From assembly GCF_014200575.1 (NCBI RefSeq), contig NZ_JACHBZ010000003.1:186001-250000 (forward strand): a DNA stretch of 64,000 nucleotides, written 5' to 3'. A program made the translations under genes and the position numbers. Within the stretch, counting starts at the first letter, position 1. The number at the start of each line of letters is the position of its first letter. The notes below the pieces were generated by a model, which did not search any database, had not been told where the DNA came from, and saw nothing but the letters and a program-made list of their open reading frames with translations. Source of the stretch: Mucilaginibacter saanensis. Its GTDB lineage: Bacteria; Bacteroidota; Bacteroidia; Sphingobacteriales; Sphingobacteriaceae. Of the stretch, positions 1-64,000 are shown piece after piece.

Positions 1-96
1 ATTTAAAGTAGATCATTATTCAAACTTTTTTGTTTTAACGGTTTTGTCCGTGGTAAAACAGGTAAGCCCTGTTTGGGGCTTACCTGAAAAAATGTA

Positions 97-726
97 TTAT
101 AAGTTATTTACAACACCGGTTTTTATGGTATAAACACCTCTGTTATTTGTAGCTGTACCCTGACCAGCTGCTGCCGTAAATTGAAGCGCATAATTAACAT
201 TGGTAGTTGTATTGGTAACCAATAGGTAAAACCCTGCAATTGGAGTAACACCACCAGGAATTACATAGTTATACCAGCCATTTGGCGTGCTGCCACCTGT
301 ATTTTGACCAACGCTGGCCACCGCAGCTGCAGTAAAATCGCTGATTTTCAACCCAGCGAAGGTTTTGGTACCTGTATTATCATACAGGTATTTTACGGTA
401 TAACCGGTTGGTACCTTTACCACTGAGTTATTAGTACCTGTAAAAAGCACATTGGCGCCAACCGTGTTGCTGGTAGTATCTTGTGCACCATTGGCAAGGT
501 TTACGTATACCGTACCATAAACAGTTGGGCCCGAGGCCGGGTTACCCCACCTGCCAGTTACTGTATAGGTATTGCTGGTAGGCACTGCATTAACAGACAC
601 CTTGGTGTTATCTGCTGCAGCGCTTTGTGGTTTAGCGCTATTGTCTTTTGAGCATGAAACCGCCATGATAGCGATTGAGGCAATGACTACTGTTGCTTTT
701 AACGTGTTTAAGAAATTTTTTTTCAT
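97..726 (-). CDS. Lipoprotein of unknown function next to hmuY-like genes
   Basis: A 209-residue protein with a lipoprotein signal peptide: MKKN start, hydrophobic stretch and the lipobox-like AVSC, so Cys25 is the likely lipidated residue. The mature part is rich in Thr, Asn and Val and looks like an all-beta secreted domain. I recognise no family. It is the last gene of a minus-strand run with three other lipoproteins and a TonB receptor that resemble a heme-acquisition set, so a surface or periplasmic accessory role in that system is a guess from context. An 84-bp gap separates it from the upstream lipoprotein gene, so co-transcription is plausible but not shown. Confidence 0.75.
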   Translation of the reverse strand: MKKNFLNTLKATVVIASIAIMAVSCSKDNSAKPQSAAADNTKVSVNAVPTSNTYTVTGRWGNPASGPTVYGTVYVNLANGAQDTTSNTVGANVLFTGTNNSVVKVPTGYTVKYLYDNTGTKTFAGLKISDFTAAAVASVGQNTGGSTPNGWYNYVIPGGVTPIAGFYLLVTNTTTNVNYALQFTAAAGQGTATNNRGVYTIKTGVVNNL

Positions 727-810
727 GAGATAATGTAAATTAGATTTGTGAATAAAAGTTATTGATTTATGTTAGTCGCTTCCGTACGCAAAGCGGGATA
801 ACCACGTGTT

Positions 811-1767
811 TTATTTGGCCGTTACAGTGAGCGCCCCTGTTCTGTTTACAACTGGCCAGCCCTCAAACTCAAAGCTATAGGCAGCAGTGTAATAATAAAC
901 CCCAACCGGAAAATCGTCAGGTATTTTCAAGGTCATATCGGTAAACGTATAGCTTTGTACAGGCAAACTATACGTTTTGCCATTAACCTTAACCGAAACA
1001 GATTTTAACCCTACAAAAACGCTGTTAAAAGCTGTAAAACTTATTGTTCCGCCCTGTTTTACTTCGCGGGCAGGTATCAAGAGGCTCGGTTGCTGGTAAA
1101 CCACATGTAAGGGCTCCGTTATTTCTGAAGTATGACCCTGAAAAGTAACCTTCACCTTGTAATAACCGGTATCAATATCTGTTGGTAAAATGATATTGTT
1201 TAAAACATAATCATTATCAGTAGGTGTAAGTGAAAACGGCGAACCTTTAACATAATTAACCACTTTGTTGGTTTTCTGATTAACCAGATCAACCTGTACC
1301 TCGGCCCCGTTACGGCTTTCAAAATTGCCGAGTATAGCCGGTAAGGCCAGCGGCGGGTAAGCCTCTAAATTTTCAGTAAACGCCCAGCGCACTGTTAATG
1401 ATGGTATATTTTGCTGTACAATTTTAAGTTTATACGTATTCGTACTGCCATCTTTGGCCTTTACAGTATAAGTTATATTTGGGGCGTCAACAGATACCGG
1501 TATTATTTTATCGGTAATAGCCGCCCCGTCTGATACACTTATCTCCGGGTCAATTACAGCAAGGCTGTAATAAAAGGGTACATAAACCGTAATTGATTTT
1601 TCCACCTCATCAATGGCACCGTAAATAACGGTATCAGGCAAATTCACCACTTTATAGGAGATGATTTTATTTTGAGGCAATACGGGTAATTCAACCGTTT
1701 TTTTGCAGGAAACGAAAAAAGCGGCAAGTAAAATAGTAACAAGGAAATGTAGCGGTTTTAATTTCAT
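811..1767 (-). CDS. Secreted lipoprotein with Ig-like/DUF5018-like repeats
   Basis: A lipoprotein of about 318 residues. I placed the start at MKLKPLHFL because it gives a normal signal peptide ending in the lipobox FVSC; the longer reading adds ten residues and runs into the upstream gene. After Cys comes a domain resembling the DUF5018/cadherin-like segments of Bacteroidota (EVEKSITVYVP, then DGSTNTYKLKI), followed by two Ig/TIG-like beta domains. Such proteins are usually surface-exposed accessory or binding proteins. It sits between an unknown lipoprotein and an HmuY-like gene, suggesting it belongs to the same outer-membrane uptake locus. Its ligand cannot be read from the sequence. Confidence 0.75.
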   Translation of the reverse strand: MKLKPLHFLVTILLAAFFVSCKKTVELPVLPQNKIISYKVVNLPDTVIYGAIDEVEKSITVYVPFYYSLAVIDPEISVSDGAAITDKIIPVSVDAPNITYTVKAKDGSTNTYKLKIVQQNIPSLTVRWAFTENLEAYPPLALPAILGNFESRNGAEVQVDLVNQKTNKVVNYVKGSPFSLTPTDNDYVLNNIILPTDIDTGYYKVKVTFQGHTSEITEPLHVVYQQPSLLIPAREVKQGGTISFTAFNSVFVGLKSVSVKVNGKTYSLPVQSYTFTDMTLKIPDDFPVGVYYYTAAYSFEFEGWPVVNRTGALTVTAK

Positions 1768-1783
1768 CGGTATAGCTATGTAA

Positions 1784-2530
1784 TTATTTGATCTCAAATT
1801 TGGTACTGCCTTTTGGCACTATCACATACTCAAATGTGAAGTACATATGCGGTGTATCACGAAGCCATTTATCTGTCGTAAATGCATCCTTATAACAGCT
1901 TATCATTTTAATTTTTGCGTAGTTACCGGCGGCAGTACGCACTACCAATGTGCGTGATTCAGGCATGGCGTAGGCCACATGTTGTTTGTCATAACTACCG
2001 TCGCCCCTGATGGTGCCTCCAAAATCATACAGATACCAGCCTGTACCTTCCCCAAAAGCTCCCAGATCATCAGTGCCAAAGGTTTTTGAAGTTGAGAAAT
2101 CCTTATCAGCCGGCACATCTGTTACCGATTCAAATGCTTGCTTTAAAATAATTATACCGCCTGTTGAGTTCGTATTAAAACCCGGATTTAGCTGATCCTT
2201 GCCGTTATTACATCCTATAAAACTGTCATAAAGGCTGGAGAAATATATATCCCAGCGGGCTGTTTTCTGATAGGTGGCCGGTTCCTGCTCTTTATTCTCC
2301 AGGCTAAAATATATGGGAGGCAATTCGGTTGTGGGATTACTGTCATCAGATTGAGCATACAAGTTTTCTACCCGTTGTAGCTTATAAAAAGGTACAGTTC
2401 CAGTTTGTACCGGTGTATCAGGTTTGGATTCGGGAGCGGGATCGTTACTTTTTGAACAGGAGCTAAAAAGCACACCGGCAATGGTAAGCACGCCGAGCCA
2501 TTTCATCAGGTTATTTGTTATTAATCGCAT
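1784..2530 (-). CDS. HmuY-like heme-binding lipoprotein
   Basis: A lipoprotein of about 248 residues, start chosen at MRLITNN so that the signal peptide ends at the lipobox FSSC. The mature protein shows the HmuY-family pattern: a short linker, then a beta-rich domain with ARWDIYFSS, a Gly-rich TGGIIILKQAFESV segment, GTGWYLYD and a late YAKIKMISCYKDA motif. HmuY proteins of Bacteroidota bind heme at the cell surface and pass it to the partner TonB receptor. It lies directly downstream of a second HmuY-like gene and the receptor. The axial heme ligands (His or Met pairs in known members) cannot be assigned by eye. Confidence 0.75.
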   Translation of the reverse strand: MRLITNNLMKWLGVLTIAGVLFSSCSKSNDPAPESKPDTPVQTGTVPFYKLQRVENLYAQSDDSNPTTELPPIYFSLENKEQEPATYQKTARWDIYFSSLYDSFIGCNNGKDQLNPGFNTNSTGGIIILKQAFESVTDVPADKDFSTSKTFGTDDLGAFGEGTGWYLYDFGGTIRGDGSYDKQHVAYAMPESRTLVVRTAAGNYAKIKMISCYKDAFTTDKWLRDTPHMYFTFEYVIVPKGSTKFEIK

Positions 2531-2560
2531 GTTAATGTATGAGTTGTTATATTTATTCAA

Positions 2561-3220
2561 TTAATCTTTAGTGGACAGGTTGCGGCTTCCATCCTGCTGT
2601 ACATAGTACCGGAAAGTAAAATATGGTGCGGGCCAGTTCAGGTCTGTAACTACAGCCGGTGCCCCTTTATACATGCTTACCATTTCGAGCTTGGCATATT
2701 TGCCATCAGCGGTACGTAAAACATATGTACGGTTCTTGACGGGTATGGCAAAGTGCGTTTTCAGATCATAAAAATACCAGCCGTTGCCGTTACCGCTATC
2801 CCAGCCTGCCGCTGTAATAGCGCTCTTGTTAAAATCATCATCTGATGGAGCCTGTGTAACCTGGTCATAAGCCTTATTTGCCGCTATCATCCCCCCCTTC
2901 CCCGTACCTCCAAATCCAAAACTGGCATCATTGGTTGCATTGTTAATGGATACATAGGAGTTATACTCTTTGGCAAAGGCAATATCCCACTGGCTGGTTA
3001 ACTTTTGAGTACTATCCACTTTGGCATTAGTAGCAAAGCTGAAATAGAATGTTTTAAATCCTGTGCTTACAGTTTTACCAACGTCGCCAGGCAAATCATT
3101 TACAACTGTACTTTTGCCATCCTGAAGCTGGGGCTTTACCTCATCCTTAGTACAGGAGCTTATCATTAATACTGCCGCCAATGCAATGGATAATGTTTTT
3201 ATGTAATTGTATTTCATCAT
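2561..3220 (-). CDS. HmuY-like heme-binding lipoprotein, second copy
   Basis: A 219-residue lipoprotein, lipobox MISSC. It shares its layout with the next gene downstream: QWDIAFAKEY, TGKGGMIAANKAYDQV, NGWYFYDLKT and YAKLEMVSMYKGAP line up with the same blocks there, so the two are diverged paralogues. Known HmuY proteins are extracellular heme binders working with an HmuR-type receptor, and here the receptor gene starts only 17 bp upstream of this gene's start region, consistent with an operon. The start could equally be the second Met (MKYNY). Having two differing copies may mean different heme sources; that is inference. Confidence 0.78.
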   Translation of the reverse strand: MMKYNYIKTLSIALAAVLMISSCTKDEVKPQLQDGKSTVVNDLPGDVGKTVSTGFKTFYFSFATNAKVDSTQKLTSQWDIAFAKEYNSYVSINNATNDASFGFGGTGKGGMIAANKAYDQVTQAPSDDDFNKSAITAAGWDSGNGNGWYFYDLKTHFAIPVKNRTYVLRTADGKYAKLEMVSMYKGAPAVVTDLNWPAPYFTFRYYVQQDGSRNLSTKD

Positions 3221-3237
3221 TTTTATATTCCTAATCG

Positions 3238-5586
3238 TTAAAAAAACCGGTAATTTAATCCTGCCAATATCATCCTGCCGGGCTGACCGGGCATTAGCAT
3301 ATCACGATAATTGAGCATATTATCGGCAGTGACTTGCACCGCCATGTGTTTATTAAGTAATGTTTTTTGTACAGAGGCATTAAAGAGAAAGAAACCGGAA
3401 ACATAAGTATCGTAAGGATCAAGAAAACCATTTGCCCTGTTCGACTCCATAAAACCGTATTTACCCCTGTAGTTTACCCTGAAAGTAGCGGTAATGCCTT
3501 TGGGTTCATATTCGTAACTGAACCTGATATTAGCCATATGCCTTGACCTGTTGGTGAGCCCGAAGTAATCGGAAACCTTCGAGCGCCTGTCTTCAGCCAA
3601 ATTAGGGTCGTAAACCTTGGCATAATTGCCGGTACCAGCTTTAATGGAGTCAATAACACCACGGTCTTTGGCATCCAGCAACTGGTATCCGGCAGCAATG
3701 GTAAATCCTTTGGCGGCAATCCAGCTTAAGCCAACGTCAAATCCCGAAAGAAAAGCCTTATCAATATTAAAGTAAGAGAATACCTGCTGCCCGCCTTTTT
3801 TTGAAGCCACCTGATCGGTATTGATGAAATTATGAACGTTATTATAAAATCCGTTCACATCAATTTTGAAAGAAGCAACTGGCGTTAGCGTAAAACCTGC
3901 ACTGTAGGATACCGAACGTTCTGGTTTTAACGTGCTCACTTTGGAAGCATTAGGAAAAACAGTTGAAATTTCGCCGGCATCCTGCAGCCTTTTTAGCTCA
4001 GCGGCAAACTCCTCAGTTCCCAATACTGTATAGCCCCCGCCGGCAAAATTGGTAAATACCAAGTATAATTGCCTGAAATCAGGAGTCTTAAACCCGGTAG
4101 CAACCGCGGCTTTCAGAACAAGCATCTTTATTGGCTGATAATTGATGCCAAAGCTGGGCGTCAGGCTGCTGCCGTACCTGCTGTGATGCTCCAGCCTGAA
4201 ACCGCCAATCACTCCTATCTTATCAGACACTTTCCAGTCGCCCTGGTTATAAAAAAACGAATTTTGCTGATGTTTACCACCTTGATACAGGTCATTATCC
4301 ATGGTTTCATACTGGGTTCCAATACCACTGGTAACAACTAAGGAATTAAACCACGTTTTAGAAGCCTGTATCTCGCCACGATGCAGGTATTGTGTAAAGT
4401 TGTTACCCGGTATCACCTCGTTTAAAGTGAGATCTGTAATATTTTGACCTGTTGAGTAGCGCGTAACGTAATATTGTGACTTGATGCGTAAGCCACTGCT
4501 TAAATTGGTATTCAGCACCGCTGAGCCGTTCAGGTCATCCTCTTCCAGCACATCTTTTGTTGGGCTGCCGGTATATGATTTGTCATTTACCGAATGGCGT
4601 GATGCAAAGCGCCCGGTAAAATTGAGGGTATTAACCGTACTCAGCATATATTTGGCACGCCCTTGCAGGGTATAGCTGGTATATGGTGGTACGGTTTTAC
4701 CCTCGCTCAGATAAGGATTAGCATTAAAGCCATCGGTCCGGTAATAGTTCCCGGCTATATATCCTGAACCTTTGCCATTAGCAAAAGGTGTTTCACCTTC
4801 CAGGTTGGCATCAACTGTATTAAAAGTGCCGTAGCGAAGCCCTGCCATGCCCTGGCTTTGTGATACATGCTGGCGTGTAACAATATTAACCACGCCCGCC
4901 ATGGCCTCACTGCCAAAAAGGCATGAAGACGCTCCTTTAATAATTTCTATCCTTTCAATATTGGCAACCGTGATACGTGACAGGTCAAAATTACCCGAGT
5001 TACGCCCCGTCATGGGTTGTCCGTCAATCAGTATCATGGTATACCCACTGTCAAAGCCCTGCATTTGCAAGCCAATTGCCCTTGCTCCTGAACCTATATC
5101 ATTTACAATGGCCAAACCCGTTTGTTCTTTTAACACTTCATCCAAACGCCTGCTTCCCATTTGCTCAATTTGCTTACGTGTAATCACCATGGAGGGCATG
5201 GGCGTATGCTGCAGATCAATCAGGTTGTCAGGATTATACTTTTTGGTATTGATACTAACCTCGTTCAACACATTAACATCGGTTTCAATTTGTACCGGCA
5301 ACATCAATTGCTCCTTTGATTTAACAGCAATTTTCACCAGTGCCGTTTTAAAGCCTATGGCGTTTATTCTGATGTGATATATTCCCGGTGTAATATTGGT
5401 AATATGATATTGCCCTTTTTGGTTGGTAGCGCTTCCCTGCCCCGTTTGTACAATAACTACCGCTGCGCCAGTCACCGCGTTACCTTTATCGTCGGTAACG
5501 GTGCCCCTCAATTGAGCAGCCGGTGATTGGGCCTGTGTAAGATTAAAATGCAGCAGCATGAGCAATAGTGATAAAGTGTATTTCAT
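3238..5586 (-). CDS. TonB-dependent receptor, probable heme/hemophore receptor (HmuR-like)
   Basis: A 782-residue outer-membrane receptor with signal peptide (MKYTLSLLLMLLHFNLTQAQ). Order of domains: carboxypeptidase-like regulatory domain at about 25-110 (LRGTVTDDKGNAVTGAAVV), TonB plug at about 125-240 (MVITRKQIEQMGSRRLDEVL, then GASSCLFGSEAMAGVVNIVT), then a beta barrel to the terminal aromatic residues RFF. It transports a ligand through the outer membrane using TonB energy. Heme as ligand is inferred from the two HmuY-like genes just downstream and the divergent hmuTUVS genes. The 204-bp intergenic region to hmuT must hold both promoters; I found no certain -33/-7 pair there. Confidence 0.85.
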   Translation of the reverse strand: MKYTLSLLLMLLHFNLTQAQSPAAQLRGTVTDDKGNAVTGAAVVIVQTGQGSATNQKGQYHITNITPGIYHIRINAIGFKTALVKIAVKSKEQLMLPVQIETDVNVLNEVSINTKKYNPDNLIDLQHTPMPSMVITRKQIEQMGSRRLDEVLKEQTGLAIVNDIGSGARAIGLQMQGFDSGYTMILIDGQPMTGRNSGNFDLSRITVANIERIEIIKGASSCLFGSEAMAGVVNIVTRQHVSQSQGMAGLRYGTFNTVDANLEGETPFANGKGSGYIAGNYYRTDGFNANPYLSEGKTVPPYTSYTLQGRAKYMLSTVNTLNFTGRFASRHSVNDKSYTGSPTKDVLEEDDLNGSAVLNTNLSSGLRIKSQYYVTRYSTGQNITDLTLNEVIPGNNFTQYLHRGEIQASKTWFNSLVVTSGIGTQYETMDNDLYQGGKHQQNSFFYNQGDWKVSDKIGVIGGFRLEHHSRYGSSLTPSFGINYQPIKMLVLKAAVATGFKTPDFRQLYLVFTNFAGGGYTVLGTEEFAAELKRLQDAGEISTVFPNASKVSTLKPERSVSYSAGFTLTPVASFKIDVNGFYNNVHNFINTDQVASKKGGQQVFSYFNIDKAFLSGFDVGLSWIAAKGFTIAAGYQLLDAKDRGVIDSIKAGTGNYAKVYDPNLAEDRRSKVSDYFGLTNRSRHMANIRFSYEYEPKGITATFRVNYRGKYGFMESNRANGFLDPYDTYVSGFFLFNASVQKTLLNKHMAVQVTADNMLNYRDMLMPGQPGRMILAGLNYRFF

Positions 5587-5790
5587 TAAATTTTCTTATT
5601 TTTAAACAGTCTAAATAAGAATAAGACAAAAGTGCTTAGTTTATTTGATAGTTTATTACCGGAATTCGGATTATTTTTTACGACTTTGGGACTATTATTT
5701 CGGTAATTCTATCATAGATCAACTATCGGGGTTATTTATAGTTCCTTAGCAACAATATCACCCAAAAGGATCATTACGCTAAACGGAGCT

Positions 5791-6525
5791 TTGACCGAAA
5801 CTGTGGACGCACTCGGACTTGGAAAAAACATTGTTGCCGACGATGTAACCAGTACCTACCCTGCTTATGCCAACACCTTACCAAAGGTTAGTAAAAACAG
5901 ATCAGTGTCTGCCGAAGGCCTGATTTCTTTTGGTCCCGATGTGGTGCTTGCTCCTGATGGTTCCGTATCTAAAGAAATTGAATCACAGCTTGCCGCAGCA
6001 GGTATTAAGCTAATCCGTATAAAACAGGTTTTTACCGCCGACGGCACCTACCAGTTTATAAGGGAAGTCGCAGCGGCTCTCAACGTTACCGATAAAGGAA
6101 ACGTGTTGATCAGACAAACTAAAGACCGGGTGAACCAGGCACTTGCACAGGTAAAAAAACAGCCTAAAAGCAGCAAGGTATTATTTATTTACGCCCGTGG
6201 CCCGGGTGTAATGATGGTAGCCGGTAAAAACACCCATATTGATGCTATTATTAACCTTGCGGGCGGTAAAAACTCGGTAACAGCTTTTAACGATTTTAAA
6301 CCTTACACCACTGAAGCCCTTATAGAAGTCAATCCCGATGTGATACTGATGTTCGATTTTGGATTTAGCAGCCTTGGTGGTATGGACAGCATCTTAAAAA
6401 TTCCAGGAATGCTGCAAACCAACGCGGGTAAAAACAAACGTATTGTACAAATGGATGCCGGCCTGCTAATCAATTTTAGTACAAGGCTTGATCAGGCTAT
6501 TTTGCAATTAAACAGCAAATTATAA
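5791..6525 (+). CDS. hmuT: HmuT-like heme ABC transporter substrate-binding protein, 5' end lost
   Basis: The body matches the periplasmic heme-binding protein family: GLGKNIVADDVTSTYP, the AEGLISFGPDVVLAPDGS block, then KVLFIYARGPGVMMVAG and the C-terminal ALIEVNPDVILMFDFG. The only start in this frame is a TTG inside conserved sequence; reading upstream in frame gives SPKRIITLNGAL, the normal mature N-terminus, then a stop at 5704-5706 with no ATG and no recognisable signal peptide. There is no ATG in any frame of the 200 bp upstream. So the gene has probably lost its leader by a deletion or rearrangement and the product cannot reach the periplasm, unless the sequence is wrong here. The downstream permease is also broken. 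Confidence 0.7.
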   Translation: MTETVDALGLGKNIVADDVTSTYPAYANTLPKVSKNRSVSAEGLISFGPDVVLAPDGSVSKEIESQLAAAGIKLIRIKQVFTADGTYQFIREVAAALNVTDKGNVLIRQTKDRVNQALAQVKKQPKSSKVLFIYARGPGVMMVAGKNTHIDAIINLAGGKNSVTAFNDFKPYTTEALIEVNPDVILMFDFGFSSLGGMDSILKIPGMLQTNAGKNKRIVQMDAGLLINFSTRLDQAILQLNSKL

Positions 6526-6545
6526 CAATAAATTAATTCAAATAC

Positions 6546-7574
6546 ATGCCAAAGGCAATCGCATATACCACCCTATCTGTCAGCATATTAATTGCCGGTA
6601 TCTTTTCTATTGGTTTAGGTGCCGTACCTATACCAGCCAGTGAGGTATTTTTATTGGTACTTCATAAACTGGGCATATACCATATGCAACAAGTTAACCA
6701 GCAGCATGATGTAATTATTTTTATTGTAAGGTTTCCACGCCTTATACTGGCAATATTGGTTGGTGCAGCGCTGGGTATATCCGGGGCGGCCATTCAAGGT
6801 ATTTCCGTAATCCATTAGCCGAGCCTGGGCTGATAGGTATATCAGCAGGTGCAACGTTGATGGCTGTAGCCGTTATCGGTTTAGAGGCTACCTTACTAAG
6901 CAGCCTGAGCAACTTTCTGGGTTATTATCTGTTGGCTTTTGGCGCTTTTGCCGGCGCCGGCATTACCGCAATGCTCATTTATCAGATCTCCCGGCACGAG
7001 GGTAAACCGAATGTAGCTACCATGCTGCTTGCAGGCATCGCCATAAATGCACTGGCCGGAGCATTAACCGGCCTTATTACTTATTTAGCCAATGAACAGC
7101 AATTACGCAACATCACCTTTTGGATGCTGGGGAGTTTGGGCGGAGCAACCTGGCAAACCGTTACCACCCTTGCACCGTTTGTATTAATACCGGTTATTCT
7201 GTTACCATCGTCGGGTAAGGCATTTGGGTGAAATGCAGGCTGGCCATTTGGGTCTAGATGTAAATCGTACTAAACGCAAGGTTATTCTCCTATCCACTAT
7301 GGCAGTTGGTGCTGCGGTGTCACTAACCGGCATTATTAATTTTATGGGGTTATTGGTACCGCATATCATACGCCTGGTTATGGGCGTTGATAATAAACAT
7401 GTTATACCAGCGTCTGCCTTACTTGGCGCGCTGACACTAATTATTGCCGATATGATATCAAGAACGTTAATAGCCCCTATTGAACTACCCATCGGGGTAA
7501 TAACAGCCCTCATTGGCGCTCCTGTATTTTTGTATATACTTATCAGAGATAAACGCAAACTGAGCCTTAACTAA
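6546..7574 (+). pseudogene. hmuU: HmuU-like heme ABC permease, two frame disruptions
   Basis: Three consecutive reading-frame pieces together make one FecCD-family permease of about 340 residues. Piece one (from ATG 6546) ends ISGAAIQGI and runs into a stop at about 6817; shifting one base at about 6800 (ATTTCC where ATTTTCC is expected) restores FRNPLAEPGLIGISAG, a family hallmark. Piece two runs to ILLPSSGKA near 7222, then stops; piece three resumes LGEMQAGHLGLDVN. Roughly four residues are missing at this junction, so about 11 bases seem deleted. The remainder to LIRDKRKLSLN is intact. The neighbouring hmuV and hmuS are intact. Either a decaying importer or two sequencing errors in one gene. 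Confidence 0.8.
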
Positions 7575-7579
7575 ATCAT

Positions 7580-8389
7580 ATGCTGAGCGTTAACAACATA
7601 ACCTTTCAGGTTGGACAAGCTAAATTATTGAAAGACATTTCTTTTAGTATAAAACCGGGAGAAATGGTAGTGATTCTGGGTGCAAATGGCGCAGGGAAAT
7701 CAACCTTGCTTAAATTACTTGCCGGAACCCATAAACCAGCAACTGGAACTGTTTTACTACACGGTCAATCATTAAGTAGTTATACTACAGCGGCGTTGGC
7801 GCTGCAAAGAACAGTACTTAATCAGCAAAATGTAGTTAGCCTCCCTTTTTTAGTAAAAGAGATAGTAATGATGGGACGTTACCCGCATTACAAAAATGTG
7901 CCTTCTGCAAATGACAACGACATTGTAAATACAGTTATGGAAGCCACCGGTGTATTCAAATTAGCAGAGAGATCATACCCGACATTATCTGGTGGAGAAC
8001 AACAACGGGTACAATTGGCCCGGGCGCTTGCTCAGATATGGGAAGCTCCTAATGCGCTATTGCTCATGGATGAACCGGTAACAGGTATGGATATGCTTTA
8101 CCAGCAACAAACCCTGGCCATATTAAAATCAATGGCTCAAAAAAAATTCATGGTCGTGAGCATCTTGCATGACATGAACCTTGCAGCCCAATACGCCGAC
8201 CGTATTATTATGCTGAAACACGGCAGAAAATGGTATGACGGCACACCGGCAGAAGTACTGAATCCGAGATCGGTATATGAAATATTTGAAATTGAGTCCG
8301 ATGTTTTTACTAATCCGGTTACCCTCAAACAGCTCATTATACCACATGAAATAATATATAAACAAAATAAAACTTCTTTAACTACATGA
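7580..8389 (+). CDS. hmuV: Heme ABC transporter ATP-binding protein
   Basis: A 269-residue ABC ATPase with all motifs: Walker A GANGAGKST at 34-42, Q-loop region QQNVVSLPF, signature LSGGE at 136-140, Walker B ALLLMDE at 159-165 and switch His in SILHDMNLAAQ. It is closest in layout to HmuV/BtuD-type importers that pair with FecCD permeases. It starts five bases after the broken hmuU, and its stop overlaps the next start in an ATGA, so it is translationally coupled to hmuS. It would power heme import across the inner membrane, but with hmuT and hmuU disrupted its partner may be gone or supplied from elsewhere. Confidence 0.88.
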   Translation: MLSVNNITFQVGQAKLLKDISFSIKPGEMVVILGANGAGKSTLLKLLAGTHKPATGTVLLHGQSLSSYTTAALALQRTVLNQQNVVSLPFLVKEIVMMGRYPHYKNVPSANDNDIVNTVMEATGVFKLAERSYPTLSGGEQQRVQLARALAQIWEAPNALLLMDEPVTGMDMLYQQQTLAILKSMAQKKFMVVSILHDMNLAAQYADRIIMLKHGRKWYDGTPAEVLNPRSVYEIFEIESDVFTNPVTLKQLIIPHEIIYKQNKTSLTT

Positions 8390-9423
8390 ATATGGAAACA
8401 ACAACCCACACGCTGAAAGCGAGGTACGAAGAATATAAATTGACCAATCCTAAAACACGGATCAGGGATATTGCTGCTGAACTACAGGTAAGCGAGGCAG
8501 AACTGTTAGCTACCGGACTCGGCGAAACCGTAACCTTACTAAAAAACGATTTTGAGAACATACTACGGCAGGTAAGCAGTTTAGGATATGTAATGGCCCT
8601 TACCCGTAATGACTATTGTGTAAGCGAGCGTAAAGGAATATATGAAAAAATCACATTTACCCCACACGCGGGTCTTGTATTGGGCGACGATATTGACCTG
8701 CGCTTGTTTATGCAGCAATGGCAGTTTGCGTTTGCCGTAAAAGAAAATGGCCGCGAAAGTTTGCAGTTTTTTGATCGTGAAGGTGTTGCTATACACAAGA
8801 TTTACCTTACCGATAAAAGCAGCAAGCAGGCTTATGACCAACTGGTAGCCAAATTTGAGGATAAGGAAAATGAAGAAATTCAAATAAGCCCGGCAGTTAA
8901 TCACCCCCGCACAGCACTACCCGACAATGAAATTGATGTATCAGCGTTTCAGCAAGCTTGGGTAATGATGCAGGATAGTCATGAATTTTTTGGACTGTTA
9001 AAACGCTTTAAGGTAAACCGTATACAAGCGCTACGTCTAGCTCCGGAGGGTTATGCTAAAAAATTAGATGTTCAGGCATTCAAAAACATCGCCGAAGCTT
9101 GTTCTTCGCAGCAAATACCGGTAATGATATTTGTGGGTAACAGAGGTTGTATTCAGATCCATAGCGGTAACATTACCAAACTGGTACCCATGGGCCCATG
9201 GTTCAATGTGCTCGACCCTGAATTTAATATGCACCTGCGCGAAGATGCCATTGCAGAAGTTTGGCATGTGATTAAACCATCAACAGATGGTAACGTAAGT
9301 TCTATTGAACTATATGATGCTAATGGTGAGATGATAGTACAACTGTTTGGCAAACGCAAACCAGGTATTCCGGAACTTACTGAGTGGCGGGAACTGGCAG
9401 ACCGAATTAATAAGGAATATTGA
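8386..9423 (+). CDS. hmuS: HmuS/HemS-family heme-handling protein
   Basis: A 345-residue cytoplasmic protein made of two HemS-type repeats: residues about 1-160 (RIRDIAAELQVSEAELLATGLGE, then FENILRQVSSLGYVMALTRNDYCVSERKG) and about 185-345 (FQQAWVMMQDSHEFFGLLKRFKVNR, IFVGNRGCIQIHSGNI, GPWFNVLDPEFNMHLREDAI). HemS/HmuS proteins carry or degrade imported heme. The GNRGCIQIHSG segment is strongly conserved in this family, and the LDPEFNMHLR motif is part of the heme pocket. It overlaps hmuV by four bases and is the last gene before a clear terminator, completing the hmuTUVS order known from other bacteria. Confidence 0.88.
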   Translation: MNMETTTHTLKARYEEYKLTNPKTRIRDIAAELQVSEAELLATGLGETVTLLKNDFENILRQVSSLGYVMALTRNDYCVSERKGIYEKITFTPHAGLVLGDDIDLRLFMQQWQFAFAVKENGRESLQFFDREGVAIHKIYLTDKSSKQAYDQLVAKFEDKENEEIQISPAVNHPRTALPDNEIDVSAFQQAWVMMQDSHEFFGLLKRFKVNRIQALRLAPEGYAKKLDVQAFKNIAEACSSQQIPVMIFVGNRGCIQIHSGNITKLVPMGPWFNVLDPEFNMHLREDAIAEVWHVIKPSTDGNVSSIELYDANGEMIVQLFGKRKPGIPELTEWRELADRINKEY

Positions 9424-9434
9424 TAAAACAAAAA

Positions 9435-9467
9435 AATGGCCTGCAAATAATTGCAAGCCATTTTTTT
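9435..9467. terminator. Bidirectional Rho-independent terminator
   Basis: Arms AATGGCCTGCAA (9435-9446) and TTGCAAGCCATT (9451-9462) form a 12-bp stem with one C-A mismatch and a four-base loop. A T-tract follows on the right and an A-tract precedes on the left, so the same hairpin can end hmuS (plus) and the symporter gene (minus), which converge here. Confidence 0.88.
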
Positions 9468-9488
9468 GTTGAAGCTGTTCATCACCGG

Positions 9489-11180
9489 TTACCAAAACCT
9501 TACATAAATTGCAGACAGCAGTAAAAGTATAACCGCTATTAATATAACTGATGACGATTTCAGTTTAAACATATCTTTTTCTATAACGATTGCTTTAGCA
9601 TTGATAGCCGGTCCTTTTAAGCTGATGGCTATCATCACTGCAAACGTAATCAGGAATGACCAGCTTAGAGATATAAAGAATGGAATTTCATATTGGCCTG
9701 AAGCATTACGAAATGCGGAGTACAATATAGTATTGGGCCCAAATACCGGAACAGCAAACTGATTAAAGAACACCGAAGATGCAAAGCCAATTAGTATCCC
9801 AACAACGGCAGCCTCGGCAGTGGTTCTCTTCCAGAACATACCCAACAGGAAAGTAGCCAATACTCCGGGGCTTACAAAGCTTGAATATTTTTGTACAAAG
9901 GTATAGCCACCTGCGCTTCCTATTCCAAGCACATCATTCCAGGTAAATGCAACCGCTATTATTAAACTCATTAAAATAGCAATTCTGCCAGTCCAAACCA
10001 TACGACGTTCACTGGCATCTTTATTCATGTATTTTTTATAAATATCAAGCGTAAAAATGGTAGCAATACTATTAACCTTGCCAGCCAATGAAGCTACAAT
10101 GGCAGCTGTTAAAACGGCCAGCGATAATCCCTTTAAGCCAGACGGCAAAAATGATAACATGGCTGAGTAAGCGCCATCCTTACTGCCATTAGTTAACTGA
10201 GGCAAATGACCATTTTTATATAAAACAAAGGCTACGATGCCCGGTAACATTACAATTACCGGCATCAGTATTTTTAACAAACTGGCAAATAATATACCGG
10301 TACGTGCAGTGGTAATATTTGCACCCAAAGCCCGCTGGGTAATGTATTGATTACAGCCCCAATAGTTAAGGTTACTGATCCACTGCCCTGAAACATACAT
10401 GGCAAAACCAGGCAAAATAAGGTATTTAGTTATGGTTTCGGTAGAAGCTCCTGCCCCAGGTTTCTTAAATATGAGGTGGAAGTGATCCGGGGCGTTCTTT
10501 AATAATAAATTAAAGCCGGTAATCATATTAGTACCAAAACCAAATTTTTCACTTACTATAGTTAATGAAAGGTAACTGATAGCTAAACCACCTACTATAA
10601 GTACACCAACCTGTATAACATCGGTATAACCCACAACCTGCATACCTCCCAGCGCAATAACAACTCCAAATATGGCCAGACCTATCATGATCTGATGAAA
10701 ATATTCGCCGCCTAACAATCCGTTAATAGCCAGGGCCCCGAGAAATAAGATAGCCGTAAGGTTTATAAATATGTATAAAAACAACCAAAAAATCGACATC
10801 ACCAATGCCACCCCTCCATTATACCTGTTTTGTAAAAATTGAGGCATGGTGAATATCTTATTTTTGATATACACCGGCATAAAAAATACCGCCACAATAA
10901 TTAATGCCGCGGCGCCAACCCATTCATATACCGCAACGGCTATCCCGGCAAAAAAACCATCTCCACTCATGCCTATAAATTGCTCAGCAGATATATTAGA
11001 GGCTATAATAGAGGCACCTATTGCCCACCAGGTAAGCGACCCTTCGGCCAGAAAAAAACTGTGCGAACTGCTATTGGTTTCGTTTTTCCGTCGGTTATAG
11101 ATGAAATATCCGTAGCTGGCAACTATGATAAAATAGAAAAAAAAGACCAAAAGATCGGCCGTAGAAATGTGATTCAACAT
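9489..11180 (-). CDS. Sodium:solute symporter (SSS family), probable inositol or sugar uptake
   Basis: A 563-residue inner-membrane protein with about 14 hydrophobic segments. SSS-family features: STADLLVFFFYFIIVASYGYFIY as first helix, FFLAEGSLTWWAIGASIIASNISAEQFIGMSGDGF, which is the hallmark region of SGLT/SMCT-type carriers, and a GQWISNLNYWGCNQYITQRAL segment typical of the sodium/glucose-like subgroup. It would import a polyol or sugar with sodium. The gene directly upstream on the same strand encodes myo-inositol oxygenase, so myo-inositol is the best guess for the substrate; the sequence alone does not distinguish it from glucose or related sugars. A strong hairpin separates the two genes. 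Confidence 0.85.
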   Translation of the reverse strand: MLNHISTADLLVFFFYFIIVASYGYFIYNRRKNETNSSSHSFFLAEGSLTWWAIGASIIASNISAEQFIGMSGDGFFAGIAVAVYEWVGAAALIIVAVFFMPVYIKNKIFTMPQFLQNRYNGGVALVMSIFWLFLYIFINLTAILFLGALAINGLLGGEYFHQIMIGLAIFGVVIALGGMQVVGYTDVIQVGVLIVGGLAISYLSLTIVSEKFGFGTNMITGFNLLLKNAPDHFHLIFKKPGAGASTETITKYLILPGFAMYVSGQWISNLNYWGCNQYITQRALGANITTARTGILFASLLKILMPVIVMLPGIVAFVLYKNGHLPQLTNGSKDGAYSAMLSFLPSGLKGLSLAVLTAAIVASLAGKVNSIATIFTLDIYKKYMNKDASERRMVWTGRIAILMSLIIAVAFTWNDVLGIGSAGGYTFVQKYSSFVSPGVLATFLLGMFWKRTTAEAAVVGILIGFASSVFFNQFAVPVFGPNTILYSAFRNASGQYEIPFFISLSWSFLITFAVMIAISLKGPAINAKAIVIEKDMFKLKSSSVILIAVILLLLSAIYVRFW

Positions 11181-11265
11181 GTGTATTTTTTTGCAATAGA
11201 AAATTTAGGCCGATAACTTTCAGGGCCGGTTCAATTTTTCAAATCTATGAAATAAAATGATTTGG

Positions 11266-11301
11266 TAATACCGCCGGCAAACAATATGGTCGGCGGTATT
11301 A
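11266..11301. terminator. Strong hairpin between myo-inositol oxygenase and symporter genes
   Basis: TAATACCGCCGGC (11266-11278) pairs with GTCGGCGGTATTA (11289-11301), a 13-bp stem with one mismatch around a 10-base loop. There is no proper T-tract on either side, so it may be a weak terminator, an mRNA-stability or processing hairpin that lowers symporter expression relative to the upstream gene. A TAGATTTG sequence about 20 bp further towards the symporter fits the TAnnTTTG -7 element, so the symporter may also have its own promoter. Confidence 0.6.
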
Positions 11302-11327
11302 TAATGGGATATTACAGAAATTTCTTA

Positions 11328-12209
11328 TTAGAATTTCAGAGTTGCCGGGAGGTATTTGGCAACAAGGTCTTCATAATACGGGCGTAGTTTTTTCCAATCA
11401 GGTGGAACCGGGCTCTTGGAGTACAGGTCATACGGATTAAAAAGATCTACCGCTTTAAACAACTGGTGATCATGAGGAGTCATTAAATGACTGTAAGCTT
11501 TTTCCCGGTGTTGCGGGTAAAAAGAATGATAGCGCAGCATGTACAAAGCCTGCTCAGGCAGGTAAGGTTTCATCATGTGATAAATGTACTCGTCATGCCC
11601 CCAGGTCATATGTACGTTCTCTAAGCCACAATTGGGCTCATAAACACCATATTTAGTATTATAGCGAGGGTCGTGATGATCCGCATTATCTTTAAAATAT
11701 TCGGAGAATACAATTTTGTCAGAAAAAGCGCAGCCTACTGGATAACTATCGCCAACAACAGCCCACTGAGGTTCGCCAAAAAGACATAGAACCTTGCCCA
11801 GGTCATGAAATAAACCGGTTAACACCATCCAATCCGGACGGCCATCGGCACGTATGGCCTCTGAAGTTTGTAACAGGTGTTGCAATTGATCAAGATCTGT
11901 ATCAGGATCAGAATCATCAACCAATTGATTCAGGAAATCAAACGCATCCCATACAGACATTTCTTTTTTGTCAAAGGACAGGTATTGTTCTTTCTTTGCT
12001 AAAACAAAATCATAAGTTTGGTTAATATGTTGCAAACGGTAAAATTCACGAACGCTGTCTTTTGTAGTAGCTTCGTAATCACGATATGCGTCAGTATCAC
12101 GCCCTGCTGCAATTGACTCCGCATCGGGATAACGAACTAATAAATCATCCTCCCATTCTTCTATCGAACTTAAAGGACCTTGGTCTGGTGCTCCGTTAGT
12201 GTTGCTCAT
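11328..12209 (-). CDS. myo-Inositol oxygenase (MIOX)
   Basis: A 293-residue cytoplasmic enzyme that converts myo-inositol and oxygen to D-glucuronate with a di-iron centre. The six metal ligands of the animal enzyme can be aligned by motif: His111 ([10 protein letters not shown]), His135 and Asp136 (GLFHDLGKV), His205 (WGHDEY), His228 (RYHSFYPQH) and Asp261 (NPYDLYSK). [16 protein letters not shown] and [16 protein letters not shown] are near-invariant MIOX blocks. MIOX is best known from eukaryotes but occurs in some bacteria including Bacteroidota. It is followed by a sodium symporter gene and faces a LacI-type regulator with a palindromic operator-like site between them, so it is probably induced by its substrate or a related sugar. 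Confidence 0.93.
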
Positions 12210-12290
12210 AATATTTAAATTTAAAAGGAAATATAATTGGTAAACAATCCTTTATGGCTGTTTATCGCAGCTCTTATTATTCAAATTTCT

Positions 12291-12350
12291 TTATTTTTAA
12301 AATCAGTTTCATCAAAAAGCACTTATTTATTTGCTTAAACGTTTACCTAA
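12291..12350. promoter_or_regulatory. Shared promoter/operator block, copy A (MIOX-lacI intergenic)
   Basis: This 60-bp stretch aligns without gaps to 15940-15999 with 46 of 60 identical bases. It has two conserved blocks: TTATTTTTnAAATCA and TTTATTTnCTTAAnCGTTTA. The second contains a perfect AAACGTTT palindrome at 12337-12344, a typical LacI-family operator core. It lies between MIOX (start 12209, minus) and the LacI-type gene (start 12473, plus). I infer that the LacI-type protein binds here and autoregulates. Confidence 0.6.
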
Positions 12351-12472
12351 ATTTACCGGCTCATTATCCTCGTTTAAATTAAGCAAGCTTTATTTTTTAT
12401 TATATTGCTCAACTTTTATAATTATAAACCTTTATAAAAATCATAACCATTATAGCTTATTGCTAATTACCA

Positions 12473-13510
12473 ATGACAGAGGGAACAAAGAGTAATAAAG
12501 TAAACATGAAAACACTTGCCAAAGTGTTAAATGTATCCATTGCAACCATATCCAAAGCGCTTAGGGATAGTCACGATATTGGTGACGAAACAAAACAGCG
12601 GGTAATTGAAACTGCAAGATTATTACATTACGTGCCTAACCCTTATGCAAGCAGCCTCAGAAAAAGGTCAAGCAACACCATTGCCATTGTAATCCCTGAA
12701 ATTGCGGATAGTTTTTTTAGCCAGGCCATTAACGGTATTGAAAGTATTGTTGATCAGGAGAAGTTTCATGCTTTAATATATTTAACACATGACAGCTATG
12801 AGCGCGAAGCCCAGATGTTTAATGATTTAACAAGCGGACGCGTTGATGGCATACTGATGTCTGTAGCAAGTAATACTAAGGACACACAGCATATTCAGAA
12901 TTTGCAAAAAGCAGGTGTTCCAATAGTTTTTTTTGACAGGGTTTGCGAGGATATACCAGCCGCTAAAATTAAAACTGACGACTTTAACAGTGCTTATATT
13001 GCTACCAGCCATTTACTTAATCAGGGATGCAAAAATATTGCCCTGGTTACCATAGAGGGCTATCCCTCTATTTTGCTCGCCCGTGAGGAAGGTTATAAGA
13101 AAGCACTGGCTGAGCAAAATATAAAACACGAAGAAAGCAATATTATTACCTGCTCAAACAAATACACGCAGGAAAACATAGCAGTTTTAAAAGACCATAT
13201 AACTAAAACCAAGCCCGATGGTATTATAGCCACTGTAGAGCATTTGGCTACGGCTACATACCTGGCTTGTGAAGAGCTCACTTTAAATATACCACAGGAC
13301 ATTAAAGTAGTATGTTTTACCAATCAGATAACTGCGGCTATTCTTAATCCCCCGCTTACAACTATTTTGCAACCGGCTTACGAAATGGGGCGCAAGGCTG
13401 CCGAATTACTGTTTGGGCACTTATCGGGCAGGTTTATACAAATGGAAAAGGAAAATATCATTTTACCATCAAAACTGGTAGTCAGAGATTCGACCCGAAT
13501 CTCTGACTGA
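12473..13510 (+). CDS. LacI-family transcriptional regulator
   Basis: A 345-residue regulator. Residues about 12-60 form the LacI helix-turn-helix and hinge: MKTLAKVLNVSIATISKALRD, then TKQRVIETARLLHYVPNPYA. Residues about 70-345 form the periplasmic-binding-like effector domain (NTIAIVIPEIADSFFSQAINGIE, DGIIATVEHLATATYLACEEL, LTTILQPAYEMGRKAAELLFG). Such proteins bind palindromic operators and release or gain DNA binding on sugar or polyol binding. It is divergent from MIOX, and the GH92 gene downstream carries a related upstream sequence, so a small regulon of MIOX, symporter and GH92 is likely. The effector is unknown; inositol, glucuronate or a mannose-derived sugar are candidates. Confidence 0.9.
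   Translation: MTEGTKSNKVNMKTLAKVLNVSIATISKALRDSHDIGDETKQRVIETARLLHYVPNPYASSLRKRSSNTIAIVIPEIADSFFSQAINGIESIVDQEKFHALIYLTHDSYEREAQMFNDLTSGRVDGILMSVASNTKDTQHIQNLQKAGVPIVFFDRVCEDIPAAKIKTDDFNSAYIATSHLLNQGCKNIALVTIEGYPSILLAREEGYKKALAEQNIKHEESNIITCSNKYTQENIAVLKDHITKTKPDGIIATVEHLATATYLACEELTLNIPQDIKVVCFTNQITAAILNPPLTTILQPAYEMGRKAAELLFGHLSGRFIQMEKENIILPSKLVVRDSTRISD
13480..13508. terminator. Perfect hairpin at the lacI-GH92 convergent junction
   Basis: AGTCAGAGATTCG (13480-13492) pairs perfectly with CGAATCTCTGACT (13496-13508) around a three-base loop. It overlaps the last codons and stop of the LacI gene, leaving only 13 bp to the GH92 stop on the other strand. It has no T-tract; it probably acts as a bidirectional stop or 3'-end protector for both convergent transcripts. 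Confidence 0.6.
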
Positions 13511-13523
13511 TTAATTGACGACA

Positions 13524-15800
13524 TTAACGTTTTTGAGGTACGCCTGTCATTGTAAAAGCCAAGGTTCCGCCTTCAATAATATCCTGATGTGAAATCTGAA
13601 AATCCTTAATCAGCTTTCCGTTAAAAGTTACCTCTTTCACATATTTATTTTTAGCCGACAAGTCTGTAGCCTTAATAGTGAGTTTTTTTCCATGCTGCAG
13701 ATTTAACACCATGTATGGAAATTGCGGTGCACCTATGCTATAATAACCTGATGCAGGCGATACAGGATAAAAGCCCAATGTATTAAAAATATACCAGGCC
13801 GAAGTTTGGCCGCAATCATCGTTACCGTTAATACCTACTGGTAAATTTCTGAAATTTTGTGCTGACGTATGCACACGAACAAGCTCCTGGGTTTTCCAGG
13901 GCATACCGCAATAGTTAAACAAATACAGATAGTGGTGCCCTGGTTCGTTATCGGCCCGGTAATGTCCATCGCTAAAATTCTTACTTAGTTTGTCGGCAAA
14001 CTTCTTTTCGCCGCCCATTAATTTGATCATTCCGGGTACGTCATGCATTGCCCCAAAGGTGTAAGTCCATTTTGTTCCTTCTGTAAATCCTGAATCAGGC
14101 TTGGCAGAAAATTCGCCGTTAGCGTTACGGGGTGCCATAAATCCTGTTGCACTGTTATATACATGCTGGTAATTTTTGCTCCAGGTAATCAATTGCTGAT
14201 AATCGTCTGTTTTACCTAAGCCTTTAGCTACCTGTGCAACACAATAGTCATCAATAGAATATTCAATAGTACGCGAAACAGATTCCCGTGTTTTATCAAC
14301 AGGTACGTAACCCAGCTTATGGTAATTAGTTAATCCGCCACGGGCTTCAAAACTTGTCCACAGGTCGCGATCGCCCCATTTTTTATGTGTATCGCCATCC
14401 GGTGCATCATAAGAGTCTTTATGCAAAGCCTCATAAGCCAATTTGGTATCAAAACCACGAAATCCTTTTACATAGGCATCTGCCACAACGGCATCGCTAT
14501 GCGTACCTATCATGATATTGGTATAGGTTGGATTTGGCCACATCGGCATCCATCCGCCCTCTTTGTACATTTGCAGTAATGATTGCACCATGCCATCAAC
14601 ACGTTGCGGCTGAGTAAGTATTAACAAGGGATGTAAGGCTCTGAAAGTATCCCAAAGAGAGTAATCATTATATGAATCGCCATGGTGTACCTTATCATCA
14701 AAAGCACTGTAATATTTACCGTACTCAGAAAACTGGCGAGGAAACAACAAGGTATGGAATAAAGCCGTGTAGAAAATAGTCTTTTGATCTTTGGTTACCC
14801 CGCTTACCTGTATAGCTTTTAAAGATTGCTGCCATTTATCGCGTGTATTTTTAACGATGCCATCGAAATCCCAGTCGGTAATCTCTTTTTTCAGGTTATA
14901 TCGTGCTTGGTCAATACTGATAAAAGAGGTAGCTATAACAACCTTAATCTCATCATTTGCTTTCGTCTTGAAGGATATAAAAGCTCCCATACGCGTTCCG
15001 TACTGGCTTTGACTACCTTTATTGATCACCTGTTTATCCCAGGTGCCATATTTGCGTATTTGCTTATTAAATTTAATAACAAAGTACCCTTTAAAGTTAT
15101 TAAGCTGCGGACCGAGCTGGGCCGATTGCCTGTCGGGGTTATAGCCTGTTATTTCATTATTAACCGTATCAATGTGTACATACCCTTTTAATTTTTTGAT
15201 CCTGGCGGTATAGTCATTGGCCCAATCAGTCAATTCGGGATTCAGATCAATACCCTGAATGATCAAATGAGCCTGCTCCGCCTTAGGAAAAGTAAAACGG
15301 AACATACCGCAGGTGTTAGCACCTGCTATCTCGGCCTTAATTTTGTCGGCACCACCGGCATTTAACTTTACCGAGTAGTAATAAGGCTTAGCTATTTCGT
15401 CCTTGTGATTAAAAGATAGTTTCCGCTCTTTTGGTAAAACACGTAATTTACCTACCTCAGGCATCACAGAAACGTATCCATAATCGCCCATCCAAACCGT
15501 AGGCTGGTGAGTGGCCAGCAAACCTACAACAGCGTTATCCTCGTACTCATAACACATGAAACTCATTTTATTTTCGCGGGTTTGCGCAACAAAATTGGTC
15601 ATTGCAAAGGGCACGTTTACACAGGGCATGGTACCGCCGCCATCTAAACCTTTGGCAAATCCTTTAACTGCTGTACCTATCAATGGATTAACGTAATCAA
15701 CCTCATCTAAATGCTTTACAGCAGTTTTAGTTTGAGCATTGCCGTTTCCATAAAAAAAGCTTAATAAACTTAACAGATAAACACTGCGTTTAAATTTCAT
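13524..15800 (-). CDS. GH92 family alpha-mannosidase
   Basis: A secreted enzyme of about 758 residues; start placed at MKFKRSVYL, giving a signal peptide that ends NGNAQ. GH92 features: VDYVNPLIGTAVKGFAKG at the N-terminus, SLWDTFRALHPLLILTQPQR, GTHSDAVVADAYVKGF, and near the C-terminus the NDDCGQTSAWYIFNTLGFY motif that holds the catalytic base Asp in characterised members. GH92 enzymes are calcium-dependent inverting exo-alpha-mannosidases that trim mannose from N-glycans or yeast mannan. No other mannan gene is beside it; the LacI-type gene and a shared upstream block suggest joint control with the inositol oxygenase locus. Linkage specificity cannot be read. Confidence 0.9.
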   Translation of the reverse strand: MKFKRSVYLLSLLSFFYGNGNAQTKTAVKHLDEVDYVNPLIGTAVKGFAKGLDGGGTMPCVNVPFAMTNFVAQTRENKMSFMCYEYEDNAVVGLLATHQPTVWMGDYGYVSVMPEVGKLRVLPKERKLSFNHKDEIAKPYYYSVKLNAGGADKIKAEIAGANTCGMFRFTFPKAEQAHLIIQGIDLNPELTDWANDYTARIKKLKGYVHIDTVNNEITGYNPDRQSAQLGPQLNNFKGYFVIKFNKQIRKYGTWDKQVINKGSQSQYGTRMGAFISFKTKANDEIKVVIATSFISIDQARYNLKKEITDWDFDGIVKNTRDKWQQSLKAIQVSGVTKDQKTIFYTALFHTLLFPRQFSEYGKYYSAFDDKVHHGDSYNDYSLWDTFRALHPLLILTQPQRVDGMVQSLLQMYKEGGWMPMWPNPTYTNIMIGTHSDAVVADAYVKGFRGFDTKLAYEALHKDSYDAPDGDTHKKWGDRDLWTSFEARGGLTNYHKLGYVPVDKTRESVSRTIEYSIDDYCVAQVAKGLGKTDDYQQLITWSKNYQHVYNSATGFMAPRNANGEFSAKPDSGFTEGTKWTYTFGAMHDVPGMIKLMGGEKKFADKLSKNFSDGHYRADNEPGHHYLYLFNYCGMPWKTQELVRVHTSAQNFRNLPVGINGNDDCGQTSAWYIFNTLGFYPVSPASGYYSIGAPQFPYMVLNLQHGKKLTIKATDLSAKNKYVKEVTFNGKLIKDFQISHQDIIEGGTLAFTMTGVPQKR

Positions 15801-15939
15801 GCAAATCATAAATATCACTCAATAAATTATTAGTTATCAAACCTGTATCCGTCTTTGCTACCATTTTAAAACAGGAACATGACCTTTAAAAGAAATATAA
15901 TTGGCAATATCTTTTATAACAGGACTTGAAACAAATCTC

Positions 15940-15999
15940 TTATTTTTCAAATCATATCCATTAAAAACATTTGATTTATTTACTTAATCGTTTATCTAT
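15940..15999. promoter_or_regulatory. Shared promoter/operator block, copy B (upstream of GH92)
   Basis: Ungapped partner of 12291-12350 (46/60 identical), with the operator-like CTTAATCGTTTATCTA at its right end, which keeps the CGTTTA half of the palindrome but not the perfect AAACGTTT. It lies 140-180 bp upstream of the GH92 start on the minus strand and just downstream of the antiporter stop codon, which it overlaps slightly. Likely a binding site of the neighbouring LacI-type regulator. Confidence 0.55.
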
Positions 16000-17285
16000 T
16001 GTTCTGGGAGATATTCTAATTGAGGAGGTTTGATAGCTGTGAGTTCTAATTTTTGTTCTTTTAAAAAGTAATACTTCATAATAGGCCCCGATATAATCAT
16101 GGTTACTACCGTCATCACTACCAACCCTTCAAATATCGGTTCGCTGATAATCTTGGCTTGTAAAGCCAGCAGTCCTAATACAATTTCCTGTGATCCCCGG
16201 GCATTCATGCCAAAGGCTACCGCTATTGATTCATTTTTACTCATACCACTCAGCGCGCTGCCAATACCCGCTCCTATCAGCTTAGCCAGGCAGGCAATAA
16301 ACAGAATGATCAATACAACTTCGAGATTAAAGTTGGCGATAAAATTAAGTCTTAGACCAACTGATGCAAAAAACAATGGTGCCAGTACATTCACCGTAAA
16401 CTGATGCAAAACGTGTTTATGCTTTTCAGTAAAGTACTCCGAATCGCCAATGGCAATACCTACAAGGAAAGCGCCAAAAATACCACGTACGCCCAGGTAT
16501 TCGGTAATTGATGCGCCTATAAAGCAAAGACATACCGCCATAGTGAGTACACGGCCTGGTTTTGCAGCTTTACCCGCCCACGATAATAACTGACGAATGA
16601 TCCACCGGCCTATGGTGAGCATAAAAATAGCGAACAAAACAACAACGCTTACAGCCCAAAATGACGCCTCGCCCTTACCGGCATTCATCATCTGGATAAT
16701 AATAGAAAATAGTATCCATCCCAAAAAATCGTCAACCATGGCTGCCGTAAGTACAATGTTACCTATCCGTGTTTTAAGCAGGTCAAGATCAATCAGAATC
16801 TTGGTAATAACAGAGAGCGCCGTGATTGATAATGCCGTACCAAAAAACAGCGACGTAACCAGTTGATTATTGGATGCGTTGGCAAAATAATTCTGATACA
16901 GGAACCACACCGCCGTAAACCCAATGGCAAACGGGAAAATAATACCGGTTAAGCTAATGGATATGGCCTGCTTACCATTCTGTCGTATTTGTTTAAGGTC
17001 AACCTCGAACCCGGCAATAAACATCAGCAGAATGATACCAATATTGGCTATACCATCAAAAGCACTATAGGCCTGCGGCGCAGCAATAAAAATATTTTTA
17101 AATAAACCCGGAAAAACAGTTCCTAAAAGCGTGGGGCCGATAAGAATACCCGCAAATATTTCGCCTATTATAGCTGGCAATTTATAACGACGGCAAATTT
17201 CTCCGAGTATGCGGGCGGGTATTAGTATACACAACAAAATCAATAAAAAATGCAGCACTTCTGATGAACTAAGTCTTGAAACCAT
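15996..17285 (-). CDS. CPA2/Kef-type cation:proton antiporter
   Basis: A 429-residue inner-membrane protein with about 12 transmembrane segments: LLILLCILIPARILGEICRRYKLPAIIGEIFAGILIGP at the N-terminus is the classic monovalent cation:proton antiporter-2 opening, followed by GIILLMFIAGFEVDL and the central TAAMVDDFLGWILFS, where the paired Asp residues of the CPA2 ion-binding site sit. There is no C-terminal TrkA-N domain, so it is the short form. It would exchange sodium or potassium for protons. It lies ten bases downstream of the serine acetyltransferase gene on the same strand, so it is likely co-transcribed with it; a functional link to sulfur metabolism is not evident. Confidence 0.85.
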   Translation of the reverse strand: MVSRLSSSEVLHFLLILLCILIPARILGEICRRYKLPAIIGEIFAGILIGPTLLGTVFPGLFKNIFIAAPQAYSAFDGIANIGIILLMFIAGFEVDLKQIRQNGKQAISISLTGIIFPFAIGFTAVWFLYQNYFANASNNQLVTSLFFGTALSITALSVITKILIDLDLLKTRIGNIVLTAAMVDDFLGWILFSIIIQMMNAGKGEASFWAVSVVVLFAIFMLTIGRWIIRQLLSWAGKAAKPGRVLTMAVCLCFIGASITEYLGVRGIFGAFLVGIAIGDSEYFTEKHKHVLHQFTVNVLAPLFFASVGLRLNFIANFNLEVVLIILFIACLAKLIGAGIGSALSGMSKNESIAVAFGMNARGSQEIVLGLLALQAKIISEPIFEGLVVMTVVTMIISGPIMKYYFLKEQKLELTAIKPPQLEYLPEQ

Positions 17286-17295
17286 AACAAATAAT

Positions 17296-18117
17296 CTAAA
17301 CCGAGGTATTTTCTTTAATTTCTATCCTTAACTGGTGGGTGTTAAAGACGTTGGAATACGGGCTCACGCTTTTAGTTAAAAACACGCTGCCACCTATTAC
17401 ACTATTGTGCCCAATTACTGTACGCCCGCCAAGAATGGTGCTACGGGCATAAATAATTACATTATCCTGAACGGTAGGGTGTCTTTTAACATCAGACAGG
17501 CCCTTACTTACCTGAGATGCCCCCAGGGTTACGCCTTGATAAATGATCACATCCTTACCAATAATACTGGTAGCGCCAATAACTATACCCGTACCATGAT
17601 CAATGCAAAAGGGTACGCCTATAGTAGCATTTGGATGTATATCAACCCCGGTTTTACCATGAGCATACTCGCTCAAAATACGAGGTAAAATAGGAACAGC
17701 TGATTGCGATAAACGATTGGCAATACGGTAAACAGCAATAGCATAAAACCCGGGATATGATACAATTACTTCGTGAATACTGGTGGCAGCAGGATCGTGT
17801 TCATAAATTTTCGTAGCATCGAACCGCAGGTTTTGGTATATATCTTCGAGCGAGGCGTAGAATGAATTTACCGCCAAACCAATATCAGTATCCTGCGGAT
17901 CAAGATAGCTTAACAATATATTCTCCAGATCAATCTGGTTCTTTTTGAGCCTGCCTTCATACGTCGAGTGTTTGTTTAACCTGTTATTCGGAAATAAAAA
18001 CTCAATCAACTCACACAGCCACTCAACAGCCTGCCGGTTTGAGGGTGTAGCCTCCCACTCTGCCTTATGGGTATTATAAAGCGTTTCAATAAAACTATCT
18101 GTGTACTGCTCTTTCAT
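17296..18117 (-). CDS. cysE: Serine O-acetyltransferase
   Basis: A 273-residue cytoplasmic enzyme that makes O-acetylserine, the carbon acceptor for cysteine synthesis. Residues about 1-120 are helical; from about 150 the left-handed beta helix shows hexapeptide repeats. The catalytic Asp and His of E. coli CysE align with the Asp of DIHPNATIG and the His of CIDHGTGIV, with the same 15-residue spacing. The C-terminus (HQLRIEIKENTSV) does not end in the Ile tail used to bind cysteine synthase in enterobacteria. It is downstream of the encapsulated cysteine desulfurase gene, matching the known association of family 2A encapsulin operons with serine acetyltransferase. A large inverted repeat lies in the gap. 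Confidence 0.92.
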   Translation of the reverse strand: MKEQYTDSFIETLYNTHKAEWEATPSNRQAVEWLCELIEFLFPNNRLNKHSTYEGRLKKNQIDLENILLSYLDPQDTDIGLAVNSFYASLEDIYQNLRFDATKIYEHDPAATSIHEVIVSYPGFYAIAVYRIANRLSQSAVPILPRILSEYAHGKTGVDIHPNATIGVPFCIDHGTGIVIGATSIIGKDVIIYQGVTLGASQVSKGLSDVKRHPTVQDNVIIYARSTILGGRTVIGHNSVIGGSVFLTKSVSPYSNVFNTHQLRIEIKENTSV

Positions 18118-18135
18118 CGTATCAAGTTTTAGTTT

Positions 18136-18232
18136 AGTATCAGGTAGTCGGTATCAGGTATCAAGATTGCTTTGTAAAACAATATTACTATTGTTAAAAA
18201 ATCTTGATACCTGATACCGACTACCTGATACT
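18136..18232. repeat. Perfect 33-bp inverted repeat with internal GTATCAGGTA repeats
   Basis: The left arm (18136-18168) and right arm (18200-18232) are perfect reverse complements over 33 bp, separated by 31 bases that themselves contain AACAAT/ATTGTT. Each arm contains GTATCAGGTA-type units repeated twice. It fills most of the 132-bp gap between the cysteine desulfurase stop and the serine acetyltransferase start. It resembles REP-like or MITE-like intergenic palindromes; in RNA it would form a very stable hairpin between the two coding regions. Confidence 0.9.
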
Positions 18233-18249
18233 TTCCCTGCCCATTAAAT

Positions 18250-20163
18250 TTATTTTTTGAGGCGATACAACGTATCAACCAACGTATCAATATCGGCACA
18301 GGTGTTATAGAAAGCCAGGGATGGCCTTACGGTACTTTCCAAACCAAAACGCCTTAAAATAGGCTGCGCACAATGATGACCTGAACGTACAGCAATACCT
18401 TCTTTGTTCAGCGCTGATCCTACTTCTTCTGTTTTATATCCATCCAGAACAAATGATAAGACACTGGCTTTATCGGCTGCCGTACCTATCAGTTGCAAAC
18501 CGGGTACGCCCTTTATCAAACGGGTTGCATACTCCAATAAGTAATGTTCGTACTGAGCAATAGCGCCCATGCCAAGCCGGGTTACGTAGTCAATAGCAGC
18601 GCCAAGCCCCACTGCATCGGCAATATTACCTGTACCTGCTTCAAACCGTCCGGGAGCGTTGTGGTATTGAGTATGCTCAAAAGTTACATCCACTATCATG
18701 TTACCACCACCCTGCCAGGGCTGTGTTTCATTAAGCAGGTCCTCTTTGCCATACAATACTCCAATACCGGTAGGGCCAAAAACCTTATGCCCCGAAAACA
18801 CAAACCAGTCGGCATCTAAAGCTTGTACGTCAACCGCCATGTGCGAAACCGACTGCGCGCCATCAACCAATACCCTGGCTCCTGCCAGGTGAGCTAACCG
18901 TACAATTTGCTGCGCCGCGGTTACGGTACCCAAAGCATTGGATACCTGGGTAAAGGATACCAGCTTAGTTCGCGGACTTAACAATTTGGTATATTCATCC
19001 AACAAAAGCTGTCCGTCATCATCTACCGGGATAACTTTAATTTTTAAGCCTTTTTTGGCCGCAAGTTGTTGCCAGGGCACAATATTGGCATGATGTTCCA
19101 GATGACTTACAATGATCTCATCGCCTGAAATTAAATTCTGTTCGCCCCAACTTTTCGCCACCAGGTTAATGGCCTCGGTGGCGCCACGCACAAAAATGAT
19201 CTCATTGGTTGAAGCCGCGTTTAAAAAATCCTTGACTTTTTTACGCGCCCCCTCATAAGCATCGGTGGCCCTGGCTGCCAGTTCATGGGCTGCACGATGT
19301 ATGTTGGAGTTTTCGTGCTCATAAAAATAGCTGATACGATCAATCACCTGCTTAGGCTTTTGCGTTGTAGCCGCGTTATCCAGCCATATTAACGGACGCC
19401 CGTTTACCTGCTCCTGTAAAATGGGAAAATCACGTTTAATGATATTTACATCAAACGGTGGCGCCACAATGCCACTTACCCCCGTTTTTTGTTCAGCACC
19501 TTTTGTTACTGCCGGTAACGGAAACCGCTCTTTAAGAAAATAAAAGGATGCTTCATTGGTAAACGAGGGCGTGCCAAACGGTAACTGCGGATTTTGAGCC
19601 GGCGCACTGATACCCTGTAGTACCTTTCGCAATTCTGCTTCAAAAGGTTGTTCCTGCTGATAAGGCAGTTGTTGTAAACCGTCAGTTACAAAGGGAAGTT
19701 TTTCGGCGCCAAAGGTTTCCGGAAACAACCGGGAGTTATTATCAGCAATATAATTTGTATAGCTGCTTTCAGGCTTGTCTAACTGTACCGATGATAGTGT
19801 TATTCCTGTTCCTGGAGCATACTCAGATGACTGCTGGGAGGCGGTTAAACCCGGGTCGGCAAAGCTGGTTTGCGGATCTTTTAAGTTTACAGCATTGTTT
19901 TGATTGATGGCCGATGGCGAAATGCCACCACCCGCAACAGATGCCGGCTGAGGTGCAGGCTCAAATAACCGTACCTCACGCGGATCGCCATAAGCGGTAG
20001 TTACCCGCTCAGGTTGCGAAAAACCAGTAGCCGGATCAGGCAAAGCCTGATGAGTTACGGGTTGCGCTATAACCTCGCCGGGAATGGCCTTGAAAAACTG
20101 GTTGGCCAGTTTTTCAAGTTCCAGTAAATCGGGTAAATTATCTTGATTAATATTTGTACTCAT
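18250..20163 (-). CDS. Encapsulin cargo cysteine desulfurase with disordered N-terminal targeting region
   Basis: A 637-residue protein. From about residue 235 it is a SufS-type PLP cysteine desulfurase: LIWLDNAATTQKP, PLP lysine Lys460 in SGHKVFGPTG and the persulfide cysteine Cys598 in RSGHHCAQP. The first roughly 235 residues are Pro, Gln, Ser and Gly rich with low hydrophobicity, far longer than normal SufS proteins (about 400-410 residues). This is the architecture of family 2A encapsulin cargo, where the disordered N-terminus directs packaging and the enzyme loads elemental sulfur into the shell. Its start overlaps the shell gene stop by 17 bases, so the two are translationally coupled. 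Function in this organism is inferred from the family. Confidence 0.92.
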   Translation of the reverse strand: MSTNINQDNLPDLLELEKLANQFFKAIPGEVIAQPVTHQALPDPATGFSQPERVTTAYGDPREVRLFEPAPQPASVAGGGISPSAINQNNAVNLKDPQTSFADPGLTASQQSSEYAPGTGITLSSVQLDKPESSYTNYIADNNSRLFPETFGAEKLPFVTDGLQQLPYQQEQPFEAELRKVLQGISAPAQNPQLPFGTPSFTNEASFYFLKERFPLPAVTKGAEQKTGVSGIVAPPFDVNIIKRDFPILQEQVNGRPLIWLDNAATTQKPKQVIDRISYFYEHENSNIHRAAHELAARATDAYEGARKKVKDFLNAASTNEIIFVRGATEAINLVAKSWGEQNLISGDEIIVSHLEHHANIVPWQQLAAKKGLKIKVIPVDDDGQLLLDEYTKLLSPRTKLVSFTQVSNALGTVTAAQQIVRLAHLAGARVLVDGAQSVSHMAVDVQALDADWFVFSGHKVFGPTGIGVLYGKEDLLNETQPWQGGGNMIVDVTFEHTQYHNAPGRFEAGTGNIADAVGLGAAIDYVTRLGMGAIAQYEHYLLEYATRLIKGVPGLQLIGTAADKASVLSFVLDGYKTEEVGSALNKEGIAVRSGHHCAQPILRRFGLESTVRPSLAFYNTCADIDTLVDTLYRLKK

Positions 20164-21067
20164 GGTAATGACCTAATTCAACATCTTCTAAAACAGCTAT
20201 GGCATCATCAACTAAAACAGCTAATGAACAGTATAACGAAACCAGGTATGAGGCTATGGCCTTATTATTTATACCCATAAAACGTACTGATAGGCCTGGT
20301 GACTGTTCTCCTGGTAACCCTGGTTGATATAAACCAACCACACCCTGTCGGCTTTCGCCTGTTCTAAGTAATATTATTTTTGATTTACCATTTTCAATAG
20401 GCAGTTTATCTGATGGAATAAGTGGTATACCTCTCCAGGTAATAAACTGTGAGCCAAATAATGTAACTGTTGGCGGCGGTACTCCCCTACGGGTACATTC
20501 GCGCCCGAATGCGGCTATAGCCAGTGGGTGCAGCAAGAAAAATCCCGGCTCTTTCCATACTTTGGTAATCAATTCGTCCAGATCATCTGGTGTTGGTGGC
20601 CCTAACCTGGTTTTAATTTTTTGCGATGCCACAACACTGGTTAACAGCCCGTACTCGGGATTATTAATAAGTTCGCTTTCTTGTCTTTCTTTGATGATCT
20701 CGATAGTAAGCCTAAGCTGCTCACTGATCTGATTATAGGGTTTGCTATACAAGTCTGACACACGGGTATGAACATCAAGCACGGTATTTACTGCGCTCAA
20801 GTTATACTCACGTGGGTTCTCGATATAATCAACAAAGGTTGAAGGCAGTTCTCTTTCATCACGTGAAGAACAGTCAACTTCTACATTGTTGGCATCCTTA
20901 ACCTTGTTAAGCCGGTAAACTCCCGATTCAACAGGCACCCAGTTTAATAAATGAGGTAACCAGCGTGGGGTAATAATTGATAACTGGGGTACGGTACGCG
21001 TTGCGATAGCCAATTGCCTGGCTGCTACATCGCCAAGTGCTGTTTGCTTTGTTTTTTGTTCTGCCAT
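20147..21067 (-). CDS. srpI: Family 2A encapsulin shell protein
   Basis: A 306-residue HK97-fold shell protein. Family 2A features include a long N-terminal arm, ESGVYRLNKVKD, the E-loop-like region around DERELPSTFVDY, YGLLTSVVASQKIKTRLGPPTPDDLDEL and PGFFLLHPLAIAAFGRECTRRGVPPPTV, the last being very characteristic of this group, which also includes the cyanobacterial SrpI and the mycobacterial major membrane protein I. Such proteins self-assemble into roughly 24-nm T=1 shells. The following overlapping gene is its cysteine desulfurase cargo and the next is serine acetyltransferase. The promoter region is shared with the divergent SAM-I riboswitch transcript, and holds repeated CTATAGAATTA-like sequences near a TATCATTG -7-like element at 21150-21157. 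Confidence 0.95.
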   Translation of the reverse strand: MAEQKTKQTALGDVAARQLAIATRTVPQLSIITPRWLPHLLNWVPVESGVYRLNKVKDANNVEVDCSSRDERELPSTFVDYIENPREYNLSAVNTVLDVHTRVSDLYSKPYNQISEQLRLTIEIIKERQESELINNPEYGLLTSVVASQKIKTRLGPPTPDDLDELITKVWKEPGFFLLHPLAIAAFGRECTRRGVPPPTVTLFGSQFITWRGIPLIPSDKLPIENGKSKIILLRTGESRQGVVGLYQPGLPGEQSPGLSVRFMGINNKAIASYLVSLYCSLAVLVDDAIAVLEDVELGHYHEYKY

Positions 21068-21186
21068 TGTAGTAAAAGATATATTAAAAATTTCGTTTGG
21101 TGGTTAATCCGGATAAGGCCCAAAATGTGCAAGTGCCATAATACCGTCACAATGATAGGATATTAATTCTATAAATTCATATAATG

Positions 21187-21211
21187 TCTATGGAATTAGT
21201 AGAATTATTTA
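21187..21211. promoter_or_regulatory. Repeated sulfur-locus promoter element, copy 1
   Basis: CTATGGAATTAGTAGAATT at 21188-21206 matches CTATAGAATTAGTAGGATT at 38202-38220 at 17 of 19 positions, and a related ATTCTATAAATT lies at 21166-21177. It sits between the divergent encapsulin and TlpA/SusCD promoters, abutting a -7 element. The form (AT-rich, TAG/CTA half sites) would fit an Rrf2-type regulator such as CymR, but that is inference; no regulator gene is in the window. Confidence 0.55.
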
Positions 21212-21219
21212 TATGTTTG
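21212..21219 (+). promoter_or_regulatory. Bacteroidota -7 promoter element for the SAM-I/TlpA/SusCD transcript
   Basis: TATGTTTG is a perfect TAnnTTTG, the -7 element of the Bacteroidota primary sigma factor. It lies about 30 bp before the SAM-I aptamer, the expected place for a riboswitch promoter. A clear TTTG -33 element is not visible, which fits a promoter that needs an activator. Confidence 0.6.
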
Positions 21220-21248
21220 CAGCAGAAACGTTCTTTATTTTATTTTTA

Positions 21249-21351
21249 ATTATCCAGAAAGACTGAGGGAAAGGCCCTGTGATGTCTTAGCAACCTGTAC
21301 GGCTTGTTATAAAGGTGCTAATTCCTATCTGCAAAATGCAGAAAAGATAAT
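21249..21351 (+). ncRNA. SAM-I (S-box) riboswitch
   Basis: The S-box core is easy to read: P1 5' arm ATTATC, then AGAAAGACTGAGGG, AGGCCCTGTGATG, TCTTAGCAACCTGT, AAAGGTGCTAATTCC, P4 hairpin CTGCAAAATGCAG and P1 3' arm GATAAT. This family senses S-adenosylmethionine and usually turns expression off when SAM is plentiful. It precedes a TlpA-type thioredoxin and, further on, a SusC/SusD pair. A possible off structure pairs GCAGAAA of the aptamer 3' side with TTTCTGC at 21402-21408, followed by a T-rich run. So these genes are predicted to be expressed under methionine/sulfur shortage. Confidence 0.93.
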
Positions 21352-21449
21352 ATATAAGTACATCATCTATAGCTATATGCCGTTCGCATCCCCACCTCCC
21401 ATTTCTGCTTAATTATTTTTAGTTAAAATATCATTAAACAGCTCAGGCG

Positions 21450-22019
21450 ATGAACAAAAAACTTTTACTTATAACTTATTTACTGTCGTTTACATGTTTA
21501 GTTGCCACAGCACAAACAACTACTCCTGCCGACACTATCGTCACAGACCGGGGCTATCTGGTTAAGGTTGGCGATCTGGCGCCCAATGATTTTGAACTTG
21601 TATTAGCCAATGGCACAAAAACATCATTAAAACAATTGCGCGGTAAGGTGGTGATATTACAGTTTACAGCCAGTTGGTGTAGCGTTTGCCGCGAAGAAAT
21701 GCCCCATTTACAAAAGGACATATGGGAGGCCTATAAAAATAAGGGCCTGGTACTTATTGGTGTTGACCGCGATGAGCCCCTTAATAGAGTACAAAAATTT
21801 CATCAGGATATGAAGATCACCTATAACCTTGCGCTTGATCCCGGTGCTGACATATTCGGCCGTTTTGCCAATAAAAAAAGCGGCGTTACCCGTAATGTAG
21901 TAATTGACAGAGAAGGTCGCATCGTTTATCTCACACGTCTGTATGATCAGCATGAATTTGCATCAATGGTTAAAGTGGTTGATGCTCTCGTAAACAATAA
22001 AAACGCATCCTTAAACTAA
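21450..22019 (+). CDS. TlpA-family periplasmic thioredoxin-like protein
   Basis: A 189-residue exported protein with a signal peptide ending VATAQ and one thioredoxin domain (about 40-180). The redox motif is SWCSVC inside FTASWCSVCREEMPHL, followed by GLVLIGVDRDEPLNRVQKFH and cis-Pro region SGVTRNVVIDREGRIVYL. TlpA/ResA proteins reduce disulfides in the periplasm or act as peroxiredoxin-like helpers. It is the first gene after the SAM-I riboswitch, so it is predicted to rise when SAM is low. A small Cys-rich ORF and a SusC/SusD pair follow on the same strand. Its partner might be a secreted sulfur-acquisition protein, which is inference from the position. Confidence 0.88.
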   Translation: MNKKLLLITYLLSFTCLVATAQTTTPADTIVTDRGYLVKVGDLAPNDFELVLANGTKTSLKQLRGKVVILQFTASWCSVCREEMPHLQKDIWEAYKNKGLVLIGVDRDEPLNRVQKFHQDMKITYNLALDPGADIFGRFANKKSGVTRNVVIDREGRIVYLTRLYDQHEFASMVKVVDALVNNKNASLN

Positions 22020-22091
22020 ATAATAAATTAAAACAGTAACCGGGCTGTAAATGGGCGCGGCAAGTAACACAATTCATCATAAATCAAGTAC

Positions 22092-22202
22092 ATGAACACA
22101 CAAAGTACAATTCTGCACACCAACGATCTAAACATCTCTTCAAAAAAATCTACTTCTGAAACTATTGTTACCTGCATGCAAAACATGCATTGTTATTGCT
22201 AA
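22092..22202 (+). CDS. Cys-rich 36-residue leader-like small ORF ahead of SusC
   Basis: An ATG-initiated ORF of 36 codons whose last nine residues contain three Cys (VTCMQNMHCYC then stop). The rest is polar with no signal peptide or membrane segment. It lies 72 bp after the TlpA stop and 182 bp before the SusC start, in a gap with inverted repeats. A 6-bp stem TGCATG/CATGCA (22173-22189) overlaps the region between its Cys codons. Its position and composition resemble attenuator leader peptides in which ribosome stalling at Cys codons controls downstream genes. A second Cys-rich ORF precedes the redox operon at 37924-38013. Whether it is translated is unknown. Confidence 0.5.
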   Translation: MNTQSTILHTNDLNISSKKSTSETIVTCMQNMHCYC

Positions 22203-22220
22203 AAATACAGCGTTGTTCAA

Positions 22221-22319
22221 AGCGTGTGCATTAGTATACTGAACAGCACCGGTTTAACAATTAAACACTAACAGCTTTAAACGACTATAAGCTATCAAAG
22301 ATGGCACACGCTATAGCTT
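22221..22319 (+). promoter_or_regulatory. Inverted repeats between the Cys-rich ORF and SusC (possible attenuator)
   Basis: AGCGTGTGC (22221-22229) is a perfect 9-bp reverse complement of GCACACGCT (22304-22312). A second pair, AAGCTAT (22289-22295) and ATAGCTT (22313-22319), straddles the right arm, so the two helices interlock as a pseudoknot or exclude each other. Together with the Cys-rich ORF just upstream this could switch between states. There is no obvious terminator T-tract. No base-pairing covariation could be tested. Confidence 0.4.
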
Positions 22320-22384
22320 GATTTACTTATTTATCGCACTCTAATGCTGTATTGGTGATCATTAATTATTTACAATCTATTACC

Positions 22385-25300
22385 ATGATTAAAAATTACA
22401 AATTGTTATTGGCAATATTATTGCCTTTTATCCTTATCCAAACAGTTGCGGCGCAATCTGTTAAAATAAGCGGTGTGGTAACCGCTAAATCTGACGGATT
22501 GCCGTTGCCTGGTGTAACTGTTACCATTAAAGGAAGCACTACCGGCACACAAACTGATTATGATGGAAAATTCACTATCAGCGCCAAAGTAAACGATATA
22601 TTAAGGGTTACCTACATAGGTTTTACTACTCAGGAAATACCGGTTACTCAAAATTCAACCGCTATTAAAATCGTGCTTGACGGAGCGGCCAATGCTTTAA
22701 ACGAAGTAGTAGTTACCGCACTGAATATATCAAAAGATAAAAAATCACTGGGTTATGCTATACAGGGTTTAAAGTCAAAGGATATAGCCGAAGCCAAAGA
22801 AACTAACCTGGTAAATGCACTGGCCGGAAAAATTGCGGGTGTAAATATCACCAATAGTCAGGGCGATATGGGATCGTCCCGCATCATTATACGCGGCGAA
22901 ACTTCCCTTGCCAGTAATAACCAACCATTGTTTGTGGTAGATGGTTTACCTGTTAATAACACCCAACAACTGGGCACAAACGGTTCGAGGGATTTTGCCA
23001 ACCCTATTGCTGATATCAATTCAGAAGATATTGAATCTCTTACTGTGCTTAAAGGCCCAAATGCGGCCGCGCTTTATGGATCTCGCGCAGCTAACGGCGT
23101 AATTTTAATTAAAACAAAAAGCGGAAAAGGTGCACAAGGCCTTGGTATAACTATCAATTCAAACACGTCGTTTTCAAACTTATTGGGTTTACCTGATTAC
23201 CAGAACCAATATGGCCAAGGCTCAAATGGCAAATTCAGCTATGTTGATGGTAAAGGCGGAGGTATTAATGATGGTGTGGACGAAAGCTGGGGGCCTGCCC
23301 TTGATGGTCAACTCATCCCTCAGTTCAATTCAAACGGTAAAGCAGTACCTTTTATAGCGCACCCGGATAATGTGAGCAGTTTCTTCAGAACAGGTGTTAC
23401 TCTGAACAATGGTGTTTCTCTTGCAAGCTCTGGTGACAAATATGATTTTAGATTAGGTTATAATAACCTGCATCAAACCGGCGTGGTTCCTAATTCAGCA
23501 CAGGGCCGCAATTCGTTTATATTGAATGCAACTTATAGACTTACCCCTAAATTAACATTAACCACTGTTGCCAATTATATTAAAGACGATGCTGCCAACC
23601 TACCTGGTTCTGGCGGTAAAAGAGCTACTAGCACCATGTTGCAATTTACCTGGTTTGGTCGTCAGGTTGATATCAGCCAGTTAAAAAACTACCGCGATGC
23701 CAATGGCAATACCTTTAACTGGAATAATAGCTACTATAGTAACCCGTATTTCATGGCTTATGAAAATACTGTTGGTCAAACCAGAAATCGTTTTATAGGG
23801 AGTGCCGAATTAAATTACAAGATCATCGACGGGCTTTCTGCAAACTTCCGCACCGGTACCGATTATTATAATGACCGCCGTAAGATTAAAATTGCCTATG
23901 GCACCAATGGTACACCTTATGGCTCCTACGAAGAAGATGGTTACGATGTTAGCGAAACCAATACAGAGGGTAGATTGCAGTATACTAAGAAATTAAACGA
24001 CGATTTTTCTATCGACGCGTTAATAGGTGGTAACATCAGGGTAAACTCGTTTGAAGAAAATGATCAAAAAGCTCCAAAACTGGCTGTTAGCGGTTTATAT
24101 ACTTTGAGTAACTCGCGCGATCCGTTGATATCATCAAATGTTTATAATAAATCTAAAGTTTACAGCTATTTTGCTTCAGGACAAATAGGATTCAGGAATT
24201 ATGCTTTTATCAACGTTACTGCCCGTAATGATTGGTCGTCTACACTGCCAAGAGCAAGCCTTTCTTACTTCTACCCATCGGTTAACGGAAGTTTGATATT
24301 ATCACAGGCATTGGATATTAAAAGCGATGTATTAAGCTATTTAAAACTACGCGGTGGCTGGTCAAAAGTAGGTAAAGACACAGACCCTTACAGGCTACTT
24401 AATACTTATGATTTTACTGCACCATTCGGTACAAATCCACAGCAAAGTGCTAATAGCACCGATCTTAACCCTAACTTAAAACCGGAAACCACCACCTCTG
24501 CCGAGGCTGGTTTTGAAATAGGCTTTTTTAATGACAGGATACGTTTAGACGCCAGTGTTTATAATACAAATAGCGTTAATCAGATCATTAATGTTAACGT
24601 AAGTCAAAGTACCGGCTATACTCAAAAACTGATCAACGGAGGTACCATTAACAATAAAGGCTTGGAGGTTCAGTTAGGTTTAACTCCTGTAAAGGTTAAA
24701 GATTTTACGTGGGATATTAACGTAAACTACTCACGTAACCACAGCAAAGTTGTTTCGTTAGATCACGATGGCAGGTTACAAAGCTATTTATTAGGGTCAG
24801 ATGGTACTGTACAAGTATTGGCAGCAGTAGGCCAGCCCTACGGTGCTATTTATGGAAACGCCTACCTGCGCAATGCAAGCGGCCAGGTTATTGTTAATGC
24901 AGACGGCACACCTGCTATTAACCCAACCATACAATACCTGGGTAAATATACCCCCAACTGGTTAGGTAGCATTAACAACAGCTTTACCTATAAAGGCTTT
25001 AATTTAAGCGTTTTAATTGACGCACACATCGGTGGCTCTATTTATTCAGGCACTAACAGTACAGGAACCTACACCGGTATATTGGCATCAACATTACCAG
25101 GCAGAGGCGCGGCAAATGGTGGTTTAAGCTATTATAATAACGGTACAACTAATATTCCAGTTACCAACGCGTCAGCACCTAATGGTGAAACTGTTTCTCA
25201 CGATGGTATTATTTTCAATGGTGTAAATGCTGATGGCAGTAAAAACACCACCGTTTTATCTGCACAAGCATACTATAAATCGTTAACCAATGCCGATGAG

Positions 25301-25558
25301 CCATTTGTTTACAGTGCCACCTACATCAAGTTGAGGGAAATAAAGTTGGGCTACACTATACCTCAAAAATGGGCCAAGAGCATAGGCTTTCAGGCAGCGT
25401 CAGTTTCGGTTGTTGGACGTAACTTATTGATCATCCATAAAGATGCTCCAAATATTGACCCTGAAACAGCTTTCAATACAGGTAACGGACAAGGCCTTGA
25501 GGATTTAACCTTACCTACAGTACGTAACATTGGTTTTAATATTAACCTTAAATTCTAA
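22385..25558 (+). CDS. SusC/RagA-type TonB-linked outer-membrane transporter
   Basis: About 1057 residues. I chose the ATG at 22385 (MIKNYKLLLAILLPFILIQ) since it gives a clean signal peptide ending VAAQ; the longer reading uses TTG. Residues about 28-110 are the carboxypeptidase-like domain (SGVVTAKSDGLPLPGVTVTI), then the plug with NALAGKIAGVNITNSQGD, IRGETSLASNNQPLFVVDG and GPNAAALYGSRAANGVILI, hallmarks of SusC proteins, then a 22-stranded barrel ending INLKF. It imports a substrate together with the SusD partner encoded five bases downstream. Instead of polysaccharide enzymes, its neighbours are a SAM-I riboswitch, TlpA and sulfur genes, so an organosulfur compound, peptide or thiol is a more likely cargo. 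Confidence 0.93.
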   Translation: MIKNYKLLLAILLPFILIQTVAAQSVKISGVVTAKSDGLPLPGVTVTIKGSTTGTQTDYDGKFTISAKVNDILRVTYIGFTTQEIPVTQNSTAIKIVLDGAANALNEVVVTALNISKDKKSLGYAIQGLKSKDIAEAKETNLVNALAGKIAGVNITNSQGDMGSSRIIIRGETSLASNNQPLFVVDGLPVNNTQQLGTNGSRDFANPIADINSEDIESLTVLKGPNAAALYGSRAANGVILIKTKSGKGAQGLGITINSNTSFSNLLGLPDYQNQYGQGSNGKFSYVDGKGGGINDGVDESWGPALDGQLIPQFNSNGKAVPFIAHPDNVSSFFRTGVTLNNGVSLASSGDKYDFRLGYNNLHQTGVVPNSAQGRNSFILNATYRLTPKLTLTTVANYIKDDAANLPGSGGKRATSTMLQFTWFGRQVDISQLKNYRDANGNTFNWNNSYYSNPYFMAYENTVGQTRNRFIGSAELNYKIIDGLSANFRTGTDYYNDRRKIKIAYGTNGTPYGSYEEDGYDVSETNTEGRLQYTKKLNDDFSIDALIGGNIRVNSFEENDQKAPKLAVSGLYTLSNSRDPLISSNVYNKSKVYSYFASGQIGFRNYAFINVTARNDWSSTLPRASLSYFYPSVNGSLILSQALDIKSDVLSYLKLRGGWSKVGKDTDPYRLLNTYDFTAPFGTNPQQSANSTDLNPNLKPETTTSAEAGFEIGFFNDRIRLDASVYNTNSVNQIINVNVSQSTGYTQKLINGGTINNKGLEVQLGLTPVKVKDFTWDINVNYSRNHSKVVSLDHDGRLQSYLLGSDGTVQVLAAVGQPYGAIYGNAYLRNASGQVIVNADGTPAINPTIQYLGKYTPNWLGSINNSFTYKGFNLSVLIDAHIGGSIYSGTNSTGTYTGILASTLPGRGAANGGLSYYNNGTTNIPVTNASAPNGETVSHDGIIFNGVNADGSKNTTVLSAQAYYKSLTNADEPFVYSATYIKLREIKLGYTIPQKWAKSIGFQAASVSVVGRNLLIIHKDAPNIDPETAFNTGNGQGLEDLTLPTVRNIGFNINLKF

Positions 25559-25562
25559 GATC

Positions 25563-27002
25563 ATGAAACTTAAATATACATTTATACTATTATCAGGTTC
25601 ATTGCTGCTGTCATTAGCGTCATGCAAAAAAGAGCTGGTTGATATTAACACAAACCCAAATGCAACTCAAAACCCACAACCCGATTATCTGCTTACGGCA
25701 GCTATAAAAAATACGGCCGATACTTACTGGGGTACTGCAAATAACATGGATGCCAGTTTGCTTTTTGTACAATACTGGGCCAAAATACAATATACCGATC
25801 CGGACAGGTATATTTATACCAATAGTTCCTTTCAGGATCTGTGGACTATCGGTTATTCTAAAGGCATCGTTAACCTTAATAAAATCATCAGTATAGCTGA
25901 TGCACAGGCAAATCCAAACTACAAAGGTGTGGCTTTGGTATTACGCTCATGGGTATTCAATTTACTTACCGATCAGTATGGTGACATTCCCTACAAACAG
26001 GCTATCAATATTGAGCAATACCTTACACCCGCATACGATACGCAAAAAGATGTTTACTTTGCATTGCTTGATGATCTGAAAACAGCACAGGCATCCCTTA
26101 ACGCATCGGGTAAATCCATTTCAGGTGATGTTATTTATGGTAATAATATAACCTTATGGAAAAAATTTGCCAACTCGCTGCGTTTACGCATCGCACTGCG
26201 CATTAGTGATCGTGAACCAGATAAGGCCAAACAGGTTTTAGCTGATATACAAGCTGAAGGCAGCGGATATATTAGTGCCAATAGCGAAATCGCACAATTA
26301 GTTTACCTTGATTCACCAAACCAGAACCCGATTAGCAATCTGTTTGATACCCGCGATGATTACCGTATCAGTAAAACCATTGTTGATCAATTATTTGCTT
26401 TGAACGATCCGCGTTTGCCAATTTTTGCCAGCAAAACACAAGATGCCAATCCTAAAACCTATGTGGGTATACCCAATGGTTTATTAGTTGGCGATGCCAG
26501 TAATCTTGGCCTTAGCAAAACATCAAAACCGGGTACTTATTTCCTTGCACCCCATGCTCCTGCCGTTATTATAAGCTATGCAGAAGTATTATTTGATCGT
26601 GCGGAAGCTGCCGCCAGAGGGTTTACTGCCGAAAATGCTGCGGATTTATACAACCAGGCCATAAAGGCTTCATTACAACAATACAGCATTGCTGATGCAG
26701 ATATTACCACTTATACCTCTTCGGCCGCAGTTAAGTATGATGCTTCTAATTTCAGAAAGTCCATTGGTAACCAAAAATGGATAGCCCTGTTTGGACAAGG
26801 TCTTGAAGCATTTGCTGAATGGCGCCGGTTGGATTATCCGCAACTACAACCGGCAGTTGCAGGAGCTCTTAACGGTAAAATGCCAGTAAGGTTTATCTAT
26901 CCAGGTACAGAGCAATCTCTGAATGGCACCAGCTACAAAGCCGCCATTGCCGACCAGGGTGCAGATGTACTGACCACCAAATTATGGTTTGATGTAAATT
27001 AA
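25563..27002 (+). CDS. SusD/RagB-type surface lipoprotein
   Basis: A lipoprotein of about 479 residues, start at MKLKYTFILL (25563) with lipobox SLASC, which removes 11 residues that overlap the SusC end. It follows the SusD/RagB pattern: VDINTNPNATQNPQPDYLLTAAI, NLNKIISIADAQANPNYKGVALVLRSWVFNLLTDQYGDIPYKQ (a TPR-helical core) and a late EAFAEWRRLDYPQ block near the C-terminus, typical of the SusD-like family 2 group. It caps the SusC barrel and captures substrate at the surface. Regulation should follow the SAM-I riboswitch and the Cys-rich leader upstream. A strong terminator follows 20 bp after its stop. Confidence 0.92.
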   Translation: MKLKYTFILLSGSLLLSLASCKKELVDINTNPNATQNPQPDYLLTAAIKNTADTYWGTANNMDASLLFVQYWAKIQYTDPDRYIYTNSSFQDLWTIGYSKGIVNLNKIISIADAQANPNYKGVALVLRSWVFNLLTDQYGDIPYKQAINIEQYLTPAYDTQKDVYFALLDDLKTAQASLNASGKSISGDVIYGNNITLWKKFANSLRLRIALRISDREPDKAKQVLADIQAEGSGYISANSEIAQLVYLDSPNQNPISNLFDTRDDYRISKTIVDQLFALNDPRLPIFASKTQDANPKTYVGIPNGLLVGDASNLGLSKTSKPGTYFLAPHAPAVIISYAEVLFDRAEAAARGFTAENAADLYNQAIKASLQQYSIADADITTYTSSAAVKYDASNFRKSIGNQKWIALFGQGLEAFAEWRRLDYPQLQPAVAGALNGKMPVRFIYPGTEQSLNGTSYKAAIADQGADVLTTKLWFDVN

Positions 27003-27020
27003 TGTGTTAAACCATAATAA

Positions 27021-27060
27021 TAAACAAGAAGGGCCGCATAAAAGTGGCCCTTCTTGTTTA
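27021..27060. terminator. Terminator after SusD
   Basis: TAAACAAGAAGGGCC (27021-27035) pairs with GGCCCTTCTTGTTTA (27046-27060) without mismatch, with a short GCATAAAAGT loop that can add one more G-C pair. The 3' arm ends in a T-rich run, so it can stop the SusCD transcript. Confidence 0.85.
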
Positions 27061-27258
27061 TACGAAATCTTCTCATTTCCATTTGTCAATCAATATATTA
27101 ATGTGCTTTCTTCGATCTTAATGTGTGTATTGGTAATCATTTAAGTATCCATTTCCGATCAGGGCCACATATAAACGTCAATACCATCTCCTTACTTACC
27201 GGAATAAAAGCTATCAATCTATACTGAAAACAAAGGTTATTGGATAAAGACCAGACAC

Positions 27259-27290
27259 AAAAAATCCCTGCCCAATATACTTGAGCAGGG
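27259..27290 (-). terminator. Rho-independent terminator after the DoxX-like gene
   Basis: On the minus strand CCCTGCTC pairs with GGGCAGGG (27266-27290) and is followed by ATTTTTTG. It ends the minus-strand redox gene set. Apart from this and the SusD terminator, the 300-bp convergent gap shows no gene. Confidence 0.8.
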
Positions 27291-27316
27291 GTAGCGGTTA
27301 TCTAAAATGTTTTTAT

Positions 27317-28621
27317 TTATTTCCCTGTTGACAATAAATAATGTTTGTCCGTTTTATTCAAAACCACAAAAACGGAGTCTTTGTATTCATTCACACCTGA
27401 TAATATTAAACCAGACGAGTTAGTTTTTGTATAGTGGAGTATTAATTTACTTGCGGTATCGGCTCTGTTGTTTAAGTAAAATACCTTTTTTGCTGTATCT
27501 ATATGATAACCATAATAAACCCGACCAATGGTACCGTAAAACTCCGTGGTTCTTACTTTATTGGTATTGTAAACAGTTTGTTTTCTGTTAACCTTAATAC
27601 TTATAGAATTGAATTTTTCAAATATTACATTTTGCCAGCGATTGGTATCGGCAAGTGAATATGGTACCGGCTTATTGTTTAATTTAAATTCGGCCACATT
27701 ATAAAAACCTGCCAGGCTTTGAACCCCTGTATCTAACGGAAGCTTAAAAGTTTTACCAGCCGCATATAATTGTCCATATTCATACCCTCTGTAAATCAGA
27801 AACAAAAAAATGAATGCTACCTTAACTGTCAAACCAGTATTGCGTTTCCAATTAGCAGTAAAAACAAATGGCTGTACATAGGTTAATGCACCATTTTTAT
27901 GCAGAATCAGAATTTGCCAAAATTTAGGCGCATCCCGCACCAATAAAACTACTGACAATACGAGAATATGCATACTCGCTAACTCCACTCCTGCATTATA
28001 GCCAATATTTACAAACCAAATAGGCAGCAAAATGGCTATCATCATAATAGCGCCGAGTGTAGTAGTGCGCCTGAAAAGCAATAGTATAGTTGCCGTTAAC
28101 TCAAATATGCCTGCAAAAACTTCAAAAAATGGAGCAACACCCGTAGTTAGCCAGTATAATTTTCCAGGTGTAAAATCCCCAAGATTGGTATTTAACTGGC
28201 TGATAGTTGGGAATGGCATTTGCACCGGGAAAAATTTAGCTATGGCAAACCATGACATCCTCAGTACTATCTGATATCGTATAACAGTATAAAACCAGTT
28301 ATAAATATTGTCGAAATTAGATCGGCGCTTGTCAAAAAGCTCCCATACTACGGCAGCTAAAAAAGTTATGCCTAAAGTAATAAACCAACCTGCGTAATTA
28401 TGTCCCTCCTTACTTTCAAAAAACCATGGACTGTTTTGACTGATTACATCAAGCCAGCGCCATGGATAATCGGTAACAGAAAACCCAGCGTTAAAGTCCT
28501 GCTTATAAAATTCTGGATTAAACGGAATAAACGTGATAACTGCAAAAATCAGGAAAGCTCTTACTGATACTTTTTCATAAGTTTTCCAAACTGTAGTGTT
28601 TGAATATGTTAGTGTACTCAT
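27317..28621 (-). CDS. DoxX-like polytopic membrane protein
   Basis: A 434-residue protein. The first about 285 residues contain about six or seven hydrophobic segments, with a DoxX-like block GVAPFFEVFAGIFELTATILLLF and TLGAIMMIAILLPIWFVNIGYN. The last 150 residues (from LPLDTGVQSLAGFYNVAEF) are a soluble beta-rich tail, unusual for the short DoxX proteins. DoxX relatives include thiosulfate:quinone oxidoreductase subunits and proteins linked to redox stress and to SOD, as in the mycobacterial DoxX-SseA-SodA complex. Here the superoxide dismutase gene ends one base before this gene begins, so the two are certainly transcribed together. A membrane partner of the exported SOD is a fair hypothesis. 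Confidence 0.7.
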   Translation of the reverse strand: MSTLTYSNTTVWKTYEKVSVRAFLIFAVITFIPFNPEFYKQDFNAGFSVTDYPWRWLDVISQNSPWFFESKEGHNYAGWFITLGITFLAAVVWELFDKRRSNFDNIYNWFYTVIRYQIVLRMSWFAIAKFFPVQMPFPTISQLNTNLGDFTPGKLYWLTTGVAPFFEVFAGIFELTATILLLFRRTTTLGAIMMIAILLPIWFVNIGYNAGVELASMHILVLSVVLLVRDAPKFWQILILHKNGALTYVQPFVFTANWKRNTGLTVKVAFIFLFLIYRGYEYGQLYAAGKTFKLPLDTGVQSLAGFYNVAEFKLNNKPVPYSLADTNRWQNVIFEKFNSISIKVNRKQTVYNTNKVRTTEFYGTIGRVYYGYHIDTAKKVFYLNNRADTASKLILHYTKTNSSGLILSGVNEYKDSVFVVLNKTDKHYLLSTGK

Positions 28622-28622
28622 G

Positions 28623-29366
28623 TTATCCTAATCGTTTATTTACCTTGTCCCAGTTTACTACATTCCACCAACCGGCTATATACTCATTACGCTTGTTTTG
28701 GTATTTTAAGTAATAAGCATGTTCCCAAACATCAAGTGCCAAGAGTGGTGTCCCCTTTACCTGCGCATTATCAAACAAAGGATTATCCTGGTTACCAGTA
28801 GATGTAACCTTTAAAATTCCGTTATCATTCACTAACCAGGCCCAGCCAGAGCCAAAACGGGTAAGTGCTGCCTGGGTAAATAATTCCTTAAACTTATCTA
28901 CTGTACCAAATGCAGCTACAACGGCATCCTTGATTTTACCATCAGGACCGGCTGACGTACCGGGCTTCAGACTCTCCCAAAAGAAATTATGATTCCATGC
29001 ACCACCTCCATTATTACGCGCTTTGGCCGAAAGCTTGGAGGCGTTGTCAAAAAACTCTTTCTCCGAAGCAAAGTTTAATTTATCTGTTAAAATGGCTTCA
29101 TTTACATTTTTGATATAGGCAGTATGGTGCTTTGTATAATGGATCTCCATAGTTAAGGCATCAATGTTTGGCTCCAGCGCCGCATATTCAAATCCTAACG
29201 GAACCTGTGTAAACTTCAATGGCGTGTCGTTATTTCCTAATTGCTGATGTTTAACACTTATTACGGAGGCCGATGCACTCTTTAAAATGGCCGGGCCAGC
29301 TACTGTAACTGCTAATGTTGCTTTTAAAGTATTTTCTATAAATTTTCTGCGATTATTTGTTTTCAT
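28623..29366 (-). CDS. Fe/Mn superoxide dismutase with twin-arginine signal
   Basis: About 247 residues with start at MKTNNRRKF, nine codons into the longest frame. Residues 1-32 read as a Tat leader (NNRRKFIENTLKATLAVTVAG then SASA), so the folded enzyme is exported. The mature domain has the four metal ligands by motif: His in LTMEIHYTKHH, His in GGAWNHNFFWESL, and Asp plus His in ALDVWEHAYYL. Fe versus Mn preference cannot be decided by eye. Most bacterial Fe/Mn SODs are cytosolic, so the Tat form implies superoxide handling in the periplasm. It is coupled to the DoxX-like gene and is downstream of a di-heme peroxidase, forming a periplasmic oxidant-defence set. Confidence 0.92.
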   Translation of the reverse strand: MKTNNRRKFIENTLKATLAVTVAGPAILKSASASVISVKHQQLGNNDTPLKFTQVPLGFEYAALEPNIDALTMEIHYTKHHTAYIKNVNEAILTDKLNFASEKEFFDNASKLSAKARNNGGGAWNHNFFWESLKPGTSAGPDGKIKDAVVAAFGTVDKFKELFTQAALTRFGSGWAWLVNDNGILKVTSTGNQDNPLFDNAQVKGTPLLALDVWEHAYYLKYQNKRNEYIAGWWNVVNWDKVNKRLG

Positions 29367-29402
29367 ATCCTTGTTTTGTTTAAGTAGTATCATTTATAAA
29401 GA

Positions 29403-29438
29403 ACAAAGCGGCCCGGAACGGAACCGGGCACGCTTTGT
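29403..29438 (-). terminator. GC-rich hairpin between DUF4397 gene and SOD
   Basis: ACAAAGCGGCCCGG (29403-29416) pairs with CCGGGCACGCTTTGT (29424-29438) with a single bulge. On the minus strand it is followed by TTCTTTAT. It may be a partial terminator or processing site that sets SOD/DoxX apart from the genes upstream. Confidence 0.55.
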
Positions 29439-29478
29439 AGGCACACGCTATTAAATCACTTATATCCTGTGCTGTTTT

Positions 29479-30291
29479 TTAATTATGTGTGAGTATGGTT
29501 GCACCAACGTTGGTACTTCCGGGTATATCGTTAATATAAATTGTATAAATTTTACCCGCCTGCAGGCTAACACTACTAAGCTGGTTATTTGAAATGCTCA
29601 CCGGAGCATGATTACTGTTTTGAGTAACCTGAAAGTTAACTGTACCGGCATCAACAGTAACAAATGGCCCAATTGACCAAGTGTTAAAACCTGTTCCTGA
29701 TAAAATGGAACCACCTGCCCGCCCATAAGCGGTATTGGTGAATAAGGTCGTTTGCCCTGATATACCGAAGTCAACATTTGGGTTTCCGGGAGCAAGGTGT
29801 ACAAATCTTATTTTTGCTTTGCCTGCGGCAGGTGCTGTCAGGTCATCATAAAAAAGAATAAGTGAATCAGCAGTGGCCTTTGTATTTTTAACTGCAAACA
29901 CGGTATGATAATAATTAGCTATAGGGCCATTGGGGCCACCGCTGCTTGTAAAAGTGGCACTGTTGCCGAATTCACGCGATGCTTTATACGATGTATTGGT
30001 ACCCTCGGTAAAGTTAATCTGCACATCACCAAACTGGGCATCAAGATAATCTGATTTACCATTTATAGGGACAGCCGTTTTTGTTACCTGGGTAGTATAA
30101 GTCCAAAACTGGATGCCGACATTAACTGGCCGGGCATTTACAAAACTAATATGTGCCGCAAGTGCGGGCCTGTCCGCTGCATTGATATTCAGATAATCTG
30201 TTTTTTTGCAGGACGCCGTAAGCAACAATAAGCCACCTGCTATTAACAATTTCCCTTGCGACCATGATGCGCGACCCCTGTTTTTCATCAT
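29479..30291 (-). CDS. DUF4397-domain lipoprotein
   Basis: About 270 residues; start taken at MMKNRGRASW to give a normal length lipoprotein signal ending LLTASC, though an ATG at 30324 is also open. The domain (from AHISFVNARPVNVGIQFW through KIRFVHLAPGNPNVDFGI to KIYTIYINDIPG) is the DUF4397 pattern of repeated beta segments found in surface lipoproteins of Bacteroidota. Function is unknown for the family. It starts only 50 bp downstream of the TonB receptor, so it is probably a surface accessory to it, in the place where a SusD-like or binding lipoprotein normally sits. Confidence 0.8.
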   Translation of the reverse strand: MMKNRGRASWSQGKLLIAGGLLLLTASCKKTDYLNINAADRPALAAHISFVNARPVNVGIQFWTYTTQVTKTAVPINGKSDYLDAQFGDVQINFTEGTNTSYKASREFGNSATFTSSGGPNGPIANYYHTVFAVKNTKATADSLILFYDDLTAPAAGKAKIRFVHLAPGNPNVDFGISGQTTLFTNTAYGRAGGSILSGTGFNTWSIGPFVTVDAGTVNFQVTQNSNHAPVSISNNQLSSVSLQAGKIYTIYINDIPGSTNVGATILTHN

Positions 30292-30342
30292 CTGTTTATT
30301 TTTTGATCTATATATATTGTTCATGATATGTGTAGTAAATGA

Positions 30343-33105
30343 TTAAAGATGAGCTGATAACCTAACGAACGGCTGTATACCGGCACTGCCGTTTTGTATA
30401 CCAACAACCGTAGGATTGCGTAGGCCAGCAATTGTTGGATTTGAATAGTCGCCCAGCACATTAAATACGTTGTTTACGCCAACCGTACCCTGTAATTTAG
30501 CAGTGAATTTATAGCCAACCGATAGGTCTGTTACCCATATAGGTTTAAGCGTTTGATAAAAATAAACGGGGTTAAGCGGATCTGCGGCGCTTAGCAATGT
30601 AGCTGTGGTAACTTTACCAAAATACACGGTTCTGGCCAAAAATGTAAACTTGTCAACACTGTAAATGCCTTGTAGGTTTATTTTTTGAGCAGGAATATTG
30701 GTAGTTACCCTTGCACGCTCACCCGGACTTAAAATAACGTTTTTGTAGGCCTCCAATCCCTTAGGAGTATTTACCTGGGTTACCTCATTTTTAGCAAAAT
30801 TACCGCCGAACAGGAATTTGATATCACCTTTATTAAGCAATACGTTATAACTGCCCGTAAACTCTACTCCTTTTGTACGGGTACTAAATTCATTATAGAA
30901 AAAGTTAGCCTGTGCAGCGCCTGTTTGCTGAAACAGGTTTTTCACATCCTGCGGCAAATTTGCATCCGTTGCCGAAAAATTACCGGTATTGCCAACCCGG
31001 TTATCAATATTAATGAGGTAGGCATCAACAGTCAACTCCACATTACTGCCGGGAGCAGATGTAATTCCAAGTGTATATCCCTTTGATCGCTCGGGTGATA
31101 GTTTTGGAATCCCTAAAGCCCTTGCGGCAGCGCTTTGATTAGAGGCCGTTAAAATATCCACCCCTCTGCCCTGCTGAAATGTTGTTGAGATAGAAGTATA
31201 GTAGGACTGTGCCAGGTCAGGAGCCCTGAACCCGGTATTAGCCGATCCGCGGAGGCTTAGCCATTTGGCAAAAGAATATCTTGTTGCTGCCTTCCAGGTA
31301 AACACATTACCAAAATCAGAAAAATACTCGGCCCTGCCCGCACCTGATATTAACCAATCTTTGGTTATGTTAAGCTCCACATCAGCATACCCAGCGGTTA
31401 CCGATCTGCTTACATTCACCGCGTTTTCAGGCCTGAAACCCAAGTGAATCTGCGAACCTGCAGATAAACCATTCAGCGACGTAACGCCTGCCGATGACAG
31501 ATATGGTATTCCTGCTACAGTTGTATCAATATCAACAATATTACGTTGATCTGCCTTGGAATACGAGGCTTCTTCGCCAGCTATGATCTGGAAACCCTCA
31601 ACCCTATGCTGTGCTCCAAAGGCAATGTTTAATCCTTTTAGTATTTTATCAAAATAGCGGTTAAAATCCAACGCGGTAGTATTTTGACTGGCGTTATAGC
31701 TACCTGCGTCAAAGCTTGTAGGGCTCTTTAAACCCAAACTGGCATTCAGCGAGTTATCAACCCGGTTACCAAATACGTTTTTACCGTAAACATTGGAGAA
31801 ATCCACATTCCAATCACCTACCTTGCCTTTAATACCTACCGCTATTGACTCGTCTACAATATTGTTTTCCATGGCCGGCAAAAAGCCATCCGGGTAAATA
31901 AAGTTGTTGTTTCTTGAGGTCCACCCCGGCAAACGATAAGTTGCGGTAAATTGCGAATTACGGCTGCTGATACCACCAAAGGCATACAGCTCCGCGGAGT
32001 TTTTTAAAGGAAGACCTGCGTTGAAAAACAACAACGCATCCTGCCCTGCGTTTGAACCGCTGGCACGCTGGTCAAAAAAATGACGATCAATGCCGCGGCT
32101 TTTTAATATAGCATCATCAATGGCTTTGGTATAAACGGCGTCGTAACCACGGGTATTAGCACCGCCGCCATATATAGGGCCATTGTAAAGCCCCGCATCA
32201 TCATTACCCGGCTGCAGTGAAATAGCTTGGGTAGCATACTCAGCAGTAGCATTAATATAACCGCCATTGCCTAAACCTACACCGTAGTTAACGTTGGTAC
32301 GCGTTACCGCCCCATCGCCACGACGGCGCGTGCTCCCGGTACTCGAAACAGAAAGATCATCTGTTTTTTTCTTTAAAACGATATTAATAACACCGGCTAT
32401 GGCATCAGATCCGTACTGTGCCGCGGCTCCGTCGCGTAATATCTCAATACGGTCAATAGAACCTGTAGGTATCGAATTAAGGTCATATCCGGTTGAACCA
32501 TTACCCAAACCACCATAATTTACGTTGGCGCTTTTATGTCTTCTTTTTCCGTTAACCAAAACCAAAACCTGATCGGGGCCAAGGCCGCGAAGCTGCGCTA
32601 AACTTAAGGCCGAACCAGCATCCCCGGCATTGCTACCGTTAACGGAGTGAAATGATGGCGATATGTATTGCAATATCTGCGTTACACTTACCTGTGGGGC
32701 CGATTCCAATAGCGGTTTAATGTCAATAACATCAACCGGAACAGGCGAATTGAGCTTTGTCCGGTTGGCATTGCGCGAACCTACGATTTGAACCTCATTA
32801 AGCGCGTTACCTGACGGTTTAAGGCTGATATTAAATTCCTTGTGGCCATCAATTTCTACTTCCTGGCTCTCAAAGCCTACAAACGAAAATATAAGATATT
32901 TGCCATTCCTGATAACAATTTCAAAAGAACCATCGGCCCTGGTAACAGCTCCCTGGTTTAGGCCTTTTACCGTAACAGACACTCCCGGCAGGGGTGCCTT
33001 ATCATCTGCAGAAGTAACCACACCGGTTACCGTTCGTTTTTGTGCAAATACATTTTGCCCGTAATAAAGGCTGAAAAATATAAGCAAGAGTACAATTTTC
33101 TTCAT
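30343..33105 (-). CDS. TonB-dependent receptor
   Basis: A 920-residue outer-membrane receptor: signal peptide to NVFAQ, carboxypeptidase-like domain at about 25-105 (VTGVVTSADDKAPLPGVSVTV), plug with VPVDVIDIKPLLESAPQVSVTQILQYISPSFHS and RDGAAAQYGSDAIAGVINIVL, then the barrel ending VRLSAHL. It lacks the SusC-specific long insertions and is not paired with a SusD, so it is of the siderophore/cofactor-type receptor shape. Its cargo is unknown; it is surrounded by periplasmic redox genes and lies downstream of the Cys-rich leader and the sulfur-locus promoter element. A hairpin-forming palindrome lies just upstream of its start. Confidence 0.9.
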   Translation of the reverse strand: MKKIVLLLIFFSLYYGQNVFAQKRTVTGVVTSADDKAPLPGVSVTVKGLNQGAVTRADGSFEIVIRNGKYLIFSFVGFESQEVEIDGHKEFNISLKPSGNALNEVQIVGSRNANRTKLNSPVPVDVIDIKPLLESAPQVSVTQILQYISPSFHSVNGSNAGDAGSALSLAQLRGLGPDQVLVLVNGKRRHKSANVNYGGLGNGSTGYDLNSIPTGSIDRIEILRDGAAAQYGSDAIAGVINIVLKKKTDDLSVSSTGSTRRRGDGAVTRTNVNYGVGLGNGGYINATAEYATQAISLQPGNDDAGLYNGPIYGGGANTRGYDAVYTKAIDDAILKSRGIDRHFFDQRASGSNAGQDALLFFNAGLPLKNSAELYAFGGISSRNSQFTATYRLPGWTSRNNNFIYPDGFLPAMENNIVDESIAVGIKGKVGDWNVDFSNVYGKNVFGNRVDNSLNASLGLKSPTSFDAGSYNASQNTTALDFNRYFDKILKGLNIAFGAQHRVEGFQIIAGEEASYSKADQRNIVDIDTTVAGIPYLSSAGVTSLNGLSAGSQIHLGFRPENAVNVSRSVTAGYADVELNITKDWLISGAGRAEYFSDFGNVFTWKAATRYSFAKWLSLRGSANTGFRAPDLAQSYYTSISTTFQQGRGVDILTASNQSAAARALGIPKLSPERSKGYTLGITSAPGSNVELTVDAYLINIDNRVGNTGNFSATDANLPQDVKNLFQQTGAAQANFFYNEFSTRTKGVEFTGSYNVLLNKGDIKFLFGGNFAKNEVTQVNTPKGLEAYKNVILSPGERARVTTNIPAQKINLQGIYSVDKFTFLARTVYFGKVTTATLLSAADPLNPVYFYQTLKPIWVTDLSVGYKFTAKLQGTVGVNNVFNVLGDYSNPTIAGLRNPTVVGIQNGSAGIQPFVRLSAHL

Positions 33106-33139
33106 TTTTACATTAGTTTGCAGGCAAAGCAGTGGCTAT

Positions 33140-33161
33140 GCAGGCTAAAATTTTAGTCTGC
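33140..33161. promoter_or_regulatory. 22-bp palindrome 34 bp upstream of the TonB receptor start
   Basis: GCAGGCTAAAA followed by TTTTAGTCTGC is a palindrome with a single G-T wobble. As DNA it could be an operator; as RNA it would form a hairpin in the peroxidase-receptor gap. I cannot decide between these. Confidence 0.4.
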
Positions 33162-33211
33162 CAAACCACAGTGTACCTGATCAATTATTTAAATTAATAG
33201 GGGTTGATTGA

Positions 33212-34174
33212 TTATTTGACTGGAGATTTTTGACTGAAGCGGTCGTCTGTAAGGGCTTTTAAAAACTCAACCATATCATCAATTTCGCCGCTGTTCAGGT
33301 TCAAAGGCTTATCCAAGGACAGATCCCGGTTAATCCCATCCTTTACTATGGCCGACGGATTGTTGTAGTATTCCACTACGCTTCGCAGGGTTTTAAATTT
33401 ACCATTGTGCATATACGGGGCTGTAACAGCCACATTACGCAGGCTTGGTATTTTAAATTCCCCTTCTTCGGTTTTATTCTTAGTGATCTCTGATCGGCCC
33501 GCGTCATTAAGGTCTTTACCATTATATAAACCAATACTCTTAAACCGGTCGGCAGTAAAGTCTTCTCCCGAATGGCAGTTATTGCAATTGGCCTTACCTA
33601 TAAATAATAAACGACCTCGTACGGCTGCCTCGGTCAGGGCTTTATCATCGCCATTAATATACCTGTCATACGGGCTATTGGCAGTTTCCAGTGTACGTTC
33701 AAAGGATGCTATGGCCTTTAACAAATTATCTTTGGAGGGTGCTGATTTAAATATTTTTTGGAATGCATCTGCGTAGTATTTGTTTTCATTAAGTCGTTTT
33801 ACGGCTTCATCTAAAGGCAGCCCCATTTCAGTTGGCGATGTAATAGGCCCCATGGCTTGCTCTTCTAATGACGAAGCGCGCCCATCCCAAAAAAAGTGCG
33901 GACGTCCGGATAAATTTGTTAAACCGGGTGAGTTTCTGGCCGTAAGGTTTCCTTTTATGCCTAAGCTAAAGGTAGCAGTATCTGCAAAGGCAAATTCAGG
34001 CTTATGGCATGAGGAGCAACTAATGGTTTTATCCAATGAAAGTATGGGGTCAAAAAATAGTTTCTCACCCAACTGTTCTTTATTTTGAACATCATCCTTC
34101 CCGCTCATAAAGCCTGTAAGGATTACTATTAAACTAAACACGGTTACAACCAATAGTATACTTTTCTTTTTCAT
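33212..34174 (-). CDS. Di-heme cytochrome c peroxidase (CCP/MauG family)
   Basis: About 320 residues with start at MKKKSILLVV; a longer frame to 34276 adds 34 residues without signal-like character. After the signal anchor come two CxxCH heme sites: CSSCHKPEF and CNNCHSGEDF, with the intervening HFFWDGRASSLEEQAMGPI block and the C-terminal APYMHNGKFKTLRSVVEYYNNP, all standard for bacterial di-heme peroxidases. It reduces hydrogen peroxide in the periplasm, or, as in MauG relatives, oxidises protein side chains. Downstream are a TonB receptor, SOD and DoxX-like gene; upstream is YceI. A hairpin (CCGCCT/AGGCGG, 34306-34322) lies in the gap to YceI. Confidence 0.9.
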   Translation of the reverse strand: MKKKSILLVVTVFSLIVILTGFMSGKDDVQNKEQLGEKLFFDPILSLDKTISCSSCHKPEFAFADTATFSLGIKGNLTARNSPGLTNLSGRPHFFWDGRASSLEEQAMGPITSPTEMGLPLDEAVKRLNENKYYADAFQKIFKSAPSKDNLLKAIASFERTLETANSPYDRYINGDDKALTEAAVRGRLLFIGKANCNNCHSGEDFTADRFKSIGLYNGKDLNDAGRSEITKNKTEEGEFKIPSLRNVAVTAPYMHNGKFKTLRSVVEYYNNPSAIVKDGINRDLSLDKPLNLNSGEIDDMVEFLKALTDDRFSQKSPVK

Positions 34175-34362
34175 AACAATTTGCATCGCTGCATAATGAG
34201 TTGATTTTTTGGAACTTCGCCAGGGTGCATAAACACCCCAGCTATGGTTCCCTAACCACCCATTTTGAATTTTCAAATGCTTTTTTAGTCAAAACAATGG
34301 CCATCCGCCTCAAAAAGGCGGCTCCTTAACTTGATGAATAAATTATTTTTTTAGTTTGTAGC

Positions 34363-35031
34363 TTACTGTGCGTTGGCTACAAGATTTACATTCAGATCAA
34401 AATCATCATAGATAACTTTGTCGCCCAGATTTTCAAAAAAGTTTTTTGATCTGAATTTAATATCATATTTAGTACGATCAACCGTAATTTTAGCAGTAGC
34501 ATTCAATTTTTTACCATCGACAGCTACTGTAGCCGGAAAGCTTACATCATTGGTTATGCCTTTAATAGTTAAACGACCTTTAACATCGTACTGGTTACCG
34601 CTTGTTTTTATTGCAGATGTAATCACGAAATTAGCTTTCGGAAATTTATCTGTACTAAAAAATGTTTCGCTTTTGAGTACGCTTATCAACTTGTCGTTTG
34701 AAGCCTGATCGGTCAAATCTGCATCGGTGATCGTGTTCAAATCAATATCAAAAGTTCCGCTTTTTAAAACGTTGTTATCCGTTGCAAACTGGCCGTTGCT
34801 TATTTTAACATCGCCGTTATGATCACCGGTTGCTTTCTTAGCCGCCCAGGTAAGCTTACTGGTTTGGTTATCAACTTTAAAATTTTGCGCTTTATAATGC
34901 TTTCCAAAAGTTACCCGTTTTACAGTATTATTTTTTACAGGAGTCACTGTTTTGGTTGGAACGATAGCTGCGGTAAATGCTGATAATGAAATAATCGCGG
35001 TTGAGTAAACTGCTATTGTTAATCTGGTCAT
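34363..35031 (-). CDS. YceI-family periplasmic lipid/quinone-binding protein
   Basis: A 222-residue protein with an N-terminal signal peptide (MTRLTIAVYSTAIISLSAF). Residues about 50-220 are a YceI lipocalin-like barrel: YKAQNFKVDNQTSKLTWAAKKATGDHNGDVKI, SGTFDIDLNTITDADLTDQ, ETFFSTDKFPKANFVIT, GRLTIKGITNDVSFPATV. Family members bind polyisoprenoids such as quinones in the periplasm and are often near cytochrome genes. Here it precedes a di-heme peroxidase and follows two thioredoxin-like genes; it might shuttle or shield a quinone for these redox enzymes, which is inference. Confidence 0.87.
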   Translation of the reverse strand: MTRLTIAVYSTAIISLSAFTAAIVPTKTVTPVKNNTVKRVTFGKHYKAQNFKVDNQTSKLTWAAKKATGDHNGDVKISNGQFATDNNVLKSGTFDIDLNTITDADLTDQASNDKLISVLKSETFFSTDKFPKANFVITSAIKTSGNQYDVKGRLTIKGITNDVSFPATVAVDGKKLNATAKITVDRTKYDIKFRSKNFFENLGDKVIYDDFDLNVNLVANAQ

Positions 35032-35115
35032 GGTGGTGTAATTGTTATTTGTGTGATTTAATGGATGATTTAAGTTACCCGGTAAGGCTTTTACCGCTTA
35101 CCGGGATATTATTAT

Positions 35116-36441
35116 TTATTTACCTTTTAATGTATTACTGTTGTCGGTTTGAGTTTCTGCGGCGCTGACCGGTACGGGCTCTGCTATCAGCTGATCTAAA
35201 AGCTTATTGAATTTTTGCTCATAATCTGCGTAGTACTTTCCGGTAACTGTACCAGTGTAACCTGTATAAATTTCGCGTACATCACCTTTCCTGTCAATAA
35301 TTATAGTAGTAGGGAAAGCCACAAACTTGTTTAAGGCTGGTAATTTTTGGGACACCAGTTTCTTGTCGGCCAAACCACCAAATAAGATATCGTACTGAAT
35401 GTTATACTTTTCCTTAAGCTTACCTAAAGTATATTGAGCATATTTCAAGCTATCCTTTTGTTCAAAACCAAGCGCTATGGCCTCAACCCCGCGGTTATGG
35501 TTTTTATTGAACCATGGCGAAAGAAATACGGTTTGATCTGTACAGTTAGGGCACCAGGTACCTACAATTTCTACTATCACTACTTTACCTTTATACTTAT
35601 CATCACTTAATGACACCGGTTTTCCCGCAAGGTCAGGGAATGTAAAATCAAGTTTCTTGTATCCCTCTTTAAGGTAAGTAAGTTTATACGGATCGGGCAG
35701 CTCTGCCTTATCATCCTTAACCGCATCAAACTTGGTATTATCATAAATACCTTGCCCAATTTCGCCGCTTAAGGTGCCGTCGGCATTAATTTTGCCTTTA
35801 TATATTTTAGGACTTGGGCCTGTAAAACCTGATAGTTCAAACTCATCGCCCTGAACGGTACCTTCCAGTTCCCTGCTATCGCCGGTTACCTGCATAATCA
35901 CTCCGGTAAGTTTATTACCGGTTTGTTTTAATATGGCAATCTTATTAGGTACCTGCTCTTTGGAGTATACCTTAAGCTCCCATTTACCAGTTAAATCGGC
36001 AGCAGGGGCAATGTCTTTCCCTGGTTCAACAAAACGATAGTTCTTCCCGTATTCGGCAGTAAATGGCAGCGAATTACCCCTGAAGCCGGGTACCAGGCTG
36101 CGATATTCGCCACTGAGGGTTCCGTCCTCCTCAATTTTAGCAACAAGAGCAGCATCGTAAGTATTCATTTTTATAAACACCGAATCTTTACCTACAAGCT
36201 GTACATGAAAATTATCACGACGAGTTCCGTTAAGCAGGGTAAATACAGCGTGTTGTGCATCTTTACCTTTAAATTCAAAGTTAAAGGGCACTTTGGTTTC
36301 AGCAACGGTAAAAACACCGCGCCATACGCCCTCTTTAATAAATTTTGCAGGAGGCGGTGTCCCGGTCGCCAATGCAGCCCCGCCAAATAACAAGCCTATA
36401 GACAGGCATTTGAATGAAGTAATTAAGTTTAAGGTTTTCAT
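35116..36441 (-). CDS. TlpA-type thioredoxin with large N-terminal domain, second tandem copy
   Basis: A 441-residue exported protein: signal peptide ending ALATG, a beta-rich N-terminal region of about 240 residues (KEGVWRGVFTVAETKVPFNFEFKGKD, NKLTGVIMQVTGDSRELEGTVQGDEF) and a TlpA thioredoxin domain from about 265 (DLAGKPVSLSDDKYKGKVVIVEIVGTWCPNC, then LPALNKFVAFPTTIIIDRKGDVREIYTGYTG). The redox motif is WCPNC. It begins 31 bp after the stop of a near-identical gene, a tandem duplication. The Cys-rich leader and promoter element upstream of the pair should control both. Confidence 0.88.
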   Translation of the reverse strand: MKTLNLITSFKCLSIGLLFGGAALATGTPPPAKFIKEGVWRGVFTVAETKVPFNFEFKGKDAQHAVFTLLNGTRRDNFHVQLVGKDSVFIKMNTYDAALVAKIEEDGTLSGEYRSLVPGFRGNSLPFTAEYGKNYRFVEPGKDIAPAADLTGKWELKVYSKEQVPNKIAILKQTGNKLTGVIMQVTGDSRELEGTVQGDEFELSGFTGPSPKIYKGKINADGTLSGEIGQGIYDNTKFDAVKDDKAELPDPYKLTYLKEGYKKLDFTFPDLAGKPVSLSDDKYKGKVVIVEIVGTWCPNCTDQTVFLSPWFNKNHNRGVEAIALGFEQKDSLKYAQYTLGKLKEKYNIQYDILFGGLADKKLVSQKLPALNKFVAFPTTIIIDRKGDVREIYTGYTGTVTGKYYADYEQKFNKLLDQLIAEPVPVSAAETQTDNSNTLKGK

Positions 36442-36472
36442 TTTTGTAGTTATTAATTTATTCAGTCAAGTA

Positions 36473-37792
36473 TTAATTACCCTGGTGAGTAGTTTCAAGT
36501 GGAGCAATAGCCGCACTCTCCGGAGCAGGTTCAGCTATTAATTTATCCAGTAACTGGTTAAATTTCTTTTCATAATCCTTATGATATTTCCCGGTTACGG
36601 TGCCGGTGTAGCCAGTATATATCTCCCTTACATCGCCGTTACGGTCAATAATAATAGTGGTAGGGAATGCGATAAATTTATTAAGTGCAGGCAGTTTTTG
36701 TGACACCAGTTTTTTATCAGCCAGGCCCCCGAAAGCGATGTCATAATTAATGGCATACTTCTCTTTTAATTTGCCTAAGGTATATTTAGCATAGTCAAGG
36801 CTATCTTTTTGTTCAAAACCAAGAGCTATAGCCTCAACTCCGCGGTTATGGTTTTTATTGAACCACGGCGAAAGAAATACAGTTTGATCTGTGCAATTAG
36901 GGCACCACGTACCAATTATCTCTACAATCACTACTTTGCCTTTATATTTATTGTCGCTAAGTGACACTTGTTTTCCGTCGATACCAGGAAAAGAGAAATC
37001 CAGCTTTTTGTAGCCCTCTTTTAAAAAGGTTAGTTTATATGGATCGGGCAATTCAACCGATTCATTTTTAGCGGCATCAAATTTTAAATTCTTGTAAATT
37101 CCAAAACCCTCTTCGCCGCTGATGCTGCCATCAGTATTGATCTTGCCTTTAATAATAAACGGACTCGGTCCGGTAAAGCCGCTTAACGCAAATTCATCGC
37201 CCTGAACGGTACCCTCTAATTCACGGGTATCGCCCACAACGGTCATAACTACACCGGTAAGTTTATTGCCTTTTTGTTTGAGGATAGCGATAGATGCAGG
37301 GACGGCCTCTTTACTATAGGTTTTTATCTCCCATTTACCAGACAGATCTGCTTTTGGAGCAACATCTTTTCCTGGCTCAACAAAACGGTAGCTTTTACCA
37401 TACTCGGCAGTAAAAGGCAACGAATTACCTCTGAAACCCGGTACCAGGCTACGGTATTCGCCGCTAATTTTTCCATCATCTTCAATTTTGGCCACCAGAG
37501 CGGCATCATAGGTATTCATTTTTATATAAACTGAATCTTTGCCGATAGCTTTTACATGAAAATTATCACGGCGAGTACCGTTAATAAGCGTAAACACCGC
37601 ATGTTCGGCATCTTTTCCTTTGAGTTCAAAGTTGAATGGTACCTGTGATTCACTTACAGTAAATACACCTCTCCATACACCTTCTTTTATAAATTTTACA
37701 GGTGGATTTTTGTCGGCAGCCAATGCTGCACCACTTATGAGCAGGCCCAACGACAGGCACTTTGCCTTGGTTAAATAGTTTTGAATGTTCAT
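36473..37792 (-). CDS. TlpA-type thioredoxin with large N-terminal domain, first tandem copy
   Basis: A 439-residue paralogue of the next gene with the same layout: signal peptide ending GAALA, N-terminal beta region beginning FIKEGVWRGVFTVSESQVPF, and TlpA domain with GTWCPNCTDQTVFLSPWF, fully conserved between the copies. Long blocks (FNKNHNRGVEAIALGFEQKD, LADKKLVSQKLPALNKF) are identical and the two seem about 80% identical overall, so the duplication is fairly recent. It is the first gene of the minus-strand redox set. Its 5' untranslated region is about 370 bp long from a TATCTTTA -7-like element (38167-38174) and contains the 29-codon Cys-rich ORF, so post-initiation control is likely. 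Confidence 0.88.
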   Translation of the reverse strand: MNIQNYLTKAKCLSLGLLISGAALAADKNPPVKFIKEGVWRGVFTVSESQVPFNFELKGKDAEHAVFTLINGTRRDNFHVKAIGKDSVYIKMNTYDAALVAKIEDDGKISGEYRSLVPGFRGNSLPFTAEYGKSYRFVEPGKDVAPKADLSGKWEIKTYSKEAVPASIAILKQKGNKLTGVVMTVVGDTRELEGTVQGDEFALSGFTGPSPFIIKGKINTDGSISGEEGFGIYKNLKFDAAKNESVELPDPYKLTFLKEGYKKLDFSFPGIDGKQVSLSDNKYKGKVVIVEIIGTWCPNCTDQTVFLSPWFNKNHNRGVEAIALGFEQKDSLDYAKYTLGKLKEKYAINYDIAFGGLADKKLVSQKLPALNKFIAFPTTIIIDRNGDVREIYTGYTGTVTGKYHKDYEKKFNQLLDKLIAEPAPESAAIAPLETTHQGN

Positions 37793-37923
37793 TTTTTTAT
37801 AATTTTTAGTTTGTTTAGATTTTCTTAAAATTTGTTGGCTTTAAAATTTGAGCATGACAAGTCCACTAAGCTAATTTTGCAGCTTTTAAATAGTCATATA
37901 CCAATTTTAACGGGTGTTTATGC

Positions 37924-38013
37924 CTAAAACCAAAAGGCAAATTGAACACAGCAACAACATCGTATAATTGCAGATGATTGCCTGTGAGCGTGCGAATACT
38001 TTAATTTTTTCAT
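37924..38013 (-). CDS. 29-residue leader-like ORF with four consecutive Cys codons
   Basis: ATG at 38013, stop TAG at 37924-37926. The peptide starts MKKLKYSHAHRQ, has IIRCCCCVQ at residues 16-24 encoded by TGT TGT TGC TGT, and ends FAFWF. It lies 131 bp upstream of the first TlpA-like gene, inside a long 5' untranslated region. It has no signal peptide and no resemblance to a toxin or metal-binding protein; four Cys codons in a row in so short an ORF is the classic look of an amino-acid attenuation leader. It has a counterpart at 22092-22202 ahead of SusC. Translation and function are inferred. Confidence 0.6.
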   Translation of the reverse strand: MKKLKYSHAHRQSSAIIRCCCCVQFAFWF

Positions 38014-38200
38014 GATAATAGTTAATTTATATTTCTAAAGTATTTTACTTCAGAAAAAAGTTTAGCACTTATTTCAATACTGAAAAGTTGCCGAAGATCA
38101 TCGAGACTTCCTCTCCCTTCTTCTTTATAAATCAACTAATTAATGGTGGGGTTAATTAGAATGGTGTAAAGATAATAATAAATATGATAAATACAATAAA

Positions 38201-38226
38201 TCTATAGAATTAGTAGGATTTATTTA
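38201..38226. promoter_or_regulatory. Repeated sulfur-locus promoter element, copy 2
   Basis: CTATAGAATTAGTAGGATT at 38202-38220 matches the copy at 21188-21206 at 17 of 19 positions. On the minus strand it lies just upstream of a TTG and TATCTTTA pair spaced 19 bp, which fit -33 and -7 elements; that placement would suit an activator. Confidence 0.55.
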
Positions 38227-38660
38227 ATGAGTAAAATTATTGCTATTCAAAGAAAAAACTACCTGCTATTTTTATATTCGTTTGTTGATCACGTTATGGA
38301 TAATAAATATCCTGGACTGTACCGCATCGGCTAAACTTACCACCATAGTAAAAAGCAATGCATATGTACAGCCAGGATGTTTATTTTGAAAAAGACTTCA
38401 AAATCCGAATATAGCGGGCAACAATTCAAAAGGTACCTTAACTGCTGATGGTGGTGGTTTTATCAGTAGCGTAGCCAAATACAGGCAGGCTGGTAAGATT
38501 TTTTGAATTGCTACTCCTGGTTGCAATTTATAATCGGAATTATCTCAGTATATATTTTAGGCTGTCATCGGGCCGTGGAGCTATAAGCTACTCTTCCCTA
38601 TTATTTATTATAAGTCAATTGGTGGTTATTAACTTATTGATATCAATATTAAGCTATTGA
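38227..38660. other. Non-coding gap with protein-like remnant
   Basis: No intact gene is seen between the redox-operon promoter and the DsbD-domain gene stop. On the plus strand 38281-38510 shows short broken reading frames, for example MDNKYPGLYRIG then stop and, in another frame, GTLTADGGGFISSVAKYRQA then stop. They may be the remains of a small gene, but I recognise no family, and chance is possible. Confidence 0.3.
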
Positions 38661-39107
38661 TTATTTTACAGCTATGTTAAATTCAACATCATCTGGCGGC
38701 AAACATTGTTTATCATTACATACCATAAACTTCACGGTTCCGCTAATGGCTGCCTGCGCATCCTTAAGTTTTATTTTTTGCTGAAATATTACGGTTCCTT
38801 CAAAATAGCTCACATTCATACTAAAGGATTTTTCATACTTGCTAATCGGTTTTGGCTCAGCAGTTACCCCGTTAAGTGAATATGCCGGTGAGGCATTAAA
38901 AGTAAATTCGGTTTTGGCAGGGCCGCCATCGGCTATGTTTTGCGAATAAATATGCCATCCTTTATCAATAGTGGCCTTTATGAAAACTACAGCATCGTTA
39001 TTACCTGTTTTTTTTGCAGCGTATGACCACTTAACTGGAGTAAGTATCTGGCTGTGAACATTCAGACCGAGTATTGCTACAATTGCGGTTAGTAAAATTT
39101 TTTTCAT
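38661..39107 (-). CDS. Secreted DsbD N-terminal-domain protein
   Basis: About 148 residues with start at MKKILLTAIV; the longer frame to 39185 would run through the tRNA gene, so I reject it. After a signal peptide ending NVHSQ comes one domain like the N-terminal (alpha) domain of the thiol reductase DsbD: KWSYAAKKTGNNDAVVFIKATIDKGWHIYSQN and the redox segment KFMVCNDKQCLPPDDVEF, with the two Cys five residues apart. It lacks the membrane and thioredoxin domains of full DsbD. It could receive electrons and reduce periplasmic disulfides or the TlpA-like proteins nearby. It sits directly downstream of tRNA-Cys and iscS on the same strand. Confidence 0.85.
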   Translation of the reverse strand: MKKILLTAIVAILGLNVHSQILTPVKWSYAAKKTGNNDAVVFIKATIDKGWHIYSQNIADGGPAKTEFTFNASPAYSLNGVTAEPKPISKYEKSFSMNVSYFEGTVIFQQKIKLKDAQAAISGTVKFMVCNDKQCLPPDDVEFNIAVK

Positions 39108-39136
39108 AATAGTGATGTAAGTGTTATGGTTTATTG

Positions 39137-39207
39137 AAGTCACGGGCAGATTCGAACTGCCGTAAAAGGTTTTGCAGACCTCCACCTATCCCCTCGGTCA
39201 CGCGACT
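39137..39207 (-). tRNA. tRNA-Cys (GCA)
   Basis: A 71-base cloverleaf on the minus strand: acceptor AGTCGCG pairs with CGTGACT (one G-U), D-arm ACC/GGT with GAGGGGATA loop, anticodon arm GAGGT-CTGCAAA-ACCTT giving anticodon GCA, and T-arm GGCAG-TTCGAAT-CTGCC. The discriminator base is T, the main identity element for cysteinyl-tRNA synthetase. CCA is not encoded. The acceptor starts with A1-U72, which is less usual. It lies 20 bp after iscS and 29 bp before a DsbD-domain gene, all on one strand and downstream of a SAM-I riboswitch, so it may be made from that transcript. Confidence 0.93.
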
Positions 39208-39227
39208 TTATTTTAGCTTATTAATTA

Positions 39228-40364
39228 TTAAGCTGCTATGCTGTTATATAATTCGGTTAACTTATCAACTACAAAATCAATTTCGTTAGTTGTATTGAAC
39301 TTGCTGAATGAAAAACGCACCGTATCTTTTAACGGATCATGACCTATTGCCTTGAGCACGTGTGATGCGTTGCCGCTTGAACAGGCGCTACCACCTGATA
39401 CGGAGATCTGGTTGTTGTCTAAAAATTGTAACAAATCCTGATCTGTGGCATTTTGCGGCAAGCTTACACTCAAAACGGTATATAAACTTTTGGCAGCATT
39501 GGCCGAGTTTCCGTTAAACGTTACACCTTCAATCTGGTTGCTTAGCTTTGCTATCATTCTATCCTTTAAGCTTTGTATATATTGCTGATGCTCATCTATA
39601 TTATTATAAGCGATTTCCAGCGCTTTTGCCATTCCAATAATTCCATGAATATTTTCTGTGCCGGCCCGCAGCTGCCGTTCCTGACCACCTCCGTGTAACA
39701 ACCTGCTTAACTTAATATCATTATTACAGTAAATAAAGCCGATGCCTTTGGGGCCGTGAAACTTGTGTGCTGATGCCGCCAAAAAATGGGTGTTTAGTTT
39801 TTGCAGGTCATGACGGTAATGCCCCATTGTTTGTACCGTGTCTGAATGAAATACCGCGCCGTAGCTTTTACAGATATCCCCTATCAGTTCAATGTTATTT
39901 AAATTCCCTATTTCGTTATTAGCATGCATTATCGATACCAGCGATGGCCCATGCAACTCCAGCAATAGCTGTAACTGCTGCAGGTCAATATTGCCCGGGC
40001 TGTCCACGTCAAGTATATCCAGTTTAATCTCGTTGTTTTTTTCCAGTAATTTTAGCGTATGCAACACGGCATGATGTTCAAAAGGCGTAGTAATAACCCG
40101 TTGAATACCCTGCGAGCGCACCGCAGACAGAATAGCTGTATTATCGGCTTCTGTGCCACCCGATGTGAATATAATTTCGTTGGGTGCGGCATTCAGTAAT
40201 GTGGCAATAGTTGATCTGGCACTCTCAATAGCTTTTTTTACCAACCTCCCGTGCTGGTGCAATGAAGATGGATTACCGAAGTACTCCAACAGGTATGGTG
40301 TCATTGCTTCAAACACTTGTTTATCAAGTGGTGTGGTTGCAGCGTTATCCAAATAAATTTTCAT
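39228..40364 (-). CDS. iscS: IscS/NifS-type cysteine desulfurase
   Basis: A 378-residue PLP enzyme that takes sulfur from cysteine as a protein persulfide for Fe-S clusters and tRNA thiolation. Motifs: IYLDNAATTPLD at the N-terminus, the His of TTPFEHHAVLHTL, PLP lysine Lys201 in SAHKFHGPKG and the mobile active-site loop SGGSACSSGNASH with Cys328. The loop type is NifS/IscS (class I), unlike the encapsulin cargo enzyme, so the locus has both classes. No iscU, iscA or fdx gene is adjacent. A SAM-I riboswitch 112 bp upstream should repress it when SAM is abundant, and tRNA-Cys follows. Confidence 0.92.
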   Translation of the reverse strand: MKIYLDNAATTPLDKQVFEAMTPYLLEYFGNPSSLHQHGRLVKKAIESARSTIATLLNAAPNEIIFTSGGTEADNTAILSAVRSQGIQRVITTPFEHHAVLHTLKLLEKNNEIKLDILDVDSPGNIDLQQLQLLLELHGPSLVSIMHANNEIGNLNNIELIGDICKSYGAVFHSDTVQTMGHYRHDLQKLNTHFLAASAHKFHGPKGIGFIYCNNDIKLSRLLHGGGQERQLRAGTENIHGIIGMAKALEIAYNNIDEHQQYIQSLKDRMIAKLSNQIEGVTFNGNSANAAKSLYTVLSVSLPQNATDQDLLQFLDNNQISVSGGSACSSGNASHVLKAIGHDPLKDTVRFSFSKFNTTNEIDFVVDKLTELYNSIAA

Positions 40365-40475
40365 AGTTTATCTTTTTCCTTAATAAGTCAAAATGTTCAT
40401 ATCTAAACGTTTTTAAATTATCGCAGAAAGAAGATAGCTGGCTTTACCTCGTGAAATATTAAGTAATTATTGCTT

Positions 40476-40583
40476 CTTATCTATCTCCCTATATCGGAGC
40501 AGGAATTAGCACCTTTTACTGACTTGTTACAGTACAGGTTGCTAAGACTTCTTTGGGCCTTTCCCTCAGTCTTTCTGGATAAG
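40476..40583 (-). ncRNA. SAM-I (S-box) riboswitch ahead of iscS
   Basis: Reading the minus strand: P1 arm CTTATC, CAGAAAGACTGAGGG, AGGCCCAAAGAAG, TCTTAGCAACCTGTACTG, AAAAGGTGCTAATTCCTG, P4 hairpin CTCCGATATAGGGAG and P1 closing arm GATAAG. The core is almost identical to the copy at 21249-21351 but P3 and P4 differ, so they are independent genes rather than a recent duplication. About 110 bases separate it from the iscS start. Confidence 0.93.
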
Positions 40584-40609
40584 TATATAAAGAACGTTAG
40601 ATGATGTGA

Positions 40610-40617
40610 CAAAAGTA
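40610..40617 (-). promoter_or_regulatory. -7 promoter element for the iscS riboswitch transcript
   Basis: On the minus strand TACTTTTG is a perfect TAnnTTTG, about 27 bp upstream of the aptamer, the same arrangement as in the plus-strand riboswitch. Confidence 0.6.
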
Positions 40618-40624
40618 ATACTAT

Positions 40625-40654
40625 ATTCTATAAATCCTATAGATTTTATAGAAT
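40625..40654. promoter_or_regulatory. Palindromic operator-like element upstream of iscS promoter
   Basis: ATTCTATAAA (40625-40634) and TTTATAGAAT (40645-40654) are perfect inverted repeats around a 10-base centre that itself contains CCTATAGAT. The CTATAG-AAT content is like the repeated elements at 21187-21211 and 38201-38226. It sits just upstream of the -7 element. Confidence 0.5.
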
Positions 40655-41333
40655 TATTTAAATCTTTATTCATTTTTATGACCTCACTAATACGTATCCT
40701 TCTATAAATAAAATACTTAGAATAAATTTCACCTGACGAAAATTTATTTTCAATTACTTTTAAGGCGATTTAAAATTTCTTGTTTCACACAGCCTCCAAG
40801 GTTATAAAAGTTACCTTTAAGCTTTTATAAAATAATTTGCAAATTACTCATTAAAAGATATTTATAAAAAAAAACAACCAATCAACATTAAATATTCGCT
40901 TTATTGAGTGATTTTTTTTAAGTAACGGGGCAGCGCATGTGAAACGAGTTAGTAAATAATATATTTAACTATTATGGACTTATTTATTAATCAATAGTTA
41001 CACTTAGTGATTAACATAATTATGTGAATTTCATTCAAAAACCTGATAATAGGATAACATATAATATATTTTTAGCCATTTTTATGCAGCCTGTTCCTTT
41101 TTGTTCATTTCTATTCACCCCTCATAAATATAAATTTATACTTCTATTATTGTGTTATTAATAATACGGAGGTGTCTTTGTTATTAAATTTTTACTTATT
41201 GATTAAATTATCATATAAGACTATTATTTCGGCTGTCATATATTTAATGTTCTGTATATCCAGCATCTGGGATTTTTGACAGTTTTTTTGCAGATAATCA
41301 TCAAAAGTTTAACATTTTATCTACCCCTATATC
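40655..41333. other. AT-rich intergenic region upstream of the lipid synthase operon
   Basis: About 680 bp with no ORF of note, very AT-rich. The iscS promoter lies at its left edge; the lipid-operon promoter must be in its right part, but no convincing -33/-7 pair is visible. Small inverted repeats such as ATAAAAG/CTTTTAT (about 40812-40836) are present. No RNA gene was recognised. Confidence 0.5.
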
Positions 41334-44300
41334 ATGAAAAAACGTGCAATAATTGGAATAACCCCATTTGAAAAACCCGATATCTCGCTTGCACTCAGCT
41401 TGCATCACGCGGGAGCTTTTCCTGTACTACATCTTGGTCTTGATAAAATAATTGCCGAAGCAGCAATTGAAGAGTTAGTGCTCAGCGGTTTAAATGATTT
41501 TGGCGTATGCTTTATCTCAACTGATCTTACAACCATGAAGTTACCCAAACAGTTAAGCTTGGTTATTATGCCTTATGGTGTAAAGGCTAACTTTAAAAAC
41601 AATGTAAGGCTTATGTACCAGGTTTATGATCTGGAGTCGGCAAAACTGGCAAAAGCTGAAGGCGCCCACGGAATTATTATTAAAGGAAATGAAGGAGCCG
41701 GAAAAGTTGCCTATGAATCATCGTTTGTATTATTTCAGCGTGTTATACAGGAAGTTAAAGACATCCCCGTTTGGGTACAGGGCGGTGTAGGCATCCATAC
41801 TGCGGCAGCATTAGTTGCGCAGGGTGCGGCAGGTATTGTGCTTGACAGCCAGTTAGCTCTATTTCCAGAATGTTCTGCTCCCAAAGCGCTAAAAGAAGTT
41901 TGCACAAAGCTGAGTGGTACTGAAACTAAACTGATTGACAATTGTCGCGTTTTAGTAAGGCCCAACTCCCCTGTGCTTCCGGAAAACGCATCTTATAACG
42001 ACCTTATACCATATTTTGCCAATCTTGATCTGGAGAAGAGTTATATACCGATGGGGCAGGATATCGCACTGGTTACAGACTTATTTACCCGCTATAAAAA
42101 ATTAAATAAACTCATATTTGGCATTCAGGAGGCTATGTATGGCCACCTGAACCAGGCTAAATCGCTCAACGTTATTAGCCCGGGTAATGCCATGGCAAAG
42201 GATCTAAACATTGTTTACCCCATTGCGCAGGGCCCAATGACACGGGTAAGTGACGTTGCCCCGTTTGCTGATGCGGTATCAGGTGCAGGCGCTTTATCAT
42301 TCATAGCCCTATCTCTGTTAAAAGGTGCACGTGCTAAAGAACTTATTACCGAAACAAAAATGCTTGCTGGCGAAAAAACCTGGGGCGTTGGTATACTTGG
42401 TTTTGCCCCTCAGGAATTGCGCGATGAACAGCAGCAATATATCCTGAAGGCTAAACCTCCAGTAGTTTTAATTGCTGGCGGCAGGCCGTCACAAGCCAAA
42501 CCATTTGAAAAAGCCGGCATAAAAACTTTTTTGCACGTTCCATCGGTATCCTTACTGGACATGTTTTTAAAAGAAGGGGCCAAAAGGTTTGTTTTTGAAG
42601 GGCGTGAATGCGGCGGTCACGTAGGGCCGCTATCCAGCATGGTACTTTGGGAAAAACAAATAGAGCGCCTATTAAAGGAAGACCAACCCGAACAGATCAG
42701 CGTGTTTTTTGCAGGAGGCATTCATGATGCTTTTTCTACTGCATTTATAGCCATTATGGCAGCACCCTTAGCCGCCAAAGGTATAAAAGTGGGTGTACTA
42801 ATGGGTACAGCCTATTTATACACCAAAGAAGCGGTTACTACCGGCGCCATACAGGATAAATTTCAGCAACAAGCTATGCAGGCAATTGATACCGTATTGC
42901 TTGAAACTGCTCCCGGTCACGAAACAAGATGCCTCAATTCACCATTTGCTGATTTTTTTAATATCGAAAAGGAAAAACTACAGTTAGCCGGTATCGATAA
43001 AAAGGAAATCTGGGCGCAGCTGGAAACGCTTAATGTAGGCCGTCTGCGTATTGCCGCCAAAGGCATTGAGCGCCGGGGCGATGAACTGGTGACTATCAAT
43101 GAAGCCGACCAACTGAACCTGGGCATGTACATGATTGGTCAGGTTGCTGTAATGCATAACAAGGTAACCTCCCTATTGGAATTACACCAGGATGTTGCCG
43201 AAGGTAACTATCAGCATATTTTAAACGCAGTATTGCCATCTCCTCCGCAATCAGCAACCAAATCTTTGGACGTTGCCATAGTGGGTATGGCCTGCATTTT
43301 CCCTGGAGCAAAAAATATAGAGGAATATTGGCGCAATATTATTTTAGGAAAAGACTGCGTTACCGAAGTACCTGACGAAAGGTGGAACAAGGAATTATAC
43401 TATGATCCTGAATCAACGGCAAGCGATATGTCGCATTCCAAGTGGGGCGGTTTCATTCCCGGGATAGATTTTGATCCGCTTGAATTTGGCATACCTCCGC
43501 AATCATTGGCTGCCATTGAGCCAACTCAGCTTTTAACACTTATGGTTGCCAAACAAGCTATGGAAAATGCCGGTTATGCTAACGGCAATTTTGATCATGA
43601 TAATGTTTCCGTAATTATTGGCGCCGAAGGTGGCAATGACCTCGCCAATAACTACAGTTTCAGGGGCTACTTTAAGCAAGTGTTTGGAGATATGCCACCT
43701 GAGGTTGACGACCTATTACCCAAAACTACCGAAGACTCTTTCCCCGGCATTTTAGCCAATGTAATTTCGGGTAGGATCACGAACCGGATGGACTTTGGCG
43801 GACGCAACTTTACGGTAGATGCTGCCTGTGCATCGTCGTTAGCGGCGGTTGATCTGGCTTGCCAGGAATTATTCCTTGAAAAATCAGACATGGTACTTGC
43901 TGGTGGTGCCGATTTGCACAACGGCATTAATGATTACCTGATGTTCTCGAGCACACATGCATTATCGCATAAAGGCCGCTGCGCTACTTTTGACAGCGAA
44001 GCAGACGGTATTGCCCTTGGCGAGGGTATTGCCATGGTTGTTTTAAAAAGACATGCAGATGCGCTGCGCGATGGCGACAGGATTTATGCCGTAATTAAAG
44101 GTATTGGCGGATCAAGCGATGGCAAAAGTTTAGGTTTAACCGCACCACGCAAAAATGGACAGGTGCGCGCACTGGAGCGCGCTTATGATCAGGCTGGCAT
44201 CACACCGTCACTTGTTGGTTTGGTAGAAGCGCATGGCACCGGCACAGTGGTTGGTGATAAAACAGAGCTAAGTGCTTTAACAGATATGCTTAACCAGGCA

Positions 44301-47300
44301 GGTGCACTTACCGGGCAAACACACCTTGGATCAGTAAAAACACAGATCGGACATACTAAATGCGCCGCTGGTTTAGCCGGGCTAATAAAGGCATCCCTAT
44401 CTGTTTATCATGGTATCAAGCCACCAACCATACACTTAAAAACCCCGAATAGCTTTTACAACGCAAATACCAGTCCCTTTGCATTTAACGCTGAGGCTGG
44501 TTTATGGATGAATAAAAAACGCTATGCCGGTGTAAGTGCATTTGGTTTTGGAGGCACTAACTTTCATGCTGTAATTGAAAGTTCTAATCCCGTATCTACA
44601 CAAAATCCGGCAATAAAATCATGGCCGTCTGAACTTTTTGTTTTCAGGGGCGACACTTTTGATGAAGCTAAAACCAGGCTGAATTCAGTTAAATTATTAC
44701 TTGAAGTAAATGACAATATAACACTGAAAGACATTGCATTTAGCCTTTCATCAATCAATAAAAAACCAATACAACTTAGTATTGTTGCAGACCATGCCGA
44801 TGACCTGATGATGAAGATCGAACTGGCCTTATCAGGTATTGAAAGTAAGGACACGTATATTGTAAAAAAACAGGAAGGTAAGGTAGCATTTATGTTCCCT
44901 GGCCAGGGAAGCCAGCGTATTAATATGGCGCGTGACCTTTTTGTGATATTCCCGGCCATGCGCAATTTGTTAAAGGATCATCCCGCGTACGAAAAAATAC
45001 TTTTCCCCAATGCGGCCTTTGATAGTAATCAGATCAGGACTCAAAAAGAGCAAATTAAGGATACCCGGATGGCTCAGCCATTATTAGGTATTGTTGATTT
45101 GGCTATAGCCAACCTTTTAAAAACATTGGGTATTACACCCGACATGGTTGCAGGCCACAGTTATGGAGAACTGCCCGCATTATGCTTTGCAGGTGCATTT
45201 GCCGAAGATGAACTGGTAAAGCTAAGCGCAGAAAGGGCTCAATCAATTCTTAACGCGGTTGAATGTGGTGATGCCGGAACTATGGTAGCTGTAAATGCTT
45301 CACAAAATGAATTATCAAAAGTTATTTCAGAAGTAAAAGACGTATATGCAGTTAATTATAACTCACCATTACAGTGCGTACTGGCTGGCTCTACTCCTGC
45401 TATACTGCACTTAACCGAGGTACTTAAAGCGGCAAAAATATCATTCAATAGGCTTGAAGTGGCTTGTGCTTTCCATAGCCCACTGGTGGCAAAATCAAAA
45501 GCGTTATACAAAAAGGTGCTTGCCAATGTTAAATTCACTGACCTTAACCTACCTGTATGGTCAAACACAACGGCCAAAGAATACCCTGTCCAAGCCAAGG
45601 AAATCAAAGAAAGACTGACAGACCATCTGGTACAACCGGTAAAATTTGTTGAGGAAGTACAACAAATGTATGCCTCAGGCGCCCGGATATTTATAGAAGT
45701 TGGACCGGGTAAGGTATTAACCGGCTTAACAAAAGCTTGTATCGGTAAAGATGAGGTTTTACTTTATACCGAGGATAACGGCCGGAATAAGCTAACCCAT
45801 TTGCTATGCATGCTGGCAAACTATATAAGCACTGGTCGCAACATCAACTTAGAGAAATTATTTGATGGCCGCGATGTTAAACTCTTAAATCTTGACGAGC
45901 CATCATTGTATAAAAAGAGCCCAACTGTATGGCACGTAAACGGTCAGCATGCTATACCCACAAACGGAAAATTACCATCAAACGGTGCGTTACCTATTAC
46001 CCAACCTATTAAAATGAAACATACCGAAATGAGGTCAGAAAGTGCGCCAATGGCAAATACTGCAACAGAACTAATGATGCAGGAATATATGAACAGCATG
46101 AAAATGATGATCCAGGCGCAGCGCGACGTGATGCTTTCATTTTTAGGGCAAAATCCTATTGTAAGTAGTCCGATAACGTACCAGGCTTCTGAACCACAAG
46201 CTATAATTCCGCAAACAGCTAATAATAGCCAGCAAAATATATTACCAGTCGCAACACAATCTGCGATAAATAAAACAGCGGCTCAAAAAGATGTTAAACA
46301 GGTTTTATTGCAGATTGTAAGCGATAAAACTGGCTATCCGCAGGAAATGCTGGGCATGGAAATGGACCTGGAGGCCGATCTAAGCATCGATTCCATAAAA
46401 CGTATTGAAATCATAGGCTCCTTGCGTACCGAATTAGGCGGCTTTAACCCCGGGGATAGAAATGAGGATACCATGATGGAGCAGCTATCTTCTATCAAAA
46501 CGTTAAATGGATTGGTAAACTGGATTACAGAAAACACAGTATCTGAATTAGTTATACCTCCCAGTATTAATGTAGAAGTTAATATACAAACCACCCAACC
46601 CTTATTTTCATTAGAAGAACTAAAATTAGCCATACTATCAGTTGTAAGCGAAAAAACAGGTTATCCGCAGGAAATGCTGGGTATGGATCTGGATCTGGAA
46701 GCTGACTTGAGCATTGATTCCATTAAGCGAATGGAAATCATTGGCGACCTTAAGATAAAAACAGGGTTTGGGAAAAATCAGGAACAGGGCGATGATATGA
46801 TGGAAAAGCTTGCTTCCATAAAAACACTGAATGGTTTAGCCAACTGGATAGCCGAAATTGAATCTGAAAGTACTGAATTACTTACCGAAGCAAAAAAAAT
46901 TATTGAGGAAAGCGTTGAATCAGCTGCTAATGAAACACTATCCCGCTTACGTTTTGAACTTACTCCAACAACATTAACTATTAATGAGCCATCCATTATA
47001 AAAGGACAACGTTTTGCCATAACCGATGATGGCGGCGTATTGGCCATTAAAATCAAGCATTTATTTGAGCAGCATGGCGCCATTGCCGATATTGTGTATC
47101 CAACTGGTGATCTACAAAGCTACCAGGGGCTTATTATACTCAATATGTTTGCGGCGCAAAAAAGGGTGGGTATTTTTGATCATTTTTCACTGATCAAGAA
47201 ACTTGACTTTACATTGGTAAAATGGGTATACCTGGTATCAGACACCAAACTCCACTTAGCCGAATTTACCGACATCAGCCTTTTAAGGCGATATCAAGGA

Positions 47301-48356
47301 TATCCCGGATTTTTCAAAAGTCTTGACCGCGAATATGAAAACACTAAATGCAGATTGATAAGTTTAGGCAATCAAATGTCTGCGAATGAGATTGCAGATA
47401 TAACCTTAAACGAAATACTTACCCCAGACCAACCATCGGAAGTTATTTACAGCGATCATAAAAGGCATGTAATGGAACTGGTGCCTTCTCAGCTTATAAC
47501 AACAGGTCTTGAAGAATCACATATTAAACTGACCAGGGAGGCAGTGGTACTTGTACTTGGCGGTGCCCAAGGCATTACCTCCGAGCTGATGATCCACTTT
47601 GCAAAAGATTATCCTTGTACCTACATCCTGGTTGGGCGCTCAAGTGATCCAAGGAAAGCCACTCCGGACAATACCGACCAGATGCAAACCAAAGACGAGA
47701 TTCGTAATTATTTAGTTAAACAGGGAGCATTCAAAAAACCTGCAGAAATAGAGCAGGAAACCGCCCGTATTTATAAAAATAACCAGATCATGCGCACTAT
47801 AACCCTGATGGAGGCCAATGGGTCAACAGTGGTTTATAAATCACTTGATTTATGCGACGAAGCCCGGTTAAGGAGTTTTATGGATGATATTTACGACATA
47901 TATGGCCGCTTAGATGGCGTAGTACACGGAGCTGGTTTACTGGAAGATAAATTATTTCATAGTAAAACATCAGAATCATTTGGGCGGGTATTTGACACCA
48001 AGGTAACTCCTTTACGTGTACTTGCAGAGCAATTGCGCCCCGAAACTCAATTTGTAATTCTTTTCTCCAGTATAGCTTCTGTTTATGGTAATCGCGGGCA
48101 AACGGACTATGCCGCAGCCAACAGTGTATTGGATAAATATGCATGGGCATTAAACAAGCGTATCAACGGCAAGGTAATATCCATTAACTGGGGTCCATGG
48201 AAAGGTGCCGGAATGGTATCGCCTACCCTTGAAAAAGAATATGAACGTCGGGGCATAGCGCTCATACCCTTGCAGGATGGCCGTGAGATATTTTTAAATG
48301 AATTAAAATACGGCAAAGAAAGCCAGGTATTGATTATGGCTGGCAACAACTGGTAA
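41334..48356 (+). CDS. PUFA-synthase-like type I synthase (NMO/ER x2-KS-AT-ACP-ACP-KR)
   Basis: A 2340-residue iterative-type megasynthase. Residues about 1-260 and 275-610 are two nitronate-monooxygenase/PfaD-like FMN barrels (VWVQGGVGIHTAAALVAQGAAGIVL in the first; PIAQGPMTRVSDVAPFADAV and FEGRECGGHVGPLSS in the second, the more complete). Then a ketosynthase at 645-1090 (Cys832 in DAACASSL, His967 in EAHGTGT, GHTKCAAGLAG), an acyltransferase at about 1185-1490 (Ser1276 in GHSYGE), two ACPs with Ser1687 and Ser1796 in LEADLSIDSIKR, and a ketoreductase at about 2070-2310 (LGGAQGIT, Ser2246, Tyr2259). The ACP and KS sequences are of the PfaA type, so the product is likely a reduced or polyunsaturated acyl chain. 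No dehydratase here; it is in the next protein. Confidence 0.88.
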   Translation: MKKRAIIGITPFEKPDISLALSLHHAGAFPVLHLGLDKIIAEAAIEELVLSGLNDFGVCFISTDLTTMKLPKQLSLVIMPYGVKANFKNNVRLMYQVYDLESAKLAKAEGAHGIIIKGNEGAGKVAYESSFVLFQRVIQEVKDIPVWVQGGVGIHTAAALVAQGAAGIVLDSQLALFPECSAPKALKEVCTKLSGTETKLIDNCRVLVRPNSPVLPENASYNDLIPYFANLDLEKSYIPMGQDIALVTDLFTRYKKLNKLIFGIQEAMYGHLNQAKSLNVISPGNAMAKDLNIVYPIAQGPMTRVSDVAPFADAVSGAGALSFIALSLLKGARAKELITETKMLAGEKTWGVGILGFAPQELRDEQQQYILKAKPPVVLIAGGRPSQAKPFEKAGIKTFLHVPSVSLLDMFLKEGAKRFVFEGRECGGHVGPLSSMVLWEKQIERLLKEDQPEQISVFFAGGIHDAFSTAFIAIMAAPLAAKGIKVGVLMGTAYLYTKEAVTTGAIQDKFQQQAMQAIDTVLLETAPGHETRCLNSPFADFFNIEKEKLQLAGIDKKEIWAQLETLNVGRLRIAAKGIERRGDELVTINEADQLNLGMYMIGQVAVMHNKVTSLLELHQDVAEGNYQHILNAVLPSPPQSATKSLDVAIVGMACIFPGAKNIEEYWRNIILGKDCVTEVPDERWNKELYYDPESTASDMSHSKWGGFIPGIDFDPLEFGIPPQSLAAIEPTQLLTLMVAKQAMENAGYANGNFDHDNVSVIIGAEGGNDLANNYSFRGYFKQVFGDMPPEVDDLLPKTTEDSFPGILANVISGRITNRMDFGGRNFTVDAACASSLAAVDLACQELFLEKSDMVLAGGADLHNGINDYLMFSSTHALSHKGRCATFDSEADGIALGEGIAMVVLKRHADALRDGDRIYAVIKGIGGSSDGKSLGLTAPRKNGQVRALERAYDQAGITPSLVGLVEAHGTGTVVGDKTELSALTDMLNQAGALTGQTHLGSVKTQIGHTKCAAGLAGLIKASLSVYHGIKPPTIHLKTPNSFYNANTSPFAFNAEAGLWMNKKRYAGVSAFGFGGTNFHAVIESSNPVSTQNPAIKSWPSELFVFRGDTFDEAKTRLNSVKLLLEVNDNITLKDIAFSLSSINKKPIQLSIVADHADDLMMKIELALSGIESKDTYIVKKQEGKVAFMFPGQGSQRINMARDLFVIFPAMRNLLKDHPAYEKILFPNAAFDSNQIRTQKEQIKDTRMAQPLLGIVDLAIANLLKTLGITPDMVAGHSYGELPALCFAGAFAEDELVKLSAERAQSILNAVECGDAGTMVAVNASQNELSKVISEVKDVYAVNYNSPLQCVLAGSTPAILHLTEVLKAAKISFNRLEVACAFHSPLVAKSKALYKKVLANVKFTDLNLPVWSNTTAKEYPVQAKEIKERLTDHLVQPVKFVEEVQQMYASGARIFIEVGPGKVLTGLTKACIGKDEVLLYTEDNGRNKLTHLLCMLANYISTGRNINLEKLFDGRDVKLLNLDEPSLYKKSPTVWHVNGQHAIPTNGKLPSNGALPITQPIKMKHTEMRSESAPMANTATELMMQEYMNSMKMMIQAQRDVMLSFLGQNPIVSSPITYQASEPQAIIPQTANNSQQNILPVATQSAINKTAAQKDVKQVLLQIVSDKTGYPQEMLGMEMDLEADLSIDSIKRIEIIGSLRTELGGFNPGDRNEDTMMEQLSSIKTLNGLVNWITENTVSELVIPPSINVEVNIQTTQPLFSLEELKLAILSVVSEKTGYPQEMLGMDLDLEADLSIDSIKRMEIIGDLKIKTGFGKNQEQGDDMMEKLASIKTLNGLANWIAEIESESTELLTEAKKIIEESVESAANETLSRLRFELTPTTLTINEPSIIKGQRFAITDDGGVLAIKIKHLFEQHGAIADIVYPTGDLQSYQGLIILNMFAAQKRVGIFDHFSLIKKLDFTLVKWVYLVSDTKLHLAEFTDISLLRRYQGYPGFFKSLDREYENTKCRLISLGNQMSANEIADITLNEILTPDQPSEVIYSDHKRHVMELVPSQLITTGLEESHIKLTREAVVLVLGGAQGITSELMIHFAKDYPCTYILVGRSSDPRKATPDNTDQMQTKDEIRNYLVKQGAFKKPAEIEQETARIYKNNQIMRTITLMEANGSTVVYKSLDLCDEARLRSFMDDIYDIYGRLDGVVHGAGLLEDKLFHSKTSESFGRVFDTKVTPLRVLAEQLRPETQFVILFSSIASVYGNRGQTDYAAANSVLDKYAWALNKRINGKVISINWGPWKGAGMVSPTLEKEYERRGIALIPLQDGREIFLNELKYGKESQVLIMAGNNW

Positions 48357-48383
48357 ATATTCATAAGCTTAAACTAAATACTT

Positions 48384-51300
48384 ATGAAAAAAACTGATGT
48401 AGCCGTAATTGGGATGTCATGCATTTTCCCCGGCGCGGGCGATGTGGAAACTTTTTGGCAAAACATAATTAACAAGGTCGACTCTACGCAAATAGTACCG
48501 GCAGACAGGATAGATCCCATACATTTCAGCAAGGATACGGCGGGTGTTGATCGTTTTTACTGCAATCGCGGAGGGTTTATTCCTGACTATGAATTTGATC
48601 CGCGCCGCTTTGGCATACTGCCTGTGGCTGTTGAAGGTACCGAGCCAGATCATTTAATCACACTTGATCTGGCATATAAGGCATTGGATGATGCCGGGGT
48701 ATTTGCCAGGAATATTACGCTCGAAAAAACAGGCATCATCATAGGTAAAGGAAACTATGCAGGGCCGGGTGCAACGCGGGCCATTGAAATAGTACGAACC
48801 GGCGAACAGATCGTTTCAATACTAAAAGATATCCTCCCCAATTTGGGCGATGCCGAAATAAAAAAAGTAAAACAGGAGTTTCAGCAGCGTAAAGGACGTT
48901 TTAGTGCCGATACTGCAATGGGACTTATTCCCAACCTGGTAGCATCTCTTGTAGCTAACCGTTTAAATTTGGGTGGCGTGGCATTTACCCTTGATGCGGC
49001 CTGCGCCAGCTCGCTTATTGCTATTGATCATGCCGTGCATGAACTTAACAGCGGGCGATGCAATATGGTTATAGCCGGTGGAGTACACATTGGACAAAAC
49101 GCCGCTTTTTGGAGTATATTTTCACAATTAGGGGCACTTTCGCATCAGCAAAAAATAAAACCATTTGATGCTGGTGCCGATGGACTGATTATTGGCGAGG
49201 GCTGCGGTTTTGTAGTATTAAAGCGCCTGGAAGATGCGGTAAATGACAAGGACAAAATTTATGCTGTAATCAAAGGAGTAGGTGTAAGCAGCGATGGCAG
49301 CGGAACCAGCGTAATGAGCCCTTCGGTTAAGGGTCAGCTTAAAGCTATTGAACAGGCCTGGCAAAATGCCGGCGTATCAGCAAAAGAAATTGGTTATATT
49401 GAAGCACACGGCACAGGTACCCCACTGGGCGACAAGATCGAACTGCAAACACTTACCCAATTTTTTGGCCATCACCCGGATTTACCTGATGCAGGTATAG
49501 GATCAGTAAAATCAAACATTGGCCATGCCATGCCGGCTGCGGGTATAGCGGGTTTTATAAAAACCTGCCTGGCTTTGTATCATGATACGCTGCCCCCAAC
49601 CATGCATTGCGAAACACCTCTGGCGCAAATGGATAAAACCCGGTTTTCACCAGTGCAAACCTCAAAAAGCTGGACGGCATCGGGCTTACCAAAACTTGCC
49701 GGTATAAATGCCTTTGGATTTGGCGGCATTAACGCCCATGTTGTACTTGAAGGATTTAACACTCCCAGGAAAGACGATGTATTACAACTTGCCCGCGAAA
49801 GTCATGAAGCATTAATTACCGCCCTTGAAATAGGCGATTTTAGCGCTGGTTCCGGTAATTACCGGATAGCATTATTCAATCCTACACCTGAACGGTTAAA
49901 AAAAGCCACAAAAATAGCGGCTAAAAATATGCCATGGCGCAACAAACAGGATATTTGGTATACTAATGCTCCATTACTCCATGATGGTGGCAAAGTAGCA
50001 TTTGTATTCCCCGGTTTAGATGGCCTTGCAGGAGGCGAAGTATCAACTGTAGCTGAATATTTTAACATTTCTCCCAATAACGACGCGAAGGCAGAAGGCC
50101 TGTTAAATGAAGCATTAGGTATATTAAATAAAAGCAGCATACTTGATACTGCCCTTAAACAGTTAGGTGTAAAACCAGACATGAACGCGGGGCACAGCCT
50201 GGGCGAATGGCTGGCGGCCCGCTCATCCGAACTCGCCGAAGAAAGCTCAGTACTGGAATTACTGGATGTGCTGAATCCGGAAACCTTTGAACTTAAAGAT
50301 TCACGTTTTATAGCAGTTGGCTGTGGCATTGAACAGTTGGAGCCAATTATAGCTGGTATAAAAAACGTATATCTTTCCAATGACAACTGTCCGCAGCAGG
50401 TTATCCTTTGCGGTAGTAAGCCAGCGCTTGATGAACTGGTACCAATATTAAAAAACAAACAAATATTCCACCAGATATTACCTTTTCAATCGGGCTTCCA
50501 CTCCCCTTTTGTTGCCGACAAGCTGGATGTGATACTGGCCGGAATGCGCAATATGCAGTTCCGCAAAACCACTACCCCTTTATGGTCGGCAACTACACTG
50601 GAACTTTACCCAGAGGGGTTTGAAGCTATCAGACAACTGAGCGCAGAACATCTGATTAAACCGGTGCGTTTTCGTGAACTTACAGAAAAACTATACAATG
50701 AGGGAGCACGTGTTTTTATACAGGTTGGCTCCGGTGGCCTCATTGGCTTTATTGACGATACACTAAAGGGCAAAAGGTTTAGTACTATAGCATCAAATAT
50801 ACCAACGCGCACAGGTTTAACCCAATTGCAGCGGGTACTGGCTACTTTGTTTGTAGAAGGCAGGGAGATTGGTTTGGATTTCATGAATCATCGAAAAAGC
50901 ACCATTCCGGCTACCATAAAAGGCATTAAACTACAGTTAGGATCACCCATTATTCATAATCTGGCGGGGTTTAAAAATCTCGCGATCAAACAGCAGGCTC
51001 CAATAAACCGGGATGTTTTATTGGTTGATGTGGCCGACCCGGTAATGCGTACTTTTAACAATAACGTTACGGAGATGATTAGCATACAGCAAGAAATGCT
51101 ACAGCTTTTTCAGAACAGGCCTTTACAGTCAGCGGCAACCTCGTCAACTACCATAGTTCCTCCTGTTATAGCGCCACTACAACCGGCAACTCTTTCCAAG
51201 GTAAAAAGGGTACCTTTCTCTAAGCAGCTGGATATTACTTTAGACAACTGCCCTTATCTTATTGATCATTCCTTGCTAAGGCAACCTGCGGGCTGGCCTT

Positions 51301-52652
51301 GTGTAGAGGACATGGACCCGGTGATACCCATGACCATGATTTTTGAACTGTTTGGCGAAATAGCAGCAGAACAGTCGCCTGGCGAACAGGTACACAAGAT
51401 CATGAACATTAAAGTGTTTCAGTGGATGAATGTAGTAAAGCCGTTTCGTGAAACAGTTACCGGTGAGTGGAAAGACCAACAACGTGTTTATCTTGATCTT
51501 GACAAATTTGCAAATGCCGAGGTACAACTGGCCACAAACCTTAGCCCTGCCTCCGCCAGCCATTTTGACATAGGTGAATTGCTGGATATACAGCGTACAT
51601 CCGAACAAATCTATGATGCGCACATGTTTCATGGACCGCGTTATCAGGGTATCCGTTCATTAACGGCAGTCGGCAAAAAAGGCATAACCGGTATTATTGA
51701 AGGCGATGCTGGTAAAGGTTCGCTGCTGGATAACGCCGGGCAACTGTTTGGCTTATGGCTGCAACTAACGCTTACCAAAGACCGCATTGCATTTCCTGTA
51801 AAAATTCAGGAGATCGAGTTCTTTGGGGCAATGGAAGATCAAAAGGGACAATTTGAGTGTACCTGCGTACTCATCGACCTTAACGATGAGTTTGCTACCG
51901 CAGATTTTGTAATGAAACGCGAGGGCAAGGTATGGGCCATTATTTCGGGCTGGCAAAACAGGCGATTGGAGATTGATGAACCATTATGGAACGTATCCAT
52001 GTCGCCTTTGCATAACCGCTTGTCGGAGGAAATTGCACCGGGAATATTCATGTTTCACCAGGCCTATTCAAGGATGGTATCCTGGGATTTTATCCTGAAA
52101 CGATACTTTAACCAAACCGAGAAAAAACATCATCAAAACCTGTTACCCAATAAGCGGAAAATATGGATGATCAGTCGCGTAGCAGTAAAAGATGCTGTCA
52201 GAAACCTGCTTAATAAACAAAAACAACAGGCCTGCTACCCTATCACTTTTGAAATAAAGGCAGATGAATTGGGTAAACCATATTTAAGCAGCGACCTCAC
52301 AGCGGGCATCCACATATCTATAGCACATAAAGGTACCTATGCCGTTGGTATTGCTCAATTTGATAAACCTGTAGGCATCGATATGGAAACTATAGAAGAA
52401 CGCAGCACAGGCTTTTATGATATGGTGTTTACCGATACGGAAATGATGCTACTGAAAGACAAGAATAAAGCCGAATGGGCAACCCGCTTTTGGGTAGCTA
52501 AAGAGGCCTACGGTAAATACCTGGGAAAAGGCCTTCAGGGCAACCCCAAGGCATATATTGTTCAGGAAATTAAGGGTGACGAACTGCGCATCAATGACAT
52601 TTATATCAAAACATTAAAACATAAAAATTACATAATTGGATGGACACAGTAG
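48384..52652 (+). CDS. PUFA-synthase-like KS-AT-DH with fused phosphopantetheinyl transferase
   Basis: A 1422-residue protein starting 27 bp after the first synthase. Order: ketosynthase about 5-460 (Cys207 in DAACASSL, His342 in EAHGTGT, His381 in NIGHAMPAAG), acyltransferase about 530-830 (Ser605 in GHSLGEW, FHSPF), a linker, a hot-dog dehydratase about 940-1200 (His962 in LIDHSLL, Asp1116 in LLDNAGQLF), and a Sfp-like phosphopantetheinyl transferase about 1240-1422 (GIDMETIEE and FWVAKEAYGKYLGKG). The fused transferase can activate the ACPs of this operon. It corresponds to PfaC plus PfaE with an AT added. It ends overlapping the ACP gene, and no enoyl reductase is present since that is in the first protein. 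Confidence 0.88.
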   Translation: MKKTDVAVIGMSCIFPGAGDVETFWQNIINKVDSTQIVPADRIDPIHFSKDTAGVDRFYCNRGGFIPDYEFDPRRFGILPVAVEGTEPDHLITLDLAYKALDDAGVFARNITLEKTGIIIGKGNYAGPGATRAIEIVRTGEQIVSILKDILPNLGDAEIKKVKQEFQQRKGRFSADTAMGLIPNLVASLVANRLNLGGVAFTLDAACASSLIAIDHAVHELNSGRCNMVIAGGVHIGQNAAFWSIFSQLGALSHQQKIKPFDAGADGLIIGEGCGFVVLKRLEDAVNDKDKIYAVIKGVGVSSDGSGTSVMSPSVKGQLKAIEQAWQNAGVSAKEIGYIEAHGTGTPLGDKIELQTLTQFFGHHPDLPDAGIGSVKSNIGHAMPAAGIAGFIKTCLALYHDTLPPTMHCETPLAQMDKTRFSPVQTSKSWTASGLPKLAGINAFGFGGINAHVVLEGFNTPRKDDVLQLARESHEALITALEIGDFSAGSGNYRIALFNPTPERLKKATKIAAKNMPWRNKQDIWYTNAPLLHDGGKVAFVFPGLDGLAGGEVSTVAEYFNISPNNDAKAEGLLNEALGILNKSSILDTALKQLGVKPDMNAGHSLGEWLAARSSELAEESSVLELLDVLNPETFELKDSRFIAVGCGIEQLEPIIAGIKNVYLSNDNCPQQVILCGSKPALDELVPILKNKQIFHQILPFQSGFHSPFVADKLDVILAGMRNMQFRKTTTPLWSATTLELYPEGFEAIRQLSAEHLIKPVRFRELTEKLYNEGARVFIQVGSGGLIGFIDDTLKGKRFSTIASNIPTRTGLTQLQRVLATLFVEGREIGLDFMNHRKSTIPATIKGIKLQLGSPIIHNLAGFKNLAIKQQAPINRDVLLVDVADPVMRTFNNNVTEMISIQQEMLQLFQNRPLQSAATSSTTIVPPVIAPLQPATLSKVKRVPFSKQLDITLDNCPYLIDHSLLRQPAGWPCVEDMDPVIPMTMIFELFGEIAAEQSPGEQVHKIMNIKVFQWMNVVKPFRETVTGEWKDQQRVYLDLDKFANAEVQLATNLSPASASHFDIGELLDIQRTSEQIYDAHMFHGPRYQGIRSLTAVGKKGITGIIEGDAGKGSLLDNAGQLFGLWLQLTLTKDRIAFPVKIQEIEFFGAMEDQKGQFECTCVLIDLNDEFATADFVMKREGKVWAIISGWQNRRLEIDEPLWNVSMSPLHNRLSEEIAPGIFMFHQAYSRMVSWDFILKRYFNQTEKKHHQNLLPNKRKIWMISRVAVKDAVRNLLNKQKQQACYPITFEIKADELGKPYLSSDLTAGIHISIAHKGTYAVGIAQFDKPVGIDMETIEERSTGFYDMVFTDTEMMLLKDKNKAEWATRFWVAKEAYGKYLGKGLQGNPKAYIVQEIKGDELRINDIYIKTLKHKNYIIGWTQ

Positions 52653-52939
52653 CATCAACAACAAAAATGAACCGGGATGAGATATTTGAGCTGATGAAAA
52701 AATTCATCACCGAAGTTATAGGTGAAGAATTTGTTGAAGAAATGGATATTACCCCGGAAAGTTCTTTTACGAAAGACCTTGAAATGGACAGCATAGAAAT
52801 TGTATCCTTCTCCGAAAAAATAAAGGCTCACTTTGGCAATCAGATTGATTTTACCGGCTGGCTGTCATCTATGGATCTTGACCAGTTGATCAATCTTAAT
52901 TTAGGTATGATCATCAATTATATTCACGAATGCCGGTAA
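52640..52939 (+). CDS. Free-standing acyl carrier protein
   Basis: A 99-residue ACP with helix I EIFELMKKFITEVIGEEF and the phosphopantetheine Ser in LEMDSIEIVSF, followed by GNQIDFTGWLSSMDLDQLINLNLG. The first ATG overlaps the end of the synthase gene by 13 bases; a second start at 52667 (MNRDEIF) would avoid it. Its sequence differs from the two integrated ACPs of the megasynthase, so it probably carries a starter unit or the finished chain to the next enzymes. It overlaps the hydrolase gene by 10 bases. Confidence 0.9.
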   Translation: MDTVASTTKMNRDEIFELMKKFITEVIGEEFVEEMDITPESSFTKDLEMDSIEIVSFSEKIKAHFGNQIDFTGWLSSMDLDQLINLNLGMIINYIHECR

Positions 52940-53691
52940 TAAAAGTAAATAACCGGGAGGTGCATATCCAGGAGCTTAATAAAGGTGCGGCCGAAACCGT
53001 ATTGCTCATACATGGCATGTTCAGTAATCTCTCTGTTTATTATTTTAATATAGCGCCTATCCTGGCCAAGCATTTCCATGTAGTGATGTATGACCTGAAA
53101 AGCCACGGCATGAGCGAACGTACCCTGCACGGGTATGACTTGAACAGCATGACTGATGATCTGCATGCGCTAATGCAAGTATTGAATTTAGAAACGGCAC
53201 ACCTGGCGGGCTATAGCTTTGGCGGATTGATAGCCCTAAAAATGACCCTACGTTTCCCTGATAAAATAAAAAAGCTGATAGTTATTGAAGCGCCTGACCC
53301 AAAGGACGAAAAAGCTCGGGGCATTATTGATGATTACAGCCGGGAGTTCCTTGAACATTACGTTGAGAATTTTACCGATACCACTAAAGTGAAAATGGGT
53401 AAACGGCAAATGGAGCGCAATCATCGTATGTATGAGTATCTGTTTTATCAAACCAGCATCAAAACCGATATGGCCGCCGAAAAGGATTTCCTGAACGACC
53501 CGCAGATATTACTTATAAATACCGATACCCTGCTCCTTTATGGGATGGACTCTAACTGCCTGGAAACCGGCAAATGGCTTAACGAGAAAATAAAAAGTTC
53601 AGAGCTGTTACTTGTACCAGGCAATCACAATATCCCAATACAGGAACCAGCCCTTATTGGTGATATGATGAATATGTTTTTCATGAACTAA
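52930..53691 (+). CDS. Alpha/beta hydrolase, possible chain-releasing thioesterase
   Basis: A 253-residue cytoplasmic alpha/beta hydrolase: oxyanion segment LLIHGMFSN, nucleophile elbow GYSFGG, and a C-terminal His in PGNHNIPIQEP. The acid is probably in the TDTLLLYGMDSN strand. No signal peptide. In this operon it could release the acyl chain from the ACP or trim a product ester; it has no specific thioesterase II features, so the role is from context. It begins inside the end of the ACP gene and is followed after a few bases by the first glycosyltransferase. Confidence 0.85.
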   Translation: MPVIKVNNREVHIQELNKGAAETVLLIHGMFSNLSVYYFNIAPILAKHFHVVMYDLKSHGMSERTLHGYDLNSMTDDLHALMQVLNLETAHLAGYSFGGLIALKMTLRFPDKIKKLIVIEAPDPKDEKARGIIDDYSREFLEHYVENFTDTTKVKMGKRQMERNHRMYEYLFYQTSIKTDMAAEKDFLNDPQILLINTDTLLLYGMDSNCLETGKWLNEKIKSSELLLVPGNHNIPIQEPALIGDMMNMFFMN

Positions 53692-53712
53692 AAAATGCTG
53701 CAAAAAATATCT

Positions 53713-54918
53713 ATGGCAAAGTTTGTATTTATAGTACCTCCTTTAACAGGGCATATTAACCCCACCTTAAGCATGGGGGGCGTTTTACTTGAACGCGGCC
53801 ACCGGGTAGGCTGGATAACGCTCGACCAATCATTGGCTGCAAAGCTGCCTGCAGGTGGCGAATTATTACATATCAGCTATGAAGAGAGTGATCAGCAGAA
53901 ACAGGAAAGCGAACAATACCTGGATATCATTACCAAAAAGATAGTTTATGGTATAGATAGTATTAAGTTTTTGTATGAGGAGGTCTTGATACCGCTAAAC
54001 AGACATAGTTACGAGGGTATCGCATCATGGCTTGATAAATTTGAGCCTGACCTGGTTATTACTGATCACCAGATGTTTGCCGGAGCTATTGCCGCAACAA
54101 ACAAAGGTTTACCTTATACCACATCAGTTACTGCTCCCGCGGCTATTAAAGTGATGGATGAGCTGCCCAAAGTACACGAATGGGAGGTAAATCAGATTTT
54201 ATCCCTGCAACGGGAATTAGGCATTGATACCATTAGTTCAATAGCCTGCTCAGATCTGCTTACTATGGTGTTTACATCGCGGGATTTTTTTGGGGAGATG
54301 GAGCTACCACCCTATTATAAATTTACAGGACCGGTAATTCACCGCAGACCAAATAATATCATATTTGACTGGATCAAATTTAAAGCTGCCGACAGACCAA
54401 AAGTATTGGTAAGCATTGGTACCACCTTTGATCATGAACATAAAAAGAACTTTTTTGCAAAAGTGGTTGAGGCATTAGGTCAGGAAGATATTACTGTTGT
54501 AATAGTTTCAGATCCTGCTTTATTTGATCAGTGGCCAAACAACTTTATAGTAAAATCTCAGGTACCTCAACTGGAATTACTTCCACATTTAGATGCTGTA
54601 GTATGCCATGGCGGCCACAATACGGTTTGCGAAGCACTTTTGAACGGTTTACCTATGGTGGTAATCCCAATTGCTTATGACCAATCGCACGTTGCCGGGC
54701 GCGTAGTACGTACCGGAGCCGGTCAACGATTAAATTTTAACCGCTTTAAAGCCAGCCACCTGAAACAAGCGGTTAATGAAATATTGCGTACCCCTGAATA
54801 CAAAATAGCTGCGGAGCAGCTTAAACAATCATTCATAGAAGCGGGTGGTACCGGAACTGCGGCTGATCTGCTTGAACAGATCGTTATTAAACAATCATTA
54901 GAAGCCTTAAAAAACTAA
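53713..54918 (+). CDS. GT1-family (MGT-type) glycosyltransferase, first copy
   Basis: About 401 residues. I prefer the ATG at 53713 (MAKFVFIVPPLTGHINPTL) because the paralogue next door starts the same way; an upstream ATG at 53695 adds six residues. GT-B fold: acceptor domain to about 210, then the nucleotide-sugar domain with VLVSIGTTFDHEHKKNF and the donor-binding signature HGGHNTVCEALLNGLPMVVIPIAYDQ. The proposed catalytic His is in LTGHINP. Such enzymes transfer glucose or similar sugars from UDP or dTDP to lipid or polyketide alcohols. Two copies in a row suggest a disaccharide head group or two different positions. Confidence 0.9.
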   Translation: MAKFVFIVPPLTGHINPTLSMGGVLLERGHRVGWITLDQSLAAKLPAGGELLHISYEESDQQKQESEQYLDIITKKIVYGIDSIKFLYEEVLIPLNRHSYEGIASWLDKFEPDLVITDHQMFAGAIAATNKGLPYTTSVTAPAAIKVMDELPKVHEWEVNQILSLQRELGIDTISSIACSDLLTMVFTSRDFFGEMELPPYYKFTGPVIHRRPNNIIFDWIKFKAADRPKVLVSIGTTFDHEHKKNFFAKVVEALGQEDITVVIVSDPALFDQWPNNFIVKSQVPQLELLPHLDAVVCHGGHNTVCEALLNGLPMVVIPIAYDQSHVAGRVVRTGAGQRLNFNRFKASHLKQAVNEILRTPEYKIAAEQLKQSFIEAGGTGTAADLLEQIVIKQSLEALKN

Positions 54919-54924
54919 GTTACC

Positions 54925-56130
54925 ATGGCAAAATTTCTATTTGTGGTTCCGCCATTTTTTGGGCACATAAGCCCCACTTTAAGTATCGGCGCAAGCCTTA
55001 TAGCCCGCGGACACGAAATAAAGTGGCTGGGCATTACGCCACTCGCCAATAAACATGTGCCTGCCGGCGGTGAATATATATACCCTGAAGCCGAACTGCA
55101 ACAACACCAGGGCGAAATAAACCGCATACTAAAAAGACAGGACGATGGCCCGGCTTGCTCGGGCCCCGAGGTAATGAAACTTGCATTGGAGGAAACATAC
55201 GTACCCTTTGCCCGCATCATGATGCCTGCTTTGAGCAATTTTGTTGATATCTGGAAACCAAATGTGATCATTAACGATTGTATAACATTTGCCGGTGCGC
55301 TGTGTGCTCACATTAAGGGTATTCCATCGGTAACCACTACCCCTGTACCGCCGGATGTAATGGGCGATACAGCCAACAGTGCACCTAAAATATTTGAATG
55401 GCAGCAAAACCTTATAAAGGGATTGCAACAGGAATTTGGAGTTTATGGCGATGATATTTTTATCCACTCGCACAAGCTCAACATGATATTTACTTCAGAA
55501 GCCTTTGCTGGTTTTACCGAAACACCAACCCACATGAAATTTGTGGGCCCGGTAAAAGGCAGGCCCAACAATGCAGCTTTTGACTGGGATAGATTGGCCA
55601 CGGCCACTACCCCAAAAGTTTTTGTATCCTTAGGCACACTACTGATTGATATACGAACGGAATTTTTCCAGAAGCTGATCAATGCTTTTGCAGATCAGCC
55701 GGTAACTATTGTGGCGGCTACCAACCCCGATATTTTTGAGGAATGGCCCAGCAATTTTATCGTGAATGGCTTTGTACCCCAAACAGAGTTAATGCCCCAT
55801 ATGGATGCCGTGATATGCCACGGTGGTTTCAATACCGTTAATGATACTTTTATCAACGGCCTGCCCATGCTGATCACTCCTATTGCTTATGATCACTTCC
55901 ATACCGCCAAACTCATTGAAAATTCAGGCGCAGGCATAAGCATCCGCTATAAACGCCTGCGGATAAATGATCTGAGAGATACCGTTTTTGAATTGCTGCA
56001 AAATCCCAAGTATCGTGAGGCAGCAATCAAGGTAAAAGAATCCTTTATAGCCGCCGGCGGAAATAACAAAGCAGTGCAATTACTGGAGGATTTTACCAGA
56101 ACCGAACAAATTCTTGAACCACAGAACTAA
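54925..56130 (+). CDS. GT1-family (MGT-type) glycosyltransferase, second copy
   Basis: A 401-residue paralogue of the preceding gene, sharing FFGHISPTLSIGASLIARGHEIKWLG and the signature HGGFNTVNDTFINGLPMLITPIAYDH. The His of FFGHISP is kept, but the donor-binding loop differs from the first copy (HGGFNTV against HGGHNTV), so donor or acceptor preference may differ. It is six bases from the previous gene and six from the following acyltransferase gene, so translation is tightly coupled. Working with the first it would add a second sugar to the lipid; the order is unknown. Confidence 0.9.
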   Translation: MAKFLFVVPPFFGHISPTLSIGASLIARGHEIKWLGITPLANKHVPAGGEYIYPEAELQQHQGEINRILKRQDDGPACSGPEVMKLALEETYVPFARIMMPALSNFVDIWKPNVIINDCITFAGALCAHIKGIPSVTTTPVPPDVMGDTANSAPKIFEWQQNLIKGLQQEFGVYGDDIFIHSHKLNMIFTSEAFAGFTETPTHMKFVGPVKGRPNNAAFDWDRLATATTPKVFVSLGTLLIDIRTEFFQKLINAFADQPVTIVAATNPDIFEEWPSNFIVNGFVPQTELMPHMDAVICHGGFNTVNDTFINGLPMLITPIAYDHFHTAKLIENSGAGISIRYKRLRINDLRDTVFELLQNPKYREAAIKVKESFIAAGGNNKAVQLLEDFTRTEQILEPQN

Positions 56131-56135
56131 CGGAT

Positions 56136-57416
56136 ATGAAAAGAAAATTATTATTCATTGAAAGAATGCTCCATGGCGACGGAAACAATGCATTTAATGT
56201 ACTTGTACCGGCAAAAATTCGCGGCAGCTTTCAGGAGTCAACTATACGGCTTGCGTTAGAAAAACTGCAGGAAAAACACGCCTGGCTAAATGCTTCTGTA
56301 AAAGATGATGAAAAGGGTTATCCCTGGTTTGTAGTTGATAAAAATAACCCACTTAAAATCCAGATAAGAACAGTAACCAGGCGTAGTGATGAAGACTGGC
56401 AATCGGAATCGGTAAGGGAATGGTCAACTCCATTTAATAATTACCAGGGACCATTAATGCGGGTAGTATGGGTAAAGGGCGATGCTGTTTCTGAAATAAT
56501 CCTGGTAATGCACCATTGTCTTTTTGATGGCCGCTCGGTAATGTCAATCCTGGGCGAATTTTTGCAACTACTGGATAATGTGAATGCAGATATTGCACAA
56601 GAAAAGGCTATAACCAATATTGCGGACGTTGTGCCAGCTCATATTTTAAACAGCAAAAAGCATCGGATAAAGTCAAGATTAATTATGGGCGCCGCGTCAC
56701 TGGCCTTATCGCTCATTCCAACAAAAAACAATCAGGTAGAAAGGAAAAAAGATTACCTGATTCACTGGAAGCTGGATAAAGACACCAGCGCTGCATTTAT
56801 TTCCTTTTGTAAAGCCGAGGGTATCACCGTTAACACCGCAATCTGCGGGGCTATACTAAGCGCCTTTAAACAAGTGCGGCAGGAAAAAGCGTTGAATAAA
56901 ATTTTATGCCCGGTTGATATTCGCAGCTTTAATAAACAGATCAAGCAAAATAACATTTTTGCGTTTGCTTTGATGGTTCTGGTATCAGCCTATCCGGGGC
57001 TTGATTTTTTAAGTAATGCCAGGGCCATGCAAAAAGATATAGACAAAAAAATGTCTAAACTCGACCCGTATAACATCATGCTGCTGTTGGAGGCGGCCCA
57101 TGGTTCATTAGATAAAATTGTAGATTTTTTAAAGAATCAGAAACCGGGTAATGATTGTTTGTTATCCAATCTCGGCCGGATTGAAATCCCCTATCAGTAT
57201 AACTCATTTGAGGTAGAAACCATCTTCAGCATATCTGTCATTGGCCCTTTGGGTAATACCACAGCCTTTACAACGTCCACCTATCGCGGACAAATGGATT
57301 TTTCCTTTATTTCCAGCGAGGGTTTTATCACACATGCCGAAGGCTTGTCTATAAAAAACAAAGTGTTAACTACCATTAAAGAACAGATTAATTACCCAAC
57401 CATAGCAGTAGCATGA
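56136..57416 (+). CDS. Condensation-domain acyltransferase, first copy (HHxxxDG present)
   Basis: A 426-residue protein of the condensation/PapA-type acyltransferase fold. The active-site motif MHHCLFDGRS is the complete HHxxxDG. Other family features are RLALEKLQEKHAWLNASV at the N-terminus and the late TTAFTTSTYRGQMDFSFIS, which corresponds to the DFGWG region. Such enzymes move acyl groups from ACP or CoA to alcohols, as PapA5 does in mycobacterial lipids. No adenylation or peptidyl-carrier domain is present, so it is not a peptide synthetase part. It likely esterifies a sugar hydroxyl of the glycolipid. The next gene is a diverged copy. Confidence 0.87.
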   Translation: MKRKLLFIERMLHGDGNNAFNVLVPAKIRGSFQESTIRLALEKLQEKHAWLNASVKDDEKGYPWFVVDKNNPLKIQIRTVTRRSDEDWQSESVREWSTPFNNYQGPLMRVVWVKGDAVSEIILVMHHCLFDGRSVMSILGEFLQLLDNVNADIAQEKAITNIADVVPAHILNSKKHRIKSRLIMGAASLALSLIPTKNNQVERKKDYLIHWKLDKDTSAAFISFCKAEGITVNTAICGAILSAFKQVRQEKALNKILCPVDIRSFNKQIKQNNIFAFALMVLVSAYPGLDFLSNARAMQKDIDKKMSKLDPYNIMLLLEAAHGSLDKIVDFLKNQKPGNDCLLSNLGRIEIPYQYNSFEVETIFSISVIGPLGNTTAFTTSTYRGQMDFSFISSEGFITHAEGLSIKNKVLTTIKEQINYPTIAVA

Positions 57417-58684
57417 AAAGAAAATTAATGATGGTTGAACGGATTATGTATGTTGATGCCCACACCCCGCTTAACTGTGTATTTACGGCAAAAATACAAG
57501 GCTGCATTAATCCTGATAATTTAAATGCTGCATTAATTAAAATTCAGAAAAAACATCCTTTGTTACGTGTGTATATTGATAACGAAGAAGAAGGCGGCCC
57601 CTATTTTATAACCAATGATCGGATTTGTAAAATCCCAGTACGTATTGTAGAGCGGTTTACTGACCAGGATTGGCTTAAGGAGTCACAAACTGAATGGTAT
57701 AGGGATTTCAATGACGAAAACAAACCATTGGCCAGGGTAGTTTGGCTGAAGTCAGCGTCAGTATCAGAATTATTATTAGTGCTCCCGCATTGTATTTGCG
57801 ATGGCACTACCCTGGTAAATCTGATGCGCGAAATATTAAGTTTAGTGGATAACCCACAGCAGGAGCTTGAAACCTATTTCTCTTTTAACTCCGTGCAGGA
57901 GCTTATGCCAGCAACTTTTAATGCGAATAAAAAAGTAATTAAAGCCAAAATATTCTCCCTGATTGGAAAACTCTTTTTCCTGTTTAAGAGCACGGAAACG
58001 CAATTTAATTCAGGGAGCGACTATGTTTTGCACTGGAAACTTGATCAGGAACAAACCATAGCCATTGCCGAAGCCTGTAAGCGTGCGGGCACATCGGTTC
58101 ATGCCGCTTTGTGTGTAGCTTTTATTAAGGCATTTGAGCAGGTGAAGGGTAACAAAGCCCACGAAAAGGTAATTAGTCCGGCTGATATCAGGCGTTTTAT
58201 TCCAGAAATAAAGCAGGACACCATGTTTGCTTTCGCGCCTATTGCAGAACTCGTTATTGGCAAAAATACAGCTGCCGGTTTCTGGGAGCTTGCCCGAAAA
58301 GTTAAAACTGATTTAACAAATAAAATTGAAGCCATGAACGTTTACGAAATGTTATGGATGGGCGAATACATGCATCATTCGGTAAACAAAATGGTTAAGT
58401 TTTTAAAAGCTACCAATGGCACGCATGATATTACGCTCTCCAATATGGGCCGGATAAGTATCCCCAAAACATACCAGTCATTTGAATTGGAAACAGTTTA
58501 CAGCCCTACAGTAGCATTTCCGTGGCGTAATCCCAATACCTTGATAACAACCACCTTCAAAAACCAAATGGATTTTACGTTGATGTCCAACAATACCTTT
58601 TTAAATAAAACGGAAGCGTCGATGATCAGGGATAAAGCAATTGAATATTTATTGGCCAACATACCACAGTTAACACATGCCTGA
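57413..58684 (+). CDS. Condensation-domain acyltransferase, second copy (PHxxxDG variant)
   Basis: A 423-residue paralogue overlapping the previous gene in an ATGA. The active-site motif reads LPHCICDGTT, so the first His of HHxxxDG is Pro while the second, catalytic His and Asp-Gly are kept. The rest follows the same plan (NLNAALIKIQKKHPLLRVYIDNEEEGGPYF, then TTTFKNQMDFTLMSN). It may be active with another acceptor or need the partner protein. A head-to-tail pair of such acyltransferases next to two glycosyltransferases suggests a multiply acylated glycolipid. Confidence 0.85.
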   Translation: MKRKLMMVERIMYVDAHTPLNCVFTAKIQGCINPDNLNAALIKIQKKHPLLRVYIDNEEEGGPYFITNDRICKIPVRIVERFTDQDWLKESQTEWYRDFNDENKPLARVVWLKSASVSELLLVLPHCICDGTTLVNLMREILSLVDNPQQELETYFSFNSVQELMPATFNANKKVIKAKIFSLIGKLFFLFKSTETQFNSGSDYVLHWKLDQEQTIAIAEACKRAGTSVHAALCVAFIKAFEQVKGNKAHEKVISPADIRRFIPEIKQDTMFAFAPIAELVIGKNTAAGFWELARKVKTDLTNKIEAMNVYEMLWMGEYMHHSVNKMVKFLKATNGTHDITLSNMGRISIPKTYQSFELETVYSPTVAFPWRNPNTLITTTFKNQMDFTLMSNNTFLNKTEASMIRDKAIEYLLANIPQLTHA

Positions 58685-59204
58685 GATTGCCAAATACGAA
58701 AACAATACCGTATTAAGGCGGTTCATACGAAAACGAATATACTGCTGTTTAATTCCTAATGTTGCATTTAACGCCTGCATTGCCTATTTCAGCTTTATTA
58801 AACCAGGGGTTATATATTTATTCACAGGAGATCAAAGCTTAGCAGGGATTTTGCTGCCAATGTCTTTCCTGTTGCCGTTCATCATCACCTTTGATATATT
58901 AAAAAGAACCATGGTGTTGGCTGAACAGGAAGATGTCAATATAATACTGAGCAATAACTTCTGTAAAAACAAGTTCATGTTTCAAATAGCAATTATTAAC
59001 GGACTTTGCACCGTATTAGCTGTTTTTGCCATAATGCTTGTAGTTAATTTACTTTTGCCTCAGCATGACCATTTTAAAGTTATCCCCTTAACTATTTTAG
59101 ATAGCTCATTGGCAGGCATTTATTCCATATTATTTACGCTGCTTCCAATCAAAAAACTAAAGAAACGCGCACTTGAACAAACTGATATGCCGGTATCTGT
59201 TTGA
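58677..59204 (+). CDS. Small four-helix membrane protein of the lipid operon
   Basis: A 175-residue protein overlapping the preceding gene by eight bases, so it belongs to the operon. It has about four hydrophobic segments at about 24-48, 54-75, 103-127 and 138-158, no signal peptide and a basic C-terminus (LPIKKLKKRALEQ). I recognise no family. A role in anchoring or moving the finished lipid across the membrane is possible by position only. Confidence 0.75.
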   Translation: MPEIAKYENNTVLRRFIRKRIYCCLIPNVAFNACIAYFSFIKPGVIYLFTGDQSLAGILLPMSFLLPFIITFDILKRTMVLAEQEDVNIILSNNFCKNKFMFQIAIINGLCTVLAVFAIMLVVNLLLPQHDHFKVIPLTILDSSLAGIYSILFTLLPIKKLKKRALEQTDMPVSV

Positions 59205-59208
59205 GCCA

Positions 59209-62200
59209 TTAGTTTGCCTGATGATTTACAAAACCCGCCTGCTCCTGGTCAAAAACAGCCTTGATCTCATCTGCAGATAATGGCTGGGCATAAATTTTTA
59301 TTTTGTCCATATAGCCATGAAATATCCTTTCTGAAGGAAATTCCTCGTTACGGCCAATTTCCCATTTATTTGCTACCGACAGGTTTACCGGACCTTCAAC
59401 TGTCGATCTACCCCGCAATTTACCATCAATGTAAACAGATAAATTATTACCCTTGCAAACACCTGTAATATGATGCCAATGTTGTTTCCAATCAAGCGGC
59501 AAGTTTACGGTACAATCGCCCCTGCCCCAGCCACCAGCAAAAAAAGTCAGCGTTTTATTATCGCTCATTTGCAAAACGTGAGTATCTCCTTTGGTTAGCA
59601 TATCAACCAGGCCTGTTTCCCTTCCCTCTGGATAAACCCAGGCCATCATGGTAATTGTTTCGCCCATATTATCAAGGCTGGCAGCATTAGGTACTTCGGC
59701 AAAACAATCATCACCCAGCATAATTCTTCCTCCCGATGAGGTTTTATTAACTTTTTGTGTTATGATGTGTGCATGGTTTTCAAAGCCTGAGTAATCCTTA
59801 ATGTACAAATCTTGGGTATCATTTGCTCTGAGCGAGAGGTTAAGCAGCAATGATGAGGTATCATTACTGTAAACTTTATATTTTGATATAATGCTATCCA
59901 CCTTAAGCATTTTGAGCCCCATTTTATGATCAGCAAAATGATGTTTTTGCACTATACTTTCTCCCGGTGCAACATGTATATGGTGAGTATATAATAAAGA
60001 ATCACCCACGGTTATTGGAATAGTGAACAATTGATCTTTACCGGTCACATTTTTTATAATATAGTTTATTTCCTGCTCCTGGTGCTGTGCAATAAGGGGG
60101 TTAAATGTAATTGCCGATATCTCAAATGGATGTTTTACAGGCTGTGCGGGTTCAACAACTTCAACAGTTCTCTGATCAATACTATCTAAACTTACAGTTG
60201 CCTTTCCCAAACGATATAATCGGCAACTAATAGAATCAGTTAATGTTGCGCCCTCCGGAATAAGGCAATTTTTTTCGGCGATAACTTTGCCGTTGACATA
60301 TATTTTGAAATTCTTAGTCCCTATAGAGCCCCTATTTTTAGCCGTAAAATAGAACCACAATGGCTCATCAGGTGTTAGTTTATTCTTTCTCAGATCATAT
60401 GTTAGCAATTGTATATCAACAGATGTCTTGGTTTCCGATAATTCAACCGGGTCTTTATAAAGCGGCCAGTCAACATGCGAATCATTACTCATCGTAAATT
60501 GCATAACACCTCCTTGAACTAAAGTAGAATGGGGAATCACCAATTTCTCGTATGCCTTATTGTTTACCGTTAACGCGCTCACATATTTATTTGAAGCAGA
60601 TTGATTTTCGCTCTCTATTGTCCAGGTTTTATGGTTAGCCAGATGCAGTTTTACCGATTTAAATATTGGCGAGCCTATGGCATATTCCGGTCTGCCTGGA
60701 CTTACTGGAAAAAAGCCCATTGCGTTAAATACATAAGCACTTGACATAGCCCCGAGATCGTCATTACCGGGCAAACCGTCAGGGCTGTTTTTATATCTTA
60801 ACAACGTAATATCCCTAACCCATTTTTGGGTCAGATCGGGTCTGTTAGCTGCATTAAAAAGATAGGGTAAATGTATAACCGTTTCATTATCAAAAAGTAC
60901 AACATTGTTACTTAACGCAGAGTCTAACCGGGCTGTAAACGCTTTATTCCCTCCCATCAGGTTTACCAAATCTTTACCGTTGTGCGGCACAAAATAAGAG
61001 TATACCCATTTATCCCCCTCCTTATAACCGGACATTGCGGGGTTAACTTTAAAGTGATTACCCAATCGCGGCAGCATAAACAGGTCATCAGGGTGAAACA
61101 GGTTGCGGTAATTTAGTCCCCGTTGCTGCAAAAGCAGATAATCAGCCTCATTATTCATTACATGTTTTGCATATTGCGACAATGCCCAATCGTCATAAGC
61201 ATACTCCACTGTACGGGTTACGGATTCGGAATTTGAATAAGGAACATAGCCTATACGATGATATATTGATAAGTCCTTTTGTACAAAAGGCGAATCAACA
61301 ATACTCTTTTTCATTGCTTCGTAGGCCTGTGTTTTATCGAAATCTGTAACTCCTTTTAAATAAGCGTCCACAATAATGGGAACTGCGTGGTTGCCCGTCA
61401 TTGTTTCAGTGGGCAGATGGCCCGTTTGCTTATAAATATCCAGCATAGATAAAATAATATCATTTTGCTTTTCGGGATATAACAAGGTCAATAGCGGGTG
61501 TAGCGAACGGAAAGTATCCCAGGGCGAAAAGCCACCGTATTCACATTTACCGTTGGTATGATGAACTAAGCCGTCGTCCCCGCGATAATTACCATCAACA
61601 TCAGAAACTACCCATGGAATCAGGAGTGAATGATATAAAGCCGTATAAAATATAGTTTTATTAGCCTCGCTGCTGTCATTAACATCAACTGCTGACAGTT
61701 GCCTGCTCCACTCTTCTGATGTTTGGTGTGCAAATGCTTCCAGCGTTAATTTTCCGGTTTCTTTACCGATATTATTTTGCGCAGCTGCAAAATTAACCGT
61801 GGAGGTACTTAATTTGAGCTCAAGAATTTTAGGCTTTAATGCATTGCTTTTAAATGTAAACAGGTAACCATTCTTCACCTTCTCCTTTTGAACATAGCCT
61901 TCGCTAAAATTAGCTACCATATTGGATGCAGAACCATGTAGTACGCGGTCAGTAGCAATGGTTATTGCACCTGCATTACCTATAAAAACCTGAACTTTTG
62001 CTTTCGCGGGGAAAGTGAAGCGTAGCATACCGGTGCGGATACCTGCACTTGCTTCGGTAGTAACATGGTTATCCTTAAATTTAACTTTATAATAGCCGGG
62101 TGTTGCGGTTTCGTTACTATGTAAAAAACTACTGCTGTATTCGCCGGGAATAAAGTGTTTGCTTCCTGTTACAGGCATCACAAATAAACGGCCTGCCGAA

Positions 62201-62511
62201 CCTTCGGGAAAACCGCTATGATGCCCCACACAGCTAAAATAATAAATAGCCGAATCAGCGTAATTGTAGCCTTTTGCACCTGTAACACGCGTTTCAGGAC
62301 TAATCTGTATAAACCCGGACGGAGCCACGGCGCCGGGATACGTACCTCCATCGCCTCCCCAGTGGGTAAGCACGCTGCTTTTGGTGGTTCCAATAAATGG
62401 ATTTACGTAGGCTATATGTGGCTTATCCTGCGCAAAAACTTTTTCATATCCAGCAAAGAATAGCACCAACAACAAAGTAAGCTTTATTCCCAAGAAGTTA
62501 ATTTTATTCAT
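59209..62511 (-). CDS. GH92 alpha-mannosidase with C-terminal LamG domain
   Basis: A 1100-residue secreted protein (signal peptide ending KVFAQ). The GH92 part covers about 30-690: IAYVNPFIGTTKSSVLTHWGGDGGTYPG, GFSPWDTFRSLHPLLTLLYPEKQ and the catalytic GNDDLGAMSSAYVFNAMGFFP with the base Asp. Then a beta-rich linker region of about 170 residues with CARDB-like repeats, and a LamG/concanavalin-type domain from about 920 (ETITMMAWVYPEGRETGLVD, DGKLRGRSTVEGPVNLS). The enzyme removes alpha-linked mannose from glycans and the lectin-like tail may hold substrate. Its stop is only four bases from the lipid operon's last stop on the other strand. It heads a minus-strand glycan cluster. Confidence 0.92.
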   Translation of the reverse strand: MNKINFLGIKLTLLLVLFFAGYEKVFAQDKPHIAYVNPFIGTTKSSVLTHWGGDGGTYPGAVAPSGFIQISPETRVTGAKGYNYADSAIYYFSCVGHHSGFPEGSAGRLFVMPVTGSKHFIPGEYSSSFLHSNETATPGYYKVKFKDNHVTTEASAGIRTGMLRFTFPAKAKVQVFIGNAGAITIATDRVLHGSASNMVANFSEGYVQKEKVKNGYLFTFKSNALKPKILELKLSTSTVNFAAAQNNIGKETGKLTLEAFAHQTSEEWSRQLSAVDVNDSSEANKTIFYTALYHSLLIPWVVSDVDGNYRGDDGLVHHTNGKCEYGGFSPWDTFRSLHPLLTLLYPEKQNDIILSMLDIYKQTGHLPTETMTGNHAVPIIVDAYLKGVTDFDKTQAYEAMKKSIVDSPFVQKDLSIYHRIGYVPYSNSESVTRTVEYAYDDWALSQYAKHVMNNEADYLLLQQRGLNYRNLFHPDDLFMLPRLGNHFKVNPAMSGYKEGDKWVYSYFVPHNGKDLVNLMGGNKAFTARLDSALSNNVVLFDNETVIHLPYLFNAANRPDLTQKWVRDITLLRYKNSPDGLPGNDDLGAMSSAYVFNAMGFFPVSPGRPEYAIGSPIFKSVKLHLANHKTWTIESENQSASNKYVSALTVNNKAYEKLVIPHSTLVQGGVMQFTMSNDSHVDWPLYKDPVELSETKTSVDIQLLTYDLRKNKLTPDEPLWFYFTAKNRGSIGTKNFKIYVNGKVIAEKNCLIPEGATLTDSISCRLYRLGKATVSLDSIDQRTVEVVEPAQPVKHPFEISAITFNPLIAQHQEQEINYIIKNVTGKDQLFTIPITVGDSLLYTHHIHVAPGESIVQKHHFADHKMGLKMLKVDSIISKYKVYSNDTSSLLLNLSLRANDTQDLYIKDYSGFENHAHIITQKVNKTSSGGRIMLGDDCFAEVPNAASLDNMGETITMMAWVYPEGRETGLVDMLTKGDTHVLQMSDNKTLTFFAGGWGRGDCTVNLPLDWKQHWHHITGVCKGNNLSVYIDGKLRGRSTVEGPVNLSVANKWEIGRNEEFPSERIFHGYMDKIKIYAQPLSADEIKAVFDQEQAGFVNHQAN

Positions 62512-62519
62512 CCCTTAAC

Positions 62520-63647
62520 TTATATTTTGACGTAGATCTTTCTCTTATCCATTACATAACCTACAAACCAGCAAAGCGTCATATAACACAATGCAAAAAC
62601 CAGCGTACCCAAAGCGCCGGGAAAAAGCGGTTGATAAAACACCTGGTTGATCCAGTCATAAAAGCTCAGATTGGGTTTTACCCAAACAGTTGAAAGAACG
62701 GTCAATAACAATTCAGACAATAGGTAAATAGCCAGCGAGTTCCTCCCAAACACTAAAAAGAAATTCGTACCTCGTTTGACGTTCTTTATTTCAATAGCAT
62801 AAATCAGTATACCAATGATCACCAGGTCTATCCCAATGGTGAGTAAGGTAAATGAGCTTGTCCATAATTTTTTTGCAATTGGAAAAAACTGGCCCCAAAA
62901 CAAGGCCACGCCAATTAATACAGCTCCTGCCATTAACAGTTTAGCAACAGTTTCGTAGCGCCTCCCCTTTTGTTGTATGTACACACCAGCCAGGTAACCA
63001 CCAATTACGTTTACTATACCCGTTAAAGTACTCAATAAGCCTTCAGGATCAAAAGCAATAGGCCCGCCTTTATCATGATAAAGGTGTGCATTACCCATTA
63101 TTAAAATATCCAAACGGGTACCTGCATTCCCAAGCATGGTAAACTCTTTGCCGGGTTCACCAAACAATAATAAAAACACCCAATAACCCAGCAAAAGTGC
63201 TGCAGATATAATAAGGATGGCCTTTTTTGAACAATAGTGAACAATTAATGATCCAAACAAATAGCAAAGTGCAATACGTTGCAACACCCCCATAATACGA
63301 GTATTAGCCAATGGGTTAAATGCCCAGCCCTCAGCTTCACGATGTACAAATGGAAACCAGTACATCAGATAACCCAATAAAAATATAATAACAGCCCGTT
63401 TACCAATTTTACGTAAAAAAGCCCCATTACTTTCAAACTTAGCTTTTGAAAAACTAAGCGCATTGCCTACAGCAAACAAGAAAGATGGAAAAACAAGATC
63501 TGTTGGAGTAAAACCAAACCAGGCTGCATGATCAAGAGGAGCCCATTGCAATGCACCCGAACCAGGTGCATTCACGATGATCATAAAACATATGGTCATC
63601 CCCCTAAAAATATCGAGTGTAATAAATCTGTTATTTGATAATGCCAT
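62520..63647 (-). CDS. HGSNAT-like (DUF5009) transmembrane acyltransferase
   Basis: A 375-residue inner-membrane protein with about ten hydrophobic segments. The opening ITLDIFRGMTICFMIIVNAPGSG and APLDHAAWFGFTPTDLVFPSFLFAVGNAL are the hallmark of the heparan-alpha-glucosaminide N-acetyltransferase-like family of Bacteroidota; the His in LDHAAW corresponds to the acetyl-accepting His of the human enzyme. The middle block GVLQRIALCYLFGSLIVHY is also typical. Such genes are commonly beside glycoside hydrolase genes and are thought to acetylate sugars across the membrane. It lies between a GH92 and a GH35 gene on the same strand with gaps of only about ten bases. Confidence 0.87.
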   Translation of the reverse strand: MALSNNRFITLDIFRGMTICFMIIVNAPGSGALQWAPLDHAAWFGFTPTDLVFPSFLFAVGNALSFSKAKFESNGAFLRKIGKRAVIIFLLGYLMYWFPFVHREAEGWAFNPLANTRIMGVLQRIALCYLFGSLIVHYCSKKAILIISAALLLGYWVFLLLFGEPGKEFTMLGNAGTRLDILIMGNAHLYHDKGGPIAFDPEGLLSTLTGIVNVIGGYLAGVYIQQKGRRYETVAKLLMAGAVLIGVALFWGQFFPIAKKLWTSSFTLLTIGIDLVIIGILIYAIEIKNVKRGTNFFLVFGRNSLAIYLLSELLLTVLSTVWVKPNLSFYDWINQVFYQPLFPGALGTLVFALCYMTLCWFVGYVMDKRKIYVKI

Positions 63648-63658
63648 CTGTTTTAATA

Positions 63659-64000
63659 TTAATTAATAGTTGTTCCTTGAAGGGTATAGGTTACGCTACT
63701 GGCTTCTTTTTCTAATTGTATAGTTACCTTGTCTGGCCGGTTGCCATCTTCGTCATAAACCACCAGCTGATTAATACCCGTTTTTAACCAGCACTCTGGT
63801 ATATACATACCGATGTTACCTGTTTTTTCCGGATAGCGCCCCAGGTTATGCCCGTTTACCCAGACCGAACCATAACTCAGTCCATCAGTACGCACACGCC
63901 ATATCAGGTGTTTGCCTTTTGGCGATGGCAGGGTAAACTGTGAACGAAAAAACTGCGGTCCCGAAAAGGTAATTTTTCCGGCAAGCTTATCCCAACCGGT
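63659..64000 (-). CDS. GH35 beta-galactosidase, C-terminal part (cut by window edge)
   Basis: The last about 113 residues of an enzyme whose start lies beyond the window. The reading frame stays open to the right edge, beginning GWDKLAGKITFSGPQFFRS. The segment WRVRTDGLSYGSVWVNGHNLGRY and PECWLKTGINQLVVYDEDGN is the jelly-roll galactose-binding-like domain that closes GH35 beta-galactosidases. The catalytic domain cannot be seen, so a GH2-type enzyme is less likely but not excluded. It is part of the same minus-strand cluster as the GH92 and HGSNAT-like genes. Confidence 0.75.
   Translation of the reverse strand, partial: TGWDKLAGKITFSGPQFFRSQFTLPSPKGKHLIWRVRTDGLSYGSVWVNGHNLGRYPEKTGNIGMYIPECWLKTGINQLVVYDEDGNRPDKVTIQLEKEASSVTYTLQGTTIN

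Follow-up and report, generated by a model that had tools for sequence, protein, structure and literature searches.

A conserved Bacteroidota operon predicted to make an acylated diglycosyl lipid on a putative Type N secondary lipid synthase

Introduction

Nine genes of Mucilaginibacter saanensis form an operon that probably directs, through a 'Type N' secondary lipid synthase, the formation of a long-chain lipid bearing two sugars and further acyl groups. The operon lies in a 64,000-nucleotide stretch of contig NZ_JACHBZ010000003.1 (hereafter the window, with positions counted from its first letter) and is a biosynthetic set shared by several Bacteroidota families, not unique to one genome. 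The name 'Type N secondary lipid synthase' was given in 2011 by Shulse and Allen to synthases of Chitinophaga pinensis DSM 2588 and Chryseobacterium gleum ATCC 35910 (PMC3098273), and by its genera and phosphopantetheinyl transferase (PPTase) motifs the core of the present operon very probably belongs to this type. The kind of cluster has been known since 2011, and no published product for it was found in the open-licence PMC literature; a subscription paper could exist. The original remark, that no characterised cluster with this combination of genes was recognised, holds for the product; the cluster itself is not new, having very probably been catalogued as Type N and having also been flagged by antiSMASH in Chryseobacterium herbae.

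Operon organization and conservation

The operon consists of nine open reading frames, all on the forward strand between positions 41334 and 59204, whose neighbours overlap or lie at most 27 nt apart. Domains were assigned with Pfam and NCBIfam models and by direct motif reading.

41334..48356, + strand, gene A, megasynthase of 2340 aa (pseudo-ER, FabK-type ER, KS1, AT1, ACP, ACP, KR)
48384..52652, + strand, gene B, megasynthase of 1422 aa (KS2, AT2, DH, PPTase)
52640..52939, + strand, gene C, free ACP of 99 aa (Pfam), overlapping B and D
52930..53691, + strand, gene D, alpha/beta hydrolase of 253 aa
53695..54918, + strand, gene E, GT1 glycosyltransferase of 407 aa
54925..56130, + strand, gene F, GT1 glycosyltransferase of 401 aa, paralog of E
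56136..57416, + strand, gene G, PapA-like acyltransferase of 426 aa
57413..58684, + strand, gene H, PapA-like acyltransferase of 423 aa
58677..59204, + strand, gene I, membrane protein of 175 aa

From A to I the successive gaps are +27, -13, -10, +3, +6, +5, -4 and -8 nt. The prediction of nine overlapping or nearly touching genes was borne out, both in these gaps (-13 to +27 nt) and in the conserved order. The predicted domain set was likewise recovered, with two megasynthases, ACPs, a PPTase, a hydrolase, two GT1 and two PapA-type enzymes and a membrane protein; the dehydratase is a domain of B and not a separate gene. Neither a sugar-nucleotide gene nor a dedicated transporter gene is present among the nine, and an Rfam search of positions 39000-60000 detected no RNA element within the operon.

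For comparison we used 80 loci carrying the second synthase (the best 80 of 150), 78 of which are not truncated at a contig end. These best 80 come from Mucilaginibacter, Pedobacter, Chryseobacterium, Flavobacterium, Sphingobacterium, Dyadobacter, Chitinophaga and their kin; the Chitinophaga loci include L075, L079, L081, L087, L090 and L100, and the Chryseobacterium loci L048-L057 and others. Within the same best 80 of 150, all 78 uncut loci keep one order: behind the synthase stand the ACP gene, the hydrolase gene, both GT1 units, which are fused in some loci, and then between one and three genes of PapA type. The overlaps of B with C and of C with D are each kept in 79/79 loci. This conservation of gene set and order excludes a chance association. 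Gene I was recognised in 71 of the 78 uncut loci of this set and missed in seven, and in one uncut locus, L088, gene G has no match of its own, so the tailoring steps are not all universal. Of the catalytic residues examined, almost every one is invariant across the aligned ortholog rows, which number 78 for A, 80 for B, 79 for the PPTase, 80 for C, 79 for D, 48 for E, 79 for F, 76 for G and 79 for H.

The synthase core

Gene A begins with two TIM barrels and continues with condensing, loading, carrier and ketoreductase domains. The assigned features are as follows.

41334..42158, + strand, first NMO/FabK-like TIM barrel, without the catalytic His (column of K124)
42177..43199, + strand, FabK-type enoyl reductase with catalytic His429 (78/78 rows)
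43269..44438, + strand, KS1, Cys832-His967-His1007 (78/78 rows)
44889..45725, + strand, AT1, Ser1276, His1381 and malonyl-type Arg1301 (78/78 rows)
46299..46823, + strand, two ACP domains, Ser1687 and Ser1796 (78/78 rows)
47541..48203, + strand, KR, Lys2206, Ser2245/2246, Tyr2259 and Asn2263 (78/78 rows)

Pfam reports a single ACP stretch in A, and the second ACP was read from a near-identical DLSIDSIKR motif. The tandem NMO-type domains had been taken for two working reductases, a reading that their alignment argues against. In the column of K124 the 78 rows hold L (32), K (20), R (15), N, C, S and Q (2 each) and M, I and V (1 each), and none has His. The second barrel keeps both the FMN-binding GPM motif (G300-P301-M302) and His429 in 78/78 rows. 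FabK is its top model and its top fold, yet the score is far under the 453-bit equivalog cut-off. A PfaD identity for the fused reductase was rejected: the PfaD model TIGR02814 has no match in the ER region of A at E values up to 1, and across the whole genome it reaches at most 22.2 bits, on another contig, with no match in the operon, and FabK fits best. The His-less barrel is probably a structural partner of the active FabK-type ER. One idea, based on the sequence, on analogy and on the fact that each half matches a TIM barrel, is that the two barrels form an intramolecular pseudo-heterodimer; the heterodimer structure 9SDD, named in PMC13311796, was absent among the 50 fold matches listed per search.

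Gene B, which has only one KS-like domain, supplies the second set of condensing and loading domains together with the dehydratase and the PPTase.

48393..49613, + strand, KS2, Cys207-His342-His381 (80/80 rows)
50151..50768, + strand, AT2, Ser605 and His706 (80/80 rows)
51216..51983, + strand, candidate PKS-type double hot-dog DH, His962, Asp1116 and Gln1120 (80/80 rows)
52245..52634, + strand, fused C-terminal PPTase domain of B (ACPS 44.3 bits; Sfp E 1e-7)

With Cys207 present in 80/80 rows, KS2 was ruled out as a Cys-less chain length factor. AT2 lacks the malonyl-type Arg; in columns 622-635 an Arg occurs just at 629, in 4/80 rows. For the dehydratase, weak matches and motifs hint at a PKS-type domain. 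The PS-DH model matches residues 1114-1198 of B with 22.5 bits, under its 23.7 cut-off, and finds six of six orthologs at E 1.9e-5 to 7.7e-4, one of the six passing the curated cut-off. The top matches of a profile search were the weak ones to the DH domains of PksJ (E 0.0094) and CurK (E 0.037). Family and structure matches span the Asp1116 half alone, and the His962 half was read from its motif. Nothing but PS-DH matched the DH region at E values up to 10, and Pfam gave no FabA-type dehydratase/isomerase in A or B. The PPTase carries the motifs P1a LGKP and P1b' ISIAH; across 79 rows the Pro of P1a, x(G/D)xP, is invariant and Gly stands in 53, and the Ser and His of P1b', hShxH, are kept in all 79. 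In the free ACP encoded by gene C, Ser51 is present in 80/80 rows.

Tailoring genes

Gene D retains Ser96 and His233 in 79/79 rows, and Glu120 is probably its acid residue; the protein is a probable thioesterase or chain transferase, although it falls into no specific family. The two glycosyltransferases that follow are 40% identical and keep His20 (E, 48/48 rows) and His14 (F, 79/79 rows). Their best NCBIfam model is TIGR01426, the macrolide glycosyltransferase subfamily, with 195.6 bits for E and 169.4 for F against a cut-off of 260, and UDP-glycosyltransferases such as YjiC are nearest to F in a profile search. In the clade of Chryseobacterium, Flavobacterium and Sphingobacterium, ORF lengths indicate a fusion of E and F in 31/32 rows, and the one exception is truncated at its contig end. 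The E part precedes the F part in the case checked, L050, and such a fusion in gene order is as expected of consecutive glycosylations.

Genes G and H carry the motifs HHxxxDG (76/76 rows) and [P/A]HxxxDG (79/79 rows; P in 74, A in 5), respectively, and both score above the 30-bit cut-off of the Pfam model PapA_C (33.4 and 48 bits). They are the only two matches of this model in their own genome, which ties them to the product of the operon. The nearest structure in profile searches is phthiocerol/phthiodiolone dimycocerosyl transferase, 8s6l (E 1.8e-27 for G and 1e-29 for H). For gene I, four long helices are predicted (mean pLDDT 78); its Pfam matches are scattered and weak, and no fold match has E < 0.001.

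Proposed product and pathway

The DNA itself shows which genes are present, in what order they stand, that they are conserved and that their catalytic residues are intact. The reactions below, the saturation state of the chain, the order of the steps from release to the membrane and the role of gene I are proposed on that basis. The terminal PPTase of B would activate the free ACP C as well as both carrier domains of A. AT1, which has the malonyl Arg, would load malonyl units, and AT2, which lacks it, may transfer a non-malonyl acyl group, either a starter or the finished chain. KS1 and KS2 would carry out the condensations, and the chain would be reduced by the KR together with the PKS-type DH and the ER of FabK type; the N-terminal barrel, devoid of the catalytic His, would give the active ER structural support from within the same protein. 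The outcome would be a mostly saturated chain that keeps at least one hydroxyl where the DH or ER is skipped. Hydrolase D would release the chain or hand it on, and two sugars would be added sequentially, the first by E and the second by F. G and H would then esterify sugar or chain hydroxyls, with ACP (C) or CoA carrying the acyl donor, and membrane protein I may anchor or move the product. GT1 enzymes and condensation-fold acyltransferases accept many substrates, so the acceptor may be a chain hydroxyl, a carboxyl or a sugar.

A twice-glycosylated, acylated lipid, as first predicted, would still be the most economical reading of an operon that joins a PUFA-synthase-like core, two GT1 genes and two PapA-like genes. 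The accompanying expectation of a reduced or polyunsaturated chain can be narrowed: a reduced chain is favoured, and a polyunsaturated one is unlikely given the PKS-type DH, the FabK-type ER, the two tandem ACPs and the lack of a FabA-type dehydratase/isomerase. The retained KS Cys and the missing malonyl Arg of AT2, together with the same ER and DH, specifically disfavour a cis-polyunsaturated chain.

It is rather unlikely that the product is instead a glycosylated, acylated polyketide, such as a conjugated polyene, or a lactone or polyol in which several hydroxyls stay free, with D as a cyclising or releasing thioesterase. Polyketide hydroxyls are the typical acceptors of macrolide-type glycosyltransferases, the subfamily whose model fits E and F best, although below cut-off in both, and every reductive domain could be skipped iteratively. 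The domain layout of the core and the PfaA model nevertheless indicate fatty-chain synthesis, and PapA-type enzymes, with 8s6l as the structure nearest to G and H, are best known in lipid ester assembly. Still less probable is an ester aglycone of two acyl chains, which D or the PapA-like enzymes would join ahead of glycosylation in the manner of rhamnolipid-like or wax-ester-like products. The hydrolase gene D stands directly 5' of a GT1 gene, an order which may parallel RhlA-RhlB, and one to three condensation-fold acyltransferases accompany the free ACP, but the listed matches of D, 60 of 305 structures and 25 of 33 NCBIfam models, include no RhlA. A strict PUFA cluster, whose cis-polyunsaturated chain is later glycosylated and acylated, is highly improbable: gene A does pass the curated cut-off of the NCBIfam PfaA model TIGR02813 (1035.3 against 1010.1 bits), but A and B lack a FabA-type dehydratase/isomerase and show PS-DH only in the DH region, the ER is of FabK type with no PfaD match in the operon, KS2 retains its Cys, and there are two tandem ACPs as against the five to nine described as typical of PUFA synthases in PMC13311796.

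Comparison with known systems

The present loci share with Type N the phylum and the genera Chitinophaga and Chryseobacterium, the species here differing from the two of the paper; neither C. pinensis nor C. gleum appeared by name among the best 120 matches listed per search with Chitinophaga and Chryseobacterium protein queries. They also share an attached PPTase with the P1b' motif hShxH, which the text of PMC3098273 gives for the cluster PPTases of types M-T. They differ in the tailoring set: glycosyltransferase, hydrolase and PapA genes are undescribed in the main text of that paper, where 'acyltransferase' refers to AT domains only. In C. herbae pc1-10, antiSMASH region 2.2 (hglE-KS/T1PKS/terpene, 495,527-554,653; PMC10459008) contains locus L052 (NZ_JAOAMU010000002.1, 512548-536774) if region 2 of the paper is that contig. 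The region stands in the text of PMC10459008 as an annotation alone, with neither product nor gene analysis. The main text of a paper on Bacteroidetes natural products (PMC9248904) mentions no hgl, PUFA or glycolipid, and that of a study of Chryseobacterium gleum morphotypes (PMC11004935) no polyketide, glycosyltransferase or acyltransferase. Aquimarina sp. TRL1 and Flavobacterium sp. N502540 have fused pfaDA and pfaBC-PPTase synthases, likened in the text of PMC13291983 to those of Renibacterium salmoninarum. As in the M. saanensis operon, the ER is joined to the PfaA-like protein and the PPTase to the second protein, but those synthases adjoin PKS-NRPS assembly lines, whereas GT1 and PapA-like genes accompany the synthase here.

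Heterocyst glycolipid (hgl) synthases of cyanobacteria resemble the present system in having a PUFA-synthase-like core and a long chain that is glycosylated. Chains of the hgl type end as alcohols by the action of a thioester reductase. No such Pfam domain was found in the nine operon proteins, which differ further in including a hydrolase and PapA-like enzymes for acylation. Mycobacterial PapA acyltransferases act in the formation of PDIM and trehalose polyphleates. There too, PapA-fold genes stand beside a lipid-making type I synthase, and the nearest structure to G and H comes from that setting. The phylum and the synthase are different, and in M. saanensis two GT1 genes precede the PapA-like genes.

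Implications

An orphan core, very probably of Type N, is now tied to fixed and ordered tailoring genes across several Bacteroidota families. What was a vague 'secondary lipid' thereby becomes a proposal open to testing, an acylated diglycosyl lipid made by genera that can be cultured, and the chemistry to look for is less likely to involve polyunsaturated chains. The His-less barrel beside an active FabK-type ER would offer a clean case for asking why the ERs of such synthases come paired. More tentatively, and at somewhat less than even probability, many Bacteroidota may make a new class of envelope or secreted glycolipid with a saturated or hydroxylated chain, two consecutive sugars and up to three ester-linked acyl groups, built by a synthase whose FabK-type ER would form an intramolecular pseudo-heterodimer with the His-less barrel.

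Operon organization

The nine-gene operon A-I of Mucilaginibacter saanensis is real, complete and conserved, and is of a kind already known but whose product is uncharacterised. Domains were called with Pfam and NCBIfam models together with motif reading, and successive genes from A to I are spaced by +27, -13, -10, +3, +6, +5, -4 and -8 nt. The two glycosyltransferases, E and F, share 40% identity, and the two acyltransferases, G and H, share 35%.

Genes of the operon (41334-59204, + strand; assigned from Pfam, NCBIfam and motifs)
41334-48356, +, A, megasynthase, NMO-NMO-KS-AT-ACP-ACP-KR
48384-52652, +, B, megasynthase, KS-AT-DH-PPTase
52640-52939, +, C, free ACP
52930-53691, +, D, alpha/beta hydrolase
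53695-54918, +, E, GT1 enzyme; best NCBIfam model a macrolide glycosyltransferase subfamily, below cut-off
54925-56130, +, F, GT1 enzyme; best model as for E, below cut-off
56136-57416, +, G, PapA-like acyltransferase
57413-58684, +, H, PapA-like acyltransferase
58677-59204, +, I, membrane protein without family match

Outside the window, the same genome encodes two more KS-AT megasynthases (G000:C2:608210-610627 and G000:C2:734214-736610; ORFs of 2220 and 1741 aa), whose KS-AT parts are each approximately 30-32% identical to that of gene A. The protein-collection entry P0001, from a 6.3 Mb contig, is an 1880-aa version of gene A with 100% identity over the searched region and no KR domain listed, perhaps because the call was cut short or because that other assembly has a frameshift. 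Within the window, a SAM-I riboswitch (40474-40585, -; 82.6 bits against a gathering threshold of 44.4) lies immediately 5' of a gene resembling class-V aminotransferases/cysteine desulfurases (39228-40364), past the 3' end of which is a tRNA-Cys gene (39136-39207, -). An ORF with a DsbD N-terminal domain (38661-39185, -) begins inside this tRNA gene, so its GTG start was probably called too early.

Conservation and distribution

Protein B was queried against one genome per species, and the best 80 of 150 relatives were taken as loci; because these were chosen with B and ranked, the counts describe the close family rather than all related synthases. Scored by the best match per ORF, the order ABCDEFGHI was found in 33/80 loci and ABCD(E-F fused)GHI in 29/80, followed by ABCDEFGGHI (6/80), ABCDEFGHH (3/80) and ABCD(E-F fused)GGHI (2/80). 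Single loci have AABCDEFGHH (L072, with A split in two), ABDCEFGHH (L073, the swap being due to the early start called for D), ABCDEFGH (L023), ABCDEFH (L088) and BCDEFGHI (L097, whose contig begins within B), while contig ends cut L060 to ABCD and L092 to AB. All 78 of the 80 loci assessable past D carry D, both GT units and at least one PapA-like gene, and gene I was recognised in 71 of these 78. B/C and C/D overlap in 79/79 loci each, and H and I overlap or lie within 30 nt in 71/71.

The distribution is patchy: full-length B was found in 9/149 genomes of the genus at E <= 1e-250 and in 4/394 genomes sampled over the phylum at E <= 1e-100, the window's own counted in both. A second full-length G-like gene is present in L021, L022, L024, L044, L054 and L094; the paired G matches of L025 and L035 look, by their lengths, like fragments of one gene. 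Five Dyadobacter loci (L072-L074, L077, L089) have a second H-like gene and no recognised gene I. A GH92 gene directly follows the operon (59209-62511) and does so too in three other Mucilaginibacter loci (L021, L022, L044), so the operon occupies a site common to them.

Active sites

Catalytic positions were counted in aligned rows with a letter at the position, the window included (A 78, B 80 with one gap in the PPTase, C 80, D 79, E 48, F 79, G 76, H 79). The checked catalytic residues of KS1, KS2, AT1, both ACPs, KR, DH, PPTase and C are invariant, as are the Ser and His of AT2 and of D and the checked residues of E, F and G. AT1 has the malonyl-type Arg1301 in 78/78 rows. At the matching offset from Ser, AT2 has Leu630 in 80/80, and across columns 622-635 Arg occurs in only 4/80 rows, at 629. 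The H motif is [P/A]HxxxDG (P in 74/79, A in 5/79). For the motif HHxxxDG, the malonyl Arg and the GT1 His we assume the meanings generally attached to them in their families. The canonical acid position of D, Asp207, is variable (Asp in 32/79, Glu in 18/79) and Glu120 is invariant among the 19 rows of a separate alignment (A1), so Glu120 is the likely acid residue.

Known and candidate relatives

The Type N secondary lipid synthases of Shulse & Allen 2011 (PMC3098273), as described there from Chitinophaga pinensis and Chryseobacterium gleum, have an uncharacterised product; the authors suggest that it may play a part in the resting cells of Chitinophaga pinensis. Type N fits the operon by its genera and by the window's PPTase motifs; across the aligned rows the P1a Gly is kept in only 53/79. 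Locus L052 falls within the reported Chryseobacterium herbae region 2.2 (hglE-KS/T1PKS/terpene, no similar known cluster; PMC10459008) if the paper's region 2 is the contig of L052. A candidate counterpart is the hglE-KS/T1PKS region reported without a known relative for Sphingobacterium thalpophilum NMS02 (PMC11446778). Our search of open-licence papers found none describing the operon's product or tailoring set.

Predicted product

The original prediction of a glycolipid is the best of the readings, with the chain unlikely to be polyunsaturated. Pfam gave no FabA-type DH/isomerase in A or B, nor in the DH region. This absence and the FabK-type ER favour a saturated chain over a cis-PUFA, with hydroxyls or trans double bonds predicted wherever a cycle ends early. 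The DH assignment is the least secure of the domains: all six orthologs scanned matched PS-DH (E 1.9e-5 to 7.7e-4), 1/6 of them above cut-off. A 24-row DH profile best matched the DH domains of PksJ (E 0.0094) and CurK (E 0.037), the PS-DH and structure matches spanning the Asp1116 half only; the His962 half was assigned from its motif.

Since Pfam domains revealed no thioester reductase among the nine proteins, D probably releases the chain or passes it on. The presence of two GT1 enzymes, together with the E-F fusion, suggests that two sugars are attached in succession. In the genome, the PapA_C model matches only G and H, and their nearest solved structure is phthiocerol/phthiodiolone dimycocerosyl transferase.

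Evolution and gene fusion

In a quick maximum-likelihood tree of A and B from 78 rows, with SH-aLRT as the sole support measure and a program warning on some long branches, the closest rows to the window are M. lappiensis and Mucilaginibacter sp. SG564, with a top identity of 85%. The E-F fusion, scored by ORF length, occurs in a single clade of 32 rows only; 31 are fused, and L060 is cut before the gene. In the one fused protein checked (L050), E precedes F, with 69% and 73% identity to the window's E and F. Among the seven Sphingobacterium loci of this clade (L060, L062, L066, L067, L068, L082, L095), the six whose contig includes the gene have the fused glycosyltransferase. A third Flavobacterium row, L058, is placed among Chryseobacterium. 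Within the fused clade, the seven Sphingobacterium rows join two Flavobacterium rows (support 100) and stand apart from Pedobacter and Mucilaginibacter of their own family, which suggests that the synthase operon has moved between orders.
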